A stretch of DNA of 64,000 bases. It comes from Pontibacter litorisediminis. GTDB lineage: Bacteria; Bacteroidota; Bacteroidia; Cytophagales; Hymenobacteraceae. This document shows positions 1 to 64,000 of the stretch, one piece after another (position 1 is the stretch's first letter; each line of letters opens with the position of its first letter). The stretch is taken from assembly GCF_029360645.1 (NCBI RefSeq), contig NZ_JARDUA010000001.1:1-64000 (forward strand), read 5' to 3'. Below the pieces are notes generated by a model that was not told the origin of the DNA, searched no databases, and was given only the letters and a program-made list of their open reading frames with translations. The position numbers were made by a program, and so were the translations under genes.

Positions 1-24
1 GATTTATCGTATCTTCATCTAGAG

Positions 25-94
25 CTGCCATTGAGTTAGAGTAAGGTGTAAAAGTGAGTCTGCAAACTCTTTTACACTTCTAATTCTTTGGCAG
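25..94. repeat. Long imperfect inverted repeat
   Basis: CTGCCA at 25-30 pairs with TGGCAG at 89-94, and GTGTAAAAG (46-54) pairs with CTTTTACAC further in. The left arm reads as loose short repeats of a GAGTNA/GTGTAAAA type. It resembles the other imperfect palindromes seen at 7889, 8935, 16458 and 24096. It could form a hairpin in RNA or DNA; no function is evident. Confidence 0.5.
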
Positions 95-483
95 TTTCTT
101 TAAACTTTAAACAGCTTCATAGATATCAAAGGTAGAGTGTTCGTTGATGGTAAAGGATTGTGTAGGACTCCAAATCAACAGCTTGTGGAGCCAATGCATA
201 TAACATCTGCACAGTGTGTTTCATACGTACCATACTTGGTCCATCACAAGCTACTTTTCTATTGACTGTTGCATTCTATACATCCAGCTGTAAGCAATGT
301 CCTGATGCAGTCCCTCAGCTGACGAACTGTTCTCCCAAAGTATAGTACAGGTTCATTCAGTAAAATAGGTGTGCTTTTACGCCGGCCACTAACTTCTCAA
401 GCACCTCAACTTGTTTTCTTAAACAGCTCACAAAAAGCTATTTACAATATCTGGGGAAACTGGTATTTCTTGATTTATTTCCT

Positions 484-491
484 TACTTTTG
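484..491 (+). promoter_or_regulatory. Putative -7 promoter box for rpsA
   Basis: TACTTTTG matches the Bacteroidota -7 consensus TAnnTTTG, 108 bases before the rpsA start. No good -33 TTTG lies at the usual distance, so the call rests on the -7 box and its position. Confidence 0.35.
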
Positions 492-599
492 CGGTTCATT
501 CGGTTGAATGAGCCCGGGCAGGTGCTACGGGTATGTATAACTAAACCAAACCGGCCACATTGCTCTAAGCCGGTGGCTACGCAAGAGCAGTAAAACAAT

Positions 600-2483
600 A
601 TGAGTAATTCTCCAGAAAATTTCGACTGGGACAAGTTTGAGTCCCAGGGTTTCGGTGCTGGCTACAGCAAAGCTGAGAAAGCCGAAATGGAAAAAATGTA
701 TGACGACACCCTGACTACCGTACAGGAGCAGGAGGTTGTTAAAGGAACTGTGGTTGGTATCACTGATCGTGACGTGATCCTGAACATCGGTTTCAAATCA
801 GACGGTCTGGTGCCGGTTTCTGAATTCAGAGACATGCCTGACCTGAAGCCTGGCGACGAGGTGGAAGTGTTCATTGAAGACCAGGAAGACCCGAACGGTC
901 AGCTGATCCTGTCTCGCAAGAAGGCGAAAATCGTTAGCGCTTGGGCTAAAATTTACGACGCGCTTGAGAACGACAACGTTCTGGAGGGTGTGGTGAAGAG
1001 AAGAACCAAAGGTGGTCTTATCATGGACATCCATGGTGTGGAGGCCTTCTTGCCAGGTTCACAGATCGACGTGAAGCCGATCCGCGACTTCGATGTGTTC
1101 GTAGGCAAGAAAATGGAAGTGAAAGTTGTGAAAATCAACGCCGCTTTCGACAACGTGGTTGTATCTCACAAAGTACTTATCGAGAAAGACCTGGAGCAGC
1201 AGCGTGCCGCTATCCTGAACAACCTGGAGCGTGGTCAGGTACTGGAAGGCGTTATCAAGAACATGACAAACTTCGGTGTGTTCATCGACCTTGGTGGCGT
1301 AGACGGTCTGCTTCACATCACAGATATTTCTTGGGGCCGTATCAACCACCCAGAGGAAGTATTGCAGCTTGATCAGAAAGTACAGGTAGTAGTACTTGAC
1401 TTTGATGACGACAAGAAGCGTATCTCCCTGGGCATGAAGCAGCTGACGCCACATCCGTGGGATGCGCTTCCGGCTGAGATTGAGGTTGGCTCTAGAGTGA
1501 AAGGTAAAATCGTTAACGTGGCTGACTACGGCGCATTCCTGGAACTGATGCCAGGTGTTGAAGGTCTGATCCACGTTTCTGAAATGAGCTGGTCACAGCA
1601 CCTGCGCAACCCACAAGACTTCATCAAGCAAGGCGACGAGGTTGAGGCAGTAGTGCTGACACTGGACCGCGAAGAGCGTAAGATGTCTTTGGGCATTAAG
1701 CAGCTGACTGAAGATCCATGGACAAAAGAAGACGTTATCACGAAGTATGCGGTTGGCACTAAGCACACTGGCATCGTTCGTAACCTGACAAACTTCGGTC
1801 TGTTCCTGGAGCTGGAAGAAGGTGTTGACGGCCTGGTACACGTATCTGACCTGTCTTGGACGAAGAAGATCAAGCACCCATCTGAGTTCGTGAAAGTTGG
1901 TGAGAACCTGGACGTAGTTGTTCTGGAGCTGGACGTAGCTAACAGAAGACTGGCACTAGGCCACAAGCAGCTGGAAGAGAACCCATGGGATACGTTTGAG
2001 TCTGTATTCAATGTAGGTTCAGTTCACAAAGCTACTGTTCTTGACAAGTCGGACAGAGGCGCTACGCTGGAGCTGCCTTACGGTATCGAAGGCTTTACAT
2101 TCCCTAAAGGCCTTCAGAAAGAAGACGGTTCTCAGGTAGAAGCTGGCGAAACACTTGACTTCAGAGTAACTGAGTTCTCGAAAGATGATCGTAAGATCAT
2201 CCTGTCTCACACTGCTACGCACTCAGAGGTAGAGTCTGCAAGAGCTGCAAGAGCTACGAAGAAGGCTGCCCCAGCTGGTGATAAAAAGGAGAAAGCTCCT
2301 AAAGTTCAGAAAGAGGCTGAGAACAAGTCTACTCTTGGTGACCTGGATGCCCTTTCTGCCCTGAAAGAGCAGATGCTGGAGAACGAGAAGGAAGCTGGCG
2401 TGAAGAAGTTAGAGGCTGCTGCTGCTAAAAAAGCAAAAGACACTAACGAAGGCGAGGCTTCTGACGAGGAGAACAACGCTTAA
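600..2483 (+). CDS. rpsA: 30S ribosomal protein S1
   Basis: Ribosomal protein bS1 binds mRNA on the 30S subunit and helps load it. The 627-residue product carries six S1 (OB-fold) repeats, roughly at residues 46-108, 126-193, 212-282, 297-369, 384-457 and 471-540. The third to fifth show the typical pattern of GVFID, GLLH and LSxxxxxxP-type segments. A Lys/Ala/Glu-rich tail follows from about residue 545. The ATG is preceded by AAAACAAT with no Shine-Dalgarno sequence, as is normal in Bacteroidota. The gene stands alone and ends in a strong terminator. Size and repeat number match the family, so the call is secure. Confidence 0.97.
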   Translation: MSNSPENFDWDKFESQGFGAGYSKAEKAEMEKMYDDTLTTVQEQEVVKGTVVGITDRDVILNIGFKSDGLVPVSEFRDMPDLKPGDEVEVFIEDQEDPNGQLILSRKKAKIVSAWAKIYDALENDNVLEGVVKRRTKGGLIMDIHGVEAFLPGSQIDVKPIRDFDVFVGKKMEVKVVKINAAFDNVVVSHKVLIEKDLEQQRAAILNNLERGQVLEGVIKNMTNFGVFIDLGGVDGLLHITDISWGRINHPEEVLQLDQKVQVVVLDFDDDKKRISLGMKQLTPHPWDALPAEIEVGSRVKGKIVNVADYGAFLELMPGVEGLIHVSEMSWSQHLRNPQDFIKQGDEVEAVVLTLDREERKMSLGIKQLTEDPWTKEDVITKYAVGTKHTGIVRNLTNFGLFLELEEGVDGLVHVSDLSWTKKIKHPSEFVKVGENLDVVVLELDVANRRLALGHKQLEENPWDTFESVFNVGSVHKATVLDKSDRGATLELPYGIEGFTFPKGLQKEDGSQVEAGETLDFRVTEFSKDDRKIILSHTATHSEVESARAARATKKAAPAGDKKEKAPKVQKEAENKSTLGDLDALSALKEQMLENEKEAGVKKLEAAAAKKAKDTNEGEASDEENNA

Positions 2484-2514
2484 TTAATCTTTAAGCTTGT
2501 TATACAACAAGAAG

Positions 2515-2540
2515 GCCCCGGAGCAATCCGGGGCTTTTTT
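2515..2540 (+). terminator. Rho-independent terminator of rpsA
   Basis: GCCCCGGA (2515-2522) and TCCGGGGC (2527-2534) form an 8-bp stem with a GCAA tetraloop, followed by six T. It lies 31 bases after the rpsA stop. Confidence 0.92.
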
Positions 2541-2946
2541 GTTTCTATGCCCTGCCCGCCGTTTAAAGATCGCTCTTGTAAGGCTGCCAATAAGCGATGG
2601 GGCCTACTTGCCTTTCACAGCTACTGCAGTCGTAGCGGAAGTGGCGGACATGGGTGCTCAACCTGTTCTATGACTTCGTCTGTTTCGGGGCTTTCTGCCC
2701 CGCGTATAGCCAAGAATAGATTGACGCCCCTGCTTGCTGCTGTGCCACTCACACAAGCCCGGCGCCGGGTGAGCCTGTAGCAGTAAAGTCTTTGGAAAGC
2801 TGTTTTAACAAAGAGTTGGGCGGGGGCGATTTGAGTAACTGCTGTTGGCGCGCTGAAACTGGCTTAAGCCTCCACACAGTAATTATCTGGTGCTCAACCT
2901 ATACCCTCAGAAGTGCCCCTGAAATTGAAAAAATAAGCTCCTAAAG
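2541..2946. other. Intergenic stretch between rpsA and tRNA-Cys
   Basis: About 400 bases without a supportable gene. A 77-codon plus-strand frame at 2547-2780 begins inside the terminator tail, has Ser/Arg/Cys-rich composition and no domain, so it is not called. Confidence 0.5.
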
Positions 2947-2977
2947 TTTGACAAGTATACTTCTCTATGTATATTTG
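2947..2977 (+). promoter_or_regulatory. Promoter of tRNA-Cys (Bacteroidota type)
   Basis: TTTG at 2947-2950, a 19-base spacer and TATATTTG at 2970-2977 match the Bacteroidota -33/-7 promoter. The tRNA begins 20 bases after the -7 box. The spacer contains the palindrome AAGTATACTT, a fused pair of the heptamer enriched in this window. Confidence 0.75.
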
Positions 2978-2996
2978 CACTCCAATCGAACAACAC

Positions 2997-3067
2997 GGTA
3001 ACGTGGCCGAGTGGCTAGGCTCAGCTCTGCAAAAGCTGCTACAGCGGTTCGAATCCGCTCGTTACCT
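2997..3067 (+). tRNA. tRNA-Cys (anticodon GCA)
   Basis: The acceptor arms GGTAACG (2997-3003) and CGTTACC (3060-3066) pair perfectly. The anticodon stem CAGCT/AGCTG (3022-3026, 3034-3038) closes the loop CTGCAAA with anticodon GCA at 3029-3031. The T arm contains GGTTCGAATCC. The discriminator base is T at 3067, and CCA is not encoded. Confidence 0.95.
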
Positions 3068-3068
3068 C

Positions 3069-3108
3069 AAACCCTGCTAAGTATACTTGGCAGGGTTTCT
3101 TTTTTTTA
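3069..3108 (+). terminator. Terminator of tRNA-Cys with an AAGTATACTT loop
   Basis: AAACCCTGC (3069-3077) pairs with GCAGGGTTT (3090-3098), followed by a T-rich tract. The apical part is the self-complementary AAGTATACTT, so the hairpin can extend almost to its tip. The arm begins directly after the tRNA discriminator. Confidence 0.85.
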
Positions 3109-3448
3109 TCCTCTTCTTATTTCCGTCTGTTTTGCCTTCTCGGCTAAGACTGTTTCGCCTCTGCTAGGCAACCGCCGGCCTATTTTATGCAGATCTTCTT
3201 AATCTTTTAGTACCTAAATCCGTAATGTCCATAGCCAAGGTTGGTATAGGTCGCTTCCAAAAAGAGCACCTAAACCGGCCGGAATTCTAAATAAGCAACA
3301 GAATAGCTCATTCTCATAAACTTAAGGAATTGCACACTACAGGAGCCACATCAGAAACAACGCAGATCCCAAGAGACAAAAGCAGCATACGTGATGAGGG
3401 AGAAATCCCTGCACAAGCTTAAACACACAGCTTATCCAGCGAACAAAG
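3109..3448. other. Intergenic stretch before cphA
   Basis: About 340 bases of mixed composition. I see no gene, hairpin or TAnnTTTG box that I can support; a 63-codon frame at 3011-3202 runs across the tRNA and its terminator and is rejected. Confidence 0.5.
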
Positions 3449-6076
3449 ATGAAGATCATAGATTTGCGCATCATGCGCGGACCAAATTACTGGTCAGTAA
3501 AACACCCTAAGCTTATCGTAATTAAGTTAGACCTGGAAGAGTTTAGCCAGCAGTCGACCAGCGATATCCCCCATTTTATTACCAGGTTGAAGAAAATGTT
3601 CCCTGAAATGCAGAGCCACCGGGCAGCAGAGGGCGTGGAGGGCGGCTTCTTTAACTCGGTGGAGGAGGGCACCACGTTTGCACACGTTGTGCAGCATGTG
3701 GCACTGGAACTCCAAACCATGGCCGGTATGGAAAGCGGCTATGGCCGTTGCTATCCGGCGCATGAGGACGGGCACATGATCGTGGTGTATTCTTACCAGG
3801 AGGAACGGGCCGGGGAGTATGCCGCCTACGCAGCCGTGCGCATCACCCAAGCGCTGGCCACCGGGCAGCAATACAAACTTAGCGAGGATATTGTACGGCT
3901 TCACGAAATTCGGGAGGATGAGTATTTTGGCCCTAGCACCTATGCCATTGTGTCGGAGGCGGTAAGCCGGGGTATTCCTTATATTCGCTTGAACCGCCAC
4001 TCGCTCATACAGTTGGGTTATGGCGTGAATCAGAAGCGCATACAGGCCACCATGACATCGAGCACCGCCTGTTTTGCCGTTGAGATCGCCGGCGATAAGA
4101 AGGCAACGAAGGACTTGCTGGAAGATGCCGGTATACCGGTGCCAAAGGGCCGTACCATTTACTCTTCAGAGGAGCTGAAGAAGGCGGTAAACTGGCTGGG
4201 CTTTCCGATCGTGATCAAGCCGATTGATGGCAACCACGGCAAAGGTGCGACCATCAATATCTCCAGCCTAAAAGATGCGCAGAAGGGCTTTCTGGAAGCG
4301 AGGAAATACTCTGAGGGCGTGATGGTGGAGCAGTACATACAAGGCTTCGACTTCAGGCTGCTGGTGATAAACGGCAAGTTTGTAGCGGCTGCCAAGCGCA
4401 CCCCGGCTATGGTCACCGGTGACGGTGTTTCCACGGTCAAGCAACTCATCGAAAAGGAAAACAAAGATCCGCGCCGCGGCATAGGGCACGAAAAAGCGCT
4501 CACCCGGATAAAGCTGGACAAGCATACCCAGAACCTCCTGAAACAGCAGAACCTAACCACCGCATCGGTACTGCCGGCAGGGGAGGTCCTTTACCTGAAG
4601 AGTACCGCCAACATCAGCACCGGGGGCACGGCCACAGACGTTACTGACTTGGTAGACCCTTATAATGTGCTCATGGCAGAGCGCATCGCCGGGCTTGTCG
4701 GCCTGGATATATGCGGCATCGATGTGATGACCACGGACATTGCCATTCCCTTGAACGAGGCGCGAGGGGCTGTGCTGGAGGTAAATGCGGCCCCTGGTTT
4801 CCGGATGCACATTTCGCCAACCTACGGTCTGCCACGGAACGTGGCCGAGCCGGTGGTAGACATGCTCTTCCCGCGCAACAAGCCGGCACGTATCCCGATA
4901 ATCGCGGTAACCGGTACCAACGGCAAAACTACCACCACCCGCCTCATCGCACACATGGTGAGGCACAAGGGATACCAGGTGGGCTACACCACAACAGAAG
5001 GTATTTACATACAGGACAAGCTGCTGGAGAAAGGTGACACCACCGGCTCTTACAGTGCCCAGTTCGTGCTGAAGGACCCGACGGTGAACTTCGCGGTGCT
5101 GGAGTGCGCCAGAGGCGGATTGCTGCGCTCGGGCCTTGGCTTTGAGCAGTGCGATATTGGTATCGTGACTAACGTCAGCTCTGACCACCTGGGCCTAGGC
5201 GACATTCATACTTTGGAGGAGTTGGCGCGCCTGAAATCGGTTGTGCCAAGGAGTGTGAGCAAGGATGGCTACGCAGTGCTGAATGCCGATGATGACCTGG
5301 TGTACGCCATGGCCGAGGACATGAGCTGTAAAGTAGCCCTGTTCAGTATGGATGAGGAGAACCCACGCATCCTGAAGCACATCGCCAAAGGAGGCCTGGC
5401 CGCGGTGTTTGAGAACGGCTACATTTCCATCTTCAAAAACAGTTACAAGATCAGGATAGACCGCGTGGCGGACGTGCCCCTGACATTTGGTGGCAAGGCA
5501 CGGTTTAACATCGAGAACATCCTGGCGGCGGCGCTAGCTGGCTATATCTCGCATTTTTATATAGAGGACATCAAAACTTCGCTGCGCACCTTTATACCAT
5601 CGCCGAGCAAAACGCCGGGCCGCATGAACCTCTTTAAGTTTCCTGCGTTTGAGGTGCTGGTGGACTACGCTCACAACGTGGGCGGCCTGAAAGCTGTAGG
5701 CGATTACATGAATGCGCTGGATGTGACCAAGAAGGTAGGCATCGTGGCTGCGGTAGGGGACCGCCGGGAGGAGGACTTTTATGAAATAGGCCGAGTATCG
5801 GGGGAGATCTTCGATGAGATCATCGTGCGGTTGGATGCAGATTTGCGCGGCAAAACGCCAAAGGAAATTCTGGGGCCGGTGTTAAAGGGCATTGAGGAGA
5901 CGGGTGCAGGCAAGCCGGTTCGGCAGATACCAGAAGAGATGCGGGCCATTGCCTATGCCTTGGAGAACGCTGAGCCCGGCTCCATGGTGGCGATCTTTAC
6001 CGAAGATGTGCACGAATCAGTGAAAATGGTAGAGAGTTTCAAGGTTATTCAGGACAGGAAGGTGTTTGTAGAATAA
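3449..6076 (+). CDS. cphA: Cyanophycin synthetase
   Basis: CphA polymerises aspartate and arginine into the storage polypeptide cyanophycin, using ATP and working without a template. The 875-residue protein has the family order: an N-terminal domain (about 1-165), an ATP-grasp domain (about 210-475) and a Mur-ligase-like domain with the P-loop GTNGKTT at residues 489-495 and DYAHN near 737. Length matches the family (about 870-900). The start is the first ATG of the conserved N-terminus (MKIIDLRIMRGPNYWSV). No cyanophycinase or isoaspartyl dipeptidase lies beside it in the window, although such partners are often adjacent. A terminator follows. Confidence 0.95.
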   Translation: MKIIDLRIMRGPNYWSVKHPKLIVIKLDLEEFSQQSTSDIPHFITRLKKMFPEMQSHRAAEGVEGGFFNSVEEGTTFAHVVQHVALELQTMAGMESGYGRCYPAHEDGHMIVVYSYQEERAGEYAAYAAVRITQALATGQQYKLSEDIVRLHEIREDEYFGPSTYAIVSEAVSRGIPYIRLNRHSLIQLGYGVNQKRIQATMTSSTACFAVEIAGDKKATKDLLEDAGIPVPKGRTIYSSEELKKAVNWLGFPIVIKPIDGNHGKGATINISSLKDAQKGFLEARKYSEGVMVEQYIQGFDFRLLVINGKFVAAAKRTPAMVTGDGVSTVKQLIEKENKDPRRGIGHEKALTRIKLDKHTQNLLKQQNLTTASVLPAGEVLYLKSTANISTGGTATDVTDLVDPYNVLMAERIAGLVGLDICGIDVMTTDIAIPLNEARGAVLEVNAAPGFRMHISPTYGLPRNVAEPVVDMLFPRNKPARIPIIAVTGTNGKTTTTRLIAHMVRHKGYQVGYTTTEGIYIQDKLLEKGDTTGSYSAQFVLKDPTVNFAVLECARGGLLRSGLGFEQCDIGIVTNVSSDHLGLGDIHTLEELARLKSVVPRSVSKDGYAVLNADDDLVYAMAEDMSCKVALFSMDEENPRILKHIAKGGLAAVFENGYISIFKNSYKIRIDRVADVPLTFGGKARFNIENILAAALAGYISHFYIEDIKTSLRTFIPSPSKTPGRMNLFKFPAFEVLVDYAHNVGGLKAVGDYMNALDVTKKVGIVAAVGDRREEDFYEIGRVSGEIFDEIIVRLDADLRGKTPKEILGPVLKGIEETGAGKPVRQIPEEMRAIAYALENAEPGSMVAIFTEDVHESVKMVESFKVIQDRKVFVE

Positions 6077-6132
6077 ACCGGCCGGCATCGCGTTAGAAGA
6101 AAAAAGATTGATATAAATGTGAACGATGGACT

Positions 6133-6163
6133 AAAGCCCCTGCCCCAGGTAAGGGCTTTTTTT
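6133..6163 (+). terminator. Terminator of cphA
   Basis: AAAGCCC (6133-6139) pairs with GGGCTTT (6153-6159), with the T run continuing to 6163. It is 57 bases after the cphA stop. Confidence 0.75.
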
Positions 6164-6207
6164 ATTGCCTGGGCCCAACAAAACCATCACCACCAAAAAC
6201 TGCTCAT

Positions 6208-6240
6208 AAAAATAGCCCCTGCCGCAGTGGCAGGGGCTAT
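6208..6240 (-). terminator. Terminator of the minus-strand coiled-coil gene
   Basis: A perfect 12-bp stem, ATAGCCCCTGCC (6212-6223) with GGCAGGGGCTAT (6229-6240) around GCAGT. The five A at 6208-6212 give the T run on the minus strand. It separates the convergent cphA and the gene at 6266. Confidence 0.85.
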
Positions 6241-6265
6241 ATACTTTGGCTAAAGTATAAAATCC

Positions 6266-7207
6266 TTATTTCAGCACGAAAGTGGTCTTCCCGATCAGGA
6301 AGCCTTCAGCGTACAGTTCAACGGTGTGCTCACCCTTCTTGTACTCCGCGTTCTTATCGTAGGTAAAGCTCAGGGCCTGCTGAGTGTTATCAAACACAAA
6401 GTCGCGCTTGGCAGTGTAGTACATGTCTTCGCCATCGATCTGGAAAGTACCAGAACCGGTGGAAAGGTTATAAAGCGCCGCGCCGTCCGGCTCTATCAGG
6501 CGCATGTAAACGGTTTTAGGCTCTTTCTTAGCCACATCATTTTTGGCCAGTTTGAAGTCTATACGCAGCTTGTCTACCCGCTTGGCACGGAACTCGTTGT
6601 CGCTATCCTCTTTCTCTTTACCGCGCTGGTTAATGATGTTTACGTTCAGGCCTTGCGCCTCCAGTTTAGAAGCCACACGAACCTGCTGGTTCAGTTCCTG
6701 GTTGGTGGAGCGCATAGTGGTCAGGCTGTCGGCCATACGGGTCTGCGTCGTCTTCAGCTCCGTATTCTCCGTGAAGAGCACCTCATTGTCTTGCTTCAGG
6801 CGGGCTATCTCGTTATCCTTCTCCTGCAGTTGCTTCTCGAAGGCCGCTGCCCTGTCGCGGAAGCGGCGCTGGTCTGCCAGGCTATAGCTTCTCTTTCTGA
6901 AACCGCGCAGCTCTTCCAGATCGGCCGTGATGCTGGCAATCTGCGACTCCAGTGAATCGTTTTCCAGGCCCATGGCACTCAACTCCTGGCTCTGACGCTC
7001 GAAATCAGCCTTCAATGCCTCATACACCTTGATCTGGTTTTCCAGCTCCTTGTTCTTAACATTGATGATCTCAGCCTGCTCCTCGGTTTTTTCTTTTTTC
7101 TGATAGTTCATGTAGATCAGAATGCCGTTGATGCTGATGAGCACCACTAAAAGGCCTCCGATCAGGAGTTTGCGGTTACTGCGATTCTCAGGAGTGTTTG
7201 TAGACAT
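6266..7207 (-). CDS. Conserved coiled-coil membrane-anchored protein, function unknown
   Basis: The 313-residue product has one N-terminal membrane segment (about 14-34, rich in Leu, Val, Ile and Gly). Then comes a long coiled coil (about 38-190) with heptad patterns rich in Glu, Gln, Lys and Leu, and a C-terminal beta-type domain (about 205-313) ending in Lys. With a short cytoplasmic N-terminus, most of the protein would lie outside the inner membrane. I recognise no named family beyond hypothetical proteins of related Bacteroidota. The gene is monocistronic, with a terminator on one side and a divergent methyltransferase on the other. A structural or scaffolding role is only a guess. Confidence 0.85.
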   Translation of the reverse strand: MSTNTPENRSNRKLLIGGLLVVLISINGILIYMNYQKKEKTEEQAEIINVKNKELENQIKVYEALKADFERQSQELSAMGLENDSLESQIASITADLEELRGFRKRSYSLADQRRFRDRAAAFEKQLQEKDNEIARLKQDNEVLFTENTELKTTQTRMADSLTTMRSTNQELNQQVRVASKLEAQGLNVNIINQRGKEKEDSDNEFRAKRVDKLRIDFKLAKNDVAKKEPKTVYMRLIEPDGAALYNLSTGSGTFQIDGEDMYYTAKRDFVFDNTQQALSFTYDKNAEYKKGEHTVELYAEGFLIGKTTFVLK

Positions 7208-7282
7208 ATATTATCTGTTTGATTAACCGATGTTATACATTAGCTTTAGGAAGCTCACTAAAATCATACTTAGTGCAAAAGT

Positions 7283-7290
7283 CAAATATA
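7283..7290 (-). promoter_or_regulatory. Putative -7 box for the coiled-coil gene
   Basis: On the minus strand this reads TATATTTG, matching TAnnTTTG, 75 bases before the start codon at 7207. The divergent gene starts at 7318, so the box lies in the shared 110-base gap. Confidence 0.4.
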
Positions 7291-7317
7291 TAAATTAGAT
7301 TTTATAATAGGAGCAAG

Positions 7318-7926
7318 ATGAATCAAGATTTTAACGCCGCCTATTGGCAGCAGCGCTACCAGCAGAACGAGACGGGCTGGGATGTCGGAGGTATAACGCC
7401 GCCGCTAAAGCATTATTTTGATCAGCTTAAAAACAAAAACCAGCGTATTTTAATTCCGGGATGCGGCAACGCCTATGAGGCGGAATATTTGCATAAAAAC
7501 GGCTTCCGGAACGTTTACGTAGCGGATGTGGCGGAAGCTCCTCTCCAGAACCTGCTGGATCGGGTTTCCGGCTTCCAGGAAGAGCACCTGCTGCACCAGG
7601 ATTTCTTTGCTCTGGAGGGGACCTATGACCTTGTCGTGGAGCAGACCTTCTTCTGCGCCCTTGACCCAAGCCTGCGCCCTGCTTACGCCCGAAAATGCGC
7701 TGAACTGCTTCAGCTAAAAGGTATACTGATGGGCCTGCTGTTTGATACTACATTTGAGAAGGATGGCCCACCTTTTGGCGGCAGCCGCGAAGAGTATGAA
7801 ACCTATTTTGCACCGTACTTCGATTTTCTGCATTTCGACACCGCCTATAGCTCCATACCACCCCGGCAAGGCAAGGAGCTGTTTATCGAGTTAAAAAGTT
7901 TGGGAGTGAGAGAGTTAAAGAGTTAG
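7318..7926 (+). CDS. TPMT-family SAM-dependent methyltransferase
   Basis: This is a 202-residue class I methyltransferase of the thiopurine S-methyltransferase type. The N-terminus (YWQQRYQQNETGWD) and the SAM-binding loop ILIPGCGNAYEAEYL near residue 43 are typical, as is VEQTFFCALDP further on. Bacterial members methylate small thiol, halide or chalcogen compounds; the substrate cannot be read from sequence. The last codons (from about 7889) lie within the left arm of a long intergenic inverted repeat, so the C-terminus (ELKSLGVRELKS) may have been contributed or replaced by the repeat. Confidence 0.9.
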   Translation: MNQDFNAAYWQQRYQQNETGWDVGGITPPLKHYFDQLKNKNQRILIPGCGNAYEAEYLHKNGFRNVYVADVAEAPLQNLLDRVSGFQEEHLLHQDFFALEGTYDLVVEQTFFCALDPSLRPAYARKCAELLQLKGILMGLLFDTTFEKDGPPFGGSREEYETYFAPYFDFLHFDTAYSSIPPRQGKELFIELKSLGVRELKS

Positions 7927-8062
7927 AAGTTCGGATGGGGCATACTGCAGGGAAGTTTCATTTGTGAAAGGAGAAAATTACAAGAATAGGTTGGGGTGAA
8001 GTTCATCGTTTGGACTTACTGCCCCTCTAACCCCTAAACTCCCAAACTCTCTAACTTTCTAG
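7889..8062. repeat. Long imperfect inverted repeat overlapping a gene end
   Basis: The left arm (7889-7932) is made of degenerate units such as GAGTTAAA, GAGTTAGA and GTTTGGGAGT. The right arm (8024-8062) is their reverse complement, with ACTCCCAAACT and CTCTCTAACTTTC. The central part is unrelated. The arms match with mismatches and small shifts. The left arm runs through the stop codon of the upstream methyltransferase, and the right arm ends beside a -7 promoter box for kdsA. Confidence 0.65.
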
Positions 8063-8063
8063 T

Positions 8064-8071
8064 TACCTTTG
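8064..8071 (+). promoter_or_regulatory. Putative -7 box for kdsA
   Basis: TACCTTTG fits TAnnTTTG and lies 26 bases before the kdsA start. There is no clear -33 TTTG, because the upstream sequence is the right arm of the inverted repeat. Confidence 0.4.
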
Positions 8072-8097
8072 TGGCAAGATTTAAAGTATAAAAACCT

Positions 8098-8910
8098 ATG
8101 TTCGAGATACCAAAACTGAAGCATACAGACAGCGGCAACTTCTTTCTGATGGCCGGCCCCTGTGCCATAGAGGGCGAGGAGATGGCCATGGATATTGCCG
8201 GGCGCATCAAAACAATCACAGACAAGCTGCAGATTCCGTGGATCTTTAAAGGGTCTTACCGCAAGGCAAACCGCTCGCGCCTCGACTCGTTCTGCGGCAT
8301 CGGCGACGAAAAAGCCCTGCGCATACTGGAGAAGGTGGGCAAAGAGTTTGATGTGCCGACCGTAACTGACATACATGAGAGCGGAGAGGCTGCCATGGCC
8401 GCCGAATACGTGGATGTGCTGCAAATTCCGGCTTTCCTTTGCCGCCAGACGGACCTTCTGGTAGCTGCCGCTAAAACCGGTAAGGTGGTGAACATCAAGA
8501 AGGGCCAGTTCCTGTCTGGCGAGGCCATGCGCTTTGCCGTGGATAAGGTGCGCGAGTCTGGAAACGACAAGGTTATCCTTACTGATCGTGGCAACAGCTT
8601 CGGCTACTCCGACCTGGTGGTGGATTTCCGTAATATCCCCGCCATGCAAGGTGCCTCAGGGGTTCCTGTGGTGATGGACGTGACGCATTCGCTGCAGCAG
8701 CCGAACCAAAGCTCCGGTGTAACGGGCGGCAAGCCAGCCCTGATCGAAACGATTGCCAAAGCGGCCATTGCCGTAGGGGCGGATGGTCTATTTATCGAAA
8801 CGCACCCACAGCCAAGTATCGCCAAGTCTGATGGGGCCAACATGCTGCCGCTCGACCAACTGGAGGCGCTGCTGCAAAAGCTCGTGCGCATCCGCCAAGC
8901 CATCAGCTAA
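8098..8910 (+). CDS. kdsA: 3-deoxy-8-phosphooctulonate synthase (KDO-8-P synthase)
   Basis: KdsA condenses phosphoenolpyruvate with arabinose 5-phosphate to make KDO 8-phosphate, a precursor of the lipopolysaccharide inner core. The 270-residue protein has the TIM-barrel signatures of the family: AGPCAIEGEE at residues 19-28, the phosphate-binding KGSYRKANRS at 51-60, and RGNSFGYSDLVVDFR further on. Length is as expected. It is monocistronic between two repeat-bearing gaps. Confidence 0.96.
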   Translation: MFEIPKLKHTDSGNFFLMAGPCAIEGEEMAMDIAGRIKTITDKLQIPWIFKGSYRKANRSRLDSFCGIGDEKALRILEKVGKEFDVPTVTDIHESGEAAMAAEYVDVLQIPAFLCRQTDLLVAAAKTGKVVNIKKGQFLSGEAMRFAVDKVRESGNDKVILTDRGNSFGYSDLVVDFRNIPAMQGASGVPVVMDVTHSLQQPNQSSGVTGGKPALIETIAKAAIAVGADGLFIETHPQPSIAKSDGANMLPLDQLEALLQKLVRIRQAIS

Positions 8911-8934
8911 ACTTCTGACAAAAGAAAACTAGAC

Positions 8935-8973
8935 AAAGGACAAAAGACGCTTTCGCAGCCTCTTTTGTCCTTT
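8935..8973 (+). terminator. Terminator-like inverted repeat after kdsA
   Basis: AAAGGACAAAAGA (8935-8947) pairs perfectly with TCTTTTGTCCTTT (8961-8973). Degenerate copies of the same unit flank it: GACAAAAGAAAA upstream and CTTTGTCCTTT at about 8985. The arms thus follow the same short-tandem-unit design as the other intergenic palindromes. It may act as a terminator for kdsA. Confidence 0.6.
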
Positions 8974-9049
8974 ATTTATTAACCCTTTGTCCTTTATTAA
9001 ATTGGCTATTGACCCGGGTCGTGGCATTTGATACGAGCCACGTGAATGG

Positions 9050-9835
9050 CTAAAAGTGTAAAGTGAAGTCCTCCTTCGGTTGCTGCGGCCGGAAGAAAAC
9101 TAGTCCTACAAAGTATAAATCCACAGTCTGCCGCACTTGCGGGTGGCGTTTAACTTCCTGCCACGCCCGCTTCATCTCGCCAGACCAGTAAATGTCGTCC
9201 AGCACCAGCACCGTGCCCTCATGGGCTTTTTTCAGGCAGCTCTCGAAGTAGCGCAAGGTGGGCTTGTAGCGGTGGTTACCGTCCAGAAAGGTAAAATCCA
9301 ATCTCTCCAGCTGCCGCAGGTGCGGTTCCAGGGTTTCATCCAGGTTGCCTTCTATTACCTGTATGTTGTGGTATCCCTGTTTGTTAAAGTTCTCCCGGGC
9401 GGTGCGGGCAATGTTGGGGCATCCCTCAAACGTATAAATCTGACCGTTTTTGCGGGCCTCGGCAAAATAGGAGGTAGTAAGGCCAAGGGAGGTGCCGAGC
9501 TCTACTATCGTTGTGGGCTGAAAGTGGTTGACCAGCCGGAAAAGCAGCTGCCCATACTTGGCGGGTTTGGCCGAGGTACGGGCAATGTCCTTTATTTTCC
9601 GGGTCCTCTGGTTTATCCTGCGTGAGCCGGCGCCGAAGTCGGTTACCTGCAGCTGACGCTCGTCGTGCAGCAATTCGTGGCGCAGCGCCTCCACGTTATC
9701 ATACGCCAGGAAATGGCCGGTATGGTGCAGCACGTTGTGGTACAGGTCGAAAACGAAAGGGGAGTGGACGCCGTGCAGCTTAAAGGCACGCATCCGGTAC
9801 AGCAGGTAATCAGCGGCTAAACTCAGGTAAGACAC
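9050..9835 (-). CDS. Class I SAM-dependent methyltransferase
   Basis: The 261-residue protein carries a SAM-binding Rossmann fold of the O-methyltransferase kind. Motif I is IVELGTSLGLTTSYFA near residue 111, followed by IYTFEGCPN, then LDFTFLDGNHRY and VLVLDDIYWSGEMKRAW. The N-terminal 90 residues (HGVHSPFVFDLY) are typical of a Bacteroidota subgroup. The substrate is unknown. The gene starts 81 bases before the end of apaG and is read in the same direction, so the two may be cotranscribed. Confidence 0.88.
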   Translation of the reverse strand: MSYLSLAADYLLYRMRAFKLHGVHSPFVFDLYHNVLHHTGHFLAYDNVEALRHELLHDERQLQVTDFGAGSRRINQRTRKIKDIARTSAKPAKYGQLLFRLVNHFQPTTIVELGTSLGLTTSYFAEARKNGQIYTFEGCPNIARTARENFNKQGYHNIQVIEGNLDETLEPHLRQLERLDFTFLDGNHRYKPTLRYFESCLKKAHEGTVLVLDDIYWSGEMKRAWQEVKRHPQVRQTVDLYFVGLVFFRPQQPKEDFTLHF

Positions 9836-9916
9836 AAGGGCTATCGTTGTGGGAAGGGCAAAAGTATGATTTTAGGTGCAGCGCTTCGGGCAAATATAAG
9901 CCTAAGCTGGTCGGGG

Positions 9917-10303
9917 CTAATTAAGTTTGTAAGGCACTACAAGCGTGAACTCAGGTATGGTTACATCAAACTTGCGGCCATCCACCATGCGCTCCATCAG
10001 GTAAGTGCCGCGCATCTTGCCAATGCCGGTTTTCAGGTTGCAGCCCGACACGTACTCGTGCATCTCGCCAGGCTCTAAGGTTGGCTGCTGGCCCACCACG
10101 CCTTCGCCTTCCACCTCACGCATTTGGCCAGTGGCATCGTGTATGTACCAGTGGCGGCGCAGCAGTTTAACCGTAAACTCGCTGTTATTCTCTATCTTTA
10201 TCCTATAGGCAAAAACAAAGTGCTGCTGTACCGGACTTGAGTAGTCCGGCAAGTAGTTGGTTGTAACCGTAACTTTTACACCTTCCGTTGTTTTTGTATC
10301 CAT
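9917..10303 (-). CDS. apaG: ApaG domain protein
   Basis: The 128-residue protein is a full-length ApaG (DUF525) domain, an immunoglobulin-like fold. Conserved blocks are FAYRIKIEN, LLRRHWYIHDATG, VEGEGVVGQQPTLEPGE and Y.SG..L.T..G.M.G.Y. ApaG was linked genetically to divalent cation efflux and Ap4A metabolism in enterobacteria; the biochemical role in Bacteroidota is not established. It lies upstream of, and in the same orientation as, a methyltransferase. Confidence 0.93.
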   Translation of the reverse strand: MDTKTTEGVKVTVTTNYLPDYSSPVQQHFVFAYRIKIENNSEFTVKLLRRHWYIHDATGQMREVEGEGVVGQQPTLEPGEMHEYVSGCNLKTGIGKMRGTYLMERMVDGRKFDVTIPEFTLVVPYKLN

Positions 10304-10394
10304 GTTCCAGCGTTTATTGTATACTTAGAATCCATTGCGGCGGCTGCGCGTGCTGTAGCTTCTGTTAATTTAACCTAACTAGCCAAACTAACCC

Positions 10395-11057
10395 ATGCAT
10401 GTAAAGATAGAAGAAAGCTGGCAAAAAGTCTTACAAGATGAATTTGAAAAACCATACTTTAAGGAGCTGGTTTCATTTGTAAAAGACGAGTACGCGACCC
10501 AAAAAGTTTATCCGGCCGGTAACCAGATTTTCAGCGCCTTCGAGATGTGTCCTTTTGATAAGGTGGAGGTCGTGATTCTGGGCCAGGACCCTTACCATGG
10601 ACCCAACCAGGCACACGGGCTTGCCTTTTCGGTGAATGAGAAAGTGCGCACGCCCCCATCGTTGCTCAATATTTTTAAGGAGATAAAAAGCGATCTGGGC
10701 AAGGACCTTCCGCCAAACGGCAACCTGGAGCGTTGGGCACAGCAGGGGGTACTGTTGCTGAACGCCACTCTTACCGTGCGCGCCGGCAACGCGGGCTCCC
10801 ACCAGCGGAAGGGTTGGGAGGAGTTTACGGATGCGGTGGTGCAGAAGGTGAACGAACTAAAAGAAAACGTGGTGTTTATGCTGTGGGGGGCGTACGCGCA
10901 GAAAAAAGGGGCTTTTATTGATGAGCGCAGGCACCTGGTGCTGAAAGCTGCGCATCCCTCACCGTTCGCCGCCGACCGCGGTTTCTTTGGCAGCCGCCAC
11001 TTCAGCAAAGCCAATGCTTACCTTGCCAAGCACGGTAAAAAGCCGATTGACTGGTAG
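10395..11057 (+). CDS. ung: Uracil-DNA glycosylase, family 1
   Basis: Ung removes uracil from DNA as the first step of base excision repair. The 220-residue protein has the water-activating motif GQDPYHG at residues 63-69 (Asp65), LLLNATLTV near 120, and the DNA-intercalation motif HPSPFAADRGFFGSRHFS from His187. Length matches the family. It is divergent from apaG across a 90-base gap. Confidence 0.97.
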   Translation: MHVKIEESWQKVLQDEFEKPYFKELVSFVKDEYATQKVYPAGNQIFSAFEMCPFDKVEVVILGQDPYHGPNQAHGLAFSVNEKVRTPPSLLNIFKEIKSDLGKDLPPNGNLERWAQQGVLLLNATLTVRAGNAGSHQRKGWEEFTDAVVQKVNELKENVVFMLWGAYAQKKGAFIDERRHLVLKAAHPSPFAADRGFFGSRHFSKANAYLAKHGKKPIDW

Positions 11058-11096
11058 TTCCCAGGATGCCTTTCTTTGAGCTGGCTATACTTGGAA

Positions 11097-11114
11097 GCGA
11101 GTCTGGAGACTCGC
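11097..11114. repeat. Perfect 18-base palindrome after ung
   Basis: GCGAGTCT and AGACTCGC face each other across GG. It lies 40 bases after ung and just after a TATACTT heptamer. It has the look of a dispersed palindromic element, but I find no second copy in the window; with no T run it is a poor terminator. Confidence 0.45.
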
Positions 11115-11192
11115 ACGCACTGTGCGGCAACGGTTGGATACCGGCGCCAGGTTTTATTTAGGTAAGCCCTTCTTGCTTTGAGAGGGAAATGG

Positions 11193-12737
11193 TTATTTCA
11201 TCGTTCTAAACTTCTGCTGCATCACCTGTTGCACCGATTGGTTGGTGATCTTGCTGTCGAGCCAGGAGATGATGTCCAGGTAGAGGAATGGGCGGCGGTA
11301 GAGCGGATTATCCGATATCTGCAGCAGTTTCTCCTTCAGGGCCACAAAGGCCGACTTCAGGTCAAGCGGCTTGATGTCGGGCAAATTGCGGAGGAACTCG
11401 CAAATGGCCACCTGCATGGGCTGCTGGTCGTTCATTTTACCCAAGAAGTGGTAGACAGATTTTATTTGATACTCCAGCAGCTCATCTTTTCCAGCTTCGT
11501 AATGTGCGATCAGGTTCAGAATGCGGGCAAAGCACTGGATGTCCTCCCGCAGGTTCACGTCCTTGTACTGAATGATCTTCTGCAAGTATAGAATCGTGCT
11601 TTTGTAGTCGCCGCTGCCAAAGTATAGGGAGGCGATCTTGTAATAGAAGACCAACTGGCGGTGCGGGTCCAACTGCTGCTGAAACACGTTCAGGTTGCGT
11701 CTGATCTCCGGCACGATTCGGAGCCCATCGGTAAAGCGGCCCTCCATGAAGTAGGCGTTAATCCGGTTGGTGTAAATGTAGAGGAACAGCAGCATCTCGA
11801 TGTTAGGGTTGCTGCGCCGGTTGCTGTCTGCCGCAAAGTCTTCCAGTTTCTTGAGCGCTTCTATGAACTTGCTGTAGTACAGGGTGTTGTAGAGCGCCAG
11901 CAGCAGGTTGTGCAGGCCTTTTATGTAGTTGGTGGTCTGCTGCTGCTTCATCTGCGGCTCCTCTTCAAACAAATCCACCCATTTTTGCGCATAGCGGTAG
12001 CAGGCCTTAAAGTCCTGCAAAATGTAGTGGTACCACACATGCGACTGGTAGTAACTTAGTTTTTCGTTGAAGCTGGCAGCTTTTGGGTTAAGTGTCGGCA
12101 CGTTGGCCTTGAAAAAAGCCTTCAGTTCCTCGCATTCCTCCGGAGTACGGGTGTGGCCCATTTTAATATAGAGGCCGTACAGGCGCAGCGCCAGGTCAGA
12201 ATTGTGGTGAATGCGTCCCAAGTGCCCCAGCAGGTCATGCGTTTCCTCGGTCAGGTCCTCGGCACGTCCTTCGAGGCTGCGTGTAATGTACTGTTGCTCT
12301 ATCTGCTTCTCAAACGTATGGGCTGTGAGCGCCACGTGCAGGTGCGCGTTTTGCCTGGCCGCTACCTTCACCTTTTCCAGCATTTTCAGGCTTTGCTGAT
12401 ACAGGCCCTTGTTGTAGAGCACGCGGGCGTAATCCAATTGCTCGTGCAGCTGGATGTCGGCGTTCTGGTTGGCGTGGTAAAGGCGCAGGCTGGCCAGCAG
12501 TTGCTTGTACAGGTTGGCCTTCTGGTTCGCAAGCTGCACTTTCTTGATACCCGGTACCTGCCGCAGCACCTTTTCCTCGTCATACACGGCCATACTATCC
12601 AGGGCATCGAAGAGCTGCAGAAACTTAATGTCACTGCTGGAGCCCTGGCGGGTGGCAAACAGCCTGAAGTGCCGCTTTTCGGAGCGTGCCAGTGATTTTA
12701 TTAACTGAAATACAGCATCCTGCGGAGGGTTAGGCAT
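11193..12737 (-). CDS. Conserved helical-repeat protein, function unknown
   Basis: The 514-residue protein is almost wholly helical and rich in Leu, Gln, Tyr and Lys, with no signal peptide or membrane segment. The pattern of paired helices (for example LLLALYNTLYYSKFIEALKKL and RILNLIAHYEAG) suggests degenerate TPR-like repeats. The N-terminal segment (about 1-60) contains SLARSEKRHFRLFA. Similar uncharacterised proteins occur in Cytophagales. It is monocistronic, followed by ung on the opposite strand. A scaffold role in protein-protein contacts is plausible but unproven. Confidence 0.85.
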   Translation of the reverse strand: MPNPPQDAVFQLIKSLARSEKRHFRLFATRQGSSSDIKFLQLFDALDSMAVYDEEKVLRQVPGIKKVQLANQKANLYKQLLASLRLYHANQNADIQLHEQLDYARVLYNKGLYQQSLKMLEKVKVAARQNAHLHVALTAHTFEKQIEQQYITRSLEGRAEDLTEETHDLLGHLGRIHHNSDLALRLYGLYIKMGHTRTPEECEELKAFFKANVPTLNPKAASFNEKLSYYQSHVWYHYILQDFKACYRYAQKWVDLFEEEPQMKQQQTTNYIKGLHNLLLALYNTLYYSKFIEALKKLEDFAADSNRRSNPNIEMLLFLYIYTNRINAYFMEGRFTDGLRIVPEIRRNLNVFQQQLDPHRQLVFYYKIASLYFGSGDYKSTILYLQKIIQYKDVNLREDIQCFARILNLIAHYEAGKDELLEYQIKSVYHFLGKMNDQQPMQVAICEFLRNLPDIKPLDLKSAFVALKEKLLQISDNPLYRRPFLYLDIISWLDSKITNQSVQQVMQQKFRTMK

Positions 12738-13100
12738 TGTATCGTTGTATTGTGTATATATTTGATTATTAGTGCTTTGTAAGCAAAAGTTTGCTACTTA
12801 GAAATAGTAGAAACCTCAAAAATAAATTTCCGGTGCCGGAATTAAATGCGCTACTTAGCAACAGGTTGAGTTGTAAAGATAGGCCGAAAAGTTAAAAAAG
12901 ACATCTTTTGAAGCGGGCCAGCTTACAGCCTTACCAAAGCAGGATGGTAAAACATCTTTCGTAACAGATATTTAGATCAGGCAGCAATGCTCCTGATTTT
13001 AAGATAAAGGAAATAGTTTTGATTAGTTTTTAATTCCAGATTGATTAAGCTGCATGCCACTGGAGTGTAGTTTTCTGACATGGTGTAACGCTTGTTGCAC
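12738..13100. other. Intergenic stretch upstream of the helical-repeat gene
   Basis: About 360 AT-rich bases between two minus-strand genes. It contains the small palindrome TTCCGGTGCCGGAA near 12829 but no supportable gene or named RNA. It should hold the promoter of the gene at 11193-12737; I could not pick one with confidence. Confidence 0.45.
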
Positions 13101-13138
13101 AAAAAAGCCGCTGATATGGGTTTCAGCGGCTTCTTTTT
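13101..13138 (-). terminator. Terminator of the exported LolA-like gene
   Basis: GCCGCTGA (13107-13114) pairs with TCAGCGGC (13123-13130). Six A at 13101-13106 give the T run on the minus strand, and a T-rich tract on the other side would also allow plus-strand termination. Confidence 0.85.
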
Positions 13139-13909
13139 TTACTGCCAGCGGGTGTTGCTGAAGTTTTCCGGATCAAACCAGCTCGTGTTGGTGCTCTTCG
13201 GGAAACTCATGTTAAAGTATTCCTCGCGCAGGGTAGTCTCTCCGTCCGTCTTGAAGATGATTTCTGTGGCTACCCACTTGTTCTCCAACTGCTGGTAGTT
13301 GTTCATTTCCACATCGCGCACGCTGCCCTTGTTGTTGGTAAGCACGCGCAGCACATACAGGCGCTCCTTGTCTACCCAAAACTGAGGGCTGCTGCCATCG
13401 GCAGGGTCGGTCGTTCCCACCACAATGGCTTTGCGGCCTTGCCAATCGGCTTCATATACTTTGCTCAGGTCAAAATTTAATTGGTTCAGCTTGCCTACCG
13501 TCTCTTCCGGCTTCAGAAAGTACACGTCGAAGGAGAGCAGCACCAGCGGGTGCACCTGCGGCATGTTGGCTACCAGCTTGTGCTCTTTAAAATGATACAC
13601 AGAATCCATGGCGAACACTACACCGTTGCCACTCTCAAAGCCGCCAAAGCGGATGTGCAGCAGCCCCGGCTGGCTATACAGCTCCTGCCATACTTCCTCT
13701 TTCGTAACTTGCCCGTCCTTGTAAAAGATAGCGCGCTGCTCAAACTGGAAATTAGGGTACCACTTGCCTTGCCAGCGCTTGTACATGGCCTTTACCACGT
13801 CAGTGCCATTTTTATACTTGGGTTTGGGGGCCAGCGCATTAGCGAGCAGGGGCAGTAGGGCAAGGCACAGCAGCAGCAAACTGCCGCAGGTAAACTTGTG
13901 TTTTTTCAT
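13139..13909 (-). CDS. Exported LolA-like protein, function unknown
   Basis: I take the start at 13909, where a signal peptide begins (MKKHKFTCGSLLLLCLALL, cleavage near ANALA); the reading frame extends 18 codons further upstream without plausible coding character. The mature part (about 230 residues) opens with a segment like those of outer-membrane lipoprotein-sorting relatives (DVVKAMYKRWQGKWYPNFQF) and continues with beta-strand-rich sequence. The fold may be LolA/LolB-like, acting in the periplasm, but this is an inference from pattern only. The gene ends at a strong terminator and is monocistronic. Confidence 0.8.
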   Translation of the reverse strand: MKKHKFTCGSLLLLCLALLPLLANALAPKPKYKNGTDVVKAMYKRWQGKWYPNFQFEQRAIFYKDGQVTKEEVWQELYSQPGLLHIRFGGFESGNGVVFAMDSVYHFKEHKLVANMPQVHPLVLLSFDVYFLKPEETVGKLNQLNFDLSKVYEADWQGRKAIVVGTTDPADGSSPQFWVDKERLYVLRVLTNNKGSVRDVEMNNYQQLENKWVATEIIFKTDGETTLREEYFNMSFPKSTNTSWFDPENFSNTRWQ

Positions 13910-14029
13910 AGTTGTTATATGTGTAAAATTATTGCGCCAAATTACTAAATTCCCCTGTTGCAATGCTATACTTTAGTGGCAGCTATACCTGAGTTTTTTG
14001 TAACTTCATACGTGTAAACCAATGATGAT

Positions 14030-14371
14030 ATGCTGAAGATATACCATAACAACCGCTGCAGCAAAAGCCGGCAAACGCTGGAGCTGATAAACCAGGCAGG
14101 GCAGGAGGTAGAGGTGGTGGAGTACCTGAAAACGCCACCCACCGCCGAAGAGCTGCGCGACATCCTGCGCAAGCTGAACATGAAGCCGGAGCAACTACTG
14201 CGCAAAGGCGAGAGCATTTACAAAGAAAAGTATAAAGGCAAAGAACTCACGGATGAGGAGAGGATACAAGCCATGGTCGAGCACCCTGTGCTGATCGAGC
14301 GCCCGATTGTGGTGAAGGGGGATAAAGCCGTGCTGGGCCGCCCGCCGGAGAAGGTACAGGAGTTGCTGTAG
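14030..14371 (+). CDS. arsC: ArsC-family reductase (arsenate reductase, glutaredoxin type)
   Basis: The 113-residue protein is a full ArsC-family thioredoxin fold. The catalytic Cys10 sits in NNRCSKSRQ, followed by EYLKTPPTAEELRDIL and the conserved LIERPIVVKGDKAVLGRPPE. In true arsenate reductases this fold reduces arsenate using glutathione and glutaredoxin. There are no other ars genes nearby, so the physiological substrate is uncertain and a Spx/YffB-like redox role is possible. It converges with murA on a shared hairpin. Confidence 0.9.
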   Translation: MLKIYHNNRCSKSRQTLELINQAGQEVEVVEYLKTPPTAEELRDILRKLNMKPEQLLRKGESIYKEKYKGKELTDEERIQAMVEHPVLIERPIVVKGDKAVLGRPPEKVQELL

Positions 14372-14383
14372 AAACTTCGTACC

Positions 14384-14439
14384 AAGTATAAAAGCATGAA
14401 GGGCAGCCTATGTAGGCTGCCCTTCATGCTTTTATACTT
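14384..14439. terminator. Very long perfect hairpin between arsC and murA
   Basis: Two 27-base arms (14384-14410 and 14413-14439) are perfect reverse complements separated by only TG. The core is GGGCAGCC/GGCTGCCC, followed outward by an ATGAA/TTCAT section, an A/T section and, at the outer end, AAGTATA and TATACTT. It serves both convergent genes as a bidirectional terminator. Confidence 0.92.
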
Positions 14440-14449
14440 CAGTATGTTG

Positions 14450-15754
14450 TTATACCCTTCTGATCTGCGCACCCAGGGCGTTCAGGCGGCCGTCGATGTT
14501 TTGGTAGCCGCGATCGATCTGCTCTACGTTATCGATGATGCTCTTGCCTTCGGCAGAGAGGGCTGCGATGAGCAGGGCCACGCCGGCGCGAATGTCAGGG
14601 GACGTCATGCGGATGCCACGAAGCGGGATCTGCTTGTTCTGCCCGATAACAGTAGCACGGTGCGGGTCGCAAAGAATAATTTGCGCGCCCATGTCAATGA
14701 GCTTGTCCACGAAGAACAGGCGGCTCTCGAACATTTTCTGGTGGATCAGCACGGTGCCCTTGGCCTGTGTGGCTGTCACGAGCGCCACGCTCAGCAGGTC
14801 CGGCGTCAGGCCAGGCCAGGTATGGTCTGATATGTTCAGGATGCTTCCGTCGATGTAGGTGTCCACCTCGTAATGGTCCTGCTCCGGAATAAAGATATCA
14901 TCGCCGCGGAACTCCATTTTGATACCAAGGCGCATGAACGTGTCCGGTATCAGGCCAAGCTCCGGGATCTGGCAGTCTTTGATAGTAATCTCAGAACCCG
15001 TCATGGCGGCCATGCCTATAAAAGAGCCAATCTCGATCATGTCGGGTAGCATGCGGTGCTCAGTGCCACCTAGCTTCTCCACACCCTCCACCACCAGCAG
15101 GTTAGAGCCGATGCCGCTGATCTTGGCGCCCATGCGGTTGAGCATGCGGCTCAGTTGCTGCACGTACGGCTCGCAGGCAGCATTATAGATGGTGGTAGTG
15201 CCTTCGGCCAGCACAGCTGCCATCAGAATATTGGCGGTGCCGGTTACAGATGCCTCGTCCAGCAGCATGTAGGCGCCCTTCAGGCGGTCTGCCTTTGCGC
15301 TATAGAACTCATCCGGGGTATCATAGTTAAACCTTGCACCCAATTTTTCGAGGCCGATAAAGTGCGTGTCCAGGCGGCGGCGTCCAATTTTGTCTCCACC
15401 CGGCTTTGGCATCTTGGCTTCCCCGAAGCGGGCCAGTAACGGGCCCACGATCATCACCGATCCACGGATAGCACGGCCCTGCTCCACAAACTGCTCTGTG
15501 TTCAGGTAGTCCAGGTTAACGTCATCGGCCTGGAAAGTGTAAGTGTCGGGCGCGTTGCGCGCCACCTTCACGCCCATGTCGCGCAGCAGCTCGATCAGTT
15601 TATTCACGTCCCGGATGTCCGGCACATTTGAAATTACGACTGGTTCTGAGGTCAGCAACACGGCGCACAGTATCTGCAGGGCCTCGTTTTTAGCTCCCTG
15701 CGGATAAATGTCGCCTCTGAGTTTGTTGCCGCCAATTACTTCGAAAGAAGCCAT
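14450..15754 (-). CDS. murA: UDP-N-acetylglucosamine 1-carboxyvinyltransferase
   Basis: MurA transfers enolpyruvate from PEP to UDP-GlcNAc, the first committed step of peptidoglycan synthesis in the cytoplasm. The 434-residue protein shows the family landmarks: AKNEALQIL near residue 21, RAIRGSVMIVGPLLARFG near 94-111, and the loop KPGGDKIGRRRLDTHF. The residue equivalent to E. coli Cys115 is Asp121. In characterised MurA proteins this replacement prevents alkylation by fosfomycin. It is translated 3 bases after the DUF4290 gene, so the two form an operon. Confidence 0.96.
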   Translation of the reverse strand: MASFEVIGGNKLRGDIYPQGAKNEALQILCAVLLTSEPVVISNVPDIRDVNKLIELLRDMGVKVARNAPDTYTFQADDVNLDYLNTEQFVEQGRAIRGSVMIVGPLLARFGEAKMPKPGGDKIGRRRLDTHFIGLEKLGARFNYDTPDEFYSAKADRLKGAYMLLDEASVTGTANILMAAVLAEGTTTIYNAACEPYVQQLSRMLNRMGAKISGIGSNLLVVEGVEKLGGTEHRMLPDMIEIGSFIGMAAMTGSEITIKDCQIPELGLIPDTFMRLGIKMEFRGDDIFIPEQDHYEVDTYIDGSILNISDHTWPGLTPDLLSVALVTATQAKGTVLIHQKMFESRLFFVDKLIDMGAQIILCDPHRATVIGQNKQIPLRGIRMTSPDIRAGVALLIAALSAEGKSIIDNVEQIDRGYQNIDGRLNALGAQIRRV

Positions 15755-15757
15755 GTA

Positions 15758-16411
15758 TTACTTGTTTCTTTGATTAGAGGATCGGTTACTTTTCTTGTTT
15801 CTTGGGCCCTGGTTCTGCGAGCGTTGCTGCTGATGGCTGCTTTCCTGTTGCTTCGCGTTAGACTCAAACAGGTTATTGCTTTCAATGTAAGCCAAATCCA
15901 TGTCCAGCTGCCCCTTTGAGATCTCCCGGATATCCCCCAGGATCACATCGTCCGTGATATTTTCTTTGTTGTAGGACTTGTAGAGCGTCTTCATCAGTTT
16001 GCCAATCGATATGATGGCCGCTTCACGCTCCTTGACGTCTGTAAGTTCTGTGGCACGCTCTATCAGCAACTCTACGTTTTGGCCATAGTGCTTATACCTG
16101 GGTGTCTCCAGCGGATACTCCATAGGCTGTGGCTTGTCGTTGAGGTACTCCATGGCGCTCAGCGGGTACGGGGAGTCCACATCCAGGGTAGAGCCGGACA
16201 TCACGAACAGGTGGTTCCAGAGTTTCTGCTGGTAGTCCTGCGTGTCGCGCAGCTGCGGGTTTAGCTTCGCCATCAGGTTGATGAGCAACTGCGACAGGCG
16301 CGTACGTTCTTTGCGGTCCTCCACCTTGGTGATATAGTTTACCAGGTCTTGCACGTTGCGGCCATACTCGCGCAGCAGGAGCTCTTGTTTAAATGTGGTA
16401 CTCGCTTCCAT
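15758..16411 (-). CDS. DUF4290 family protein
   Basis: The 217-residue protein is a Bacteroidota-specific DUF4290 family member, with the conserved LLLREYGRNVQDLVNYI at the N-terminus and PRYKHYGQNVELLIERA in the middle. The last 30 residues are rich in Gln, Ser, Asn and Lys and probably disordered. No signal peptide or membrane segment is seen. It sits 3 bases ahead of murA, and the coupling suggests a role connected with cell-wall synthesis; the function is not known. Confidence 0.9.
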   Translation of the reverse strand: MEASTTFKQELLLREYGRNVQDLVNYITKVEDRKERTRLSQLLINLMAKLNPQLRDTQDYQQKLWNHLFVMSGSTLDVDSPYPLSAMEYLNDKPQPMEYPLETPRYKHYGQNVELLIERATELTDVKEREAAIISIGKLMKTLYKSYNKENITDDVILGDIREISKGQLDMDLAYIESNNLFESNAKQQESSHQQQRSQNQGPRNKKSNRSSNQRNK

Positions 16412-16457
16412 TTATATCAATATATGAATTTCAAAATTAGGAATAAAAATCAGTTTT

Positions 16458-16600
16458 GAATGTGAGAATGAGCAACTGAGTGAATTTACTTACGCTACTC
16501 CTGTCCTTCAGAAAAAACAAAAGGAATCACTGCTGCAATTCGTCAAAGACTAAATTAACATGAGGTGAAAATATTCACTCACTCGCTCATGCACTCATGC
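16458..16600. repeat. Long imperfect inverted repeat between DUF4290 and uvrD genes
   Basis: The left arm (16458-16492) reads as degenerate units of GTGAGAAT/GAGTGAAT. The right arm (about 16566-16600) is the reverse complement, with ATTCACTCACTCGCTCATG. They match with several mismatches across an unrelated centre of about 70 bases. The right arm ends only five bases from the stop codon of the helicase gene. Confidence 0.65.
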
Positions 16601-16604
16601 ACCA

Positions 16605-18854
16605 TTACCCGTGTATGCGTAGCTTGGCAAAGCTCAGGAGCAGGGTTTTTTCGCCTACCTCCTCAAAGTTGATGATGGCTTTGGTGCTGTTGCCTTGCGT
16701 ATCCATTTTGGTTACTACGCCGAAACCGAACTTAGGGTGCTCTACCTTCATGCCTGCTGCCAAGTTAGAGGTATCGCTGGGCTTGAAATCGGCAGGAGCG
16801 GTATAACTGGTGGCGGCCTGCTTGCGTGCCTGCGGCTGCACTAGACTGCTGATGCTGCTCTTGCGCTCCAGCACCCGGTCGAACACGTTGCCTCCGGTGG
16901 CGTGGCTCTCCCCATACTTAAAGTTAAGGTATTTCGGGTCGATTTCGTCGAGGAAGCGGCTCTTCTCGCAGGCCCGCAGGTTACCCCATTGGTAACGGCT
17001 GGTGGCGTAGGTTAAGTATAATTTCTTCTCGGCGCGCGTAATGGCCACATAAAACAGGCGGCGCTCTTCTTCCAGGTCGGCCCGGGAGTTGAGCATCATT
17101 TGGCTCGGGAAGAGGTTCTCCTCCATACCGACAATAAAAACGTTCTTAAACTCCAGGCCCTTGGCCGAGTGGATCGTCATCAATGTCACGAACTCGCCAC
17201 CGTCATCAGCCTTGGTGTCGGCATCGGTCACCAGGGCAATGTCCTGCAGGAAGGCAGAAAGGCTTTTGTCTTCCTTCTCCGGGTCATCCACGTACTCCTT
17301 TATACCGTTCAGCAACTCCTGTATGTTCTCATAACGTGCCAGGCCTTCTACGGTTTTATCCTGGTACAATTCGTCCACAATGCCGGAGTGCTTGGCAATG
17401 TGCTTGGCCACTTCAAAGGCGTCGCTGTTCTCGGCAATGCGGGCAAAGTCGCGGATCATGATCGAGAAGTTCTCGATGGCCGTGCCCACGCGGTTGCCGA
17501 GGAACTCAGTAGCGTTTTGCACCACCTCCCACACGCTGTGGTTGGTATCGTTAGCCGTTACGAATAGTTTCTGCTCGGTTGTCTCGCCAATGCCGCGCTT
17601 CGGGTAGTTGATCACGCGGCGCAGGGCCTGCTCGTCATTCGGGTTCACCGTCAGGCGCAGGTAGGCGATCAGGTCCTTGATCTCCTTGCGCTGGTAGAAG
17701 GACAGGCCCCCGATGATCTTGTACTTGATGTTCATGCGGCGCAGGGCCTCTTCCATGGCCCTGGACTGCGCGTTGGTCCGATAAAGTATGGCAAAGTCGT
17801 CGTAGGAGAGGTGGTTACTCATCTTCTCCTCGAAAATAGTGGTGGCTACCAGCTTGCCCTCCTCGTTGTCGGAGTTGGCTTTTATCACCTCAATAAGCGG
17901 GCCCTGCTCATTATCGGTGTAGACATCCTTCTTCAGCTGCGCCGAGTTGTTCTTGATCACGGAGTTGGCCGCGTTCACAATGTTTTTGGTGGAGCGGTAG
18001 TTCTGCTCCAGCTTAAACACCTGCAGCTCGGGGTAGTCGCGCTCAAAGTTGAGGATATTCTGGATATCCGCCCCACGGAAGGCGTAAATTGACTGCGCGT
18101 CGTCTCCCACCACCACAATATTACGGTTCTGGGCCGCCAGCTTACGGGTAATGAGGTACTGCGAGTAGTTTGTATCCTGATACTCGTCCACCATCACAAA
18201 CTTAAAGATGTTCTGGTACTTGTTCAGCGCGTCGGGGTGGTCCTTGAAGAGCACGTTGGTGTTGAACAGCAGGTCGTCGAAGTCCATGGCGCCGGCGCGG
18301 AAGCAGCGGCTCTGGTACATCTCGTAGATCTTGCCGATCTTAGGACGCATGGCTGCCTCGTCGTCGGCCTGGATCACCGCGTCGTTGAGGTACTGGCGCA
18401 CCGAGATCAGCTTGTTTTTAGCAGCCGAGATACGGCCTAATACCACGTTCGGCTTATACAGCTTATCATCCAGGTTCAGCTCCTTTACAATATTACGTAT
18501 TAGTGTTTTAGAGTCATCGGTATCGTAAATGGTGAAGCTTTTCGGGTAGCCGATCTTCTCGGCCTCGGCCCGGAGAATGCGCGAGAACACGGAGTGGAAA
18601 GTTCCCATCCAGATATTCTTGGCCTCGTTGCCGATCACCTTCTCAATACGGTGGCGCATTTCCTTGGCCGCCTTGTTGGTAAAAGTCAGGGCCAGTATGT
18701 TGAAAGGGTCCACGCCCTGGCTGATCAGGTGCGCGATCCGGTAAGTTAATACTCGTGTTTTGCCGGAGCCGGCGCCGGCAATGATCATGGCTGGTCCGTC
18801 GATGTGCAGTACCGCCGCGCGCTGCGACTCGTTCAGTAAGCTGATATAATCCAT
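16605..18854 (-). CDS. UvrD/PcrA-type ATP-dependent DNA helicase
   Basis: This superfamily 1A 3'-5' helicase acts in nucleotide excision repair, mismatch repair or clearing of replication blocks. All motifs are visible: Q motif LNESQRAAV, Walker A AGAGSGKTRV, motif Ia LTFTNKAAKEM, motif II VDEYQDTN, motif III GDDAQSIYAFRGA, motif IV QNYRS, motif V TIHSAKGLEFKNVF and motif VI YVAITRAEKKL. The C-terminus carries the PcrA/UvrD tail (VEHPKFGFGVV). I choose ATG 18854 (MDYISLLNESQ), giving 749 residues; the frame opens 11 codons earlier at 18887. The symbol could be uvrD or pcrA. Confidence 0.95.
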   Translation of the reverse strand: MDYISLLNESQRAAVLHIDGPAMIIAGAGSGKTRVLTYRIAHLISQGVDPFNILALTFTNKAAKEMRHRIEKVIGNEAKNIWMGTFHSVFSRILRAEAEKIGYPKSFTIYDTDDSKTLIRNIVKELNLDDKLYKPNVVLGRISAAKNKLISVRQYLNDAVIQADDEAAMRPKIGKIYEMYQSRCFRAGAMDFDDLLFNTNVLFKDHPDALNKYQNIFKFVMVDEYQDTNYSQYLITRKLAAQNRNIVVVGDDAQSIYAFRGADIQNILNFERDYPELQVFKLEQNYRSTKNIVNAANSVIKNNSAQLKKDVYTDNEQGPLIEVIKANSDNEEGKLVATTIFEEKMSNHLSYDDFAILYRTNAQSRAMEEALRRMNIKYKIIGGLSFYQRKEIKDLIAYLRLTVNPNDEQALRRVINYPKRGIGETTEQKLFVTANDTNHSVWEVVQNATEFLGNRVGTAIENFSIMIRDFARIAENSDAFEVAKHIAKHSGIVDELYQDKTVEGLARYENIQELLNGIKEYVDDPEKEDKSLSAFLQDIALVTDADTKADDGGEFVTLMTIHSAKGLEFKNVFIVGMEENLFPSQMMLNSRADLEEERRLFYVAITRAEKKLYLTYATSRYQWGNLRACEKSRFLDEIDPKYLNFKYGESHATGGNVFDRVLERKSSISSLVQPQARKQAATSYTAPADFKPSDTSNLAAGMKVEHPKFGFGVVTKMDTQGNSTKAIINFEEVGEKTLLLSFAKLRIHG

Positions 18855-19057
18855 TTCTTCTCTTCCGCGTGCTAAAAATCTATGCAATTTACGAATACAA
18901 TTCTTTTTTAAGAACCGCCGCCATACAACTTATGCCCAGGCAGGCGAAAGTATAAAGCGACTATACAAGGAACACCTGCTGGGCCTAAAGCGTTTAGCTT
19001 TGGGCAAGTATAACATTTGCCGTAGCCGAAGGGTTAAGAAGCTGTTTTGGTGTCATT

Positions 19058-19088
19058 TTTGATTAATAGGCTGTAGCGCGTACTTTTG
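19058..19088 (+). promoter_or_regulatory. Promoter of the Sel1/ankyrin gene
   Basis: TTTG at 19058-19061, a 19-base spacer and TACTTTTG at 19081-19088 give a full Bacteroidota promoter. Transcription would start near 19095, which rules out the earliest in-frame start (TTG at 19086) of the following reading frame. Confidence 0.65.
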
Positions 19089-19118
19089 CAGGGATGCCGG
19101 AACATAAACCTGAATAAC

Positions 19119-20795
19119 TTGAGACATCACGATACCATATACAAACGTCCCTTTAGTGCAAAGAGGCTCTTGCTGCTTTGCCTGCTGCTGGGCGTAGGCC
19201 AACTAGGCCTGGCGCAAGGCTCCGGAGGGGTTGACTCCACGAAGGCCAGCACAGCCGCCAAGGATTCTGCCGTGGCCGCTGCCAAGAAGGCAACTAAAGT
19301 GGTTCCTGCCAAAAGCGCTGCCGCAGCACCGGCACCGGTTATCCGCCGTGTCTGGCGCACGCTGGCCATGGACGAGGCCATGCACTACTATACTTCCCTG
19401 AATTTCCAGAAGGCGCAGGAGAAGTTCAGACAGGCCGCCGCGGAGGGAGAGCATGATGCGCTGTACTTCCTGGGCCGCATGCACCAGTACCGGGAGTTGA
19501 AGTATGACTCGGTGGAGATAGACACGGTGCAGCAGATAGAGAACGCCCGCACCTACTTTGCCGCCAACCGAGACTCCGCCCAGTACTACTATAGTGCTGC
19601 CCTGGACAGTGGCAGCGTACTGGCCAACCTGGGTATGGCTGAGCTGATGACCCTGCGCAACAAGGATGACGAGCAGCGCTTTCTGCAGCGCATGCGCAAC
19701 GCCGCCATCACCATTCGCGAGAAAGCAGTGGATGGCGACGGTTTTGCCAACCGCATCCTGGGAAGCATGTACTACACCGGCTACGGCGAGATGCAGAACC
19801 ACGCGCTGGCGGCAAACTACCTGCGCCGGGCTGCTGAGGCGGGAGATGTGGTGGCGTATACCTCGCTGGCTAACCTGTACCTGAACGGGGAGGGTGTCGG
19901 CAAGGATTACCAGAAAGCAGTGCACTGGCTGCAGAAGGGCGTTGAGGCCGGTGAGCGCGAGGCGATGTATACGCTGGCGCTTTTACTAGAAGAAGGCACA
20001 CTGGGGGAGGTGAGGGTGGAAGAGGCCCGGGACCTGTACCGCGAGGCCGTGGAGAAAGGAAGCCGAAATGCTTACGAGCAGCTGATTTACATTAACCAGA
20101 CGCCGAACCAGAAGGTGGTGATCGCCGCCATTCACCGTGACCCCGAGATGCTTAACCGCGCGCTTGCCGCTGGCGGTGACCCTAACACGCAGGCCGAGCC
20201 GGAGGATTACGAAGCCAACCTCTACCGCCGCACCCCGCTGATGCACGCACTATATGTGCCGATGCTGCTGGAAGACTACGGCGTGGAGTATGAGCCGGAA
20301 GCGCGCCTGAAGGCGGCTAGCCTGTTGCTGCGAAAAGGAGCCGATGTGAATGCGCAGGATAAAAACGGGAAGACTGCGCTGCATTACGTGGTGAGCAGTT
20401 TGCGCATCCGGACAGAGTTTTACGAAAATGAGCAGGTGCAGCTGCTGGATACCCTGCTGGCCCACGGCGCCAACCCTGATATCAAAGACAAGGAAGGAAA
20501 CACCGTGCTGGCGCAGGCGCTGAACGCCACCATCGGGCAGCACATTGGCATTCTGGAGCTGGAGAAGCTGCTGCAAGCCGGCGCCAACCCGAACATCGCC
20601 AACAACGAGGGCAAAACCCCGCTCATGCTGGCCTGTGAGATAGACGCCAACTTCGAAATCATACTTGCCCTGGTGCAGGCAAATGCAGACGTTACCATTA
20701 CAGACAATGCAGGCAGGGCGGCCATAGACTATACCAAGCATGAGAATGTGCAGAACATGCTGCTGGCTGCCGGCTCTCCTCCAAAACAGGAATAG
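19119..20795 (+). CDS. Exported Sel1-repeat and ankyrin-repeat protein
   Basis: The protein combines a signal peptide, an Ala/Lys/Pro-rich linker, Sel1/TPR-like repeats and ankyrin repeats. The frame opens at TTG 19086, but that codon lies in the promoter -7 box. The next in-frame candidate is TTG 19119, which begins the signal peptide (RLLLLCLLLGVGQLGLAQ). The start is not certain. In the original 569-residue numbering, Sel1-type units (GxxxAxxxLGxxYxxG pattern) cover about 210-330 and four to five ankyrin units cover about 340-560 (for example DVNAQDKNGKTALHYV). Such proteins usually mediate protein contacts; the target is unknown. A terminator follows. Confidence 0.85.
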   Translation: MRHHDTIYKRPFSAKRLLLLCLLLGVGQLGLAQGSGGVDSTKASTAAKDSAVAAAKKATKVVPAKSAAAAPAPVIRRVWRTLAMDEAMHYYTSLNFQKAQEKFRQAAAEGEHDALYFLGRMHQYRELKYDSVEIDTVQQIENARTYFAANRDSAQYYYSAALDSGSVLANLGMAELMTLRNKDDEQRFLQRMRNAAITIREKAVDGDGFANRILGSMYYTGYGEMQNHALAANYLRRAAEAGDVVAYTSLANLYLNGEGVGKDYQKAVHWLQKGVEAGEREAMYTLALLLEEGTLGEVRVEEARDLYREAVEKGSRNAYEQLIYINQTPNQKVVIAAIHRDPEMLNRALAAGGDPNTQAEPEDYEANLYRRTPLMHALYVPMLLEDYGVEYEPEARLKAASLLLRKGADVNAQDKNGKTALHYVVSSLRIRTEFYENEQVQLLDTLLAHGANPDIKDKEGNTVLAQALNATIGQHIGILELEKLLQAGANPNIANNEGKTPLMLACEIDANFEIILALVQANADVTITDNAGRAAIDYTKHENVQNMLLAAGSPPKQE

Positions 20796-20817
20796 AAGTT
20801 GTGCTACACTCACAGGA

Positions 20818-20847
20818 AGAGGCGCTCTCAAGGGCGCCTCTTTTATT
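20818..20847 (+). terminator. Terminator of the Sel1/ankyrin gene
   Basis: AGAGGCGC (20818-20825) pairs with GCGCCTCT (20834-20841), followed by TTTATTT, 22 bases after the stop. Confidence 0.85.
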
Positions 20848-20899
20848 TAGCGCGTTTTTACTGCGGCCCAGGCATCCGCCATTTAAACTATTTTATACT

Positions 20900-20907
20900 T
20901 ACCTTTG
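20900..20907 (+). promoter_or_regulatory. Putative -7 box for the DUF3109 gene
   Basis: TACCTTTG matches TAnnTTTG, 52 bases before the start codon. It overlaps the end of a TATACTT heptamer. No clear -33 element is present. Confidence 0.4.
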
Positions 20908-20959
20908 TCTTTCCTTTGCAGAGGATGCCTCCTTTGCCTGATTTTGATTTATACCACTT

Positions 20960-21541
20960 ATGATAGTTCTTCAGAATACCGTTATCAGCGACGATGTGCG
21001 CGACCAGTTTTTTGTCTGCAACCTTGAGAAGTGCAAGGGGGCCTGCTGCGTGGAAGGCGACCTGGGAGCCCCGCTGGATGAGGACGAACTGGAGGTGCTG
21101 AAGGACAGCTATGCGCACGTAAAGCCTTACATGTCGGAGGCCGGCGTGAAGGCTGTGGAGGAGCAGGGGCTATATATCAAGGATTGGGAAGGCGATTACT
21201 CTACCCCAACCATCGGCAACCGTGAGTGCGCCTACGCCATCTATGATAAGGACAACACCCTGAAGTGCGCGATCGAGCAGGCCTACTACGACGGAAAGAT
21301 TGGCTGGAAGAAACCAATCTCCTGCCACCTATACCCGATCCGCATTACCAAGTATGATGGGTTTGAGGCCCTGAATTACGACCGTTGGGGCATCTGCAGC
21401 GCTGCCTGCAGCTTTGGCCAGGACCTGGGCGTGCGCGTGTACCAGTTCCTGAAAGAACCGCTTATCCGCAAGTATGGCGAGGGCTGGTACAGCGAGCTGG
21501 AGCAACTCATGGAAAGTGAGGAGGCCGCTGCTAAAAAGTAA
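20960..21541 (+). CDS. DUF3109 family Cys-rich protein
   Basis: The 193-residue protein belongs to DUF3109, common in Bacteroidota. It contains Cys20, Cys25, Cys29 and Cys30 (VCNLEKCKGACC) and further Cys in NRECAYAI, LKCAIEQ, PISCHLYPIR and GICSAACSF. This spacing, resembling YkgJ-type proteins, suggests a bound metal ion or Fe-S cluster, but no activity is known. It has no signal peptide, so it is probably cytoplasmic. It is monocistronic. Confidence 0.9.
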   Translation: MIVLQNTVISDDVRDQFFVCNLEKCKGACCVEGDLGAPLDEDELEVLKDSYAHVKPYMSEAGVKAVEEQGLYIKDWEGDYSTPTIGNRECAYAIYDKDNTLKCAIEQAYYDGKIGWKKPISCHLYPIRITKYDGFEALNYDRWGICSAACSFGQDLGVRVYQFLKEPLIRKYGEGWYSELEQLMESEEAAAKK

Positions 21542-21592
21542 AGCACTTTATTGTTATACGAGCTGCCAGGAGTTATCCTGATGCTTTACCCG

Positions 21593-21621
21593 AACTGCCG
21601 TCTTGCCGACGGCAGTTTCTG
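21593..21621 (+). terminator. Terminator-like hairpin after the DUF3109 gene
   Basis: AACTGCCGTC (21593-21602) pairs perfectly with GACGGCAGTT (21608-21617). The T tract (TTCTGTTT) is broken, so termination may be partial. Confidence 0.6.
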
Positions 21622-21690
21622 TTTGTGGCGGCACCCATAGCTACGGGCATGTGGTATGGACAGTTAGTTTAGCAGCACATGTTCATACTA

Positions 21691-22629
21691 TCAGTACTTC
21701 TCCAACTCCGGCAGTAGGATAGCAGCAAGCTTCTCTTTCCGGCTCATGGCCTCCTTTGCCCAGTATTTCGCCTGTGCTATGTCACCCATCGCCTCATATA
21801 CGACGGCCATGTTGTAGGAGGCCCGTGCAGCTTCTTTCTTGTTGCTGCTTTGGGTGAGTGGCTCCAGCAGGGCAAGGGCATTTTCCCAGTTGCCGGTAGC
21901 CATAGCAGTGGAAGCAGCAAAAAAGCTTTGACTCGAGTAGTAGGGGCGGGCAAAGGAAACCGGCTGCGGCGACAAACGGCTCCAATACCTGTTGCCGGTG
22001 CGCCAGGCCAGGTCGTTTACAGCGGCACCGGCGTTGCCCATGGAAGGCCCGATGGCCAGTAAACCGCTCAGCACCGTCCTCGACTGGTAAGGGGCCTCCT
22101 CTGCCAGTATGAACCTATCCAGAACCTGTCCCGTGCTATCGTAAAGCACCCAGGTAGAGGCAACTGCCAAATCGTAAAAAGCTGTTTTGGAGACGCTGCC
22201 ATCTTCTTCCTCCTCCCGCACGGTCTCCTGCTTAAAGTAAGTGTCAAAGTGCTCCAGCGACAGCAGCAGGTGGTGCGGTTGCTGCATGTATAACTCCTGT
22301 ACCTGCACCGGACTTAGCTTGCCGTTAAAAGTAGGCGTTCTGTAGCTGATCGAGTCTGTGAAAACAAGGTCATAGGTGTCTTCCTGAAGAACAGCGTCTA
22401 TGGCACCCAGAAAAGCATGGTTCGCCCCGTCTGCAAAAACCTCAACCTTTTTCTCCTGGTTAAAGTCCAGCAGCGCCGGGTTAAACCTATTTATAACCGC
22501 CACCTTCCACTGCTCATTGGTCACCGCCACGGCTGGAGGCTTGGTTGCGTCGACAAACAGAACGGAGGTACAGCTAACGAGTGTAGAAGCCAGGGCACCG
22601 TACAGCAAAAGTATGATCTTCTTTGGCAT
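21691..22629 (-). CDS. DUF6340-like lipoprotein
   Basis: The 312-residue protein starts with a lipoprotein signal peptide (lipobox LVSC near residue 20), so it should be anchored in an outer or inner membrane. The body resembles DUF6340 proteins of Bacteroidota. An N-terminal alpha/beta region (WKVAVINRFNP, LVFTDSISYRTP) precedes a region rich in aromatic residues, and a C-terminal TPR-like hairpin (EAARASYNMAVVYEAMGDIAQAKYWAKEAM) is near residues 265-295. Family assignment is by pattern only. The function is unknown. Confidence 0.82.
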   Translation of the reverse strand: MPKKIILLLYGALASTLVSCTSVLFVDATKPPAVAVTNEQWKVAVINRFNPALLDFNQEKKVEVFADGANHAFLGAIDAVLQEDTYDLVFTDSISYRTPTFNGKLSPVQVQELYMQQPHHLLLSLEHFDTYFKQETVREEEEDGSVSKTAFYDLAVASTWVLYDSTGQVLDRFILAEEAPYQSRTVLSGLLAIGPSMGNAGAAVNDLAWRTGNRYWSRLSPQPVSFARPYYSSQSFFAASTAMATGNWENALALLEPLTQSSNKKEAARASYNMAVVYEAMGDIAQAKYWAKEAMSRKEKLAAILLPELEKY

Positions 22630-22675
22630 GCCTATGTCAGGGGAGAAAGGGTTGTTTTACGGAGCATGAAGGTAT

Positions 22676-22704
22676 AAAAAAAGCCCCAACCTAAAAGCTG
22701 GGGC
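22676..22704 (-). terminator. Terminator of the efp-accB-accC operon
   Basis: GCCCCA (22683-22688) pairs with TGGGGC (22699-22704). Seven A at 22676-22682 form the T run on the minus strand. It lies 29 bases after the accC stop. Confidence 0.85.
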
Positions 22705-22732
22705 CTTCTTATTTTGCCTGTACTGGCTGTGT

Positions 22733-24079
22733 TTATTCGATTGAACCGAAGTCGAAGTCCTCGAGGTATTTCGTCGTGAAGTTTCCTTCTTTAAAGCCTT
22801 TGTCGTCCATGAGCTTCAGGTGGAAAGGAATAGTGGTTTTGATGCCTTCTATCACGAACTCGCTCAGGGCGCGCTTCATTTTCACCAGGGCCTCCTCGCG
22901 CGTCTGCGCACTCACGATCAGCTTCGCGATCATAGAGTCGTAGTTTGGCGGGATGGTGTAGCCGGAGTACACGTGCGAGTCGATTCGAACGCCGTGGCCG
23001 CCTGGCGTGTGCAAGGTAGTGATCTTGCCTGGGCTAGGGCGGAAGCCGTTCTTCGGGTCCTCTGCGTTGATGCGGCACTCGATGGCGTGCATCTTAGGGT
23101 AATAGTTTTTGCCCGTGATCTTCTCACCGGCAGCTACCTTTATCTGCTCCTTGATCAGGTCGTAGTCAATTACTTCCTCCGTGATCGGGTGCTCCACCTG
23201 GATACGCGTGTTCATCTCCATAAAGTAGAAGTCGCGGTTCTTGTCCACGAGGAACTCGATTGTGCCTACGCCCTCGTAGTTGATGGCTTTGGCACCGGCG
23301 ATGGCTGCCTGGCCCATGGCGTCGCGCAGTTCATCGGTAATGAACGGGGAAGGAGTTTCCTCCACCAGTTTCTGGTGGCGGCGCTGGATGGAGCAGTCAC
23401 GCTCCGACAGGTGCGCCACGTTGCCGTGCTGGTCACCGATCAGCTGGATCTCGATGTGGCGGGGCTCCTCCACGAACTTCTCCAGGTAGATGCCGTCGTT
23501 GCCGAAAGCTGCTTTCGCTTCGGTACGGGCATCGTTCCAAGCTTTCTCAAATTCTTCCTCTCTCTTGATGATGCGCATACCGCGTCCACCGCCACCGGCA
23601 GTGGCCTTGATGATGACCGGGTACTTAACCTTCTTGGCAAGCTTAATGCCCTCCTCCACGTTCTTGATCAGGCCATCAGAGCCAGGAATGGTAGGCACGC
23701 CCGCTTTTTTCATGGTGTCTTTGGCGGAGGCCTTGTCGCCCATGGCGTTAATCATCTCGGGGGTAGCGCCAATGAATTTAATGCCGTTCTCGGCACAGAT
23801 GCGGGAGAACTCGGCGTTCTCAGACAGGAAGCCGTAACCCGGGTGTATGGCGTCGGCGTTGGTGATTTCAGCCGCAGCGATAATGTTCGGGATGTTCAGG
23901 TATGACTGCGCACTTGGGGCTGGCCCAATGCACACGGCCTCATCTGCAAAGCGCACATGCAGGCTTTCCTTGTCGGCAGTAGAGTACACAGCCACCGTTT
24001 TAACGCCCATCTCCTTACAGGTACGGATGATGCGCAGGGCGATTTCGCCACGGTTGGCAATTAATATCTTTTTAAACAT
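22733..24079 (-). CDS. accC: Acetyl-CoA carboxylase, biotin carboxylase subunit
   Basis: AccC carboxylates the biotin on AccB using ATP and bicarbonate, the first half of malonyl-CoA synthesis. The 448-residue protein has the N-terminal [20 protein letters not shown], the ATP-grasp glycine loop [13 protein letters not shown] and [16 protein letters not shown], all diagnostic, and the length is standard. It is the last gene after efp and accB. A 129-base gap with a palindromic repeat separates it from accB, so its expression could be tuned separately. Confidence 0.96.
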
Positions 24080-24095
24080 AGGTTCTGATTAGGGA

Positions 24096-24201
24096 ATTTG
24101 AAGATTTGGAAATGTGGAAATTCTAAATGTAAAAGATGAGAAAGCGGAGCAAGTACGGTTTACCTCCAATTTCTCATCCTCACATTTTCAAATTTTCAAA
24201 T
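24096..24201. repeat. Nested imperfect inverted repeat between accB and accC
   Basis: The outer arms 24096-24116 and 24181-24201 are reverse complements over 21 bases with two mismatches; each arm is built of ATTTGAA/ATTTGGA-type units. Inside, GATGAGAAA (24135-24143) pairs perfectly with TTTCTCATC (24170-24178). It lies within the operon, so the transcript could fold here between accB and accC. Confidence 0.7.
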
Positions 24202-24208
24202 GGCAGTT

Positions 24209-24709
24209 TTAGCTTGGGTCTACCAGGAACAGTGGCTGGTCATACTCCACAGGAGAGGCATTATCCACCAGCACCTTCACGATCTTGCCTGATACTTCAG
24301 ACTCAATCTCGTTGAACAGCTTCATCGCCTCGATAATGCAGATCACCTGACCTTTTTTCACCTCATCGCCTACATTCACAAATACTGGTGCTTCCGGGCT
24401 GGATGAACGGTAGAATGTTCCGATCATTGGGGCTTTGATAGCAACATACTTGCTGTCGTCGGAAGCCGGGGCCGGAGCGGCGGCAGGTGCCGGTGCGGCA
24501 GCAGGGGCTGCGGCGGCCGGAGCGGCCTGAGGGGCAGCAGCCGGAGCAGGGGCCGCTTGTGGGGCAGGCTCAGCGCCTTTCACGTACGTTACCTTCTGGT
24601 CTGGGTCGCGCTTAACCGAGATCTTAAATTCTTCTGTTTCAATGTTAACTTTATTCAGGCCGGATTTGGCGATAAAGTCGATGAGTTCCTGGATTTCTTT
24701 AGCTTTCAT
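24209..24709 (-). CDS. accB: Acetyl-CoA carboxylase biotin carboxyl carrier protein
   Basis: AccB carries the biotin that moves carboxyl groups between the two active sites of acetyl-CoA carboxylase. The 166-residue protein has an N-terminal segment (1-45), a long Ala/Pro-rich flexible linker (about 47-83) and a biotinyl domain with the motif EAMKL, where Lys130 is the expected biotinylation site. It starts 3 bases after the efp stop, showing tight coupling. Confidence 0.95.
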
Positions 24710-24712
24710 GTG

Positions 24713-25276
24713 TTATTTAACTCTTTCAGCGTATGAGTACGTACGAGTGTCTACTTTGATTTTTTCATCCTGGCCAATAAATAACGGTACCTGAATGGTC
24801 GCGCCTGTTTCCACAATGGCTGGCTTTGAGGCGTTGGTGGCCGTGTCGCCCTTAAGTCCCGGCTCAGTGTAGGTAATGGTCAGTTCCACAAACGGCGGTA
24901 TCTCGCAGGTAAGCGGAGTCTCTGTTTCGGCGTGGAAAAGGATCGTTACTTCCTGGCCCTCTTTCAACAGGTCGGCAAACGGAACCATCTCTTCTGGCAG
25001 CGTTACCTGCTCAAAAGTGTTCATGTCCATGAAGTTGTAACCCATGTCATCCTTGTAGATGAACTGGTGCGGGCGCTGCTCAACACGGGCAGTGCTTATT
25101 TTATGACCAGCCGAGAAAGTGTTGTCGATCACTTTGCCGGATCTTACGTTTCTGAGCTTTGTTCTCACAAACGCAGGGCCTTTGCCTGGCTTTACGTGCT
25201 GGAAGTCAATTACCTGATACAGGTCGTTGTTAAACTCAAGCACTACGCCGTTTTTAATATCAGCTGTGGTTGCCAT
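24713..25276 (-). CDS. efp: Elongation factor P
   Basis: EF-P binds the ribosome between the P and E sites and relieves stalling at polyproline stretches. The 187-residue protein has the three OB-like domains of the family. The tip loop VKPGKGPAF carries Lys32, the position that is lysylated or otherwise modified in many bacteria; no modification gene is seen in the window. It heads the efp-accB-accC operon, an arrangement common in Bacteroidota. AAGGAGAC occurs about 15 bases before the ATG, an unusual Shine-Dalgarno-like stretch in this genome. Confidence 0.96.
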   Translation of the reverse strand: MATTADIKNGVVLEFNNDLYQVIDFQHVKPGKGPAFVRTKLRNVRSGKVIDNTFSAGHKISTARVEQRPHQFIYKDDMGYNFMDMNTFEQVTLPEEMVPFADLLKEGQEVTILFHAETETPLTCEIPPFVELTITYTEPGLKGDTATNASKPAIVETGATIQVPLFIGQDEKIKVDTRTYSYAERVK

Positions 25277-25311
25277 ATATAATTAACGTTATTGTCTCCT
25301 TAATAAGGGGG

Positions 25312-25345
25312 TAAAACTATGTTTGTTTTTGCTGTCTTGCAAAAC
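25312..25345 (-). promoter_or_regulatory. Putative promoter of efp-accB-accC
   Basis: On the minus strand a TTTTG lies about 20 bases before TAGTTTTA, close to but not identical with TTTG-N19-21-TAnnTTTG. The box is about 35 bases upstream of the efp ATG. Confidence 0.35.
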
Positions 25346-25416
25346 AAAATTACGCAATCTGCTGAAAAATGCGCTAAAAAAGATGCTTGTTAAAACACTT
25401 AAACGCTTAGCCGGGG

Positions 25417-26670
25417 CTATTTAAGCAGCCCCTCCAGCACTTTGGCACGCTCGGGCTGCTCTTCCGTGTTACTGTGTCGCCTGCTTTGGGTGAGGCGCAG
25501 GCTGGTCAGGGCGGCAAGCAGCGCCAATGTTCCGAACGTGTAGACTGAGAGGCTCTCCAGCAGACGGTACAGATCGCCTCCCATCAAATCCCGGATGTTG
25601 ATGCCAACTAACACACAGCCTGCCACCGTAAGTACCCTTGCCACTTTATGAAGTTCGTAGAAACGGCACAACAGCAGCACGATGCATGGCAACGTGAAAA
25701 GGAAGGCGTTTAGGCTGGTGACGGCAAAAAGCGGTATCAGGGCAACAAGCAGTGCTACATCAGCTAACAAGGTTTGCTTAAGCCTTGCGCCGGCCTGCAC
25801 AAAGTATAAAACAAACCCGCCGATGAGCGCCAATACCGAGAGTTGGTATACTTTGATGGCTGCCTCGCTCTGCAGGAGGTACTGGATAGGGGTGTAGCGG
25901 GCAAGCACGGAGAAGATGGTGTGGTTCCCGCTCTTGAGTAGTTCCTGCTTGGCGCTCATTTCAATGACAAGCTCCTGGAACCATCCTTTATAGAGCGCCG
26001 TGAAGGCATCCAGGGAAGGGTAAAGAAAAAAAGGCAACAGGCCTAGCAGCACGATGGCTACCGCCGTGGAGGCAAGTATGTCGAACCGCTTCTTGAGCAG
26101 CAGGTAGGGCAGCAGAATGAAGCCGAATGGCTTGATGAAAACACTGGCAGCCAACACAACGCCAGCGGCCACGGGGCGCTTGCGCTGCCACAACAGCACC
26201 ACGCACACGTATAACGCCAGCAACACAAAATTTACCTGCCCCAGGTGCCACTCCCGGTGCACATGGGCGCCCACCGCCAGGAAAGACAGGAGCAACACCG
26301 TGTTCCGCTGCTTTACGGTATACTCCTGAGTTGGTGAGGCTGTTAGCTGAAACAAGGTATGCAAGACAGCAATGGCCAGCAGCACCAGCAGCAACCAGTA
26401 CATGGTCTTAGCTGCCATAAAAGGCAAAAGGGTGAAGGGTATAAAGTAAAGCCCGGCCGTGGGCGAGTACTTGTACACGTAATGGCCGTCTGATGCAATG
26501 CGGTAGATTTCGCCTCCGCGGAGCATTCTCTCTGCGGTTCTGTAATATACCTCCAGGTCATGCATCCAGAACCGGTCGTTTATGATTTCGCCCAGGAGCA
26601 GCAGCAGGCCGGCAAGCAGTATAGCTAGAGCCCAGATCTGTTTTGGTTGGAACAGCGTTTTCAATCGCAT
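25417..26670 (-). CDS. Membrane glycosyltransferase of the GT87 (DUF2029) type
   Basis: The 417-residue protein has about ten membrane segments. The loop after the first segment reads DRFWMHDLEVYYRTAERMLRG, with the HDLEVYY acidic motif expected of GT-C/GT87 polyprenol-phosphate mannosyltransferase relatives, followed by YKYSPTAGLYFIPFTLLP. Related enzymes transfer sugars from lipid carriers outside the inner membrane. The acceptor is unknown, and no other polysaccharide genes are adjacent. It is divergent from the TIGR02757 gene. Confidence 0.85.
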   Translation of the reverse strand: MRLKTLFQPKQIWALAILLAGLLLLLGEIINDRFWMHDLEVYYRTAERMLRGGEIYRIASDGHYVYKYSPTAGLYFIPFTLLPFMAAKTMYWLLLVLLAIAVLHTLFQLTASPTQEYTVKQRNTVLLLSFLAVGAHVHREWHLGQVNFVLLALYVCVVLLWQRKRPVAAGVVLAASVFIKPFGFILLPYLLLKKRFDILASTAVAIVLLGLLPFFLYPSLDAFTALYKGWFQELVIEMSAKQELLKSGNHTIFSVLARYTPIQYLLQSEAAIKVYQLSVLALIGGFVLYFVQAGARLKQTLLADVALLVALIPLFAVTSLNAFLFTLPCIVLLLCRFYELHKVARVLTVAGCVLVGINIRDLMGGDLYRLLESLSVYTFGTLALLAALTSLRLTQSRRHSNTEEQPERAKVLEGLLK

Positions 26671-26820
26671 GATTAAGTTTGTAAGGGTTGTGCGTTTTAC
26701 CTGCAGACCTCGGTGGTCTGCTTCTAAAGTTGGCCAAGTTACAAAGTATAGTTCAAATACTTTGCTTTAAAGTTAAAAGGCTTTGCGGGCCCTTGCGATT
26801 TACTCTGTCGCCGAAACGTG

Positions 26821-26828
26821 TAAATTTG
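26821..26828 (+). promoter_or_regulatory. Putative -7 box for the TIGR02757 gene
   Basis: TAAATTTG matches TAnnTTTG. It lies 76 bases upstream of the ATG at 26904 and supports that start over the much earlier one at 26688. Confidence 0.4.
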
Positions 26829-26903
26829 TTGCATATGCTTTGCTGCCATCGCAGGTTTAAGCCTGACACATCAAATCGAGTAGAAATCAAGTATACTTCC
26901 TGC

Positions 26904-27683
26904 ATGATGCACCCCGAAATTTCTTCTGTAAAAGCCCTGCTTGATGACAGGGTGGATAAGTATAACCGCCCCAGCTTTATACCGAACGACCCGGTTTCAA
27001 TTCCGCACCGGTTCTCTAAGAAACAGGACGTTGAGATCAGCGGCTTTTTTGCAGCCATACTTGCCTGGGGCCAGCGCAAGACTATCATCAACAACTGCAT
27101 GAAGCTGATGGACCTGATGGACAATGCCCCGCACGATTTTATACTTCATCACCAGGAGCAGGACCTGCAGCGGTTTCTCGGCTTTAAGCACCGGACCTTC
27201 AACGACACCGATCTGCTCTACCTGCTGCACTTTTTCAGGTGGTACTACAGCCGGCACGAGAGCCTGGAAACCGCTTTTGCGGGGGAGCAGCATGAGCTAC
27301 AGACGCAGCAGGAGCGTCTTGTGCATTTCCATAACCTGGTGTTTAGCCTGGAGGATGCCCCGCAGCGCACGCGCAAGCACATTGCCACGCCCGCCCGCAA
27401 GTCTGCCTGCAAGCGCCTGAACATGTACCTGCGGTGGATGGTGCGCCGGGATGACCGGGGCGTGGATTTCGGCATTTGGCGTAACATGCCCATGAGCGAC
27501 CTTATTTGCCCCTGCGATGTGCATGTGGAGCGCGTGGCCCGCCGCTTGGGCCTGATCACCAGAAAAGGAATGGACTGGGAAACGGCCGAGGAACTTACGG
27601 CCCACCTGCGCACCTTCGATCCTGCGGACCCGGTAAAGTATGATTATGCCCTTTTTGGCTTGGGGATAGAAGAAAAGTTCTGA
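26904..27683 (+). CDS. TIGR02757 (DUF2400) family protein
   Basis: The protein matches TIGR02757, a family found widely in Bacteroidota. Conserved blocks include SIPHRFSKKQDVEISGFFAA, LAWGQRKTIINNC, LHFFRWYY and KRLNMYLRWMVRRDDRGVDFGIW. I choose ATG 26904 (259 residues), where family similarity begins and which follows a -7 promoter box. The open frame extends back to 26688 without family character. The fold has been likened to helix-hairpin-helix DNA glycosylases, but no enzymatic activity is established. The gene is monocistronic. Confidence 0.9.
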   Translation: MMHPEISSVKALLDDRVDKYNRPSFIPNDPVSIPHRFSKKQDVEISGFFAAILAWGQRKTIINNCMKLMDLMDNAPHDFILHHQEQDLQRFLGFKHRTFNDTDLLYLLHFFRWYYSRHESLETAFAGEQHELQTQQERLVHFHNLVFSLEDAPQRTRKHIATPARKSACKRLNMYLRWMVRRDDRGVDFGIWRNMPMSDLICPCDVHVERVARRLGLITRKGMDWETAEELTAHLRTFDPADPVKYDYALFGLGIEEKF

Positions 27684-27941
27684 CTTTTTTGGCAACGCTG
27701 CTATCTGCAGATATCCCAAGTTGGGAGGACGCTGGCGAAATAAGAAACCAAGTATGTGTAACGGGTTTTTAAGCGGCTTCAATATCGCGCCCCAGCGGCT
27801 GCTAAGGTGTAAAATCGCCTGTTTCTGTACGTTGCCAAAATACTATATAGGTGCGCTTTGTTTTGTGATTTTTCCGATGTGTGTGATGTGCAGATAGTAC
27901 TATTTTATTTCGTTTTGTTTGTCTAAGTGGCTTTTTGTGGA
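27684..27941. other. Intergenic stretch before the proC promoter
   Basis: About 260 bases. A weak hairpin AAAAGT/ACTTTT with a T run (about 27675-27694) overlaps the stop of the upstream gene and may terminate it. Nothing else is supportable. Confidence 0.4.
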
Positions 27942-27973
27942 TTTGGGTCTTTAAGATGGATATTGTACTTTTG
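27942..27973 (+). promoter_or_regulatory. Promoter of proC
   Basis: TTTG at 27942-27945, a 20-base spacer and TACTTTTG at 27966-27973 match the Bacteroidota promoter consensus well. The proC ATG lies 75 bases downstream. Confidence 0.7.
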
Positions 27974-28047
27974 CATCAGTAGATAATCAATTGCAGTGCA
28001 GGTGCCCAGGTATTTGGCCCCTGCCAGGAACAAACAAAACACACGGA

Positions 28048-28878
28048 ATGCACACAGATAACGTAGCCATCTTGGGCACAGGAAATCTCGGAAAATCAAT
28101 TGCAGAAGGACTTTTGAGCAACGGCCAGTATCAGCCGGAGAACATCTACGTGACCAGGAGAAACACGAAATCATTACAATACTTAAAAGACAAAGGCGTG
28201 CAGGTTACCAGCGACAACAAGTTTGCTGTAAAGAACAGCCGCTTTATACTACTGTGCGTGCAGCCGGCACACCTCGAAAACGTGCTGAACGAGATCAGGC
28301 CGTACCTTGACCCGGAACGCCATGTGCTGCTGAGCGTAATCGCCGGCATCACCATCGACTTCATACGCGAGTTGGTGGGCGATTTTGCCATTGTGCGTAG
28401 CATGCCCAATACCGCTATCGCCGTGCAGCAGTCGATGACGTGCCTGGCCTTTAATGAAAAGGCCGCCACAGTGGAGGAGGAGATAAAGGATATCTTTAAC
28501 TGCGTGGGCGAGACCCTGGTGATTGAGGAAGAGCTCATGGCAGGCGCTACCGTGCTTTGCTCCAGCGGCATTGCCTTTAACATGCGCTTTATTCGTGCGG
28601 TAACACAGGGTGGTATTCAGCTGGGCCTGGATGCCGAGGATGCCCAGAAGATTGCCGTGCAGGTAAGCAAAGGCGCCTCTACCTTGCTCACGATTAATAA
28701 ATCGCACCCGGAGCAGGAGATCGACAAAGTGACCACGCCGGAAGGGTGCACCATTACGGGTTTGAACGAAATGGAGCACCAGGGCCTGAGCTCTGCCGTG
28801 ATCAAAGGACTGGTGGGCTCCCATAAAAGAATCCTGGACCTGAAGGAGCAGCGCGAGAAAGAGGCAGCCGCTGTTTAA
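28048..28878 (+). CDS. proC: Pyrroline-5-carboxylate reductase
   Basis: ProC reduces pyrroline-5-carboxylate to proline with NAD(P)H, the last step of proline synthesis. The 276-residue protein opens with the Rossmann motif VAILGTGNLGKSIAEGL, then has VRSMPNTAIAVQQS and the C-terminal signature VTTPEGCTITGLNEM. ATG 28048 is chosen because the dinucleotide-binding strand begins six residues later; the frame opens 19 codons earlier without family character. It is followed by proB and proA on the same strand. Confidence 0.95.
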   Translation: MHTDNVAILGTGNLGKSIAEGLLSNGQYQPENIYVTRRNTKSLQYLKDKGVQVTSDNKFAVKNSRFILLCVQPAHLENVLNEIRPYLDPERHVLLSVIAGITIDFIRELVGDFAIVRSMPNTAIAVQQSMTCLAFNEKAATVEEEIKDIFNCVGETLVIEEELMAGATVLCSSGIAFNMRFIRAVTQGGIQLGLDAEDAQKIAVQVSKGASTLLTINKSHPEQEIDKVTTPEGCTITGLNEMEHQGLSSAVIKGLVGSHKRILDLKEQREKEAAAV

Positions 28879-29144
28879 TACCCTAAAGTATACAGGCTGT
28901 TCTGTGGCGGGTTCGGTAGCTGTTGGCTTCCTTTACGCTGCAGAACAGCTTCTCTTTTTCTGGCGAATAACCCCATGGGCGAGAGCCTACTAAGGGAGGT
29001 TACGCCAGTCCTGACTTTATACTTTGTTTAGCTGGTTCTTCCTTACCCAAAGTATAACTCCCCTCGATTTTACAGCTATACCCATTGCGCAACAGCCGAT
29101 GCTGTTGTCGCAGCTCAACTATTGTCTAACAAACCAATATAACT
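28879..29144. other. Gap between proC and proB
   Basis: The gap of 266 bases holds a long-range inverted repeat, with GCTGTTCTG near 28893 and CAGAACAGC near 28943 followed by a T-rich stretch. It also holds TATACTT and AAGTATA heptamers and a small hairpin AACAGCCGATGCTGTT near 29091. It may contain a proC terminator and a separate proB promoter. Confidence 0.45.
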
Positions 29145-30236
29145 ATGGATTATCAGCCACAGCTAGTTGTCGTCAAAGTCGGCTCCAACGTGCTCACGCA
29201 GGAGGACGGAACACCCGACAGGCAACGCATGGCTTCACTCGTCAAGCAAATCGATTTCCTGAGGAAGCAGGGCATCCAGGTGGTGCTGGTTTCGTCGGGG
29301 GCGGTGGCCTTTGCGAGAAACAACATCAAAATAGAAGATAAAACCGAGTCGGTGGTGCGAAAGCAGATCCTGGCTTCGGTGGGGCAGATCGACATTGTGC
29401 AGTCCTACAAGGAGCTGTTTCAGGAAGTGGGGCGGCAGATTGCCCAGATTGTGGTTACGCCGCAGGATTTCCTGTCGCGCCGTCACTACCTGAATATTAA
29501 AGAGTGCCTGCTGGGCCTGCTCCAACACGACATCATTCCGATCATCAACGAGAATGATGCCGTGGCCGTGACCGAGCTCATGTTCACCGACAACGACGAA
29601 CTGGCCAGCATGACCGCCGCCATGATCGATGCCGATACCCTGATCCTGCTCACCAACGTGGACGGCATCTACAAAGGGCACCCCGACGACCCGAACGCGA
29701 AGCTGATTGAGCGGGTGGGAAGCAAAACCTCCGGCGTGAGCCGCTATATTGCCTCCTCCAAGTCGAGCTTTGGCCGCGGCGGCATGGGCAGTAAAATGAA
29801 AATGGCCAAAAAAGCAGCCTACCTGGGCATACATGTCTTCATTGCCAACGGCAACCGCGACAACGTGCTGCACGATTTCTACAACGGCCAACTCAAGGCC
29901 ACCTATTTTGAGCCGGAGTCGTGCAAGGCCAACCCGAAGAAATGGGTGGCGCATAGCGATAACTACACTAAAGGAGAAGTGATCGTGAATGCCGGAGCCA
30001 GAGAGGCACTGCATGCCGACGAAGCTGCCAGCCTGCTACCTGTGGGCGTGGTGGGCATCCGGGGCAATTTCTCTAAGGGCGACGTAATCCGGATAAAGGA
30101 TGAGCAAGGAGAGAAGCTGGGCCTTGGGAAAGCGGAGTATGGCTCCCGGAAAGCGCTGGCCACGATCGGCCTGAGCAAGCAGAAGCCGATCATCCACTAC
30201 GACTATCTATACTTGTTTAAATATCACACGATCTAA
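29145..30236 (+). CDS. proB: Glutamate 5-kinase
   Basis: ProB phosphorylates glutamate to gamma-glutamyl phosphate, the first and usually proline-inhibited step of proline synthesis. The 363-residue protein has the amino-acid-kinase domain ([12 protein letters not shown] at 8-19, [36 protein letters not shown]) and a C-terminal PUA domain (about 275-350). Its stop is 4 bases before proA, so the two are coupled. Confidence 0.96.
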
Positions 30237-30240
30237 AACT

Positions 30241-31488
30241 ATGGAACTGCAACAAACTTTTAAGAACGTAAAGCAGGCCAGCCGCAAGCTGAACCTGCTC
30301 CCGGAAAATAAAATAAAGCACATACTCGAGGACCTGGCAGCGAAGGCAGAAGCAGCAACAGAAAGTATACTTGCCGCTAACCAGCAGGACCTCGGGCGCA
30401 TGGACCCCAGTGACCCGAAATATGACCGCCTGAAGCTGACCGGGGAGCGCATCCAAAATATAGCCGCTGATATTCGAAACGTGGCGAGCCTGCCTTCGCC
30501 ACTGGGCAAGGTGCTGTCGGAACGGACGCTGGAGAACGGGCTGGAGATGAAGAAAGTGTCGGTGCCGCTGGGCGTGATTGGCATTATCTACGAGGCACGG
30601 CCCAACGTGACCTTTGATGTGTTCAGCCTGTGCCTGCGCTCCGGCAATGCGCTGTTGCTAAAGGGCGGCAGCGATGCCAAGGACTCCAATGCAGCCATTG
30701 CAAAACTGATCCATCAGGTGCTGGAGCAGCATGGCGTGGACAGGAACATTGTGCAGCTGCTGCCCCCGGACCGGGAGGCAACGCAGCAGATGCTGCAGGC
30801 CGTGGAGTACGTGGACATCATCATCCCGCGTGGGAGCCAGGGCCTGATCAATTATGTGCGGGAGAACTCCAAAGTACCTGTGATCGAGACGGGTGCAGGC
30901 ATCGTGCATACGTACTTCGATGCGTTTGCCGACCTGCAGCGCGGCAAAGAGATCGTGGTGAACGCCAAGACCCGCCGCGTGAGTGTGTGCAACGCCCTGG
31001 ATTGCCTGGTGATCCACGAAGACCGCCTGCCGGACCTGGCCGAGATCGGCAAGGAGTTGGCCGCGAAAGGAGTGGAGGTGTTTGCCGATGCCCCTGCCTT
31101 CGCCGCTCTTAAAGGTAGTTATCCGGCAGAGCAGCTGCAGCAGGCTACGGAGGAGCACTTTGGCACCGAGTTCCTGTCGCTGAGGATGTCCGTGAAAACG
31201 GTGAAAGGTTTGGATGAGGCCATTGAGCACATCAATACCTACAGTTCGCAGCACAGCGAGGCGATCATTTCGGAGAATGAGCAGCATGTGGAGCATTTCC
31301 TGAGAGCCGTGGATGCCGCCGCCGTGTATGCCAACACCTCTACGGCCTTTACCGACGGGGCGCAGTTTGGCCTGGGCGCAGAGATCGGCATCAGCACCCA
31401 GAAGCTGCACGCCCGCGGACCGATGGCGCTGGATGAACTGACCAGCTACAAATGGGTAGTGAAAGGCTCGGGGCAGGTGAGGGCGTAA
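30241..31488 (+). CDS. proA: Glutamate-5-semialdehyde dehydrogenase (gamma-glutamyl phosphate reductase)
   Basis: ProA reduces gamma-glutamyl phosphate to glutamate semialdehyde, which cyclises to the ProC substrate. The 415-residue aldehyde-dehydrogenase fold shows [54 protein letters not shown], the catalytic-region [13 protein letters not shown] and [20 protein letters not shown]. Length fits the family. It completes a same-strand proline set with proC and proB and ends at a strong terminator. Confidence 0.96.
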
Positions 31489-31510
31489 ATGATTTTTTAT
31501 CTGTGTGTAA

Positions 31511-31549
31511 AAGAGAAGCCGCTGTGTTATGCAGCGGCTTCTCTTTTTT
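31511..31549. terminator. Terminator between proA and the SusD gene
   Basis: AAGAGAAGCCGCTG (31511-31524) pairs perfectly with CAGCGGCTTCTCTT (31532-31545), and the T run continues to 31549. It primarily serves proA but lies between convergent genes, and a TATACT follows at once. Confidence 0.9.
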
Positions 31550-31569
31550 ATACTATGGCAAAGTATATC

Positions 31570-32988
31570 CTATTGGTCCCACCAGATTGGTAGAGAAAGG
31601 TCATCGGCATCAGGTGTGTTGGGATTTTTTGACGCCTCCCCACTAGGGTAAGCCACCCTGCGGATAAAGGTGGGCAGGGCAGCGTTGGCAGGCAACGTGA
31701 AGCCGGCATACTGATAGTCGAAGCGGCGGGCGTCATTCCAGGCCTCCGGGTTCAGGTAAGTTACCACGAACTTCTCCCGGAAGATGTCGGCGAGAGTCAG
31801 GTCTGCAGCGCCAACTGCCACCAGGGAGCTGTTAAGATAGTCCTCTGCCTCAGCTGTGCTTACCTCGTACAGCTCCATGCTGGCCCTGATGCCTTCCAGA
31901 TAGGCGCTGTAGGCTCTGTCGTTCTGGCCGGCGCGGAGAGCCGCCTCAGCTTCTATAAGCTTTACCTCTGGGTAGGAAACAATGATAAGCGGAGAGTCCT
32001 CGCCGGTGAGAGGGGAGCGGAGCGAAATATACGATTCATCTACCACCGTGCTACTGCCGGGGCCTACGTTGCCGGTACCGTTTGGTGTGCCCACATAGGT
32101 GCCTGTTCTGGTGGTGTCCGCGATTTGCTCCAGTCGTGGATCCATGATGCCGTTGCTGGTGCCGTCTAAGTGCTGAATCAACTGCTCCGAAAGCCAACCC
32201 CCAAGCAACAGGTCTGCATTGTCAATGGCCACCTGGGCCCAGGGGTTACGATCCACAAAAACCCCCATATCGGCGTTGTCGGCGTTAGAGGTGTAGGAGT
32301 TCTCCACGGCTGCGAGCACTGCCTGAGGGTCATAAGCCGAGGTCTCGCTCAGTTTATTCAGCTGCCGTGCCTTTAGGGCATAGGCCGTTTTGATCCAGTT
32401 CGCTTTGCTGCCCCCATGGATCAGGTCGTTTTGTGCATCCAGCTCAATAGGGGACTCCGGTCCGGAAAGCTCCGCAATAGCCTCGTCCAGAAGGTCTAAG
32501 ATCCTGTTGTTCAAGCTGGATTCTTCATCGAATCCGGGCGTCAGGGTGATGTTACCAAAGGCCTCGGTGTAGGGTGCGTCCCCCCACAAGTCGTTGACCA
32601 GAGACAGGTTATAGGCCATCAACACATCTGCCACGCCAACGTAGGCCGAGGCACCCTGCTCCATGGCCTCTTGCCGCATGTCATATATGTCGGCCATGGC
32701 CAGGTACAGCGCATCCCAGGTGCTGGAGTAGTCCGTTACCTGGTAGGTATCGGTAGAGCCTCCGGCGGTGGGACTGGCCAGGTACTGCACGAAGTAGGAG
32801 GTGATGTTGGACACGCGGTAGCTGTTCATCGCTGTTTTATGGGTGGTGGTGGAGAGCAAGGTGCTCAAGGGCCGTTCATTCACCAGGTTAGGGTTATCCT
32901 CCAGGTCAAAGTAGTCCTCGCAGCCTTGCAGTGTCGTGGCGGCCCCAACCAGCATCAGGGCAAGCATATATCTCAAGATCTTTTTCAT
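31570..32988 (-). CDS. SusD/RagB-family outer-membrane lipoprotein
   Basis: SusD-like lipoproteins cap a SusC channel on the cell surface and capture the nutrient. The 472-residue protein has a signal peptide with lipobox LQGC (about residue 23) followed by acidic EDYFDLEDNPN. The middle region MAYNLSLVNDLWGDAPYTEA is typical of the SusD-like_2 subgroup, and the C-terminus ends with the family-like NPNTPDADDL segment. It lies 11 bases downstream of its SusC partner. The substrate cannot be read from sequence. Confidence 0.93.
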   Translation of the reverse strand: MKKILRYMLALMLVGAATTLQGCEDYFDLEDNPNLVNERPLSTLLSTTTHKTAMNSYRVSNITSYFVQYLASPTAGGSTDTYQVTDYSSTWDALYLAMADIYDMRQEAMEQGASAYVGVADVLMAYNLSLVNDLWGDAPYTEAFGNITLTPGFDEESSLNNRILDLLDEAIAELSGPESPIELDAQNDLIHGGSKANWIKTAYALKARQLNKLSETSAYDPQAVLAAVENSYTSNADNADMGVFVDRNPWAQVAIDNADLLLGGWLSEQLIQHLDGTSNGIMDPRLEQIADTTRTGTYVGTPNGTGNVGPGSSTVVDESYISLRSPLTGEDSPLIIVSYPEVKLIEAEAALRAGQNDRAYSAYLEGIRASMELYEVSTAEAEDYLNSSLVAVGAADLTLADIFREKFVVTYLNPEAWNDARRFDYQYAGFTLPANAALPTFIRRVAYPSGEASKNPNTPDADDLSLPIWWDQ

Positions 32989-32999
32989 ACCGCTGTTAT

Positions 33000-35900
33000 T
33001 TAAAATCCAACATTTAGGGTGAACAGGTAGCTTCGGACGGCCGGATACGTGAAGCCGGAGAAGCCGTCTACGTTGCTTCCGCTGGGGCTGAAGCTGGTTT
33101 CAGGGTCAAAGCCTTTGTAATCGGTGTGCAGCCACAGGTTGTTGCCAGTTAGCGATACAGAGGCGTCGCGAATAAAGATGCTCTCGAACCACTTTTGCGG
33201 CAGGCTGTAGTTTAGCGTCAGGGAGCGCAGGCGCACCCAGGAGGCATCTTCCACAAAGTTCTCAGAAACACCTCGGTAGAAGTTACGGTAATAGCCGTTG
33301 CCGTAGTCTACACCATCAGGGCCAATGCCCTGGCCCAGCCATACTTCCTTCGTGTTCGGAGTTCCGTCGGAGAGCACCCCCTCAAACACCTTGGTCTGGT
33401 TTCGGTTCTCGGTATACTCGGCAATGCCAAAGGCGGCGAAGAAGTTGTCCATTTGGTTATACTTCTCCTGGCCCACGCGGGCATCCAGCAGGGCTGTCAA
33501 ACTAAGGCTTTTGTAGCTGAATGTGTTCGTGAAACCGCCGATCCAGTCCGGCTGCGAGTTGCCGAGTATTTTCTGGCTCGACAGCGGGGCACGTACCGGG
33601 AAGCCGTTTTCCCCGATCACGATCGGCCGCGACTCGTCGATGAACAGCGGGTCCTCCTCCTCGCCCGGCCCATAGTAGCGCTGCCAGTGGGAGCCGTAGA
33701 TGTTGCCGTAGGGTTCTCCCGGTACTAGACGCAGGCTAACCGTAGAGCCAACATACCCGAACTGGGAGGCATACACTATTTCTTCAAGTCCTTCACGGAT
33801 GCTCAGGATCTTGTTGCGGTTTGCCGAAAACACCAGCTTCGTGTCCCAGTTAAAATCATTGCTACGGATAGGCGTTGCGTTAAGTACCAGCTCGACGCCA
33901 CGGTTGCGCATTTTGCCGGAGTTTACCGCAGCCCTCATAAAGCCGGTGGAATTGGCGACATCAATGTTCAGGATCTGGTCCTTGCTGAGGGAGTAATAGT
34001 AGGTGAAGTCGAAACCGATCCGGTTATCCAGGAAAGACATTTCCAGGCCTGCCTCAAACGTGTTGGTGAATTCCGGTTTGAGCTCCGGGTTACCTAACAG
34101 CGCGGCTCTGGTGACACCGGTGTAGCCTGTTGGCAGCTGCGTATATGGTGCAGAACCAGAGGAAGTGGAGTAAGGCAGTGCATCCTTGCCCATTTGCGCA
34201 TAAGAAAAGCGCAGCTTGCTTTGGTTGATAAACTCCGGAAGCTCCAGGTGCTGCGAGAAAATGTAACTTATACTTGCCGAAGGGTAGAAGAAGGAGCGGT
34301 TATCGCTCGCCAGCGAGGATGTGATGTCGTTGCGACCGGTCAGCGTCAGGAACAGGAAGTCCTTATAGTCTAGGGAAGCCTCCGCGAAAATGCCCATCAG
34401 ACGGTACTCCAACTCATCCTCAACCGTTGACAGGAACCTGGCGTTCGACAGCCTGAAGTAATCGAACACGGCCAGTTCCTCGCCCATAACCCCGAAACTT
34501 TTGGACTGGCGGTCGAGCAGATCGTGGCCGAGGCGCAGGGTTCCGGAGATATCCTCGCCGAAGTCGGTGTTGAGGGTAGCGATGAACGTCGAGTTGATTG
34601 CCCTGAACCTGGTGGTATACTCATGTACGAACCCGCGTCCGTTATCTTCCAGCACTTGCTCGTCCGGCACGCCGCGCGGGCCAGGGGCCGTGCGGGTGCG
34701 GTCATCACTATACGTATCCAGGCCGATGCGGTAAGTAAAGTTCAGCCAATCCAGGGGATCATAGCCGAAGGTAAGGCCGCCGATAAAGCGGTTCACCTCG
34801 TCCTCCATTCTATTCGTTGATGCCGCGTAGATCGGGTTGTCGTTGCCGTAGGTTTTCATGGTGCCGTCCGGCTTCACGTAATCCGTCACATCCCACCGCG
34901 GCGACCAGTAGCTGAGCATCTCGTTGAAGCGGTCGGCATTGTAGCGGTCGCCGCCGGAGTTCACGTAGTTAAAGTTACCACCAATGCGTATCCGCTCGCT
35001 TATCTTCGCGTCGGCATTCAAACGGGCTGATATGTTCTGGTAATCGGTGAACGGAAGCACGCCTTCGTGGTAAAGGTGGGAGAGGGAGGTGAAGAAGCTA
35101 AGGGCCTCGCCGCCGCCGGAGAACGATATGGTGTTCCGAACCTGATGGCCTTTCTCGTAGGCATCCTCAAAATGATTGTAGAGTTCTGCCGGGTGCGTCG
35201 GGTCTAGCTGCCTTGCCTCCTCCACGGTTGGTCCCCAGGATGGCCAGAAACTCTCCGGGTCATATTCTCCAGCGTAGCCTTGTGTATAGGTGTCCTGTAT
35301 CTTCGGAAACTTGTTTACCTCTTCAAAACCAGCAGTAGAGGTGAAGTTAACCCGCATCTCGCCCTGCCTGCCCGACTTCGTGGTGATGACTACCACCCCG
35401 TTGGCACCTTGCAGGCCGTAGAGCGCCGTGGCCGCACCCCCGCGCAGGATGTTGATGCTTTCAATGTCATTGGGGTTCAGGTCGGCCAAACGGTTGCTCA
35501 TGCCCCGCAGCTCGGCCCCATCGCCGAAAGTTGAGGTGGAGTTGTCCATCAGGATGCCATCGATGACAAAGAGCGGCTGGTTAGGCCGGCTGGGGTCGAT
35601 AGAGTTGATACCCCGTATCTGGATGCTGGAGCCCTGGCCGGGTGCGCCGCCGGTACTGGAGATGGTTACCCCCGCTACCTTGCCTTGCATCGCGTTCAGC
35701 ACGTTTGGCTGCCGGTTTCGCACCAGCTCCTCCGTCTGTACCTCCTGCGCTGCGTAGCCCAAGGCCTTTTTCTCGCGGGTAATGCCCAAGGCCGTCACCA
35801 CAACTTCACTTAACTGTTGGGTATCGGTGCTGAGCGTAACATTAATCTGCTGCTGGTTACCCACCCGTACCTCGCGGTCCTGGTAACCCAGGAAGCGGAA

Positions 35901-36119
35901 CTCGAGCACGGCCTCGCTGTCCGGTACCCTTATCTGGTAATTGCCATTCGCATCGGTGGTGGTGCCGGTGGTGGTCCCTTTTATGGTTACGCTAACGCCT
36001 GGCAGCGGCATTCCCGCGTCGGCCCCCGTAACCTGGCCACTCACTATGTTGTCTTGGGCCATGGCAGGTGCCCAGCAACACATCAGCAGCAAAACAAGCA
36101 GGGTAAAACTGTTTTTCAT
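33000..36119 (-). CDS. SusC/RagA-family TonB-dependent receptor
   Basis: The 1039-residue outer-membrane transporter imports nutrients with energy from TonB. Domains in order: signal peptide (1-21), carboxypeptidase-D-like regulatory domain (about 24-100, VSGQVTGADAGMPLPGVSVT), plug (about 110-230, with the SusC-specific VVVTALGITREKKALGYA and INILRGGAATALYG) and a beta-barrel ending in the C-terminal aromatic residue (LNVGF). With the downstream SusD gene it forms a two-gene transporter. No glycan-degrading enzyme, sensor or sigma/anti-sigma pair is adjacent, unlike many polysaccharide utilisation loci. Confidence 0.95.
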   Translation of the reverse strand: MKNSFTLLVLLLMCCWAPAMAQDNIVSGQVTGADAGMPLPGVSVTIKGTTTGTTTDANGNYQIRVPDSEAVLEFRFLGYQDREVRVGNQQQINVTLSTDTQQLSEVVVTALGITREKKALGYAAQEVQTEELVRNRQPNVLNAMQGKVAGVTISSTGGAPGQGSSIQIRGINSIDPSRPNQPLFVIDGILMDNSTSTFGDGAELRGMSNRLADLNPNDIESINILRGGAATALYGLQGANGVVVITTKSGRQGEMRVNFTSTAGFEEVNKFPKIQDTYTQGYAGEYDPESFWPSWGPTVEEARQLDPTHPAELYNHFEDAYEKGHQVRNTISFSGGGEALSFFTSLSHLYHEGVLPFTDYQNISARLNADAKISERIRIGGNFNYVNSGGDRYNADRFNEMLSYWSPRWDVTDYVKPDGTMKTYGNDNPIYAASTNRMEDEVNRFIGGLTFGYDPLDWLNFTYRIGLDTYSDDRTRTAPGPRGVPDEQVLEDNGRGFVHEYTTRFRAINSTFIATLNTDFGEDISGTLRLGHDLLDRQSKSFGVMGEELAVFDYFRLSNARFLSTVEDELEYRLMGIFAEASLDYKDFLFLTLTGRNDITSSLASDNRSFFYPSASISYIFSQHLELPEFINQSKLRFSYAQMGKDALPYSTSSGSAPYTQLPTGYTGVTRAALLGNPELKPEFTNTFEAGLEMSFLDNRIGFDFTYYYSLSKDQILNIDVANSTGFMRAAVNSGKMRNRGVELVLNATPIRSNDFNWDTKLVFSANRNKILSIREGLEEIVYASQFGYVGSTVSLRLVPGEPYGNIYGSHWQRYYGPGEEEDPLFIDESRPIVIGENGFPVRAPLSSQKILGNSQPDWIGGFTNTFSYKSLSLTALLDARVGQEKYNQMDNFFAAFGIAEYTENRNQTKVFEGVLSDGTPNTKEVWLGQGIGPDGVDYGNGYYRNFYRGVSENFVEDASWVRLRSLTLNYSLPQKWFESIFIRDASVSLTGNNLWLHTDYKGFDPETSFSPSGSNVDGFSGFTYPAVRSYLFTLNVGF

Positions 36120-36626
36120 ATGGATCTATGCTTAATGATGATTAGGATATGCAAACCTGCTGGTGCGACAAAGCCTTGCGGGCATTAAGCACCGGCCTAC
36201 AGAGGGTGAAGCAATAGCCCATGAAGCCCCTAATGTAAGGTGGCACGGCTAAATGAAGGGTGATGTAAGGCAATACCGGGCGGACAAGTATTGTTAATAT
36301 CTGATTTATACTTGCAATCTTTATACGGTATTTATAGCATGATGACAGAATAAAGTTGCATTTATATTGATATATTTAAGGGTAAGAAGCCAACAGTGGC
36401 AGGTTTTGGCTGCACTTACTGTACTTAGCAGCCGTTTGCATGCACCAATCACCCTGAGCGAAAGCTGCCAAAGTGATTAGGGAAATTTAGGTAAGCGCCT
36501 GAGGTGCTGGTTTAAATGACCTGTGACAGACGCGGGTTGGCAACAAAGGAAGGGGGCAGAAGCAGAAATAACTGGTGCGGTGTAGTCAAAGCTGGAGAGC
36601 TGCGACGGGTTGTGGTATGAACGGTA
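36120..36626. other. Long non-coding region upstream of the SusC gene
   Basis: About 500 bases between two minus-strand genes, with no credible reading frame. It holds TTATACTTGCAATC at about 36306 and an inverted repeat AATCAC/GTGATT near 36446-36475 enclosing about 20 bases. It must contain the susCD promoter and leader; I could not identify a TAnnTTTG box on the minus strand, and it matches no riboswitch that I know. Confidence 0.45.
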
Positions 36627-37127
36627 CTATTGCTGCGAGTTTGCCTGCACTTCTTCTGCCGTGAGGCCAAAAATGGGAGGGGTAGCCACATCCAGCAAGT
36701 TCAGGTAGATGTACAGCTGTGCCCGGTGATGAACTTCATGCTCCACCATGGCGCGCAGCCACTTCCTGGCCGTAATCTGCACGCCCGCCGGCGTCATGCA
36801 TTTCCGGTTCAGGTCGCTATCATGCAGGCTTCCAAAGATGGCCATGGACTCCTGGTGCAGCTCCTCAAACAAAGATAGCACCTGCTCATAGCCGTCTGCC
36901 AGTTCTTTTCCGCAGCCGTGGTAGCGGCTGGGATTACCCAACACGGTTTCGGCATACATGTAGCGCTCAATGCAGGCAATGTGCCGCACCACATCTGCTA
37001 TGGTAAATTTGCCTTTCTTGTAGCTCCAGTCCATCTTGTCGGGAGGGATAACCTGAATAATCCGGTTGGTGCGCTCCCGGATACGGGTATAGTAGTCAAG
37101 AAAAGACGATACCGATACGATCTCCAT
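36627..37127 (-). CDS. DinB-family protein
   Basis: The 166-residue protein is a DinB-like four-helix bundle. The metal-binding histidines expected of the family appear as VVRHIACIERYM near residue 48 and MVEHEVHHRAQLYIYLN near residue 130. DinB proteins include bacillithiol- and mycothiol-dependent transferases and many of unknown activity. It is monocistronic, read in the same direction as the next gene upstream across about 120 bases. Confidence 0.88.
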   Translation of the reverse strand: MEIVSVSSFLDYYTRIRERTNRIIQVIPPDKMDWSYKKGKFTIADVVRHIACIERYMYAETVLGNPSRYHGCGKELADGYEQVLSLFEELHQESMAIFGSLHDSDLNRKCMTPAGVQITARKWLRAMVEHEVHHRAQLYIYLNLLDVATPPIFGLTAEEVQANSQQ

Positions 37128-37249
37128 AGCTTTAACTTAAGGTGACTTAAACACTGATGCAAAGCTTTGTACTGCAAGTGGATTGGTTGTGTTGCAGGGG
37201 CACTGTGGAGATGCCAGCCGGGGTGGGGGTAAGCCTTAGGTGCTGCAGC

Positions 37250-37666
37250 TCAAGTATTACTACTTGTGGAAGGTATGGAGTAGGTTCCAACGGCATGGGC
37301 TACAGGTTCTGCCATGCCTTCGGAATAAATGGTAACCTCGCCCACGGCCAGCCGCTTGCCCAATTTCAGCAGGCGGCACTCCCCAATAATGTCACTATCC
37401 GCTGACGGCTTCCGCAGAAAGTTCATACTGAGGTTAGTGGTAACGGTGAGCGGCTCCAGGCCAATCTCCCCTAGTATCGCCACATAAAGCGCCACGTCCG
37501 CCACAGCCATCAGCACCGGGCCGGACACAGTGCCTCCAGGCCTTAGCTCATTTATACCGATCTTGTGCCGCACCGTGGCTGCCATAGGCGCAACCTCCTC
37601 CACAGTTACCTTGGTCTGCGGAAACTCCCTGGCCAGGAAGTCCGCTAGCTCTTTCTTCAGGCTCAT
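37250..37666 (-). CDS. PaaI-type hotdog-fold thioesterase
   Basis: The 138-residue protein has the hotdog fold of the PaaI/4HBT family. The conserved stretch RPGGTVSGPVLMAVADVALYVAIL forms the central helix with its catalytic-region Gly and Asp, and TTNLSMNFLRKPS follows. Such enzymes hydrolyse acyl-CoA thioesters. The substrate is not known. Confidence 0.88.
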   Translation of the reverse strand: MSLKKELADFLAREFPQTKVTVEEVAPMAATVRHKIGINELRPGGTVSGPVLMAVADVALYVAILGEIGLEPLTVTTNLSMNFLRKPSADSDIIGECRLLKLGKRLAVGEVTIYSEGMAEPVAHAVGTYSIPSTSSNT

Positions 37667-37765
37667 ATCATCTAAGGTTTCTCATACTTGCAAAAAAGCC
37701 CCACCCAGTATTGGTTTATACTAGTTTTAACCAAACAGGGTGGGACCGTAAAGCAACTCGTGCCT

Positions 37766-38290
37766 CTAGTAATTGTTATAGTAGCGCGGCACAAGCATGT
37801 CTGAAGTGCTCAGGTACTCAAACGGATTCTTCTCGCTCCAGCCGATGTAATCCAAGGTTACCTCTTGCTTGTTGTTGATGTAGAAACGGAACTCCCACAC
37901 CAGCTTGCTGCCCTCGTGGTAGGTGATGTAGGTGTGGCGGAAGTACCTGTCGCTGCCAGGCAGGTACGCCTCCTCAATCAGGTCGTAGCCGCCCATGTCG
38001 CCATACACACCGTTGGGCGGGCTCATGCTGATGATCTCCATTTTGCCCTTGTAATCGTTTTTGTTCTTGATACGGGTGGAGGAGTCCCAGCTTTTGCCCA
38101 GGCTCTCGACCATAAAATCAGCGATCTTGTCGTGGCGCTCGTTCTTCAAGTCGGCAAAAATGGTGGTGGCCATATTTTTTGCCTCCTGAATTTTAGCCGC
38201 CGATGGCCTTTTGGTAAGGTCGGCCTTTTGCGCAAGGGAGGTGGTGACGGTGGCCAGGAACAGCAATGCAAATAGTAAAGTTGATCTCAT
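37766..38290 (-). CDS. Small exported protein, function unknown
   Basis: The 174-residue protein has a clear signal peptide (MRSTLLFALLFLATVTTSLAQ, cut near residue 21). The mature part starts Lys/Ala-rich and then has a mixed alpha/beta region with many Tyr (GGYDLIEEAYLPGSDRYFRHTYITYHEG). The shape (helices, then curved strands) could be an NTF2-like or DUF4019-like domain, but I do not recognise the family. It is likely periplasmic. Confidence 0.78.
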   Translation of the reverse strand: MRSTLLFALLFLATVTTSLAQKADLTKRPSAAKIQEAKNMATTIFADLKNERHDKIADFMVESLGKSWDSSTRIKNKNDYKGKMEIISMSPPNGVYGDMGGYDLIEEAYLPGSDRYFRHTYITYHEGSKLVWEFRFYINNKQEVTLDYIGWSEKNPFEYLSTSDMLVPRYYNNY

Positions 38291-38373
38291 AAATAAAGGT
38301 TAAGGGAACGATATAAGTGCCTCAGCAGAAACAGTCTGATTCGGTCTTGTTAAAGTTAACATGATTCACGATG

Positions 38374-38757
38374 CTATAAAACGAGTTGCTGCATCAGCCT
38401 TTCCAAGGTCTCCTGCGGGTTGCGGCACAGGCCAGGGTGCACCGGTGATGTCTGCACGATGGTGCTGCGGTTGGCCGTAAGCCAGCGGAAGCGAGAGGCC
38501 GTGCCCAGCTGCCCGATGGGCCCGCCTTCTTTCCGGCCGGCGCACACTTTCTCGAATGCTCCTAACCGCTGCTGCAGTTCTTCCATGTCAATGGCAGGGC
38601 AGAGGGCGCGCAGGCGGTTTTCATCCAGTACAAACTTTGTCTGCAGAAAGCCCTGCGATGCACAGAGAAGTATAACGCCCACATTCAGAAACTCCTCCCG
38701 TTCCACCCGCGGCACCACCCGGATGACGGCGTATTCAAATAAGTGCTTTTCTGGCAT
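38374..38757 (-). CDS. DUF3037 family protein
   Basis: The product begins MPEKHLFEYAVIRVVPRVEREEFLNVGVILLC, the DUF3037 signature. I choose ATG 38757 (127 residues); the frame also allows 38775. Either way it overlaps the end of the HipA-like gene, by 23 or 41 bases, so its translation is probably coupled. DUF3037 proteins have no known activity and are repeatedly found beside HipA-like kinase genes. This suggests a partner, substrate or regulator of the kinase. Confidence 0.88.
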   Translation of the reverse strand: MPEKHLFEYAVIRVVPRVEREEFLNVGVILLCASQGFLQTKFVLDENRLRALCPAIDMEELQQRLGAFEKVCAGRKEGGPIGQLGTASRFRWLTANRSTIVQTSPVHPGLCRNPQETLERLMQQLVL

Positions 38758-39538
38758 GTTGCGCTCCTTTGACAAAGGTTTCAGAATGGGCGAGACGTGT
38801 CTCTAAAAACGTGGCGTAGGCTTGCCGGTGCTCCTCGGCCGTGGCAAACGGCGACTCTGCCTCCAGGAGCCAGGCATCCGGAATGGCGGCAAGTATAGCG
38901 CGTATCACCTCCGGGGTAAGTATAGTGCGGAACGCCTCGTCCACGGCGTCCAGCTCGGTGGCCAGCGGCAGCAGCACGTGGTCTTTTACCTGCGGGAATG
39001 GCCGCTTTGCCTGCTCTTCCCAGTTACTCCAGGAGTGATGGAAGTATAAGGCGGCGCCATGGTCTATAAGCCACAGTTCCTTCTTCCACATGAGCAGGTT
39101 GGTGTTGCGGGCGGTGCGGTCCACGTTCAGCACCAGGCTATCGAGCCACACAATTTGCGAGGCCAGCCGAGCGTCGAGCGTCGTCACGACAGGGTCGAAG
39201 GTGATGGCGCCCGAGAGGTAGTGCAGCGCCAGGTTTAGCCCCTCGCTGGCGCGCAGCAGGTCCTGTATCTCCTCATCCGGCTCTGTTCTTCCAAAGGCTT
39301 CATCGAGGGTGGCAAAAACAATCTCCGGAAGCTTAAAGCCTAGGGCGCGGGCAATCTCACCCACCAACAGCTCGGCGATCAGCACTTTGATACCCTGGCC
39401 GGCACCCCGAAACTTGAGCACGTACATGAACTCGTCATCGGCCTCCACAATGGCAGGTAACGAGCCGCCTTCCCGCAGCGGCGTCACGTAGCGTGTTACC
39501 TCCACGGTCCTTATATCTGGTGGATTATACTTCATCAT
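38735..39538 (-). CDS. HipA-like (HipA_2) kinase-domain protein
   Basis: I start at ATG 39538 (267 residues; 39535 is also possible) because the preceding codons to 39613 lie inside the GNAT gene and lack family character. From this start, Lys42 in YVLKFRGAGQG is a likely ATP-binding lysine. NVDRTARNTNLL (138-149, with Asp140, Asn145 and Asn147) is a catalytic loop, and LIDHG (157-161, Asp159) matches the metal-binding site of HipA/PI3-4-kinase-like enzymes. It lacks a separate HipB-type DNA-binding partner. It overlaps GNAT upstream (14 bases) and DUF3037 downstream, so the three are one operon. Confidence 0.88.
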   Translation of the reverse strand: MMKYNPPDIRTVEVTRYVTPLREGGSLPAIVEADDEFMYVLKFRGAGQGIKVLIAELLVGEIARALGFKLPEIVFATLDEAFGRTEPDEEIQDLLRASEGLNLALHYLSGAITFDPVVTTLDARLASQIVWLDSLVLNVDRTARNTNLLMWKKELWLIDHGAALYFHHSWSNWEEQAKRPFPQVKDHVLLPLATELDAVDEAFRTILTPEVIRAILAAIPDAWLLEAESPFATAEEHRQAYATFLETRLAHSETFVKGAQHARKALI

Positions 39539-40019
39539 TTCTTTCTTTTGATGCCTTTGCGGTATACGCGGTAAGGGTTTTCTGCATACATACACTGTTT
39601 TCGACACGGGCATACTGCCCGTAGTTGGCGATGGTGCCGTAGCCGCTTTTCTGGTAGAGCCGTATGGCCTCCGGCTGTTTTACACCTGTTTCCAGGATGC
39701 AGGCAGCAAACCCCAGCTCCCTTGCCCAATGCTCCAACTCCTGCAACACCTGGCCGGCAATGCCTCTACCGCGGTGCTGTTCCCGCACAAACATACGCTT
39801 TACCTCCGCAGTATCCGGTTCGTATTCCTTAATGGCGCCACAACCCACGGCCTTTCCATCAAGGTATGCCACCACAACATGCCGGATCTTGTCGAGCTTG
39901 TTATATTGGGCATAAAAGGCGTGCTCGTCGCCATCCCGGCGCTGCAGGTCCTGGTCGAGTAGGGCCACCAGCTCCCGGAAGTCGGGGTTATCTGAATCGG
40001 TGCGGAGAAGGTTGATCAT
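39525..40019 (-). CDS. GNAT-family N-acetyltransferase
   Basis: The 164-residue protein is a single GNAT domain. The acetyl-CoA pyrophosphate-binding loop is REQHRGRGIAGQVLQELE near residue 99, preceded by AEVKRMFV and followed by CILETGVKQPEAIRLYQKSGY. The target is unknown. It overlaps the HipA-like gene at its 3' end and shares an ATGA overlap at its 5' end with a possible small membrane peptide frame. Confidence 0.9.
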   Translation of the reverse strand: MINLLRTDSDNPDFRELVALLDQDLQRRDGDEHAFYAQYNKLDKIRHVVVAYLDGKAVGCGAIKEYEPDTAEVKRMFVREQHRGRGIAGQVLQELEHWARELGFAACILETGVKQPEAIRLYQKSGYGTIANYGQYARVENSVCMQKTLTAYTAKASKERNDEV

Positions 40020-40111
40020 ATTTGGCTACGCTGCTTATACTTTGGATAGGCAAGTATAAGCAGAAATGTGTAAAATGCCGCCAAACCCCAAGGCTGCAGG
40101 GTGTAAAGCAC
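40016..40111 (-). CDS. Possible 31-residue membrane peptide
   Basis: A GTG codon 2 bases after the stop of the MATE gene opens a 31-codon frame with one hydrophobic stretch (WGLAAFYTFLLILAYP) and a basic tail (KYKQRSQ). Its TGA overlaps the GNAT ATG as ATGA. The placement is that of a translationally coupled small gene. It could also be meaningless, or a remnant of the MATE C-terminus after a frameshift, because an alternative frame runs from inside MATE into it. Confidence 0.3.
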   Translation of the reverse strand: MLYTLQPWGLAAFYTFLLILAYPKYKQRSQI

Positions 40112-40113
40112 GG

Positions 40114-41508
40114 TTATACGCTCACCTTTTTCCAGGTGCCCCGCCGGAAGAGGCGCCAGCTTACCAGGGCATGGAAGGAGTGGCAAAAAGCGATGGCGAT
40201 AAACACACCTGTGGAGGCAAAGCCCAAATGCATGGCCAGCAGGTACGCCAACGGAATCTCGATCAGCCACAGCACCACGATGTTGATGAGGGCAGGGGTG
40301 CGGGTGTCGCCGGCGCCATTAAAGGCCTGCACCATCACCATGCCCAGCCCAAAGAAGATATAGCCCAGCGTGATGATCCGGAGCGCTTCCGCAGTAATGC
40401 CAATCACCTCCGGGTCGTCTGTGAATAAGCGCGACAGCTGCTCGCCAAAGACCAGGTAAACGACCGTGACGGACGCCATAAACACCATGTTGTAGCGGGC
40501 CGTAAGCCACACCGCCAGCTCGGCGCGCTTTGCCTTTAGCGCACCTAAATTCTGCCCCACCAGCGTAGCGGCCGCCGACGATAAGCCCCAGGCAGGCAGC
40601 AGGGTAAAAATGATGACCCGGAACGCAATGGTGTAGGCGGCCAGTGCATTGCTTCCGAATTCAGCGATGATGCGGGTAAGGAAGATCCAACTGGCGGAGT
40701 CGATGAGGTATTGCCCCATGCCCCCGGAGGATAATTTCAGGATGCGGTAGATCACGGAGAGGCTTACCACCAGGTTATCCTTTGTGATCTTTAGGATGTT
40801 CCTGCCATTAAACAGGTGGTAGAGCTGATATACCACGCCCAGGCTTCTGCCAATGGAGGTGGCCCAGGCGGCGCCCGCCAGCCCCAGCCCCTCCCAGTTG
40901 CCGATGCCGAAGATCAGGAGCGGGTCCAGGATGATGTTGGCGCCATTGGCAAGCCAGAGCGCCCGCATGGCCAGGTGCGGCTGCCCTGCCCCGCGGAAGG
41001 CACCGTTGATCAGGAAGAGAAGGATTATGGCCACATTCCCGGCGAAAATGATCTGGGCGTAGCTTAGCCCTTCGTTGATGACCTCCGGTGCGGCGCCCAT
41101 CAGGGTCAATGTTTCTTCCGCAAAGTAGGTGGCCACGCCACCCATCAGCAGCGAAAGCACCACGCCCGTCACGATCAGCTGAAAAGTAATGCTACCAGCC
41201 TCGCGGAAATTCTTCTCGCCAACCCGCCGCGACACCATGGCCGTTGCCGCAATGCTGATGCCCATGCCCACCGAGTAGATGATCATCAGGATAGACTCAG
41301 TCAGCCCCACGGTGGCCAGTGCGTTGGCGCCCAGCCGGCCCACAAAGAAAATGTCCACCACCGCGAACAGCGACTCCATCAGCATCTCCAGGATCATGGG
41401 GATAGCCAGCAGGATTACGCTGTGCCTGATACCCAGGGTGGTATAATCCTGCTCCTTGCCCTTCACGGCAGACCAGACGAGCTGCATAAAGTTCTGAAAG
41501 TTAGCCAT
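40114..41508 (-). CDS. MATE-family efflux transporter
   Basis: The 464-residue inner-membrane protein has twelve expected membrane segments in two MatE halves. Typical features are the N-terminal MLMESLFAVVDIFFVGRLGANALATVGL, VSRRVGEKNFREAG and a matching second half with GQNLGALKAKRAELAVW. MATE proteins export drugs or metabolites in exchange for Na+ or H+. It follows the preceding minus-strand exported gene by 37 bases and may lead into the GNAT-HipA-like-DUF3037 run. Confidence 0.94.
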   Translation of the reverse strand: MANFQNFMQLVWSAVKGKEQDYTTLGIRHSVILLAIPMILEMLMESLFAVVDIFFVGRLGANALATVGLTESILMIIYSVGMGISIAATAMVSRRVGEKNFREAGSITFQLIVTGVVLSLLMGGVATYFAEETLTLMGAAPEVINEGLSYAQIIFAGNVAIILLFLINGAFRGAGQPHLAMRALWLANGANIILDPLLIFGIGNWEGLGLAGAAWATSIGRSLGVVYQLYHLFNGRNILKITKDNLVVSLSVIYRILKLSSGGMGQYLIDSASWIFLTRIIAEFGSNALAAYTIAFRVIIFTLLPAWGLSSAAATLVGQNLGALKAKRAELAVWLTARYNMVFMASVTVVYLVFGEQLSRLFTDDPEVIGITAEALRIITLGYIFFGLGMVMVQAFNGAGDTRTPALINIVVLWLIEIPLAYLLAMHLGFASTGVFIAIAFCHSFHALVSWRLFRRGTWKKVSV

Positions 41509-41545
41509 AGGAGCACGGGTTGTCTTTATAAACTATCGGATGGCC

Positions 41546-42586
41546 TTACGGTTTGAGGCGGTACTCATCCACAAAGTGGCTGCTGAGCCTGTACGACACG
41601 CCTACCTCTGCCATGACACCGGTAGCTTGCTTCAGGTTAAAGATAACCGGCCGGAGTGCCGCATGGATGTTGAGGTAATGGTTCGTGATAGAGGGGGTGC
41701 CATAGTTGATACTTGGCTTGTCTTTGCCCAACTTGACAAGATAACTCAGCACTAGGCCCGGGCTGAACCCCTCCAGTTGTACCCAGTCCTTATCTTCGTT
41801 TTCCAGTTTGGGTGTCACGTTTTGTATCGCGTAGGCGAGCTCCACCTGCGCCTTAAATTCGGTACGGTCTTTTACAGCAAAGGCCTTGTTCGCGGCAAGG
41901 CCTAAGAGCAGCGTTGGAGGTGCGCTGTTTTGCTCTCTGCTGGAGCTAATGGGGTAGCTCTGTTTTAGCTTGTTGCCGTAGAAGCTCATCACCATGCCGC
42001 CGCCAATGCCTTTTTTCCCGGTGTACATCAGGTCCACCTTCATGCCGCCGCCTGGGTGTAGGTACTCTCCTGGCTTGCCAAGGAAAGCGTTGCCCGTCAG
42101 CCCAAGAAGCACATCTAACCTTTGGCCGGACTTGTGGATGTATTCAAAATCTTCGTAGGTCGGCTCTTTATACTTTGTTCGAAAGATGCCCTGGTGCTGT
42201 ATGCTTACCTCCTTTGTCTCATACTTGGGCAACTGGAACTGGAGAAAGTACAGAGCGCTTTCCTTTACGCCATTCACCGTACGAGGATAAAACATGGGCA
42301 CGCTGGTGGCGGCCTGCTGCAGGCTGTCCAGGATGGCTGCATCGTCTATACCCTTCACATCTTCCAGTACAGGCGTCCCGTCTACATCAATAAAGAATAT
42401 GAGCTCGATTTCCTTCTCCTGGAGCAGTTCCTGCTGCTCTTTTGAGAAGTTGATTTTGTAGAAGGGCAAAGCAACTTTACCGATTCCTTCTATAGGCTCA
42501 GGACCAAAAACAACATTCTCGGTTTGGCCATAACCATGTAATGCACCTAAGCAAAGCGCCAGCGCAACGATTGCAGACTTAAACAT
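41546..42586 (-). CDS. Exported protein, probable outer-membrane barrel, function unknown
   Basis: The 346-residue protein has a signal peptide (MFKSAIVALALCLGALHGYGQ). The region at about 50-115 resembles the TonB C-terminal-like fold (ELIFFIDVDGTPVLEDVKGID, FQLPKYETKEV). The second half (about 155-346) alternates Gly and aromatic residues in strand-like runs (GGGMKVDLMY, GIGGGMVMSFYGNKL) and ends YRLSSHFVDEYRLKP, suggesting a beta-barrel of the outer membrane. I do not know the family. Confidence 0.8.
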   Translation of the reverse strand: MFKSAIVALALCLGALHGYGQTENVVFGPEPIEGIGKVALPFYKINFSKEQQELLQEKEIELIFFIDVDGTPVLEDVKGIDDAAILDSLQQAATSVPMFYPRTVNGVKESALYFLQFQLPKYETKEVSIQHQGIFRTKYKEPTYEDFEYIHKSGQRLDVLLGLTGNAFLGKPGEYLHPGGGMKVDLMYTGKKGIGGGMVMSFYGNKLKQSYPISSSREQNSAPPTLLLGLAANKAFAVKDRTEFKAQVELAYAIQNVTPKLENEDKDWVQLEGFSPGLVLSYLVKLGKDKPSINYGTPSITNHYLNIHAALRPVIFNLKQATGVMAEVGVSYRLSSHFVDEYRLKP

Positions 42587-42746
42587 CTAATAACTACTAA
42601 GCTTAACTTGAGATTGGAGCGCGAAGCTAAGCAGTATTTTTAGAATTTTTAGGTACTATTTCGCTTTAATGAGCAACCGGTTAGGAAGCGAGAACTAAAG
42701 TAAGCCTTGGCTTCACCTGCAGATCCCTGATAAGCCTCTACACTAC

Positions 42747-43196
42747 CTACAGCACTGCGATCTTCAGCACCACTTTCCGCACCACCTCTTCTGTTACCAT
42801 GGCAGCGTGGGCATCATCGGGATAGAAGATCGTGAAGGATCCTGTTGGAACATGGAACCAGTTGTCCGTCTTGTCGGGAAAGAAGGCGGCATCCCGCTCT
42901 TCGGTATAGGGGTCGTTTGGTTCGCTGCACAGCGCCAGGTCTTTCCAGCCCATGTGGTCTGTGCCGGAGATGATGTACTGGATATCGATATACTTGCGGT
43001 GTACCTCCAGCTTCGCCTCCTGCTTTGTAATCCCTTTGCCTTCCGAAACGATCGCAAGCAGCTGCTTCCCGTTTAGCTCATGCACACCCGTTGGCTCGTT
43101 AAGCAGGTCAGTCTCCTGCAGGTAGCGGAAGGCTTGCTCGAAGAGCGGGTGTAGGCAAGTGTAGCGCGTGGCGTTGGTTAGTTTGTCTAGAATCAT
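42747..43196 (-). CDS. YhcH/YjgK/YiaL-family protein
   Basis: The 149-residue protein is a full DUF386 (YhcH/YjgK/YiaL) cupin. Conserved segments are GVHELNGKQLLAIVSEGKG, KLEVHRKYIDIQYIISG with its metal-binding-type His/Asp, and FTIFYPDDAHAAMV with a second His. Some relatives act on the anomers of amino sugars such as N-acetylneuraminate; others modulate biofilm. No sialic-acid genes are in the window, so the substrate is open. Confidence 0.9.
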   Translation of the reverse strand: MILDKLTNATRYTCLHPLFEQAFRYLQETDLLNEPTGVHELNGKQLLAIVSEGKGITKQEAKLEVHRKYIDIQYIISGTDHMGWKDLALCSEPNDPYTEERDAAFFPDKTDNWFHVPTGSFTIFYPDDAHAAMVTEEVVRKVVLKIAVL

Positions 43197-43367
43197 GTTG
43201 AATGTGTTAAGTACAAAAGGGTTACAGGTGGTGTGGACAAGCTATGCTTTCAGGATTTGCCGGCATAAAAAGCGCCAAAAGAAAGTGAATTCTGATCCTT
43301 TCCACAGCTGCTACATATATTGAACAAAACGAACAAAACTGCCCTGCATACTTGTTATAGATATTGC

Positions 43368-43375
43368 TAATTTTG
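43368..43375 (+). promoter_or_regulatory. Putative -7 box for mutS2
   Basis: TAATTTTG matches TAnnTTTG. Transcription would start near 43382, only about 15 bases before the TTG start at 43397, giving a very short leader. No TTTG lies at the normal -33 distance. Confidence 0.4.
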
Positions 43376-43396
43376 CAGTAAATTAAACCATAAGCA

Positions 43397-45793
43397 TTGA
43401 TCTACCCAGAAAACTTTGAAATAAAAATCGGCTTTGCACAAGTGCGCGAAATGCTCCTGGACCTATGTCTGAGCCCGCTGGGACGCAACTTTGTAAACCG
43501 CATGCAATTCCTGAACCGCCACGACCTGGTAGAGAGGCTGTTGCAACAGACAGACGAATTTAAACAATTGCTGGAGTCGGACGCTGAGATTCCGCTTCAG
43601 CACTATTATGACCCGACCACCTCTCTTGACCGTGCGGCCATTGAAGGCACCTACCTGGACGTGACGCAGTTTTTCGAGATCAAGATGTCGTTGCGCACGA
43701 TCCGTGACTCGCTTCGCTTTATTTCGGAGGCGGAGGAAGGGAAGTACGAGGCACTGAAAGAATTAGGTGCCAACGTGAGCGTAGAGCGCTCGCTGCTGGC
43801 TGCTTTGGATAAAGTGGTAGACGACGCCGGCGCCGTCCGCGACGATGCCACTCCGGAGCTGCAGCGCCTGAAGCGGGAGCTGATCGCCCAGCAGGCGGTA
43901 CTCCGGAAAACGATCAGCTCTATCTTGCGCCACGCCAAAAAAGAAGGTTGGACACCGTCAGACGTGGAGCCAACTATACGTGGCGGCCGCCTGGTGATAC
44001 CGGTTATCGCCGAGCACAAGCGCCGCATCAAAGGCCTGATCCATGATGAGTCGAACACGGGCCAAACGGTGTACATCGAACCAGAGTCTATTTTTGAGCT
44101 TAACAACGACATCAAGGACCTGGAGAATGCGTACCATCGCGAGCTGATCCGTATCCTGATGGGGCTGACGAACACTTTGCGCCACCACATACCGGAGCTT
44201 CGCAAAGCTTACCAATACCTGGGGCTGCTGGATTTTATCCGTGCCAAGGCGGCGTTTGCCCGCCGCATAGAGGCCAGCAAGCCGACGCTGCACAAATACC
44301 CTCTCATTAACTGGAAGCAGGCTTTCCACCCGCTGCTGTACCTGGCGCACAAGCAGGCAAATAAGCCTACGGTGCCTATGGACCTGGAGCTGAACCGGGA
44401 GCAGCGCATCCTGCTTATCTCGGGGCCCAATGCCGGCGGTAAGTCTGTCAGCTTGAAAACTGTGGGCCTGGTGCAGTACATGCTGCAGTGCGGTTTGCTG
44501 ATTCCGGCCGCGGATGGCTCTGAAGCCGGTATCTTCCATGATATCTTTATTGATATTGGGGATGAGCAGTCGATAGAGAACGACCTGAGTACGTATAGCT
44601 CGCACCTGACCAACATGAAGAAGTTTGTTACGGTGGCCGATAAGCGGAGCCTGGTGCTGATAGACGAGTTCGGCACCGGTACGGAGCCTATACTAGGTGG
44701 GGCCATTGCCGAGGCGGTGCTGCAGAACCTGAACGACAGCCATGTGTATGGCGTCATCACGACGCACTATACGAACCTGAAGAACTATGCCGAGCGCACA
44801 CCGGGTATTGTGAACGGTGCCATGCGATACGACCATAAGCACCTGCAGCCGCTATACCAGCTGGAGATCGGTAAGCCAGGTTCATCCTTTGCTATAGAGA
44901 TCGCGCAGAAAATCGGTCTGCCTAAGCATATTATCGACAGGGCCAGCAAGCTGGTGGGTAAGGATAAGATTCGCTACGACCGTCTGCTGGAAGAGCTGGA
45001 GACGGAGAAGCAGGAGCTGGAGAAGAAGACACGTGAGGCGGCCAAGCTGGAAGAGAAACTAAAGCGCCAGGTAAAGGATTATAGCGACCTGAAGAACTTC
45101 CTGGAAGATAGCAAGCAGGAGATTATGCGTGAGGCCAAAGGCAAAGCCAAGCTGCTTCTGAAGGATGCAAACCAGAAGATCGAATCCACGATCCAGCAGA
45201 TCAAGCAGAGCCAGGCCGAGAAAGAGAAAACGAAGGAGGCCAGACGCGAGCTGGAGGAGTTTGCACAGGAGGTGCGTAAAGAGGAGCCCCGCCCGGCGCA
45301 CAAGCGCATTGCCAACGGAAGTATAAAAGAAGGCGATAACGTGGCGCTGGTAGGGCAGGACTCGATCGGGCAGGTGGTAAGTATAAAAGGTAAAACCGCG
45401 GAAGTGCTTTTCGGAGGTCTCAAGACCATTGTGAAGGTAAACAACCTGGAGCGGGTAGAGGGGCAGGTGGCCAAGCAGAAAAAAGCTAAAGCAGAAAGCA
45501 ACGTTGGTGGCTACAGCCGTGGCATGAACATGACGCAACGCATGGCTGACTTTACCAGTACGCTCGATATCCGCGGCGAGTATGCCGAGAATGCCCTCAC
45601 GAAAGTGATGAACTTTACCGACGAGGCGCTGATGCTCGGTATTCCGGAGATCAAGATCATACACGGCCGCGGCAACGGGGTGCTGCGCCAGGTGGTGCGC
45701 GATTACCTGTACTCAGTTCCGGAGGTGGCCAGCCTGGGTAACGAAGCCGAGGAACGTGGCGGCGACGGCGCTACCCTGGCTGTGCTGAAGTAA
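43397..45793 (+). CDS. mutS2: Endonuclease MutS2
   Basis: MutS2 binds branched DNA and is implicated in suppressing homologous recombination; in some bacteria it also rescues collided ribosomes. The 798-residue protein has the MutS core and clamp, the ATPase with Walker A GPNAGGKS at residues 343-350 and Walker B LVLIDEFGTG, a long coiled coil (about 515-625), and a C-terminal Smr domain from about 723 (LDIRGEYAENAL, IIHGRGNGVLR). The start is TTG; an in-frame TAA two codons upstream excludes an earlier one. A strong terminator follows. Confidence 0.95.
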   Translation: MIYPENFEIKIGFAQVREMLLDLCLSPLGRNFVNRMQFLNRHDLVERLLQQTDEFKQLLESDAEIPLQHYYDPTTSLDRAAIEGTYLDVTQFFEIKMSLRTIRDSLRFISEAEEGKYEALKELGANVSVERSLLAALDKVVDDAGAVRDDATPELQRLKRELIAQQAVLRKTISSILRHAKKEGWTPSDVEPTIRGGRLVIPVIAEHKRRIKGLIHDESNTGQTVYIEPESIFELNNDIKDLENAYHRELIRILMGLTNTLRHHIPELRKAYQYLGLLDFIRAKAAFARRIEASKPTLHKYPLINWKQAFHPLLYLAHKQANKPTVPMDLELNREQRILLISGPNAGGKSVSLKTVGLVQYMLQCGLLIPAADGSEAGIFHDIFIDIGDEQSIENDLSTYSSHLTNMKKFVTVADKRSLVLIDEFGTGTEPILGGAIAEAVLQNLNDSHVYGVITTHYTNLKNYAERTPGIVNGAMRYDHKHLQPLYQLEIGKPGSSFAIEIAQKIGLPKHIIDRASKLVGKDKIRYDRLLEELETEKQELEKKTREAAKLEEKLKRQVKDYSDLKNFLEDSKQEIMREAKGKAKLLLKDANQKIESTIQQIKQSQAEKEKTKEARRELEEFAQEVRKEEPRPAHKRIANGSIKEGDNVALVGQDSIGQVVSIKGKTAEVLFGGLKTIVKVNNLERVEGQVAKQKKAKAESNVGGYSRGMNMTQRMADFTSTLDIRGEYAENALTKVMNFTDEALMLGIPEIKIIHGRGNGVLRQVVRDYLYSVPEVASLGNEAEERGGDGATLAVLK

Positions 45794-45807
45794 GCATGTG
45801 TTAGTCG

Positions 45808-45850
45808 AAACAGCGAAGGCTCCCGAAATTTGGGAGCCTTCGCTGTTTTA
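45808..45850. terminator. Terminator of mutS2 and the facing lipoprotein gene
   Basis: A perfect 17-base inverted repeat (45808-45824 and 45832-45848) with core GAAGGCTCCC/GGGAGCCTTC and flanking AAAC/GTTT. It lies between convergent genes. A close relative lies after the next lipoprotein gene (46341-46386). Confidence 0.9.
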
Positions 45851-46261
45851 CTGCCTCGTAAACCTGTATTCGATTCCGCCCTGCAGGTACCATAGCTCGT
45901 TCTCCTCCAACTTTGAGATAACTACGGTATACTCATTTCGTGTTCCTTCATCGAATATGATGACCCTTTCATCGTTGCCATATTCCCAGGTTCCATCTAC
46001 TAATGGGGCACCAGCATATTGGTCCGAGTAAGTGCCGTCTCTATTAAATAGGGAGGTGTATTGCAAAATATCCATCCCCGTTTGTTCTTCATACTCGGCT
46101 GAAACGTCTTGACCTAGATAATAGACCGCATTACCAGTCCATTCGCCATTTGTTAGCAGCGATACGTTCGGCGATACATCGTCGTCATCGTCTTTGCAGC
46201 TCGTGAAGGCTACCATACACATGGCCGCAAATATTAAATTCAGGAGTTTAAATTTGTGCAT
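45848..46261 (-). CDS. Small lipoprotein, lipocalin-like, paralogue 1
   Basis: I choose ATG 46261, where the signal peptide begins (MHKFKLLNLIFAAMCMVAF, lipobox FTSC). The mature protein begins with an acidic run (KDDDDD), a usual surface-export signal in Bacteroidota. The body is strand-rich, with LLTNGEWTGNAVYYLG and later DGTWEYGNDERVIIFDEGT, in the manner of lipocalin-like domains. It is a paralogue of the next gene upstream, with which it shares GEWTGN and a matching terminator. The function is unknown. Confidence 0.83.
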   Translation of the reverse strand: MHKFKLLNLIFAAMCMVAFTSCKDDDDDVSPNVSLLTNGEWTGNAVYYLGQDVSAEYEEQTGMDILQYTSLFNRDGTYSDQYAGAPLVDGTWEYGNDERVIIFDEGTRNEYTVVISKLEENELWYLQGGIEYRFTRQ

Positions 46262-46340
46262 AGAGATATACATAAGTATTTTCTTGTTATAAGTATAAAT
46301 GGCTGAAAGGTTTACGCCTGCTACGATAAAAGATGCGTTT

Positions 46341-46386
46341 CAGAAACAGCAAAGGCTCCTATAGGTAGGAGCCTTTGCTGTTTCTG
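46341..46386. terminator. Terminator-like perfect palindrome between the lipoprotein paralogues
   Basis: Arms 46341-46361 and 46366-46386 are 21-base perfect reverse complements with a 4-base loop. The stem sequence AACAGCAAAGGCTCC matches the mutS2/lipoprotein terminator (AACAGCGAAGGCTCC) except at one base. It lies 15 bases after the stop of the 46402 gene. Confidence 0.8.
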
Positions 46387-46401
46387 ATATGAGGAAGAAC
46401 T

Positions 46402-46845
46402 TTATCGTTTCAATCGGATCTCTCCTTCAATTGTCATGAAGCCTTCTTCGTCAACCGGAAGATCACCTTCTAAGTACAAATCAGAGGGAGTAAGCTTGTT
46501 TACCGTATAGGTGTTTTCATCTTCTGTCCCTTCATCAAGCACAATGGTTTTCTCACTACTGCCAAATTGCCAATCACCAGAAGATATGGTATTTCCGTCA
46601 AACTTTATGGTGTAAGAGCCGTCTTTCGCGAAGTTGAACTTTGCACTGCTTATGTCACTTTCAAGAAGCGCTTCTACTTGCGTGGTGACGTTAACGCCCC
46701 CGGAGTAAACCTGGTTACCAGTCCATTCACCTCCGGTGAGCATTTCAGTTTTTGATAAATCCTGGTCATCATCTTTATCACAGCTAACCAGTGTCAGCAG
46801 GGAAAGGGAGGCGAAGAAAAGCGTAAGGAGTTTAAGTTTGTTCAT
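46402..46845 (-). CDS. Small lipoprotein, lipocalin-like, paralogue 2
   Basis: I choose ATG 46845 with signal peptide MNKLKLLTLFFASLSLLTL and lipobox LVSC, followed by DKDDDQD. The strand-rich body carries LTGGEWTGNQVYSGG and later SGDWQFGSSEKTIVLDEGTEDENTY. This parallels the neighbouring gene in order and spacing, so the two are tandem duplicates that have diverged. It may also be cotranscribed with paralogue 1. The function is unknown. Confidence 0.83.
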   Translation of the reverse strand: MNKLKLLTLFFASLSLLTLVSCDKDDDQDLSKTEMLTGGEWTGNQVYSGGVNVTTQVEALLESDISSAKFNFAKDGSYTIKFDGNTISSGDWQFGSSEKTIVLDEGTEDENTYTVNKLTPSDLYLEGDLPVDEEGFMTIEGEIRLKR

Positions 46846-47025
46846 AAATAAAAAGGTTTTAATATTTAGATGTTGCAAATATATAGGCTCATGTATACTT
46901 GCAATGAGAGTTGCACTGTATTTTCTTCTGTGTTATCTATAAAAATGAGATTTAGCAATATAGGGTGAGTTTTTATTGGACTAAAAGCTGGGGCAGGAGA
47001 CGCAGGGTAAGCGAGGCTATCCAAG

Positions 47026-47092
47026 CACAGGAAGTATAAAATAACAAAGCCAGCCCTTGAGAGGCTGGCTTTGTTATTTTATACTTCCTGTG
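47026..47092. terminator. Very long perfect hairpin next to lepB
   Basis: Two 30-base arms (47026-47055 and 47063-47092) are perfect reverse complements around a 7-base loop. The inner core is AAAGCCAGCC/GGCTGGCTTT, then an A/T section, then AAGTATA and TATACTT, then CACAGG/CCTGTG. It begins 8 bases after the lepB stop, so it is the terminator of that operon, with unusually extended arms. Confidence 0.9.
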
Positions 47093-47099
47093 AAAGCGT

Positions 47100-48206
47100 T
47101 TAGTCGATGATGTTGAAGAGGCGGTTCCAGCGAACCTTGCTGAACATGCTGCCTTCCGGATTGGTCGACATCCAGATCATCACGGCCTTTCCTACAATGT
47201 GGTCTGCCGGTACAAAGCCCCAGTAGCGCGAGTCGAGGGAATTATGGCGGTTGTCGCCCATCATAAAGTAGTAGTTCTGCTTAAAGGTATACTCCTTCAC
47301 CTCCTGCCCGTCAAGGTAGAGCTTGCCATCACGCACTTCCGCGTTTTCGTTGTGCTCATACTCCAGGATCACACGCTCATAAAACGGCAAGGACTCCGGT
47401 GTAATAGCCACCGTGGCGCCTTCCTGTGGTATATAGATGGGACCGTAGAAGTCCTTGTTCCACTTATACTTGCTTGGCACGTGCGGGAAAACGCCAGCTT
47501 CAGCCTCACCTGCGGTGCCTTTGTACATGATCACCTCCTTAATGAAGTCCAGCTTGGAGATTTCCTCGGCCATTGCAGGGGTTATGTCTATCACATACCC
47601 GTTGTCAAACATCTGCACCTCGCTTAGCCTGATGTCGCGGTCCTGGAAGAACTTGTCGGAAAGCTGCATGGTGGGAATAACCACGTACTTAAACTGCATC
47701 TCTTCCGGGTTCTCAATGGCCTGGCCATCGATTAGCACCTGTGCGTCCCGGATCTCCAGCGAGTCGCCGGGCATGCCAATGGCTCGCTTGATGTAGTTGG
47801 TGCGCAGGTCAGCGGGGTGCTCATCCTCTGGCGGATAGTTAAAAACCACCACGTCATTGCGCTTTACTTCGGAAAAGCCCGGCAGGCGGTAAGAAGGCAG
47901 CTGTATGGCATCGGAGTAGGAGGGGATGTTGGTTCCCCAGATGGTCTGGTGCGTGAGCGGCACCTGCAGCGGCGTCATGGGGGTGCGCGGGCCATAATGC
48001 AATTTGCTCACAAAGAGGAAGTCGCCGACCAGCAAGGACTTCTCCATGGATGGGGTAGGAATCGTGTAAGCCTCGAAAGTAGCCCAGCGGATAAGGCTGG
48101 CGGCAATTACGGCGAAAAGAATGGCATCGCCCCACTCGCGGGCAAAACTTTTCTTTTTCTTAGGCTCCTTCGTCTCGGGCTTCTTTTCCCAAAATTTTAC
48201 GTTCAT
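47100..48206 (-). CDS. lepB: Signal peptidase I
   Basis: LepB cleaves signal peptides from exported proteins at the outer face of the inner membrane. The 368-residue protein has one N-terminal membrane segment (about 27-45), the catalytic Ser53 in TPSMEKSLLVGD, the catalytic Lys140 in YIKRAIGMPGD, and the late box MMGDNRHNSLDSRYWGFVP. A long insertion between the two catalytic regions is typical of Bacteroidota. It lies 15 bases after dapB, as the last gene of a housekeeping operon. Confidence 0.95.
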   Translation of the reverse strand: MNVKFWEKKPETKEPKKKKSFAREWGDAILFAVIAASLIRWATFEAYTIPTPSMEKSLLVGDFLFVSKLHYGPRTPMTPLQVPLTHQTIWGTNIPSYSDAIQLPSYRLPGFSEVKRNDVVVFNYPPEDEHPADLRTNYIKRAIGMPGDSLEIRDAQVLIDGQAIENPEEMQFKYVVIPTMQLSDKFFQDRDIRLSEVQMFDNGYVIDITPAMAEEISKLDFIKEVIMYKGTAGEAEAGVFPHVPSKYKWNKDFYGPIYIPQEGATVAITPESLPFYERVILEYEHNENAEVRDGKLYLDGQEVKEYTFKQNYYFMMGDNRHNSLDSRYWGFVPADHIVGKAVMIWMSTNPEGSMFSKVRWNRLFNIID

Positions 48207-48221
48207 CTGCTAAGCTATGGG

Positions 48222-48938
48222 TTACAGGTTCAGCATGTCCTTCATGCCGTACACACCTTGGCGGCCTTGCAGCCACGAGGCGGCCATCACGGCGCCATCT
48301 GCAAAACCGGCACGGGTGTGGGCAATGTGTCCTAACTCAAGGGTATCCACTTCGGAGGCATAGGTAACAATATGTGTGCCTACTACCTCTGGCTCTCGCT
48401 CCGAAGCGATGTTTAATTTAGTTTTTTCTTCGGGATTATCGCTAACCCAGCCGCTTAAATCTTTATAGCTGGCCAGTATACCTTCGGCCGTTGTGATGCC
48501 TGTGCCGCTTGGCTTGTCTACCTTCTGCAGGTGGTGCACCTCGCGTATGGCCACACCATACTCATGGTAGTCCTTCATTTTACTGGCGATGTACTCGTTA
48601 AAATGGAAGAACAGGTTCACGCCCACGCTAAAGTTGGAGGCGTAAAAGAAAGCCCCATTATTTTCAGCGCAGAGCGCTTTGGCTTCCTCATACTTGTCCA
48701 GCCAGCCGGTAGAGCCGGACACAACCGGGATGCCGTTTTTCAGGCAATAGGTGATGTTGCCGAAGGCGGAGTCGGGGTGCGTGAACTCTATGGCTACGTC
48801 GGTGTTGGCAGCCGTATAGTTTTGTAGTTCGTGGGCGTTGCTGTGGGTGATTTTGCCGACGATCTGGTGGCCTTTGGCCATGGCTGTCTGCTCAATGGTT
48901 TTGCCCATTTTGCCGTAGCCTATCAAAAGAATTCTCAT
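48222..48938 (-). CDS. dapB: 4-hydroxy-tetrahydrodipicolinate reductase
   Basis: DapB reduces the dihydrodipicolinate-type intermediate in diaminopimelate and lysine synthesis, feeding peptidoglycan. The 238-residue protein has the Rossmann motif RILLIGYGKMGKTIEQ, the substrate-binding SNFSVGVNLFF and the HHLQKVDKPSGT segment with the catalytic His. The start overlaps the stop of the DUF5683 gene (ATGA), indicating coupling. Confidence 0.95.
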   Translation of the reverse strand: MRILLIGYGKMGKTIEQTAMAKGHQIVGKITHSNAHELQNYTAANTDVAIEFTHPDSAFGNITYCLKNGIPVVSGSTGWLDKYEEAKALCAENNGAFFYASNFSVGVNLFFHFNEYIASKMKDYHEYGVAIREVHHLQKVDKPSGTGITTAEGILASYKDLSGWVSDNPEEKTKLNIASEREPEVVGTHIVTYASEVDTLELGHIAHTRAGFADGAVMAASWLQGRQGVYGMKDMLNL

Positions 48939-49609
48939 TTGCTGAAACGTGTGAATAGTGTTAGAGACACGCCGGGGGTATAGCTGCCTGGTTGTGACTG
49001 GAGATGCATCAGATTTGGCTGCACGCGCAGTGCCAGTTCTTCCCCCACGTCAAACTCCTTCAGGTGGGCATGCACATAGGCCTCTGCGATCTGCAAGGCA
49101 TAGGCTGCCGCAGAAAGAATTACCGTCAGGTCGCGGTTGCGGCGGTAATAATCGCGGCGGTAGCGCAGGTTGCTCTCGGCATCCCGGCCGTACTGCACAT
49201 TTAAAGAAGGGTAGTCTGGGTTATTGGCATACTTGTCTACCGTACTGGGGTCACCGTCTGTTCGCTGCAGCAGGGCCTTCCGGTAATCCTGGTAGTTGTT
49301 GTTGTTGTCGATGAAGAAGTAGGTTAGCACAGCGCCAGTGCCGTACACGATCGGCAGCTTCCAGTAAGATTTGTTATAAATCTGCCCTGCGCCGGGAAGT
49401 ACCGCCGCGAAGAGAGCGGCTTTGGCTGGTCTGTCCCACGTGCTCAAAAAGAAACCTTTGCGTTCAGCTGCGGCGGTATCGGCAACGGGAGTAAGCGGCA
49501 CACGCACCGAGTCGGGGCCAGCGGTTATGACCTGCCCCTGGGTTTGTACCGGGGCAAAGTATAAGACCATGCCCACAAGCCATGCCGCCGCGCTCACTTT
49601 CAGCTTCAT
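48935..49609 (-). CDS. DUF5683 family exported protein
   Basis: The 224-residue protein has a signal peptide (MKLKVSAAAWLVGMVLYFAP) and a conserved DUF5683 region (PAKAALFAAVLPGAGQIYNKSYWKLPIVYG) with a hydrophobic turn, followed by a Tyr/Arg-rich stretch and an amphipathic tail. The place between parB and dapB is conserved in Bacteroidota. It is likely envelope-associated; the function is unknown. Confidence 0.9.
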   Translation of the reverse strand: MKLKVSAAAWLVGMVLYFAPVQTQGQVITAGPDSVRVPLTPVADTAAAERKGFFLSTWDRPAKAALFAAVLPGAGQIYNKSYWKLPIVYGTGAVLTYFFIDNNNNYQDYRKALLQRTDGDPSTVDKYANNPDYPSLNVQYGRDAESNLRYRRDYYRRNRDLTVILSAAAYALQIAEAYVHAHLKEFDVGEELALRVQPNLMHLQSQPGSYTPGVSLTLFTRFSK

Positions 49610-49614
49610 TCGCC

Positions 49615-50529
49615 TTAGTAGTTTAGTATTTCCAGGATACGGTTTAATTCATCCACCGACACAAACGGGATTTTGATCTCGCCCTTGCCATCGTTGTTGG
49701 CCTTTACCTGTATCTTGGTGCCGAACTGAGAGGTAAGCTTGCTCTCCACTGTTTTCAGCTCCTCCTCATACTTGTTGAACTGCAGTTTTTGTTGCGCATC
49801 CGGCTTTTTCTTCGCGTTCTGCAGGTTGCGCACCAGCTCCTCCACCTTCCGCACCGACAGCTCCTTGGCCACCACCTCCTTGAACACATCCAGCTGCTGC
49901 TCAATAGTGTCGATGTTGATGAGGGCGCGGGCATGCCCCATGCTGATCACGTTGTCGCGCAGGGCGATCTGGATATCCGGTGGGAGCTTGAGCAGGCGCA
50001 GGTAGTTGGTAACGGTCGTGCGCTTTTTGCCCACGCGGTCGCCTAGTTCCTCCTGCTTCAGGCTGCACTCTGTGAGCAGGCGCTGGTAGGAGAGGGCGAT
50101 CTCGATGGCATTCAGGTTCTCGCGCTGAATGTTCTCGATCAGGGCCATCTCCAGCATCTGCTGGTCGTCTGCCTTGCGGATGTAGGCAGGTATAACGGTA
50201 AGGCCGGCAATCTTGGAGGCCTGGTAGCGGCGCTCACCCGATATCAACTGGTAGCTGTTCGGGCCCAGCTGCCTTACCGTGATGGGCTGAATGATGCCCT
50301 GTACTTTAATAGACTCTGCCAACTCTTCCAGCGCCGCCTGGTCAAAATGGGTGCGGGGCTGGTAAGGGTTGGTCTGTATGTGGTCAATGGCTATGTCTGC
50401 GATGGTATTAACGTCGTTTGTAGTGGATGACTCAGTTTTGCCGGTATACTTGTTGCCCTCCAGAAGAGAGCCAAGGCCGCGGCCGAGGCCGCCTTTACGT
50501 TTCGCTGCAGAATTCTTGTTATCAGACAT
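49615..50529 (-). CDS. parB: Chromosome partition protein ParB
   Basis: ParB binds parS sites and spreads as a CTP-dependent clamp that ParA moves to segregate origins. The 304-residue protein has the N-terminal KGGLGRGLGSLL, the CTP-binding GERRYQASKIAGL, ALIENIQRENLNAIE, a helix-turn-helix (QEELGDRVGKKRTTVTNYLRLLKLP) and a C-terminal dimer domain. It lies 18 bases after parA. I found no parS site in the window. Confidence 0.95.
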   Translation of the reverse strand: MSDNKNSAAKRKGGLGRGLGSLLEGNKYTGKTESSTTNDVNTIADIAIDHIQTNPYQPRTHFDQAALEELAESIKVQGIIQPITVRQLGPNSYQLISGERRYQASKIAGLTVIPAYIRKADDQQMLEMALIENIQRENLNAIEIALSYQRLLTECSLKQEELGDRVGKKRTTVTNYLRLLKLPPDIQIALRDNVISMGHARALINIDTIEQQLDVFKEVVAKELSVRKVEELVRNLQNAKKKPDAQQKLQFNKYEEELKTVESKLTSQFGTKIQVKANNDGKGEIKIPFVSVDELNRILEILNY

Positions 50530-50547
50530 GTACTCTCGTAATTGTTG

Positions 50548-51327
50548 TTAAGCCAGCGCTACGCTGTTCTTCTCTGCAATCTCGCGCGCCAGGTTCAGGT
50601 AGCTCAGGGCACCTTTGCTGTCGGCGTCGTGCAGCAGGGCAGGAATGCCAAAGCTCGGAGACTCGCTCAGCTTCACGTTACGCGGAATGATGGTGTCGAA
50701 CACCATTTGCTGGAAGTGCGTCTTCACCTCTTCCACCACCTGGTTGCTCAGGCGCAGGCGCACGTCATACATGGTCAGCAGGATTCCCTCAATGGCCAAC
50801 TCCGTGTTCAGGCGCGACTGGATGATCTTGATCGTGTTCAGGAGCTTGCCCAGGCCTTCGAGTGCAAAATACTCGCACTGCACCGGGATCACCACGGAAT
50901 CGGCGGCGGTAAGGGAGTTCACTGTGATCAGGCCCAGCGAAGGGGAGCAGTCGATGATAATGTAATCATACTTCTGCTTCAGGTCCTTCAGCGCCTCGCG
51001 CATCTTCTCCTCGCGGTTAGGCATGTTGATCATCTCCACCTCGGCACCAACCAGGTCGATGTGCGAGGGGATCAGGTCCAGAAACTCAATGTTAGGCGAC
51101 TGCAGCACGATCTCCTCAGCCTTCACGTCCTCTACCATGCACTCGTAAATGCTGCTGGTAATAGTGGCCGGGTCAAACCCCAGGCCGGAGGTAGCATTTG
51201 CCTGCGGGTCGGCATCCACCAAAAGCGTTTTATATTCCAGGGCTGCCAGGCTTGCTGCAAGGTTAATGGCCGTAGTGGTTTTGCCTACGCCACCTTTCTG
51301 GTTGGCAACCGCAATAATTTTTCCCAT
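50548..51327 (-). CDS. parA: Chromosome partition ATPase ParA
   Basis: ParA is the Walker-type ATPase that moves ParB-bound origins. The protein (259 residues from ATG 51327; the frame opens six codons earlier) begins [25 protein letters not shown] with the deviant Walker A KGGVGKTT. It also has [16 protein letters not shown] and [13 protein letters not shown]. Length matches Soj-type chromosomal ParA. It follows the MBL hydrolase by 7 bases and precedes parB. Confidence 0.95.
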
Positions 51328-51334
51328 GCTATAC

Positions 51335-52015
51335 TTATAGTTCAATAGTTTGACCTATCTCCATTAAAATAAGTTCCTTATCTGCCATCTGCGCCACTTC
51401 CAAAACCTCCTCCTTGTCGATCTTAATGTAAGGGAAGGTGTCAAAGTGCATTCCAATCACCTTGTCTACCTGCACAAAGTCGGCGGCTATCATGGCATCG
51501 TGGATGTCCATGGTGAAGTTATCGCCAATCGGCAGCAAGGCAAAATCCACATCGAACTGCTCCGGTATCAGCTTCATGTCGTAGGTCAGGGCTGTGTCTC
51601 CGGCATAATAGAACGTCGTGTCCTCTGTCTCCACCACGAATCCTGCGGCAGTTCCGCCATACGAGCCATCGGGCAGGGAACTGGAATGAACAGCGTTCAC
51701 CATCTTCACTGTGCCGAAAGGCAGTGTAACCTTACCGCCAGTGTTCATCGGGTGCAGGTTCTCCATACCTTTGGCGCCATACCATTGTACGATCTCGAAG
51801 TTAGCCACAATGTTGCTGTTGTTATTCCGTGCAATCTGCTCCGCGTCGTGCACGTGGTCCTGGTGCCCGTGCGAAAGCAGGATATAGTCAGCTTTGATAT
51901 CGTCTACGTTGATGCTGGATGCTAACTCGTTAGGGGAGATGAAGGGGTCGAACAACACGCGACTCTCTCCGATTTCGAATAAAAAGCAAGACTGGCCGTA
52001 GTACGTTATTTTCAT
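51335..52015 (-). CDS. UPF0173-type metal-dependent hydrolase
   Basis: The protein is a metallo-beta-lactamase-fold hydrolase of the UPF0173 type. Features are [14 protein letters not shown] at the start, [11 protein letters not shown], the metal-binding [11 protein letters not shown], then [19 protein letters not shown] and [12 protein letters not shown] choose ATG 52015 (226 residues), where the family starts; the frame opens 12 codons earlier. The substrate is not known. It heads the run MBL-parA-parB-DUF5683-dapB-lepB. Confidence 0.93.
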
Positions 52016-52068
52016 AATTTTATCAGAATTAGCTTTTCTATAGCTATGCAAGATAATTTAAACTTCTA

Positions 52069-52076
52069 CAAAGATA
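52069..52076 (-). promoter_or_regulatory. Putative -7 box of the parAB operon
   Basis: On the minus strand this reads TATCTTTG, matching TAnnTTTG, 53 bases before the hydrolase ATG at 52015. No consensus -33 TTTG is found at the usual distance. Confidence 0.4.
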
Positions 52077-52126
52077 CACTTTTCTGGCCACTTTTATCGG
52101 AACGTTCCACGGCAGTTATCCTTTAT

Positions 52127-52135
52127 TTATCCACA
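52127..52135 (+). promoter_or_regulatory. Perfect DnaA-box-like site
   Basis: TTATCCACA is identical to the strong E. coli DnaA box. A single copy proves little, but it lies upstream of parAB, genes often near the replication origin. TTATCC at 52116-52121 is a partial second copy. Confidence 0.35.
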
Positions 52136-52353
52136 TTACTGTAGGTTTTTTATTCGTGTTAATGCCGTGTTTTGGCTATTCCTTTTTTGCCTCAGGCAGG
52201 GCAGGAAAGAAAGGCATGAGTAGGGGCGGAGTTTGTAGTTGCTGCTTTACAGGTAACGCATAATCATGATGCTTAGTATAGGCTAGCGTTTGCGCTAGAA
52301 GGGGCAAGTTTCCGCCTCTAAATCTTTGTCGGAGGCTAAAGTAAAGATGTAAA

Positions 52354-52389
52354 ATAAAGGCGCTAACTATTTATAGTTAGCGCCTTTAT
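52354..52389 (-). terminator. Terminator of the DUF2382 genes
   Basis: Arms of 17 bases (52354-52370 and 52373-52389), with core AAAGGCGCTAACTA, are perfect reverse complements. It lies 25 bases after the stop of the 52414 gene. Confidence 0.85.
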
Positions 52390-52413
52390 GTTTGCTGTCT
52401 AAAGAATCAAAGT

Positions 52414-53226
52414 CTAGGGTCGATCGGTGTCCTTGTCAGGCTGTGTTGGGTTTGGCCGCTCGTTTCGCGGGTTCAGTTTATCTACCTCTACATCCTGCTT
52501 GCGCACCTTGTCCTGGATTTTCTCTGTGTGCTCAGTGGTTTCCTTGTTTAGCCTTACTTCCTCCACTACGCGTGCTTCCTTGTTCACCATAGGGATCTCA
52601 GCATGCTCGGTCATGGTCTTCTCACCATCCTTGAAGGTCTGCAGGTCACGCTCATTGGCAGGGCGGTTCACTGGCCTACGTTCCACATTTACATGTTCCT
52701 CCCGCAGGCGCAGGTTTTCCTCTACCGGGCGCTCAATAATGCGGCTGCGTATTCTCACGCCGCCGGTCTCTACCTCGCGCTTGCCAACATTCAGGTTTTC
52801 CTCTACCACAGGAATGGAGGCCTTAGAGTCTGTCCAGTTACCTTTGCTGGAGGAGGCCATGCCGCGTTGCTGGCTTGCACGCTCGTTCACGTCTATGGCA
52901 CCAGCCTTGTCCAGAATCTGGCAAACTTTACGGGATTCTTCCTCTGAGGTAGTGTGCACTGTCACTACAGAGCCATTGCGTGCTGCCTCAGAATACATCG
53001 CCGACTCGTTACGGTTTCCTAAAAGTGAATTGAAAAAATTGCCTACGCGGCTATCGTTGTCTCTATCTGCTGTGGGCTGCGGTGTGTGGCCGCCTGATTT
53101 GTCTCGGGCACCATGCACGGCCACGTCGATTTTATTGCTTGGGATACCTGCTTTCTCTAGTTGCTGCGCAGCCATTTGGGCGTCTACGCCATAGTCGAAT
53201 ATTCCTACTACTGTTTGTTGTTTCAT
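52414..53226 (-). CDS. Stress protein with YflT-like and DUF2382 domains
   Basis: The 270-residue protein has an N-terminal YflT/general-stress-17M-like segment (about 1-110, with VVGIFDYGVDAQMAAQQLEKAG). A DUF2382 (YsnF/AvaK) region follows at about 137-240, with IPVVEENLNVGKREVETGGVRI and VEENLRLREEHVNVERRPV. The rest is very hydrophilic and charged, without signal peptide. DUF2382 proteins are associated with general stress. It is read with the next upstream paralogue across 47 bases. Confidence 0.88.
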   Translation of the reverse strand: MKQQTVVGIFDYGVDAQMAAQQLEKAGIPSNKIDVAVHGARDKSGGHTPQPTADRDNDSRVGNFFNSLLGNRNESAMYSEAARNGSVVTVHTTSEEESRKVCQILDKAGAIDVNERASQQRGMASSSKGNWTDSKASIPVVEENLNVGKREVETGGVRIRSRIIERPVEENLRLREEHVNVERRPVNRPANERDLQTFKDGEKTMTEHAEIPMVNKEARVVEEVRLNKETTEHTEKIQDKVRKQDVEVDKLNPRNERPNPTQPDKDTDRP

Positions 53227-53273
53227 AGTTTATAAAATTTATTTAGTGTGAAAAATAAAGGCAAACCTAGCGT

Positions 53274-53777
53274 TTAGGCCTGCTTGGAGTTGTTTGGGTG
53301 TGGTTTCACCCGCTCAATCGTCACCTCCTCCTTGCGGAGCGGCATCTTTTCTGTGCGGTGAGTTTCCACCTGCTTCTTCGTCACGTGTAGCTCCTCTACC
53401 AGCACTAGTTTCTTTTGCACTACCACTTCTTCTTTCAGCACGGAGATGATCATTTTATCGCCCTCGTAGCGCACTGGGGGCGGGGCTTCCTCCACAATCT
53501 TATTCATGGCCACCCGTTCCACCTCCACCTCTTCATGCATCGCCGGGATGTCTACGTCTTTCAACTCTTCGTGCACCCGCTTGGAGATGTGCACTTTGGC
53601 TGTTTCCACCTCTTTTTTCCCGATCTGCACCTGTTCCTCTATCACCGGAATAGTTCCTCCTTCGCGCTGGGCCAAGGGCTCGTGAGGAGTCCCCACTCCG
53701 GCAGCAGAGCTGGTGTTACGGTAGTGCTGCTCAAATTCTGATTTTAGTACTTTATCTTCTGATTTAGCTTTTTTCAT
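53274..53777 (-). CDS. DUF2382 (YsnF/AvaK) family protein
   Basis: The 167-residue protein is made mainly of DUF2382 sequence. IPVIEEQVQIGKKEVETAKV begins near residue 43, and a second unit (MIISVLKEEVVVQKKLVLVEELHVTKKQVETH) follows near 109. It resembles the C-terminal part of the downstream gene but lacks the YflT-like half. It is highly charged and probably cytoplasmic. It is the first gene of a two-gene unit; the function is unknown beyond an association with stress. Confidence 0.85.
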   Translation of the reverse strand: MKKAKSEDKVLKSEFEQHYRNTSSAAGVGTPHEPLAQREGGTIPVIEEQVQIGKKEVETAKVHISKRVHEELKDVDIPAMHEEVEVERVAMNKIVEEAPPPVRYEGDKMIISVLKEEVVVQKKLVLVEELHVTKKQVETHRTEKMPLRKEEVTIERVKPHPNNSKQA

Positions 53778-53952
53778 AGTTTATAACCATATTAGAATAT
53801 AGTTTTTCCGATGGAGATTTCGTCTCTCATCCCTAGTAAGTCCTACGGCGTACCCACGGAGTAGTTAGTTTTTTCCCGCTTTTACGGAACATAGCCAAGC
53901 TATCGGCAGGGTGAGTATTGTTGGCGAACCTGGCTTAAACTATTGCGAACGG

Positions 53953-53966
53953 CCACTGATCAGTGG
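53953..53966. repeat. Perfect 14-base palindrome CCACTGATCAGTGG
   Basis: It lies 176 bases upstream of the DUF2382 gene at 53274, on the promoter side, and just outside the terminator of the opposite GH20 gene. It has the form of a regulator-binding site but could equally be incidental. Confidence 0.3.
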
Positions 53967-53991
53967 TGGGCAGCATTTCAGGGCAGTGCAT

Positions 53992-54018
53992 AAAAAAGCC
54001 GGAGTTGCTGCTCCGGCT
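53992..54018 (-). terminator. Terminator of the GH20 operon
   Basis: AGCCGGAG (53997-54004) pairs with CTCCGGCT (54011-54018). Six A at 53992-53997 give the minus-strand T run. The stem ends 16 bases after the GH20 stop. Confidence 0.88.
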
Positions 54019-54034
54019 CTTTTCTTCTTGCTGG

Positions 54035-55696
54035 TTATTGGGCCAGCTCTTTTTTGCTGTCTGTGGTCCAGTCCTCATACTTCTTAAAGTAGGCTGCTCC
54101 CCAGCGCTCATACCTTGGAATGATATTTTTCTTCAGCCTGCGCTTAAAGTTCTCGTAATCCTTCTGCTGCGGGTCAGACCACAGTACCTCGCTGAGGGCC
54201 GTCATCCTCGGGAAGACCATGTACTCTACTTTGGCGGGCGAGCCTATGTACTCAGTCCATACATTGGCCTGTGCCCCCATGATGTACCGGCTCTCCGGTT
54301 TGCCCTGAAGCTCGTCCGGCATAGGATTGAAGTTGTACACGGCATCCAGGGGGTTAAAGCCGTGGATGGCAAGGCTATCGTTCGGGTCCTGCGACTGGTA
54401 ATGGTCAAAGTACATTGGCTTGCCGGGCGTCATGATCACGTGGTGCCCGCGCAGGGCTGCATTTGCCCCGTTTTTACTGTCGGACCAGTTCATGACGATG
54501 GCAGTGGAGTCAAGGTCTCCTTCCAGGATCTCATGCCAGCCAATAACCTTTTTGTTTTTAGCGGACAGGTAATCGGACACCTGCTCGATAAAGTAGGTCT
54601 GCAGGCCTTTCTCGTCTTTTAGGTTGTGCGTCTTGATGAACTCCTGTGCCTGAGGGCTGGCTTTCCACCACATCTTGCTGCACTCGTCTCCCCCGATGTG
54701 GATGTATGGGGAGGGGAACAGGTCGGCCACTTCCTCAAAAACAGTTTGCAGGAACTGGAAGGTCTCCGGCCTCGGCGCCAGCACGTTGTTCTGGCGGTTG
54801 TACATGCCCCAGGTGGTAGCCACGTTCCAGGTGGTGTCGGGGTGTGTGCTAAACTCCGGGTAAGCGGCTATGGTGGCGCGGCTGTGACCGGGTATGTCAA
54901 TCTCTGGAATGATGTTGATTCCCCGCTGTGCGGCATAGGCAATCACTTCGCGGATTTCATCCTGGGTGTAGTAGCCACCGTAGCGGGTGGAGTCGTAGCG
55001 GGCGGGCTCGTCCTTAAAATGGCCGATAAGCGTGGCCTCGCGCCAGGAGCCAACGGTGTTAAGCTTCGGGTAACTCTTGATCTCGATGCGCCAGCCCTGG
55101 TCGTCGGTCAGGTGCCAGTGGAAGTTGTTGAACTTGTGGAAGGCCAGGTAATCTATATACTTTTTGATGAACGCCAGTGGGAAGATGTGGCGGCTCACAT
55201 CCAGGTGCATCCCCCTGTAGGCGTACTGTGGGTAATCTTTTATCTCAACTGCCTCCACGCTTAGCCGGTTTTTCTGCTTTAGGGGCAAGAGCTGCAATAA
55301 GGTTTGGATGCCGTACACGATGCCGTTCTTATCGCGTGCCTGTAATTTCACGGTTCCGTTTCCGGAGTGCAGCACATACATCTCAGGGCGGGTGGCTGCC
55401 ACAGAGTCATGGAGTAGCACGATGCCTTCTGGCAAGGATGTACTGTTCGGTAACGTGCTAAGTGCCAGGTCTAGGCCGGTTTGTGCCTTCAACAAATCCT
55501 TTAGGTAGGACGCCTGCTGCACAAAAGTGGCATCGTAGTAAATGTGGCTCTTGCCCGTCAGCTTTACAGGTTTCAGGCGCAACGGTGTTACTTGTTGCGG
55601 TTTGGGTACAATGTTGGCTGCGCTTTGTGCCTGGCATGCAACCGAAAAGAAGCCAAGGCAGAGCAGGAGCAGCAGTCGGACAGGGTAGTGCTTCAT
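54035..55696 (-). CDS. Beta-N-acetylhexosaminidase (GH20)
   Basis: The enzyme removes terminal GlcNAc or GalNAc from chitin fragments, glycans or peptidoglycan-like chains. I choose ATG 55696 (553 residues) with a signal peptide and a possible lipobox (SVAC). The N-terminal GH20b domain (about 30-140) leads into the barrel: YRGMHLDVSRHIFPLAFIKKYIDYLAFHKFNNFHWHLTDDQGWRIEIK is split by short gaps in my reading but diagnostic, and PYIHIGGDECSKMWW carries the catalytic Asp-Glu pair. It is the last gene after a lipoprotein and DUF6438. SusCD-type import genes are 18 kb away, so no locus link is claimed. Confidence 0.94.
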   Translation of the reverse strand: MKHYPVRLLLLLCLGFFSVACQAQSAANIVPKPQQVTPLRLKPVKLTGKSHIYYDATFVQQASYLKDLLKAQTGLDLALSTLPNSTSLPEGIVLLHDSVAATRPEMYVLHSGNGTVKLQARDKNGIVYGIQTLLQLLPLKQKNRLSVEAVEIKDYPQYAYRGMHLDVSRHIFPLAFIKKYIDYLAFHKFNNFHWHLTDDQGWRIEIKSYPKLNTVGSWREATLIGHFKDEPARYDSTRYGGYYTQDEIREVIAYAAQRGINIIPEIDIPGHSRATIAAYPEFSTHPDTTWNVATTWGMYNRQNNVLAPRPETFQFLQTVFEEVADLFPSPYIHIGGDECSKMWWKASPQAQEFIKTHNLKDEKGLQTYFIEQVSDYLSAKNKKVIGWHEILEGDLDSTAIVMNWSDSKNGANAALRGHHVIMTPGKPMYFDHYQSQDPNDSLAIHGFNPLDAVYNFNPMPDELQGKPESRYIMGAQANVWTEYIGSPAKVEYMVFPRMTALSEVLWSDPQQKDYENFKRRLKKNIIPRYERWGAAYFKKYEDWTTDSKKELAQ

Positions 55697-55764
55697 GTTG
55701 GGTAATGATGTTGTAACGCGCAAGTATAAGCAATACTTTTGAGGTGCGCACAGCACCCAATGGG

Positions 55765-56262
55765 TTATTGCTTCTCCGGCGCCTCTGCCTCCACCAACGG
55801 GATGACCAGCTCGTGCAACTGCTTGATGACCTGCTGTAGCTTCTCCGGCCCGCCCTGCTGGTGCTTCACCCGCTTCACCTCCTTGCCTTGCTTATAGAAG
55901 GTGAGGTAGGAGGAAGGCAGATCTGTGTAAGGCGATAAATAACTGTTATCTAGCGCAGTATAATCCAGGCCCTGAAGGGTAGCTTCTACTTGCTTTAGCT
56001 GCTTCTCCGAGAGCTGCAGGCGGAGCGTGTCCTGCACGGGTACATAGCGGAAGCCCTCGTAAAGCACGGTGCCGTCGCTGTAAAAGGTGGCGTTGTAGGT
56101 GGGGCAGGTGCCGTAGCAGGGAGTTTTCTGGAAAAGCAGCAGCTTTTGCGGCGGCCCCTGCCGATGGCTGCTTTGCGCACTGCCAGTGGCGCAGTTGCTT
56201 AAGACTGCGGTTCCGAGCAGGGTGATGGCGATCAACAAGTATAAGGGCAGAGGCTGCTGCAT
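55765..56262 (-). CDS. DUF6438 lipoprotein-like protein
   Basis: I choose ATG 56262 (165 residues), where a signal peptide begins (MQQPLPLYLLIAITLLGTAV) with LSNC as a likely lipobox. The conserved KTPCYGTCPTYNATFYSDGTVLYEG is the DUF6438 signature. It starts 7 bases after the preceding lipoprotein gene and is followed by GH20, 68 bases on. Envelope location is likely; the function is unknown. Confidence 0.87.
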   Translation of the reverse strand: MQQPLPLYLLIAITLLGTAVLSNCATGSAQSSHRQGPPQKLLLFQKTPCYGTCPTYNATFYSDGTVLYEGFRYVPVQDTLRLQLSEKQLKQVEATLQGLDYTALDNSYLSPYTDLPSSYLTFYKQGKEVKRVKHQQGGPEKLQQVIKQLHELVIPLVEAEAPEKQ

Positions 56263-56269
56263 GCTTCTT

Positions 56270-56866
56270 TTAGTTCTGTTCCTGCTCCAGTTTACGAAAT
56301 TTCCCGCCAATAAACTCATAAGCCTCCGGGGTGCAGCTGTTGCATGCTTCGTAATTCACGGCAGAGTCGGGTGGGTTGATGATGAACAGGCGGCTGTCGG
56401 CGCTGTAGCTGGCCCCCATGCTGCTCTGCACTTTGTCCAGTACTTTTCCGGTTTCGCGGTCCACTACAAGATGCTGCTGGCAGCCGGTGCCGCAGCCGAT
56501 GCTGACCACTGTGTACTTCCTGGCAAAGTTTACCCCTTCCTCTAATCCTTTTCGAAGCATGGTGCGGTAGGTGCGGGCATCGTTATGGCTGCTTTCGTCC
56601 AGCGGTGCCAGGTTGCCACGGTACATGTCGCTGACATCATAACTGCCGCTGTTCCTGTACTGTTCGGTAGTAATCAGGTAGCGGTTGTACAGGTCTTTGT
56701 CTTTGCTGCTGTCGCTGTAAGGAACCGTTAGCGAGTCCTGGGCCAGGTCTTCGGCCAGCTTCGGGTGTGTGCCAGCCAAGCCCTTTTCCTGCTCTGTGCG
56801 CTCCTGGCAGCTTGCCAGCAGCAGCAAGAGCAAGTACGGGGTCAGTCGTTTGATGTGTTTCTTCAT
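56270..56866 (-). CDS. Lipoprotein, function unknown
   Basis: I choose ATG 56866 (198 residues) with a signal peptide (MKKHIKRLTPYLLLLLLASC, lipobox LASC) followed by a charged linker. The middle and C-terminal parts contain Cys pairs (VVSIGCGTGCQQHLVVD and EACNSCTPEAYEF) that could form disulfides. The DPDSAVNYEAC-like ending and GSGTGCQ pattern occur in uncharacterised proteins of many proteobacteria and bacteroidetes. It opens the operon lipoprotein-DUF6438-GH20. Confidence 0.82.
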   Translation of the reverse strand: MKKHIKRLTPYLLLLLLASCQERTEQEKGLAGTHPKLAEDLAQDSLTVPYSDSSKDKDLYNRYLITTEQYRNSGSYDVSDMYRGNLAPLDESSHNDARTYRTMLRKGLEEGVNFARKYTVVSIGCGTGCQQHLVVDRETGKVLDKVQSSMGASYSADSRLFIINPPDSAVNYEACNSCTPEAYEFIGGKFRKLEQEQN

Positions 56867-56958
56867 ATATAGTATACATACGCACGTAAGCCGCCTGAAG
56901 TATAAATCACAGGTGTGCAGCACGAATTTTGATAGATGTTGTTGGACAAGGCAGGGGC

Positions 56959-56996
56959 AAAAAAAAACCTTTCCGGTTTAGGAAAGGCTTTTTTTA
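56959..56996 (-). terminator. Terminator of pyrG-yidC
   Basis: CCTTTCC (56968-56974) pairs with GGAAAGG (56981-56987). The A run at 56959-56967 gives nine T on the minus strand. It lies 16 bases after the yidC stop. Confidence 0.9.
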
Positions 56997-57011
56997 GTCG
57001 AAGCAAGGGGC

Positions 57012-58847
57012 TTATTTCTTGGCTTTGTTGCGCTTTTGCTGCTCACGGTCTTGTGCCTGACGCATCGCCTCCTGCATACGCTCTGTAAACGATGGGCCGC
57101 CTTTTGCCTTTTTCTCCTTAATCTTGTGCTTGTTGTCCTCCAGCTTGGTCCTGATCTTAGACTCATCCACAAAGTAACGGATAGCAGCCTGCTGGCCGAA
57201 GGTCACGATGTTGGACACAAAGTAGTAGAACGAAAGGCCGGCAGGGAAGGAGTTCAGTACGAACATGAAGATCACAGGCATCAGGTAGCTGTAAAACTTC
57301 ATCGGGCCCTGCATAGAGGTGTTGATCTGGTTGTTAGACCAGGTATAAAGTATGGTGGAAGCCGTCATCAGCAGCGTGAACATACTTACGTGGTCGCCAT
57401 AGAACGGGATGGTGAACGGCAGGCGCATGAACACGTCGTAAGTTGAGAGGTCATCCGCCCAAAGGAAAGCCTCCTGGCGCAGCTCAATAGAGTTCGGGAA
57501 GAAGTTGAACATCGCGAACAGAATAGGGATCTGCAGCAGCATAGGGATACAGCCGCTCAGCGGGTTCACACCCATCTCCTGGTACAGCTTCATGGTCTCC
57601 ATCTGCGTCTTCTGCATGTCGCCCTCGTTGCGCTCCTTGATGGCGTCAATCTCCGGCTTCAGCACCTTCATCTTCGCCATCGACAAGTATGACTTGTAGG
57701 TGAGTGGGAAGAGGATGGTCTTGATGTAGAGCACCAGCAGGATGATGATAATGCCATAGTTGCCGATGAAGTTCTCCAGGAAGTCGAAGGCCGGGATTAT
57801 CACCCACTTGTTTACATAGGAGAAAATACCCCAGCCCAGGTCCAGGTTCTTGTCGAAATCGTGTCCGATGTGCTTGAGGATCTTGTAATCGTTCGGGCCG
57901 AAGTAGAACATGAACTCAGCGCCTTCGCCGCTTACTACCTCCTTGGCAGGTATGAACATCTCAGAAGCCATTGTCTTAACCACGGTAGTGTCAGCCGGGT
58001 CTACTGAGGAGGTCATGCGGGCGCCGGAGAACTGGCTGCCGGCGATGATGCCGGCCGTAAAGAAGTTCTGCTTGTTGGCCACCCACTTCACCGGCTCGTC
58101 CAGCGACATGGTTTCTTTCTCCTCTGAGATGGAAAGGTGGTCAAACCCTTCCTCCACAGTGGCGAAGTTGATGGTAGACTTTGCTCTGTTCTGCTTCAGG
58201 TCGCGCTCCAGCTGCTTCAACCGGTCGTTCCAGGTAAAAATCAGCTGCTCGCCTGCCACCTGTTGCTCCAGGCCCTCAAAAGCCAGCCGGTAGCCCAGCA
58301 TAAAGTTCTCGTCGTAGAGCGTGTACACCTGGTCGATGTACTGGCCGTTGCCGAGGTTGGCCCGGAAGGAGATGGTCTTGCCGGCCTTGCCATCAGCAGT
58401 TACTTCCTTTACCTCCGAGGCGGTGAAGTACAGGTCGGAGAGCTGCACTTTCCGGCCGTCTTTTGTCGTGAAGGCAACGTCGGTGTTGCTGCTCTCGCTA
58501 TCGAACAGGACAAGTGGCTCGCCCTGGTACGTCTTATAGTTTTTCAGCAGCACTTCCTCCACCTGTCCGCCTTTGGTGTTCAGGCTAACACGGATGTTGC
58601 CGTTCTCCAGGATGGTGGTGCTGGCCTGGCCGGTAGCGGCTGCGCCAAACGTGCCCAGCGCTGCTACTCTGCGGGCCTGTGCCACCGAGTCTTCTGTTTC
58701 CGGAGCGGCAGGGGCTTGCAGCTGCTCTACTTTGGCTGTTTCCTGCACTGCCTGCTGCGCTGGTTGCTCCGTACTCCCGAAAAAGAACGAGTACGCCAGC
58801 AGTAGCACGGCAATCAGTCCAAAGCCAATCGCTTGATTTCTGTCCAT
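57012..58847 (-). CDS. yidC: Membrane protein insertase YidC
   Basis: YidC inserts and folds inner-membrane proteins, alone or with SecYEG. The 611-residue protein has the N-terminal membrane segment (about 5-20), a large periplasmic domain (about 60-350) and five C-terminal membrane segments, with YGIIIILLVLYIKTILFPLTYKSY, QEMGVNPLSGCIPMLLQIPILFAMFNFFP and FVLNSFPAGLSFYYFVSN as family signatures. The last residues are basic (KKAKGGPSF, NKAKK), as expected. It follows pyrG by 31 bases. Confidence 0.95.
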   Translation of the reverse strand: MDRNQAIGFGLIAVLLLAYSFFFGSTEQPAQQAVQETAKVEQLQAPAAPETEDSVAQARRVAALGTFGAAATGQASTTILENGNIRVSLNTKGGQVEEVLLKNYKTYQGEPLVLFDSESSNTDVAFTTKDGRKVQLSDLYFTASEVKEVTADGKAGKTISFRANLGNGQYIDQVYTLYDENFMLGYRLAFEGLEQQVAGEQLIFTWNDRLKQLERDLKQNRAKSTINFATVEEGFDHLSISEEKETMSLDEPVKWVANKQNFFTAGIIAGSQFSGARMTSSVDPADTTVVKTMASEMFIPAKEVVSGEGAEFMFYFGPNDYKILKHIGHDFDKNLDLGWGIFSYVNKWVIIPAFDFLENFIGNYGIIIILLVLYIKTILFPLTYKSYLSMAKMKVLKPEIDAIKERNEGDMQKTQMETMKLYQEMGVNPLSGCIPMLLQIPILFAMFNFFPNSIELRQEAFLWADDLSTYDVFMRLPFTIPFYGDHVSMFTLLMTASTILYTWSNNQINTSMQGPMKFYSYLMPVIFMFVLNSFPAGLSFYYFVSNIVTFGQQAAIRYFVDESKIRTKLEDNKHKIKEKKAKGGPSFTERMQEAMRQAQDREQQKRNKAKK

Positions 58848-58878
58848 TTACTCTTTTGTTGTGTTGTGTGTATTGCGC

Positions 58879-60492
58879 TTATTTAGATTTAGCATAGTTA
58901 ATGGCCGCCTTCACGAACTTGACGAAGAGCGGGTGAGGGTTCAACACCGTGCTCTTCAGCTCAGGGTGATACTGCGCTGCCACAAACCATGGGTGGTTCT
59001 GCAGCTCAATGATTTCTACCAACCCTGTTTCCGGGTTAATGCCTGTGGCTACCATGCCCGCCTCCTCAAAGGCCTGCAGGTACTTGTTGTTGAACTCGTA
59101 ACGGTGGCGGTGGCGCTCTGAAATTTTAGCCTTGCCGTAAATAGAATAAGCCCTGGAGCCTTTTTTTAGTTCACAAGTGTAGGCTCCCAGGCGCATGGTG
59201 CCGCCCATTTGCGTAATTTGTTTCTGGTCTTCCATCATATCGATGACCGGGTGCGGCGTGTCGGCATCCATTTCAGTAGAGGCGGCACCGTCCAGTTTCA
59301 GCACGTTGCGGGCAAACTCCACCGCAGCGCACTGCATGCCCAGGCAGATGCCCAGGAATGGGATGCCTTTTTCCCGAACGAAGCGTATCGCCTCCAGCTT
59401 TCCCTTGAAGCCGCGCTCGCCGAAGCCTGGGGCCACCAGCACGGCATCCATGCCTTGCAGCAAGCCTGTCACGTTCTCATCGGAGATGTTCTCAGACTGG
59501 AACCACTTGATGTTGACTTTGCACTCGTTGGCAGCGCCAGCATGCACAAATGACTCTATAATAGATTTATACGCATCCGGAAGCTCCACATACTTGCCAA
59601 CCAGGGCAATATTTACCTCAGAGGTAGGGTTCTTCAGGCGGCCCAGGAATTCTTTCCAGGTATCCAGGTTCGGATCGGCCCGGTGCGGCAGCTTCAGTTT
59701 GGCGATCACGCGCTCGTCCAGCTTCTCCTTGCGCATCAGCAAGGGCACGTCATAAATCGTCTCCGCGTCAATCGACTCGATCACTGAGTTCTGCTTCACG
59801 TTGCAGAAGAGGGCTATTTTCTTGCGCAGGTCTGCCGGGATAGGGTGCTCTGTGCGGCAAACCAGTATATCAGGCTGCACGCCGGCCTCCGAAAGGTCGC
59901 GAACCGAGTGCTGCGTTGGCTTCGTCTTCAGCTCGCCGGCCGCTTTCAGGTAAGGCACCAGCGTCAGGTGCACCACGCACGACTCATGCACGCCCAGCTC
60001 CCAGCGCAGCTGGCGCACGGCCTCGATGAACGGCAACGACTCAATATCCCCCACACAGCCACCGATTTCCGTAATCACGATGTCGTACTCCCCGGTCTGG
60101 CCCAGCAGCAGCATGCGGCGCTTTATCTCGTCCGTGATGTGCGGCACCACCTGCACCGTCTTGCCCAGGTACGCTCCCTCGCGCTCCTGCGTGATGACGT
60201 GGTGGTAAATGCGGCCGGTAGTCACGTTGTTCGCCTGCGATGTAGGCACGTTCAGGAAACGCTCGTAGTGGCCCAGGTCCAGGTCGGTTTCGGCGCCATC
60301 CTCGGTTACAAAGCACTCGCCATGCTCGTAAGGGTTCAGCGTGCCCGGGTCAATGTTGATGTAAGGGTCAAATTTTTGGATGGTTACAGAGAAACCCCTT
60401 GCCTGCAGCAACTTAGCAAGAGATGCGGATATGATGCCTTTTCCGAGGGAGGAGGTTACCCCGCCAGTAACAAAAATATATTTCGTAGCCAT
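58879..60492 (-). CDS. pyrG: CTP synthase
   Basis: PyrG makes CTP from UTP using ATP and glutamine. The 537-residue protein has the synthetase domain (KYIFVTGGVTSSLGKGI with the P-loop, DPYINIDPGTL, ITEIGGCVGDIESLPFIEA) and the glutamine amidotransferase domain with the nucleophile Cys in FLGICLGMQCAAVEFAR and the late His/Glu. Length matches the family. It leads the pyrG-yidC pair. Confidence 0.97.
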   Translation of the reverse strand: MATKYIFVTGGVTSSLGKGIISASLAKLLQARGFSVTIQKFDPYINIDPGTLNPYEHGECFVTEDGAETDLDLGHYERFLNVPTSQANNVTTGRIYHHVITQEREGAYLGKTVQVVPHITDEIKRRMLLLGQTGEYDIVITEIGGCVGDIESLPFIEAVRQLRWELGVHESCVVHLTLVPYLKAAGELKTKPTQHSVRDLSEAGVQPDILVCRTEHPIPADLRKKIALFCNVKQNSVIESIDAETIYDVPLLMRKEKLDERVIAKLKLPHRADPNLDTWKEFLGRLKNPTSEVNIALVGKYVELPDAYKSIIESFVHAGAANECKVNIKWFQSENISDENVTGLLQGMDAVLVAPGFGERGFKGKLEAIRFVREKGIPFLGICLGMQCAAVEFARNVLKLDGAASTEMDADTPHPVIDMMEDQKQITQMGGTMRLGAYTCELKKGSRAYSIYGKAKISERHRHRYEFNNKYLQAFEEAGMVATGINPETGLVEIIELQNHPWFVAAQYHPELKSTVLNPHPLFVKFVKAAINYAKSK

Positions 60493-60814
60493 AAGTTAGG
60501 TTAAACTTTATGGGCTACAAAGGTACTGGATTTATTTGATTAACCTGACATTTCCGGAACAGTTTACCCCGTGTCATATGGATATCTTTCTTAATATTCA
60601 AGTGTGATTTCCATGAAAAAGCAGAAAGTATTCAGAAGTCTTAATGTTTCGGCGTCCGGGCCGCGCTTCACTGCTAACGTACTGCACAGGGGCTCTCCGC
60701 CAGCCGGAGGAACATACCTGGCAGTGCAAGAGCGGAAGGCGGCGGCACTAGCTATAAACTATGGCTTAACCGCTTGCGTAGGAAATAGCCTCTCCTTGTC
60801 GATAACAAAAAAGT
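60493..60814. other. Gap between divergent pyrG and the GH15 gene
   Basis: About 320 bases. The minus-strand TACCTTTG (CAAAGGTA at 60518-60525 on the plus strand) is a likely -7 box for pyrG. A 110-codon plus frame at 60604-60936 overlaps the GH15 start in another frame and is rejected. No promoter for the GH15 gene was found. Confidence 0.5.
60518..60525 (-). promoter_or_regulatory. Putative -7 box for pyrG
   Basis: On the minus strand this reads TACCTTTG, matching TAnnTTTG, 26 bases before the pyrG start codon at 60492. No clear -33 element was found. Confidence 0.4.
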
Positions 60815-62650
60815 ATGAACGAAGGCCACCAAAAGTACTTACCCATAGAAGACCATGGGATCATCGGAGACCTGAACACCGTCGCGCTGGTGGGGCTCAA
60901 CGGCACCATCGACTTCATGTGCTTCCCGTACTTTGACTCGCCCTCCATTTTTGCCTCGCTTCTGGACGCTGAGAAGGGGGGCTGCTTTTCTGTCAGCCCC
61001 ATCGTCCACGATGGCATCAAGCACAAGCAGCTTTACCTGCCCGATACCAACGTGCTGCTCACCCGCTTTCTGTCGGACAATGGCATCGGGGAGATAACAG
61101 ACTTCATGCCGGTGGAAGAGCTGGACCAGGGCAGCGAGCTTATCAGAAGGGTATCCTGTGTGCACGGTGACATGGCCTTCCGGATGCACTGCAGCCCGCG
61201 CTTTAACTACGCCAAGGCAGCGCATGAGGTAAGCCTGGTAAACGAGAACGAGCTCCTGTTCAGCAGCAGCGGCCCCGACGGGATGGTGATCCGCCTAAAA
61301 AGCAGCGTGCCGCTGCAAGTGGAAGGCAGAGACGTGACAGCCACGTTTAGCCTGAAGACAGGGGAGAAGGCGGATTTTATACTTGAGCATGCCACCTGTG
61401 ACACACCTTCTGCTTACGACCTGGAGCATTTTGTTACCAAGAGCCTCTATGACACGATCGATTACTGGAAAAACTGGGTAGCCAGCTGTAGCTACAGAGG
61501 CCGCTGGATGGATATTGTGAGCCGCTCTGCCCTCGTGCTGAAGCTGATGACCTCTCATAAGTACGGATCCATGGTGGCGGCCCCTACTTTTGGGCTGCCC
61601 GAGGAGATCGGGGGTGTGCGCAACTGGGATTACCGCTATACCTGGATACGGGATGCCTCCTTTACAGTGTATGCCCTGCTGCGGCTGGGCTACAAGCAGG
61701 AGGCCAAGGACTTTGTGGATTGGGTGGACCGCCAGTGCGACGATGTGGGAAGCGCAGGCTATCTGCGGCTGATGTATACTTTGAGCGGGAAGCTGGAGCT
61801 GGAAGAAATTAGCCTGGATCACCTGGAGGGGTACAAAGGCTCCAGCCCTGTGCGCATCGGCAACGGAGCCTACGATCAGGTGCAGCTGGATATATATGGA
61901 GAGCTTTTAGACTCCGTGTACCTCTACGACAAGTATGGCACCCCGATTTCCTGGGAGTTCTGGAACGACCTTCGCCGGCAGGTGGAGTGGGTGTGCGACA
62001 ACTGGCACCGCAAGGATGAGGGTATTTGGGAGGTAAGAGGCGGCAAAAAGCATTTCCTGTACTCCAGGATGATGTGCTGGGTGGCCATAGACAGGGCCAT
62101 GAGGATCGCCAACCATCATTCGTACCCGCTTCCGGCCAGGTGGCGGGAGGAGCGTGATAAGATATTTTTCTCTATACATGAGGAGTTCTGGGACGAGAAG
62201 CTGCAGTGCTTTGTGCAGTACAAAGGGGCGGAGACCGTGGATGCAGCCACCTTGCTGATGCCGCTGATACGCTTCATCAGCCCCAAAGACCCCCGCTGGA
62301 TCTCGACCATGCAGCGCCTGGAGGAGCGGCTGGTGTCTGATGCGCTCGTTTTCCGCTACCGCACCATAGAGTCCTTCGACGGGCTTGCGGGTGGGGAAGG
62401 CACTTTCTCGATGTGCACGTTCTGGTACGTGGAGTGCCTGGCAAAATCAGGGCAGGTGGACAAAGCTAGGCTATACTTCGAGAAGATGCTGGGCTATGCC
62501 AACCACCTGGGCCTGTATGCTGAAATGCTGGGGCTGAAGGGAGACCACCTGGGCAACTTTCCGCAGGCGTTTACCCACCTGGGGCTTATTAGTGCAGCGC
62601 TTAGTATAAACGATGTGCTGGAAGGGCAGGAGAACAAGCGTAAGCTGTAG
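60815..62650 (+). CDS. Glycoside hydrolase family 15 (glucoamylase/trehalase-like)
   Basis: GH15 enzymes release glucose from alpha-linked glucans, or split trehalose. The 611-residue protein has the N-terminal beta-sandwich (about 1-215, IEDHGIIGDLNTVALVGLNGTIDFMCFP in segments) and an (alpha/alpha)6 barrel. GVRNWDYRYTWIRDASF lies in the barrel, the likely general acid is Glu406 in GIWE, and the likely base is Glu528 in GGEGTFSMCTFW. No signal peptide is present, so it acts in the cytoplasm. It is monocistronic. Glucan versus trehalose cannot be decided here. Confidence 0.93.
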   Translation: MNEGHQKYLPIEDHGIIGDLNTVALVGLNGTIDFMCFPYFDSPSIFASLLDAEKGGCFSVSPIVHDGIKHKQLYLPDTNVLLTRFLSDNGIGEITDFMPVEELDQGSELIRRVSCVHGDMAFRMHCSPRFNYAKAAHEVSLVNENELLFSSSGPDGMVIRLKSSVPLQVEGRDVTATFSLKTGEKADFILEHATCDTPSAYDLEHFVTKSLYDTIDYWKNWVASCSYRGRWMDIVSRSALVLKLMTSHKYGSMVAAPTFGLPEEIGGVRNWDYRYTWIRDASFTVYALLRLGYKQEAKDFVDWVDRQCDDVGSAGYLRLMYTLSGKLELEEISLDHLEGYKGSSPVRIGNGAYDQVQLDIYGELLDSVYLYDKYGTPISWEFWNDLRRQVEWVCDNWHRKDEGIWEVRGGKKHFLYSRMMCWVAIDRAMRIANHHSYPLPARWREERDKIFFSIHEEFWDEKLQCFVQYKGAETVDAATLLMPLIRFISPKDPRWISTMQRLEERLVSDALVFRYRTIESFDGLAGGEGTFSMCTFWYVECLAKSGQVDKARLYFEKMLGYANHLGLYAEMLGLKGDHLGNFPQAFTHLGLISAALSINDVLEGQENKRKL

Positions 62651-62962
62651 GTGGTTGTTAGTTGACCGTAATTTGTTGTTCCATGTGCTTTTTTAGATGA
62701 TCGTGAGGTGTATTTATAGTTTTATACTTCTGAAGTCGTAATCCGCACGCGCTATACTTTCAGATCGCTGTTCACCAAGAGCAAGGCGTCTATCCTTCAA
62801 CATTGATTTCCCTATACCTCTCTACCTCTTTCTTCCTACCGGCCAATCTGGCACAGTTTGCCCTTTTGGCTTTTTGTTTGCTTTTGCCGTAGCTTTACCA
62901 AGGTTGGCAGGCTGCGAAAAGCGGCCGCTGCCCATGTATCACAACATACAAGTATAAATCTG
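62651..62962. other. Intergenic stretch before hslV
   Basis: About 310 bases with TATACTT at 62722 and 62753 and AAGTATA just before hslV. A TTTG (62865-62868), a 21-base spacer and TAGCTTTA (62890-62897) form a weak promoter-like pair. The frame open from 62858 is an upstream extension of hslV without family character. Confidence 0.45.
62865..62897 (+). promoter_or_regulatory. Weak promoter-like pair before hslV
   Basis: TTTG at 62865-62868, 21 bases and TAGCTTTA at 62890-62897, one mismatch from TAnnTTTG. It would start transcription about 60 bases before the hslV ATG. Confidence 0.3.
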
Positions 62963-63505
62963 ATGACGAAGATAAGATCAACCACCGTGTGCGGTATTTA
63001 CCATAACGGCGAGGTGGCGCTGGGAGCCGACGGACAGGCCACCATGGACAAGCACATCGCCAAAAGCAACGTGAAGAAGATCCGCAAGTTGCTGGACGGC
63101 AAGATCGTAACCGGTTTTGCGGGCTCTACGGCCGATGCCTTCACGCTACTGGAGCGCTTTGAGGAGAAGCTGAACGCTTACCAGCACAACATGAAGCGTG
63201 CCGCCATAGAACTGGCCAAGGATTGGCGCAAAGACCAGTACCTGCGGAAGCTGGAGGCCATGATGGTGGTGGCTAACAAAGATGAGCTGCTGATTATTTC
63301 GGGCACCGGCGATGTGCTGGAGCCGGACAACCAGATTGCTGCCATTGGTTCCGGTAGCATGTATGCGCATGCTGCCGCTTTGGCACTTAAGAAGCACGCC
63401 CCACAGCTGTCGGCAGAGGAAATGGTGCGTGAGGCCCTGAATATCGCGGCCGATATCTGCATCTACACCAACCACAACATCATCATCGAGAAGCCAGCGC
63501 AGTAA
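62963..63505 (+). CDS. hslV: ATP-dependent protease subunit HslV
   Basis: HslV is the proteolytic ring of the HslUV protease. The 180-residue protein begins MTKIRSTTVCGIYHNGEVALGADGQAT in overlapping parts; a Thr (7 or 8) after a short propeptide is the expected nucleophile, as in HslV relatives with such a leader. VKKIRKLLDGKIVTGFAGSTADAFTL and AAIGSGSMYAHAAA are family signatures. ATG 62963 is chosen over the earlier open frame from 62858. The ATPase partner hslU is not in the window. Confidence 0.93.
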   Translation: MTKIRSTTVCGIYHNGEVALGADGQATMDKHIAKSNVKKIRKLLDGKIVTGFAGSTADAFTLLERFEEKLNAYQHNMKRAAIELAKDWRKDQYLRKLEAMMVVANKDELLIISGTGDVLEPDNQIAAIGSGSMYAHAAALALKKHAPQLSAEEMVREALNIAADICIYTNHNIIIEKPAQ

Positions 63506-63526
63506 CGTACTGGCTCATTCGGAAGC

Positions 63527-64000
63527 GTGCACACCGTTCTAACATCCATAAGGCAGCTGTACCCGCTCTCGGAGGGGACCTTTGGGCAGCTCACATCGCT
63601 CATGCAGCGGCTGGAGCTGCCCAAAGGCCATATCCTTTTCCGGGAGGGAGAGGTTAGCCACAAGGTGTTCTTTATCGATCAGGGCATTGCCCGCGCCTTT
63701 TGCTACCGCAACGACCAGGAAGTAACCTTCTGGTTTGGGGCAGAGGGCGATCTGATTTTCTCCTACTACAGTTATGTGGCGAACCTGCCCGGCTACGAAA
63801 CCGTGGAGCTGCTGGAGCGCTCGGTGGTGTATGCCGTGGACCTGAACCGCCTGCAGGAACTGTACCTATCCAACATAGAGCTGGCCAACTGGGGCCGCAA
63901 GCTGGCCGAGTATGAGTTGATAAAAACAGAGGAACGCTTCATGGCTTTCCAGTTCCAGTCTGCCACGGAGCGGTACAAGGCGCTTCTGAAGCAGAACCCC
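63527..64000 (+). CDS. Crp/Fnr-family transcription regulator, truncated by the window end
   Basis: The frame from GTG 63527 stays open to the last base (158 codons) after an upstream TAA at 63503. It encodes an N-terminal cyclic-nucleotide-binding-like domain: LELPKGHILFREGEVSHKVFFIDQGIARAFCY is visible in pieces, then EVTFWFGAEGDLIFSYYSY and YETVELLERSVVYAVDLNRLQELY. This is the Bacteroidota Crp/Fnr subgroup. The DNA-binding C-terminus lies beyond the window. The start is uncertain; there is no SD. It lies 21 bases after hslV and could be cotranscribed. Confidence 0.85.
   Translation, partial: MHTVLTSIRQLYPLSEGTFGQLTSLMQRLELPKGHILFREGEVSHKVFFIDQGIARAFCYRNDQEVTFWFGAEGDLIFSYYSYVANLPGYETVELLERSVVYAVDLNRLQELYLSNIELANWGRKLAEYELIKTEERFMAFQFQSATERYKALLKQNP

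Follow-up and report, generated by a model that had tools for sequence, protein, structure and literature searches.

Sequence-tagged DNA uptake is known in several species of two bacterial families (PMC5031613). The tags, DUS in the Neisseriaceae (where ComP is the receptor) and USS in the Pasteurellaceae, are described as short asymmetric words present in thousands of copies, ca. one per kb (PMC12616744, PMC5031613), and in the accounts consulted both families are tied to type IV pili (PMC3630211, PMC7371117, PMC12616744, PMC5031613). The DUS come in dialects that follow phylogeny (PMC3630211), and their distribution in mobile, conjugative elements has been described as atypical (PMC7371117). 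The HIP sites of cyanobacteria are, in the account given with Elhai's model, also found at about one per kb, with other words in some genomes and low numbers in a few relatives (PMC4390886). Within the Bacteroidota, Riemerella is described as being transformed by a route that differs from those known elsewhere (PMC8459023), and R. columbina as preferring its own DNA (PMC7965970).

The DNA considered here, referred to as the window, is the whole stretch of 64,000 bases analysed from Pontibacter litorisediminis. Its genes include those for ribosomal protein S1, cyanophycin synthetase, MurA, biotin carboxylase, a SusC-type receptor, YidC and CTP synthase, and it can therefore be taken as ordinary chromosome. 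An exact search for the heptamer AAGTATA retrieved 35 copies, and another 35 of its reverse complement TATACTT, i.e., 70 copies in all (Table 1). Markov models of order 0, 1, 2, 3 and 4 predict 5.7, 4.0, 6.7, 13.3 and 29.0, respectively, and at each of these orders the word was the most over-represented 7-mer of the window. A previous sequence-only reading had proposed a ca. ten-fold excess on the basis of some 60 copies estimated by eye between 2947 and 62955. The enrichment is real and stronger than claimed, the exact count being higher and the span slightly wider (the first copy starts at 338), and all 15 example coordinates fell within five bases of a true site (for example 6239 for 6240, 6248 for 6253 and 42167 for 42169). 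That reading would have been refuted by a third-order model explaining the frequency or by a lack of enrichment elsewhere in the genome. The third-order model does not account for the copies seen (13.3 vs. 70), and the excess is not local. Along the complete genome (4.99 Mb) there are 6,185 copies (3,163 + 3,022), or 1.24 per kb, vs. 328 (165 + 163) of the reversed word used as control, and in 24 congeners the heptamer varied between 966 and 11,818 copies per genome.

Table 1. Copies of AAGTATA/TATACTT and paired arrangements in the window (start positions for single copies, ranges for the rest).
Feature	Position	Strand	Basis
AAGTATA starts, first part	338, 2953, 3079, 6253, 8084, 9111, 11584, 11620, 14228, 14384, 17014, 18948, 19006, 25802, 26744, 26889, 26958, 28886	+	exact search
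AAGTATA starts, second part	29050, 30363, 31561, 38668, 38891, 38918, 39042, 40052, 45319, 45379, 46291, 47032, 49557, 55722, 56237, 56898, 62950	+	exact search
TATACTT starts, first part	2956, 3082, 6240, 10320, 11086, 13455, 13813, 13967, 14433, 19389, 20894, 25847, 26892, 27140, 29018, 30208, 30366, 33458	-	exact search
TATACTT starts, second part	34269, 36307, 39526, 40036, 42169, 42989, 46894, 47080, 47465, 50445, 51330, 55156, 61378, 61775, 62472, 62723, 62753	-	exact search
All 70 copies, extent	338..62956	both	exact search
AAGTATACTT, opposed overlapping pair	2953..2962	.	exact search
AAGTATACTT within GC-rich inverted repeat, directly past tRNA gene (2997-3067), terminator-like	3079..3088	.	
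Opposed pair, 6-base gap, hairpin-like	6240..6259	.	sequence
Opposed pair, one at each end of long inverted repeat, terminator-like	14384..14439	.	sequence
AAGTATACTT, opposed overlapping pair	26889..26898	.	exact search
AAGTATACTT, opposed overlapping pair	30363..30372	.	exact search
Opposed pair, 9-base gap, hairpin-like	40036..40058	.	sequence
Opposed pair, one at each end of long inverted repeat, terminator-like	47032..47086	.	sequence

Different clades of Pontibacter spell the word differently, as AAGTATA, AACTATAG, AGGTATAG and probably one more. Among 38 Pontibacter and Botryobacter loci (13–22 kb), the top 7-mer was AAGTATA in 13 (dialect A), AACTATA in five (dialect B) and AGGTATA in 12 (dialect C), with none in the remaining eight, and the 17 stretches obtained (of 20) from further congeners were divided into seven A, one B, seven C and two none. 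The preference extends beyond the heptamer. AAGTATA was followed by A in 55% of cases and AACTATA by G in 61%, while AGGTATA was followed by G in 54% and preceded by C in 50%. P. ruber has AAGTATA and AAGTATG equally, and isolate 903 carries AACTATA alongside AAGTATA; genomes of these types look like intermediates between dialects. P. harenae keeps a weak relic (25 AAGTATA vs. 9.3 expected), and Pontibacter sp. E15-1, one of the eight loci with none, has weaker words around [AG]GGTAT[AG], about 5–7 times over codon shuffle and in several frames. In a quick tree built on the single protein YidC (most of its sequences shortened to 600 residues) B and C formed one clade each, A required three changes, and the class with none comprised the outgroups plus nested lineages. 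The window grouped with P. flavimaris, P. mucosus and P. chinhatensis, and the first five nearest named relatives of its YidC were all Pontibacter (86–88%). The dialects follow this tree.

As the sequence-only reading had noticed, copies are found within and between genes and in both directions. With ORFs delimited by a greedy longest-ORF rule and no gene finder, the window ORFs (55.6 kb) contained 41 copies, 19 sense and 22 antisense, vs. 5.6 ± 2.1 (maximum 11) in 200 codon shuffles, and the other 8.4 kb contained 29. In larger ORF sets, taken without P. ruber (L017) in A and without the mixed isolate 903 (L026) in B, 873, 240 and 409 copies were found for A, B and C, vs. 111.9, 29.6 and 41.8 after shuffling. 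In these sets the word was 2.6–4.9 times denser outside than inside ORFs (4.62, 9.25 and 3.78 vs. 1.20, 1.88 and 1.48 per kb, respectively), and all six frame and orientation classes were used in A and C, and five of the six in B. The sense/antisense counts (384/490, 142/98 and 204/206) led us to reject a signal on the transcript strand. For reference, in 12 motif-less stretches, a set without P. harenae (weak relic) and E15-1 (weak fourth dialect), the three words appeared 39, 31 and 29 times in ORFs vs. 23.8, 24.6 and 26.9 shuffled, AAGTATA being slightly high, and at 0.29–0.31 per kb outside them. One alternative is that the word came about with no reader involved, through codon usage, a preference for certain dipeptides or mutation that depends on context. 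The order-5 Markov expectation for the window, 56.9 of the 70 copies, could be cited on its side, but it is high because a model of that order includes the hexamers of the motif itself. Codon shuffles give 112 copies in A, vs. 873 observed, the noncoding density is higher still, and the motif-less stretches stay low outside ORFs, all of which makes this origin hardly credible. Composition or codon effects were thus rejected by Markov expectations, codon shuffles and noncoding density together.

The two strands of the chromosome are used alike. Twenty 20-kb stretches taken round the 4.71-Mb contig of the congener G001 contained 282 forward and 257 reverse copies, which sorted by GC-skew strand became 273 vs. 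266, i.e., no strand bias. Chi is likewise a short, over-represented and asymmetric word, with spellings that vary between bacteria, but the well-studied Chi is polar. That the word works as a recombination signal of the Chi kind, for an enzyme of the AddAB/RecBCD type, is therefore very improbable, and a polar version of the segregation or recombination marker contemplated in the sequence-only reading is disfavoured by the same counts.

Some of the window copies form opposed pairs (Table 1). The palindrome AAGTATACTT appears 122 times in the genome, vs. 6,185 words (its reversed control once), and between 5 and 259 times per genome in 36 congeners. Over the dialect sets, again without P. ruber (L017) in A and the mixed isolate 903 (L026) in B, no general excess of hairpins or inverted pairs was found. 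The two inverted arrangements numbered 70 and 52 in A, vs. 31.8 expected each, an enrichment no greater than that of same-strand pairs (131 vs. 63.6), and fell below expectation in B (15 and 23 vs. 23.5) and C (9 and 9 vs. 14.2), dialects in which they were less enriched than same-strand pairs. For this lack of an overall inverted-pair excess, which also counts against an uptake reading, a terminator signal as the general role was not supported, despite the examples of the window.

Among the within-dialect pairs at aligned sites, identity of the word reached 42.6% in A, 59.2% in B and 67.6% in C, vs. 23.0, 32.5 and 33.1% for permuted-letter control words in the same alignments, i.e., sites were kept about twice as often as controls, these and the following figures being counts over species pairs and hence of non-independent events. 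Between dialects, identity was below the controls in five of the six directions (A to C 2.6 vs. 9.8%, B to A 6.7 vs. 14.1%, B to C 1.6 vs. 9.0%, C to A 11.2 vs. 19.5% and C to B 7.9 vs. 20.9%), A to B being the sole one above (22.7 vs. 19.4%). Towards motif-less species the values were 12.3 vs. 15.3% (A), 4.6 vs. 13.3% (B) and 13.9 vs. 17.8% (C). Where A sites were paired with C species, 294 of 1,309 read AGGTATA. Within dialects, 20 (A), 19 (B) and 20 (C) of the 21 possible one-mismatch words were seen, with changes at all seven positions. In A these neighbors had O/E between 0.68 and 2.87, except for AAGTATG (4.63); B, from which isolate 903 (L026) was left out in this spectrum, had one very low neighbor (AACTAGA, three copies, O/E 0.21), and C had five at 0.56–0.68. 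Some of the low words of B and C are low also in the motif-less species (again without P. harenae and E15-1). One-base deviations at positions 1–7 numbered 34, 39, 16, 24, 18, 50 and 35 in A, 26, 21, 32, 16, 7, 13 and 15 in B, and 141, 63, 21, 37, 81, 24 and 76 in C, where they were partly end-heavy. Neither a lone mutational change that depends on context nor a lone repair step agrees well with the spectrum of A; for C the disagreement is less clear. The mutational bias raised in the sequence-only reading is accordingly disfavoured as a simple conversion, given that the one-mismatch words of A show no strong depletion and changes reach all seven positions.

These spectra bear on the main rival explanation, a HIP1-like ratchet in which a DNA methyltransferase or a strand-directing nicking activity of this specificity would bias mismatch repair and thereby let the word build up, uptake having no part in it. 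Elhai's model, as described, leads one to expect a site every kb or so and, in some genomes, replacement words (PMC4390886), the density found here is similar, and the Hymenobacter word ACCTAGGT is a palindrome. On the other hand, the three Pontibacter words are non-palindromic and the one-mismatch words of A are near baseline, with changes spread over the entire word, although low neighbors do exist in B and C. The methyltransferase searches point both ways. PF07669 was above cut-off in 40 of 44 genomes (strong match, E < 1e-20, in 24) and PF02384 in 36 of 37 (strong in 30), while PF01555 gave any match in 22 of 44. Among these three amino-methyltransferase families no strong match was common to all the motif-bearing genomes, P. 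cellulosilyticus, of dialect A, having none to any of them. We consider the ratchet rather unlikely, and give it the weight it has because the methyltransferase families pass cut-offs so widely.

Mobile DNA provided a further contrast. A Bacteroidetes-type TraG (TIGR03783) was located at 17 places in 11 of the 31 motif-bearing genomes. The regions round 16 of them (303 kb) contained the word of their host 66 times (O/E 1.67, 0.22 per kb), vs. 832 copies in 422 kb of core loci from the same 11 genomes (O/E 11.7, 1.97 per kb), P. ruber (L017) being left out of A and isolate 903 (L026) out of B. Fifteen of these regions had O/E of 0–3.1. The exception (6.6), L213, belongs to the same genome as the window and perhaps takes in some chromosomal or long-resident DNA; as it stands, its value goes against an uptake reading. 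Scarcity in conjugative DNA, together with the genome-wide presence on both strands and in noncoding DNA, would also suit binding by some abundant protein of the chromosome (for the nucleoid, for segregation, or for marking self against a defence system), with its sites kept by intracellular selection. But selection on each of ca. 6,000 sites would need to be very weak, and the dialect changes rewrite sites in related species, so that we regard such sites as unlikely.

A role at the DNA level, the general proposal of the sequence-only reading, is supported by counts that far exceed those of codon shuffles in both orientations and in several frames, by the lack of strand skew, the dialects and the scarcity in conjugative regions. 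Among its specific forms, an uptake or recognition sequence is the best-fitting candidate. Being symmetric between strands, ubiquitous, permissively placed, dialect-forming and scarce in conjugative DNA, the word shows the anatomy to be expected of a drive-maintained self mark of the uptake type. We give about an even chance to AAGTATA(A) being a mark by which self DNA is recognised in natural transformation and which molecular drive maintains. A putative sequence-specific DNA-binding component would read AAGTATA(A), the likeliest place being the surface of a cell undergoing natural transformation, and DNA from kin would be taken up in preference to foreign DNA through the tag. Each event of uptake and recombination would spread tag-bearing alleles, and tags would pile up wherever they are tolerated (molecular drive). 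Drift in the specificity of the reader would lead to the rewriting of sites (e.g., AAGTATA to AGGTATA) and hence to dialects, and loss of reading to decay of the tag. Both the uptake action of the reader and the molecular drive are what we infer.

Regarding the machinery, a point in favour of uptake is that ComEC and DprA were each present in 44 of 44 genomes. HHH_3 was also present in 44 of 44, including, among the matches listed, proteins of ca. 310–330 residues with two or three matches. Compared by description alone, they resemble three proteins of Riemerella anatipestifer, ComEC, DprA and an HhH protein, described as essential for transformation (PMC8459023). They are equally present in motif-less species, which speaks against the uptake reading, and therefore provide no explanation for the presence or absence of the motif. 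Known systems use pili, yet a profile search for the type IV pilus/T2SS ATPase alone (PF00437) gave none above cut-off in 31 Pontibacter, another point against uptake; one of the 44 genomes, a Hymenobacter, passed, and weak matches (E ≤ 0.001) were found in 36. Searches for a determinant of the motif found no receptor for the word. DUF5689 (PF18942), known as part of a protein for transformation in Riemerella, was found in 23 of 44 genomes (21 above cut-off), with a form of 410–450 residues in one dialect-A genome among those searched and, where inspected, SusD-like, SusC-like, PLD-like or phosphatase/nuclease-looking neighbors. It was rejected as a determinant since it does not track the motif. 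The genes round comEC (20 genomes, with three reference loci inspected) did not separate motif-rich from motif-less species either. We know of no competence test in Pontibacter.

Beyond Pontibacter, eight of 31 Hymenobacter and Solirubrum loci had other words of comparable enrichment (z 11–29) and similar density, ACCTAGG in four, CTAGGCC in two and CCTACCC in two, all denser outside ORFs and 8–14 fold above codon shuffle (89 vs. 6.3, 48 vs. 5.8 and 56 vs. 5.7). Eight Rufibacter and three Adhaeribacter loci had no high word except CGTTTAG (z 11) in Rufibacter immobilis, rejected as a tag for being part of a longer repeat. No convincing word was enriched in the 18 stretches analysed elsewhere in the order (of 20, one missing and one of 67 bases dropped). 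ACAGGAA in L171 was a false lead, with 25 of 26 ORF copies in one frame, as were L168 and L169, whose top words (z 17 and z 87, respectively) look like local repeats. A literature search, with thin coverage of subscription journals, retrieved no report of such a word in Pontibacter or Hymenobacter. We suggest, tentatively and with somewhat less than even confidence, that sequence-specific uptake of self DNA would here have arisen independently for a third time, in the Bacteroidota, with a surface receptor other than a type IV pilin, the tag taking the form of several dialects in the case of Pontibacter and of words unrelated to them in Hymenobacter.

If this were so, a similar genome-wide tag with apparently living transitions between dialects, in a phylum whose own way of transformation is different and poorly known, would open to test whether such tags originate by drive or by selection, which readers are possible and whether species are isolated by their dialects. 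A gene whose variation follows the dialects would be a handle on the missing DNA receptor of Bacteroidota. Were the ratchet true instead, the asymmetric word would belong to a HIP system found outside the cyanobacteria.

Compared with DUS and USS, the Pontibacter word is similarly short and asymmetric, with thousands of copies at about one per kb, dialects along phylogeny and an atypical distribution in conjugative DNA. It differs in phylum, in length (7–9 vs. 9–12 bases) and in having its variable bases inside the 7-mer, and also in that no type IV pilus ATPase above cut-off, no receptor and no general excess of inverted pairs were found. We do not class it as DUS because the pilus ATPase was not found and the uptake role is deduced from sequence. 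With HIP1 and the alternate HIPs it shares a density of about one copy per kb, replacement words and low numbers in some relatives. HIPs are described as palindromic words linked to methyltransferases, in which deviations by one base fall preferentially at the ends (PMC4390886), whereas AAGTATA, AACTATAG and AGGTATAG are asymmetric, deviate at all seven positions and have no common strong match in the three amino-methyltransferase families searched. Riemerella shares with Pontibacter the phylum, ComEC, DprA and the HhH protein. The top k-mers reported for R. columbina are only A-rich, 2–7 times over composition (PMC7965970), which weighs against an uptake reading as well, whereas Pontibacter has one discrete word with dialects.

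Long inverted repeats in the window
Positions	Feature	Ends
14384-14439	near-perfect, terminator-like	AAGTATA/TATACTT at both
47032-47086	near-perfect, terminator-like	AAGTATA/TATACTT at both

In the Pontibacter congener G001, one stretch (L120, G001:C1:2500001-2520000) held only 9 copies of AAGTATA/TATACTT, compared to a mean of 27 over the 20 stretches sampled. Its GC content was low (0.46) and its skew high, and it is probably an acquired island. The genes for DUF5689 proteins (L140, L141, L142, L159-L161) were adjoined by SusD-like or SusC-like genes and also by PLD-like or phosphatase/nuclease-looking ones; these loci possibly scavenge DNA or phosphate.

Rufibacter immobilis (L047, L163) has a repeated element around CGTTTAGGGGCT that exceeds a heptamer in length. 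The words of Botryobacter ruber (AGGTAGA/GGTAGAG; L027, L205) and P. beigongshangensis (CTCCGGA(G); L042, L204) lie mostly outside ORFs and are perhaps short intergenic repeats. Three groups of Hymenobacter/Solirubrum loci each had their own over-represented word, i.e., ACCTAGG(T) (L053, L056, L065, L083), CTAGGCC(A) (L057, L060) or CCTACCC (L058, L068). Since some of these are palindromes, they may represent the same phenomenon as the Pontibacter word or a separate one.
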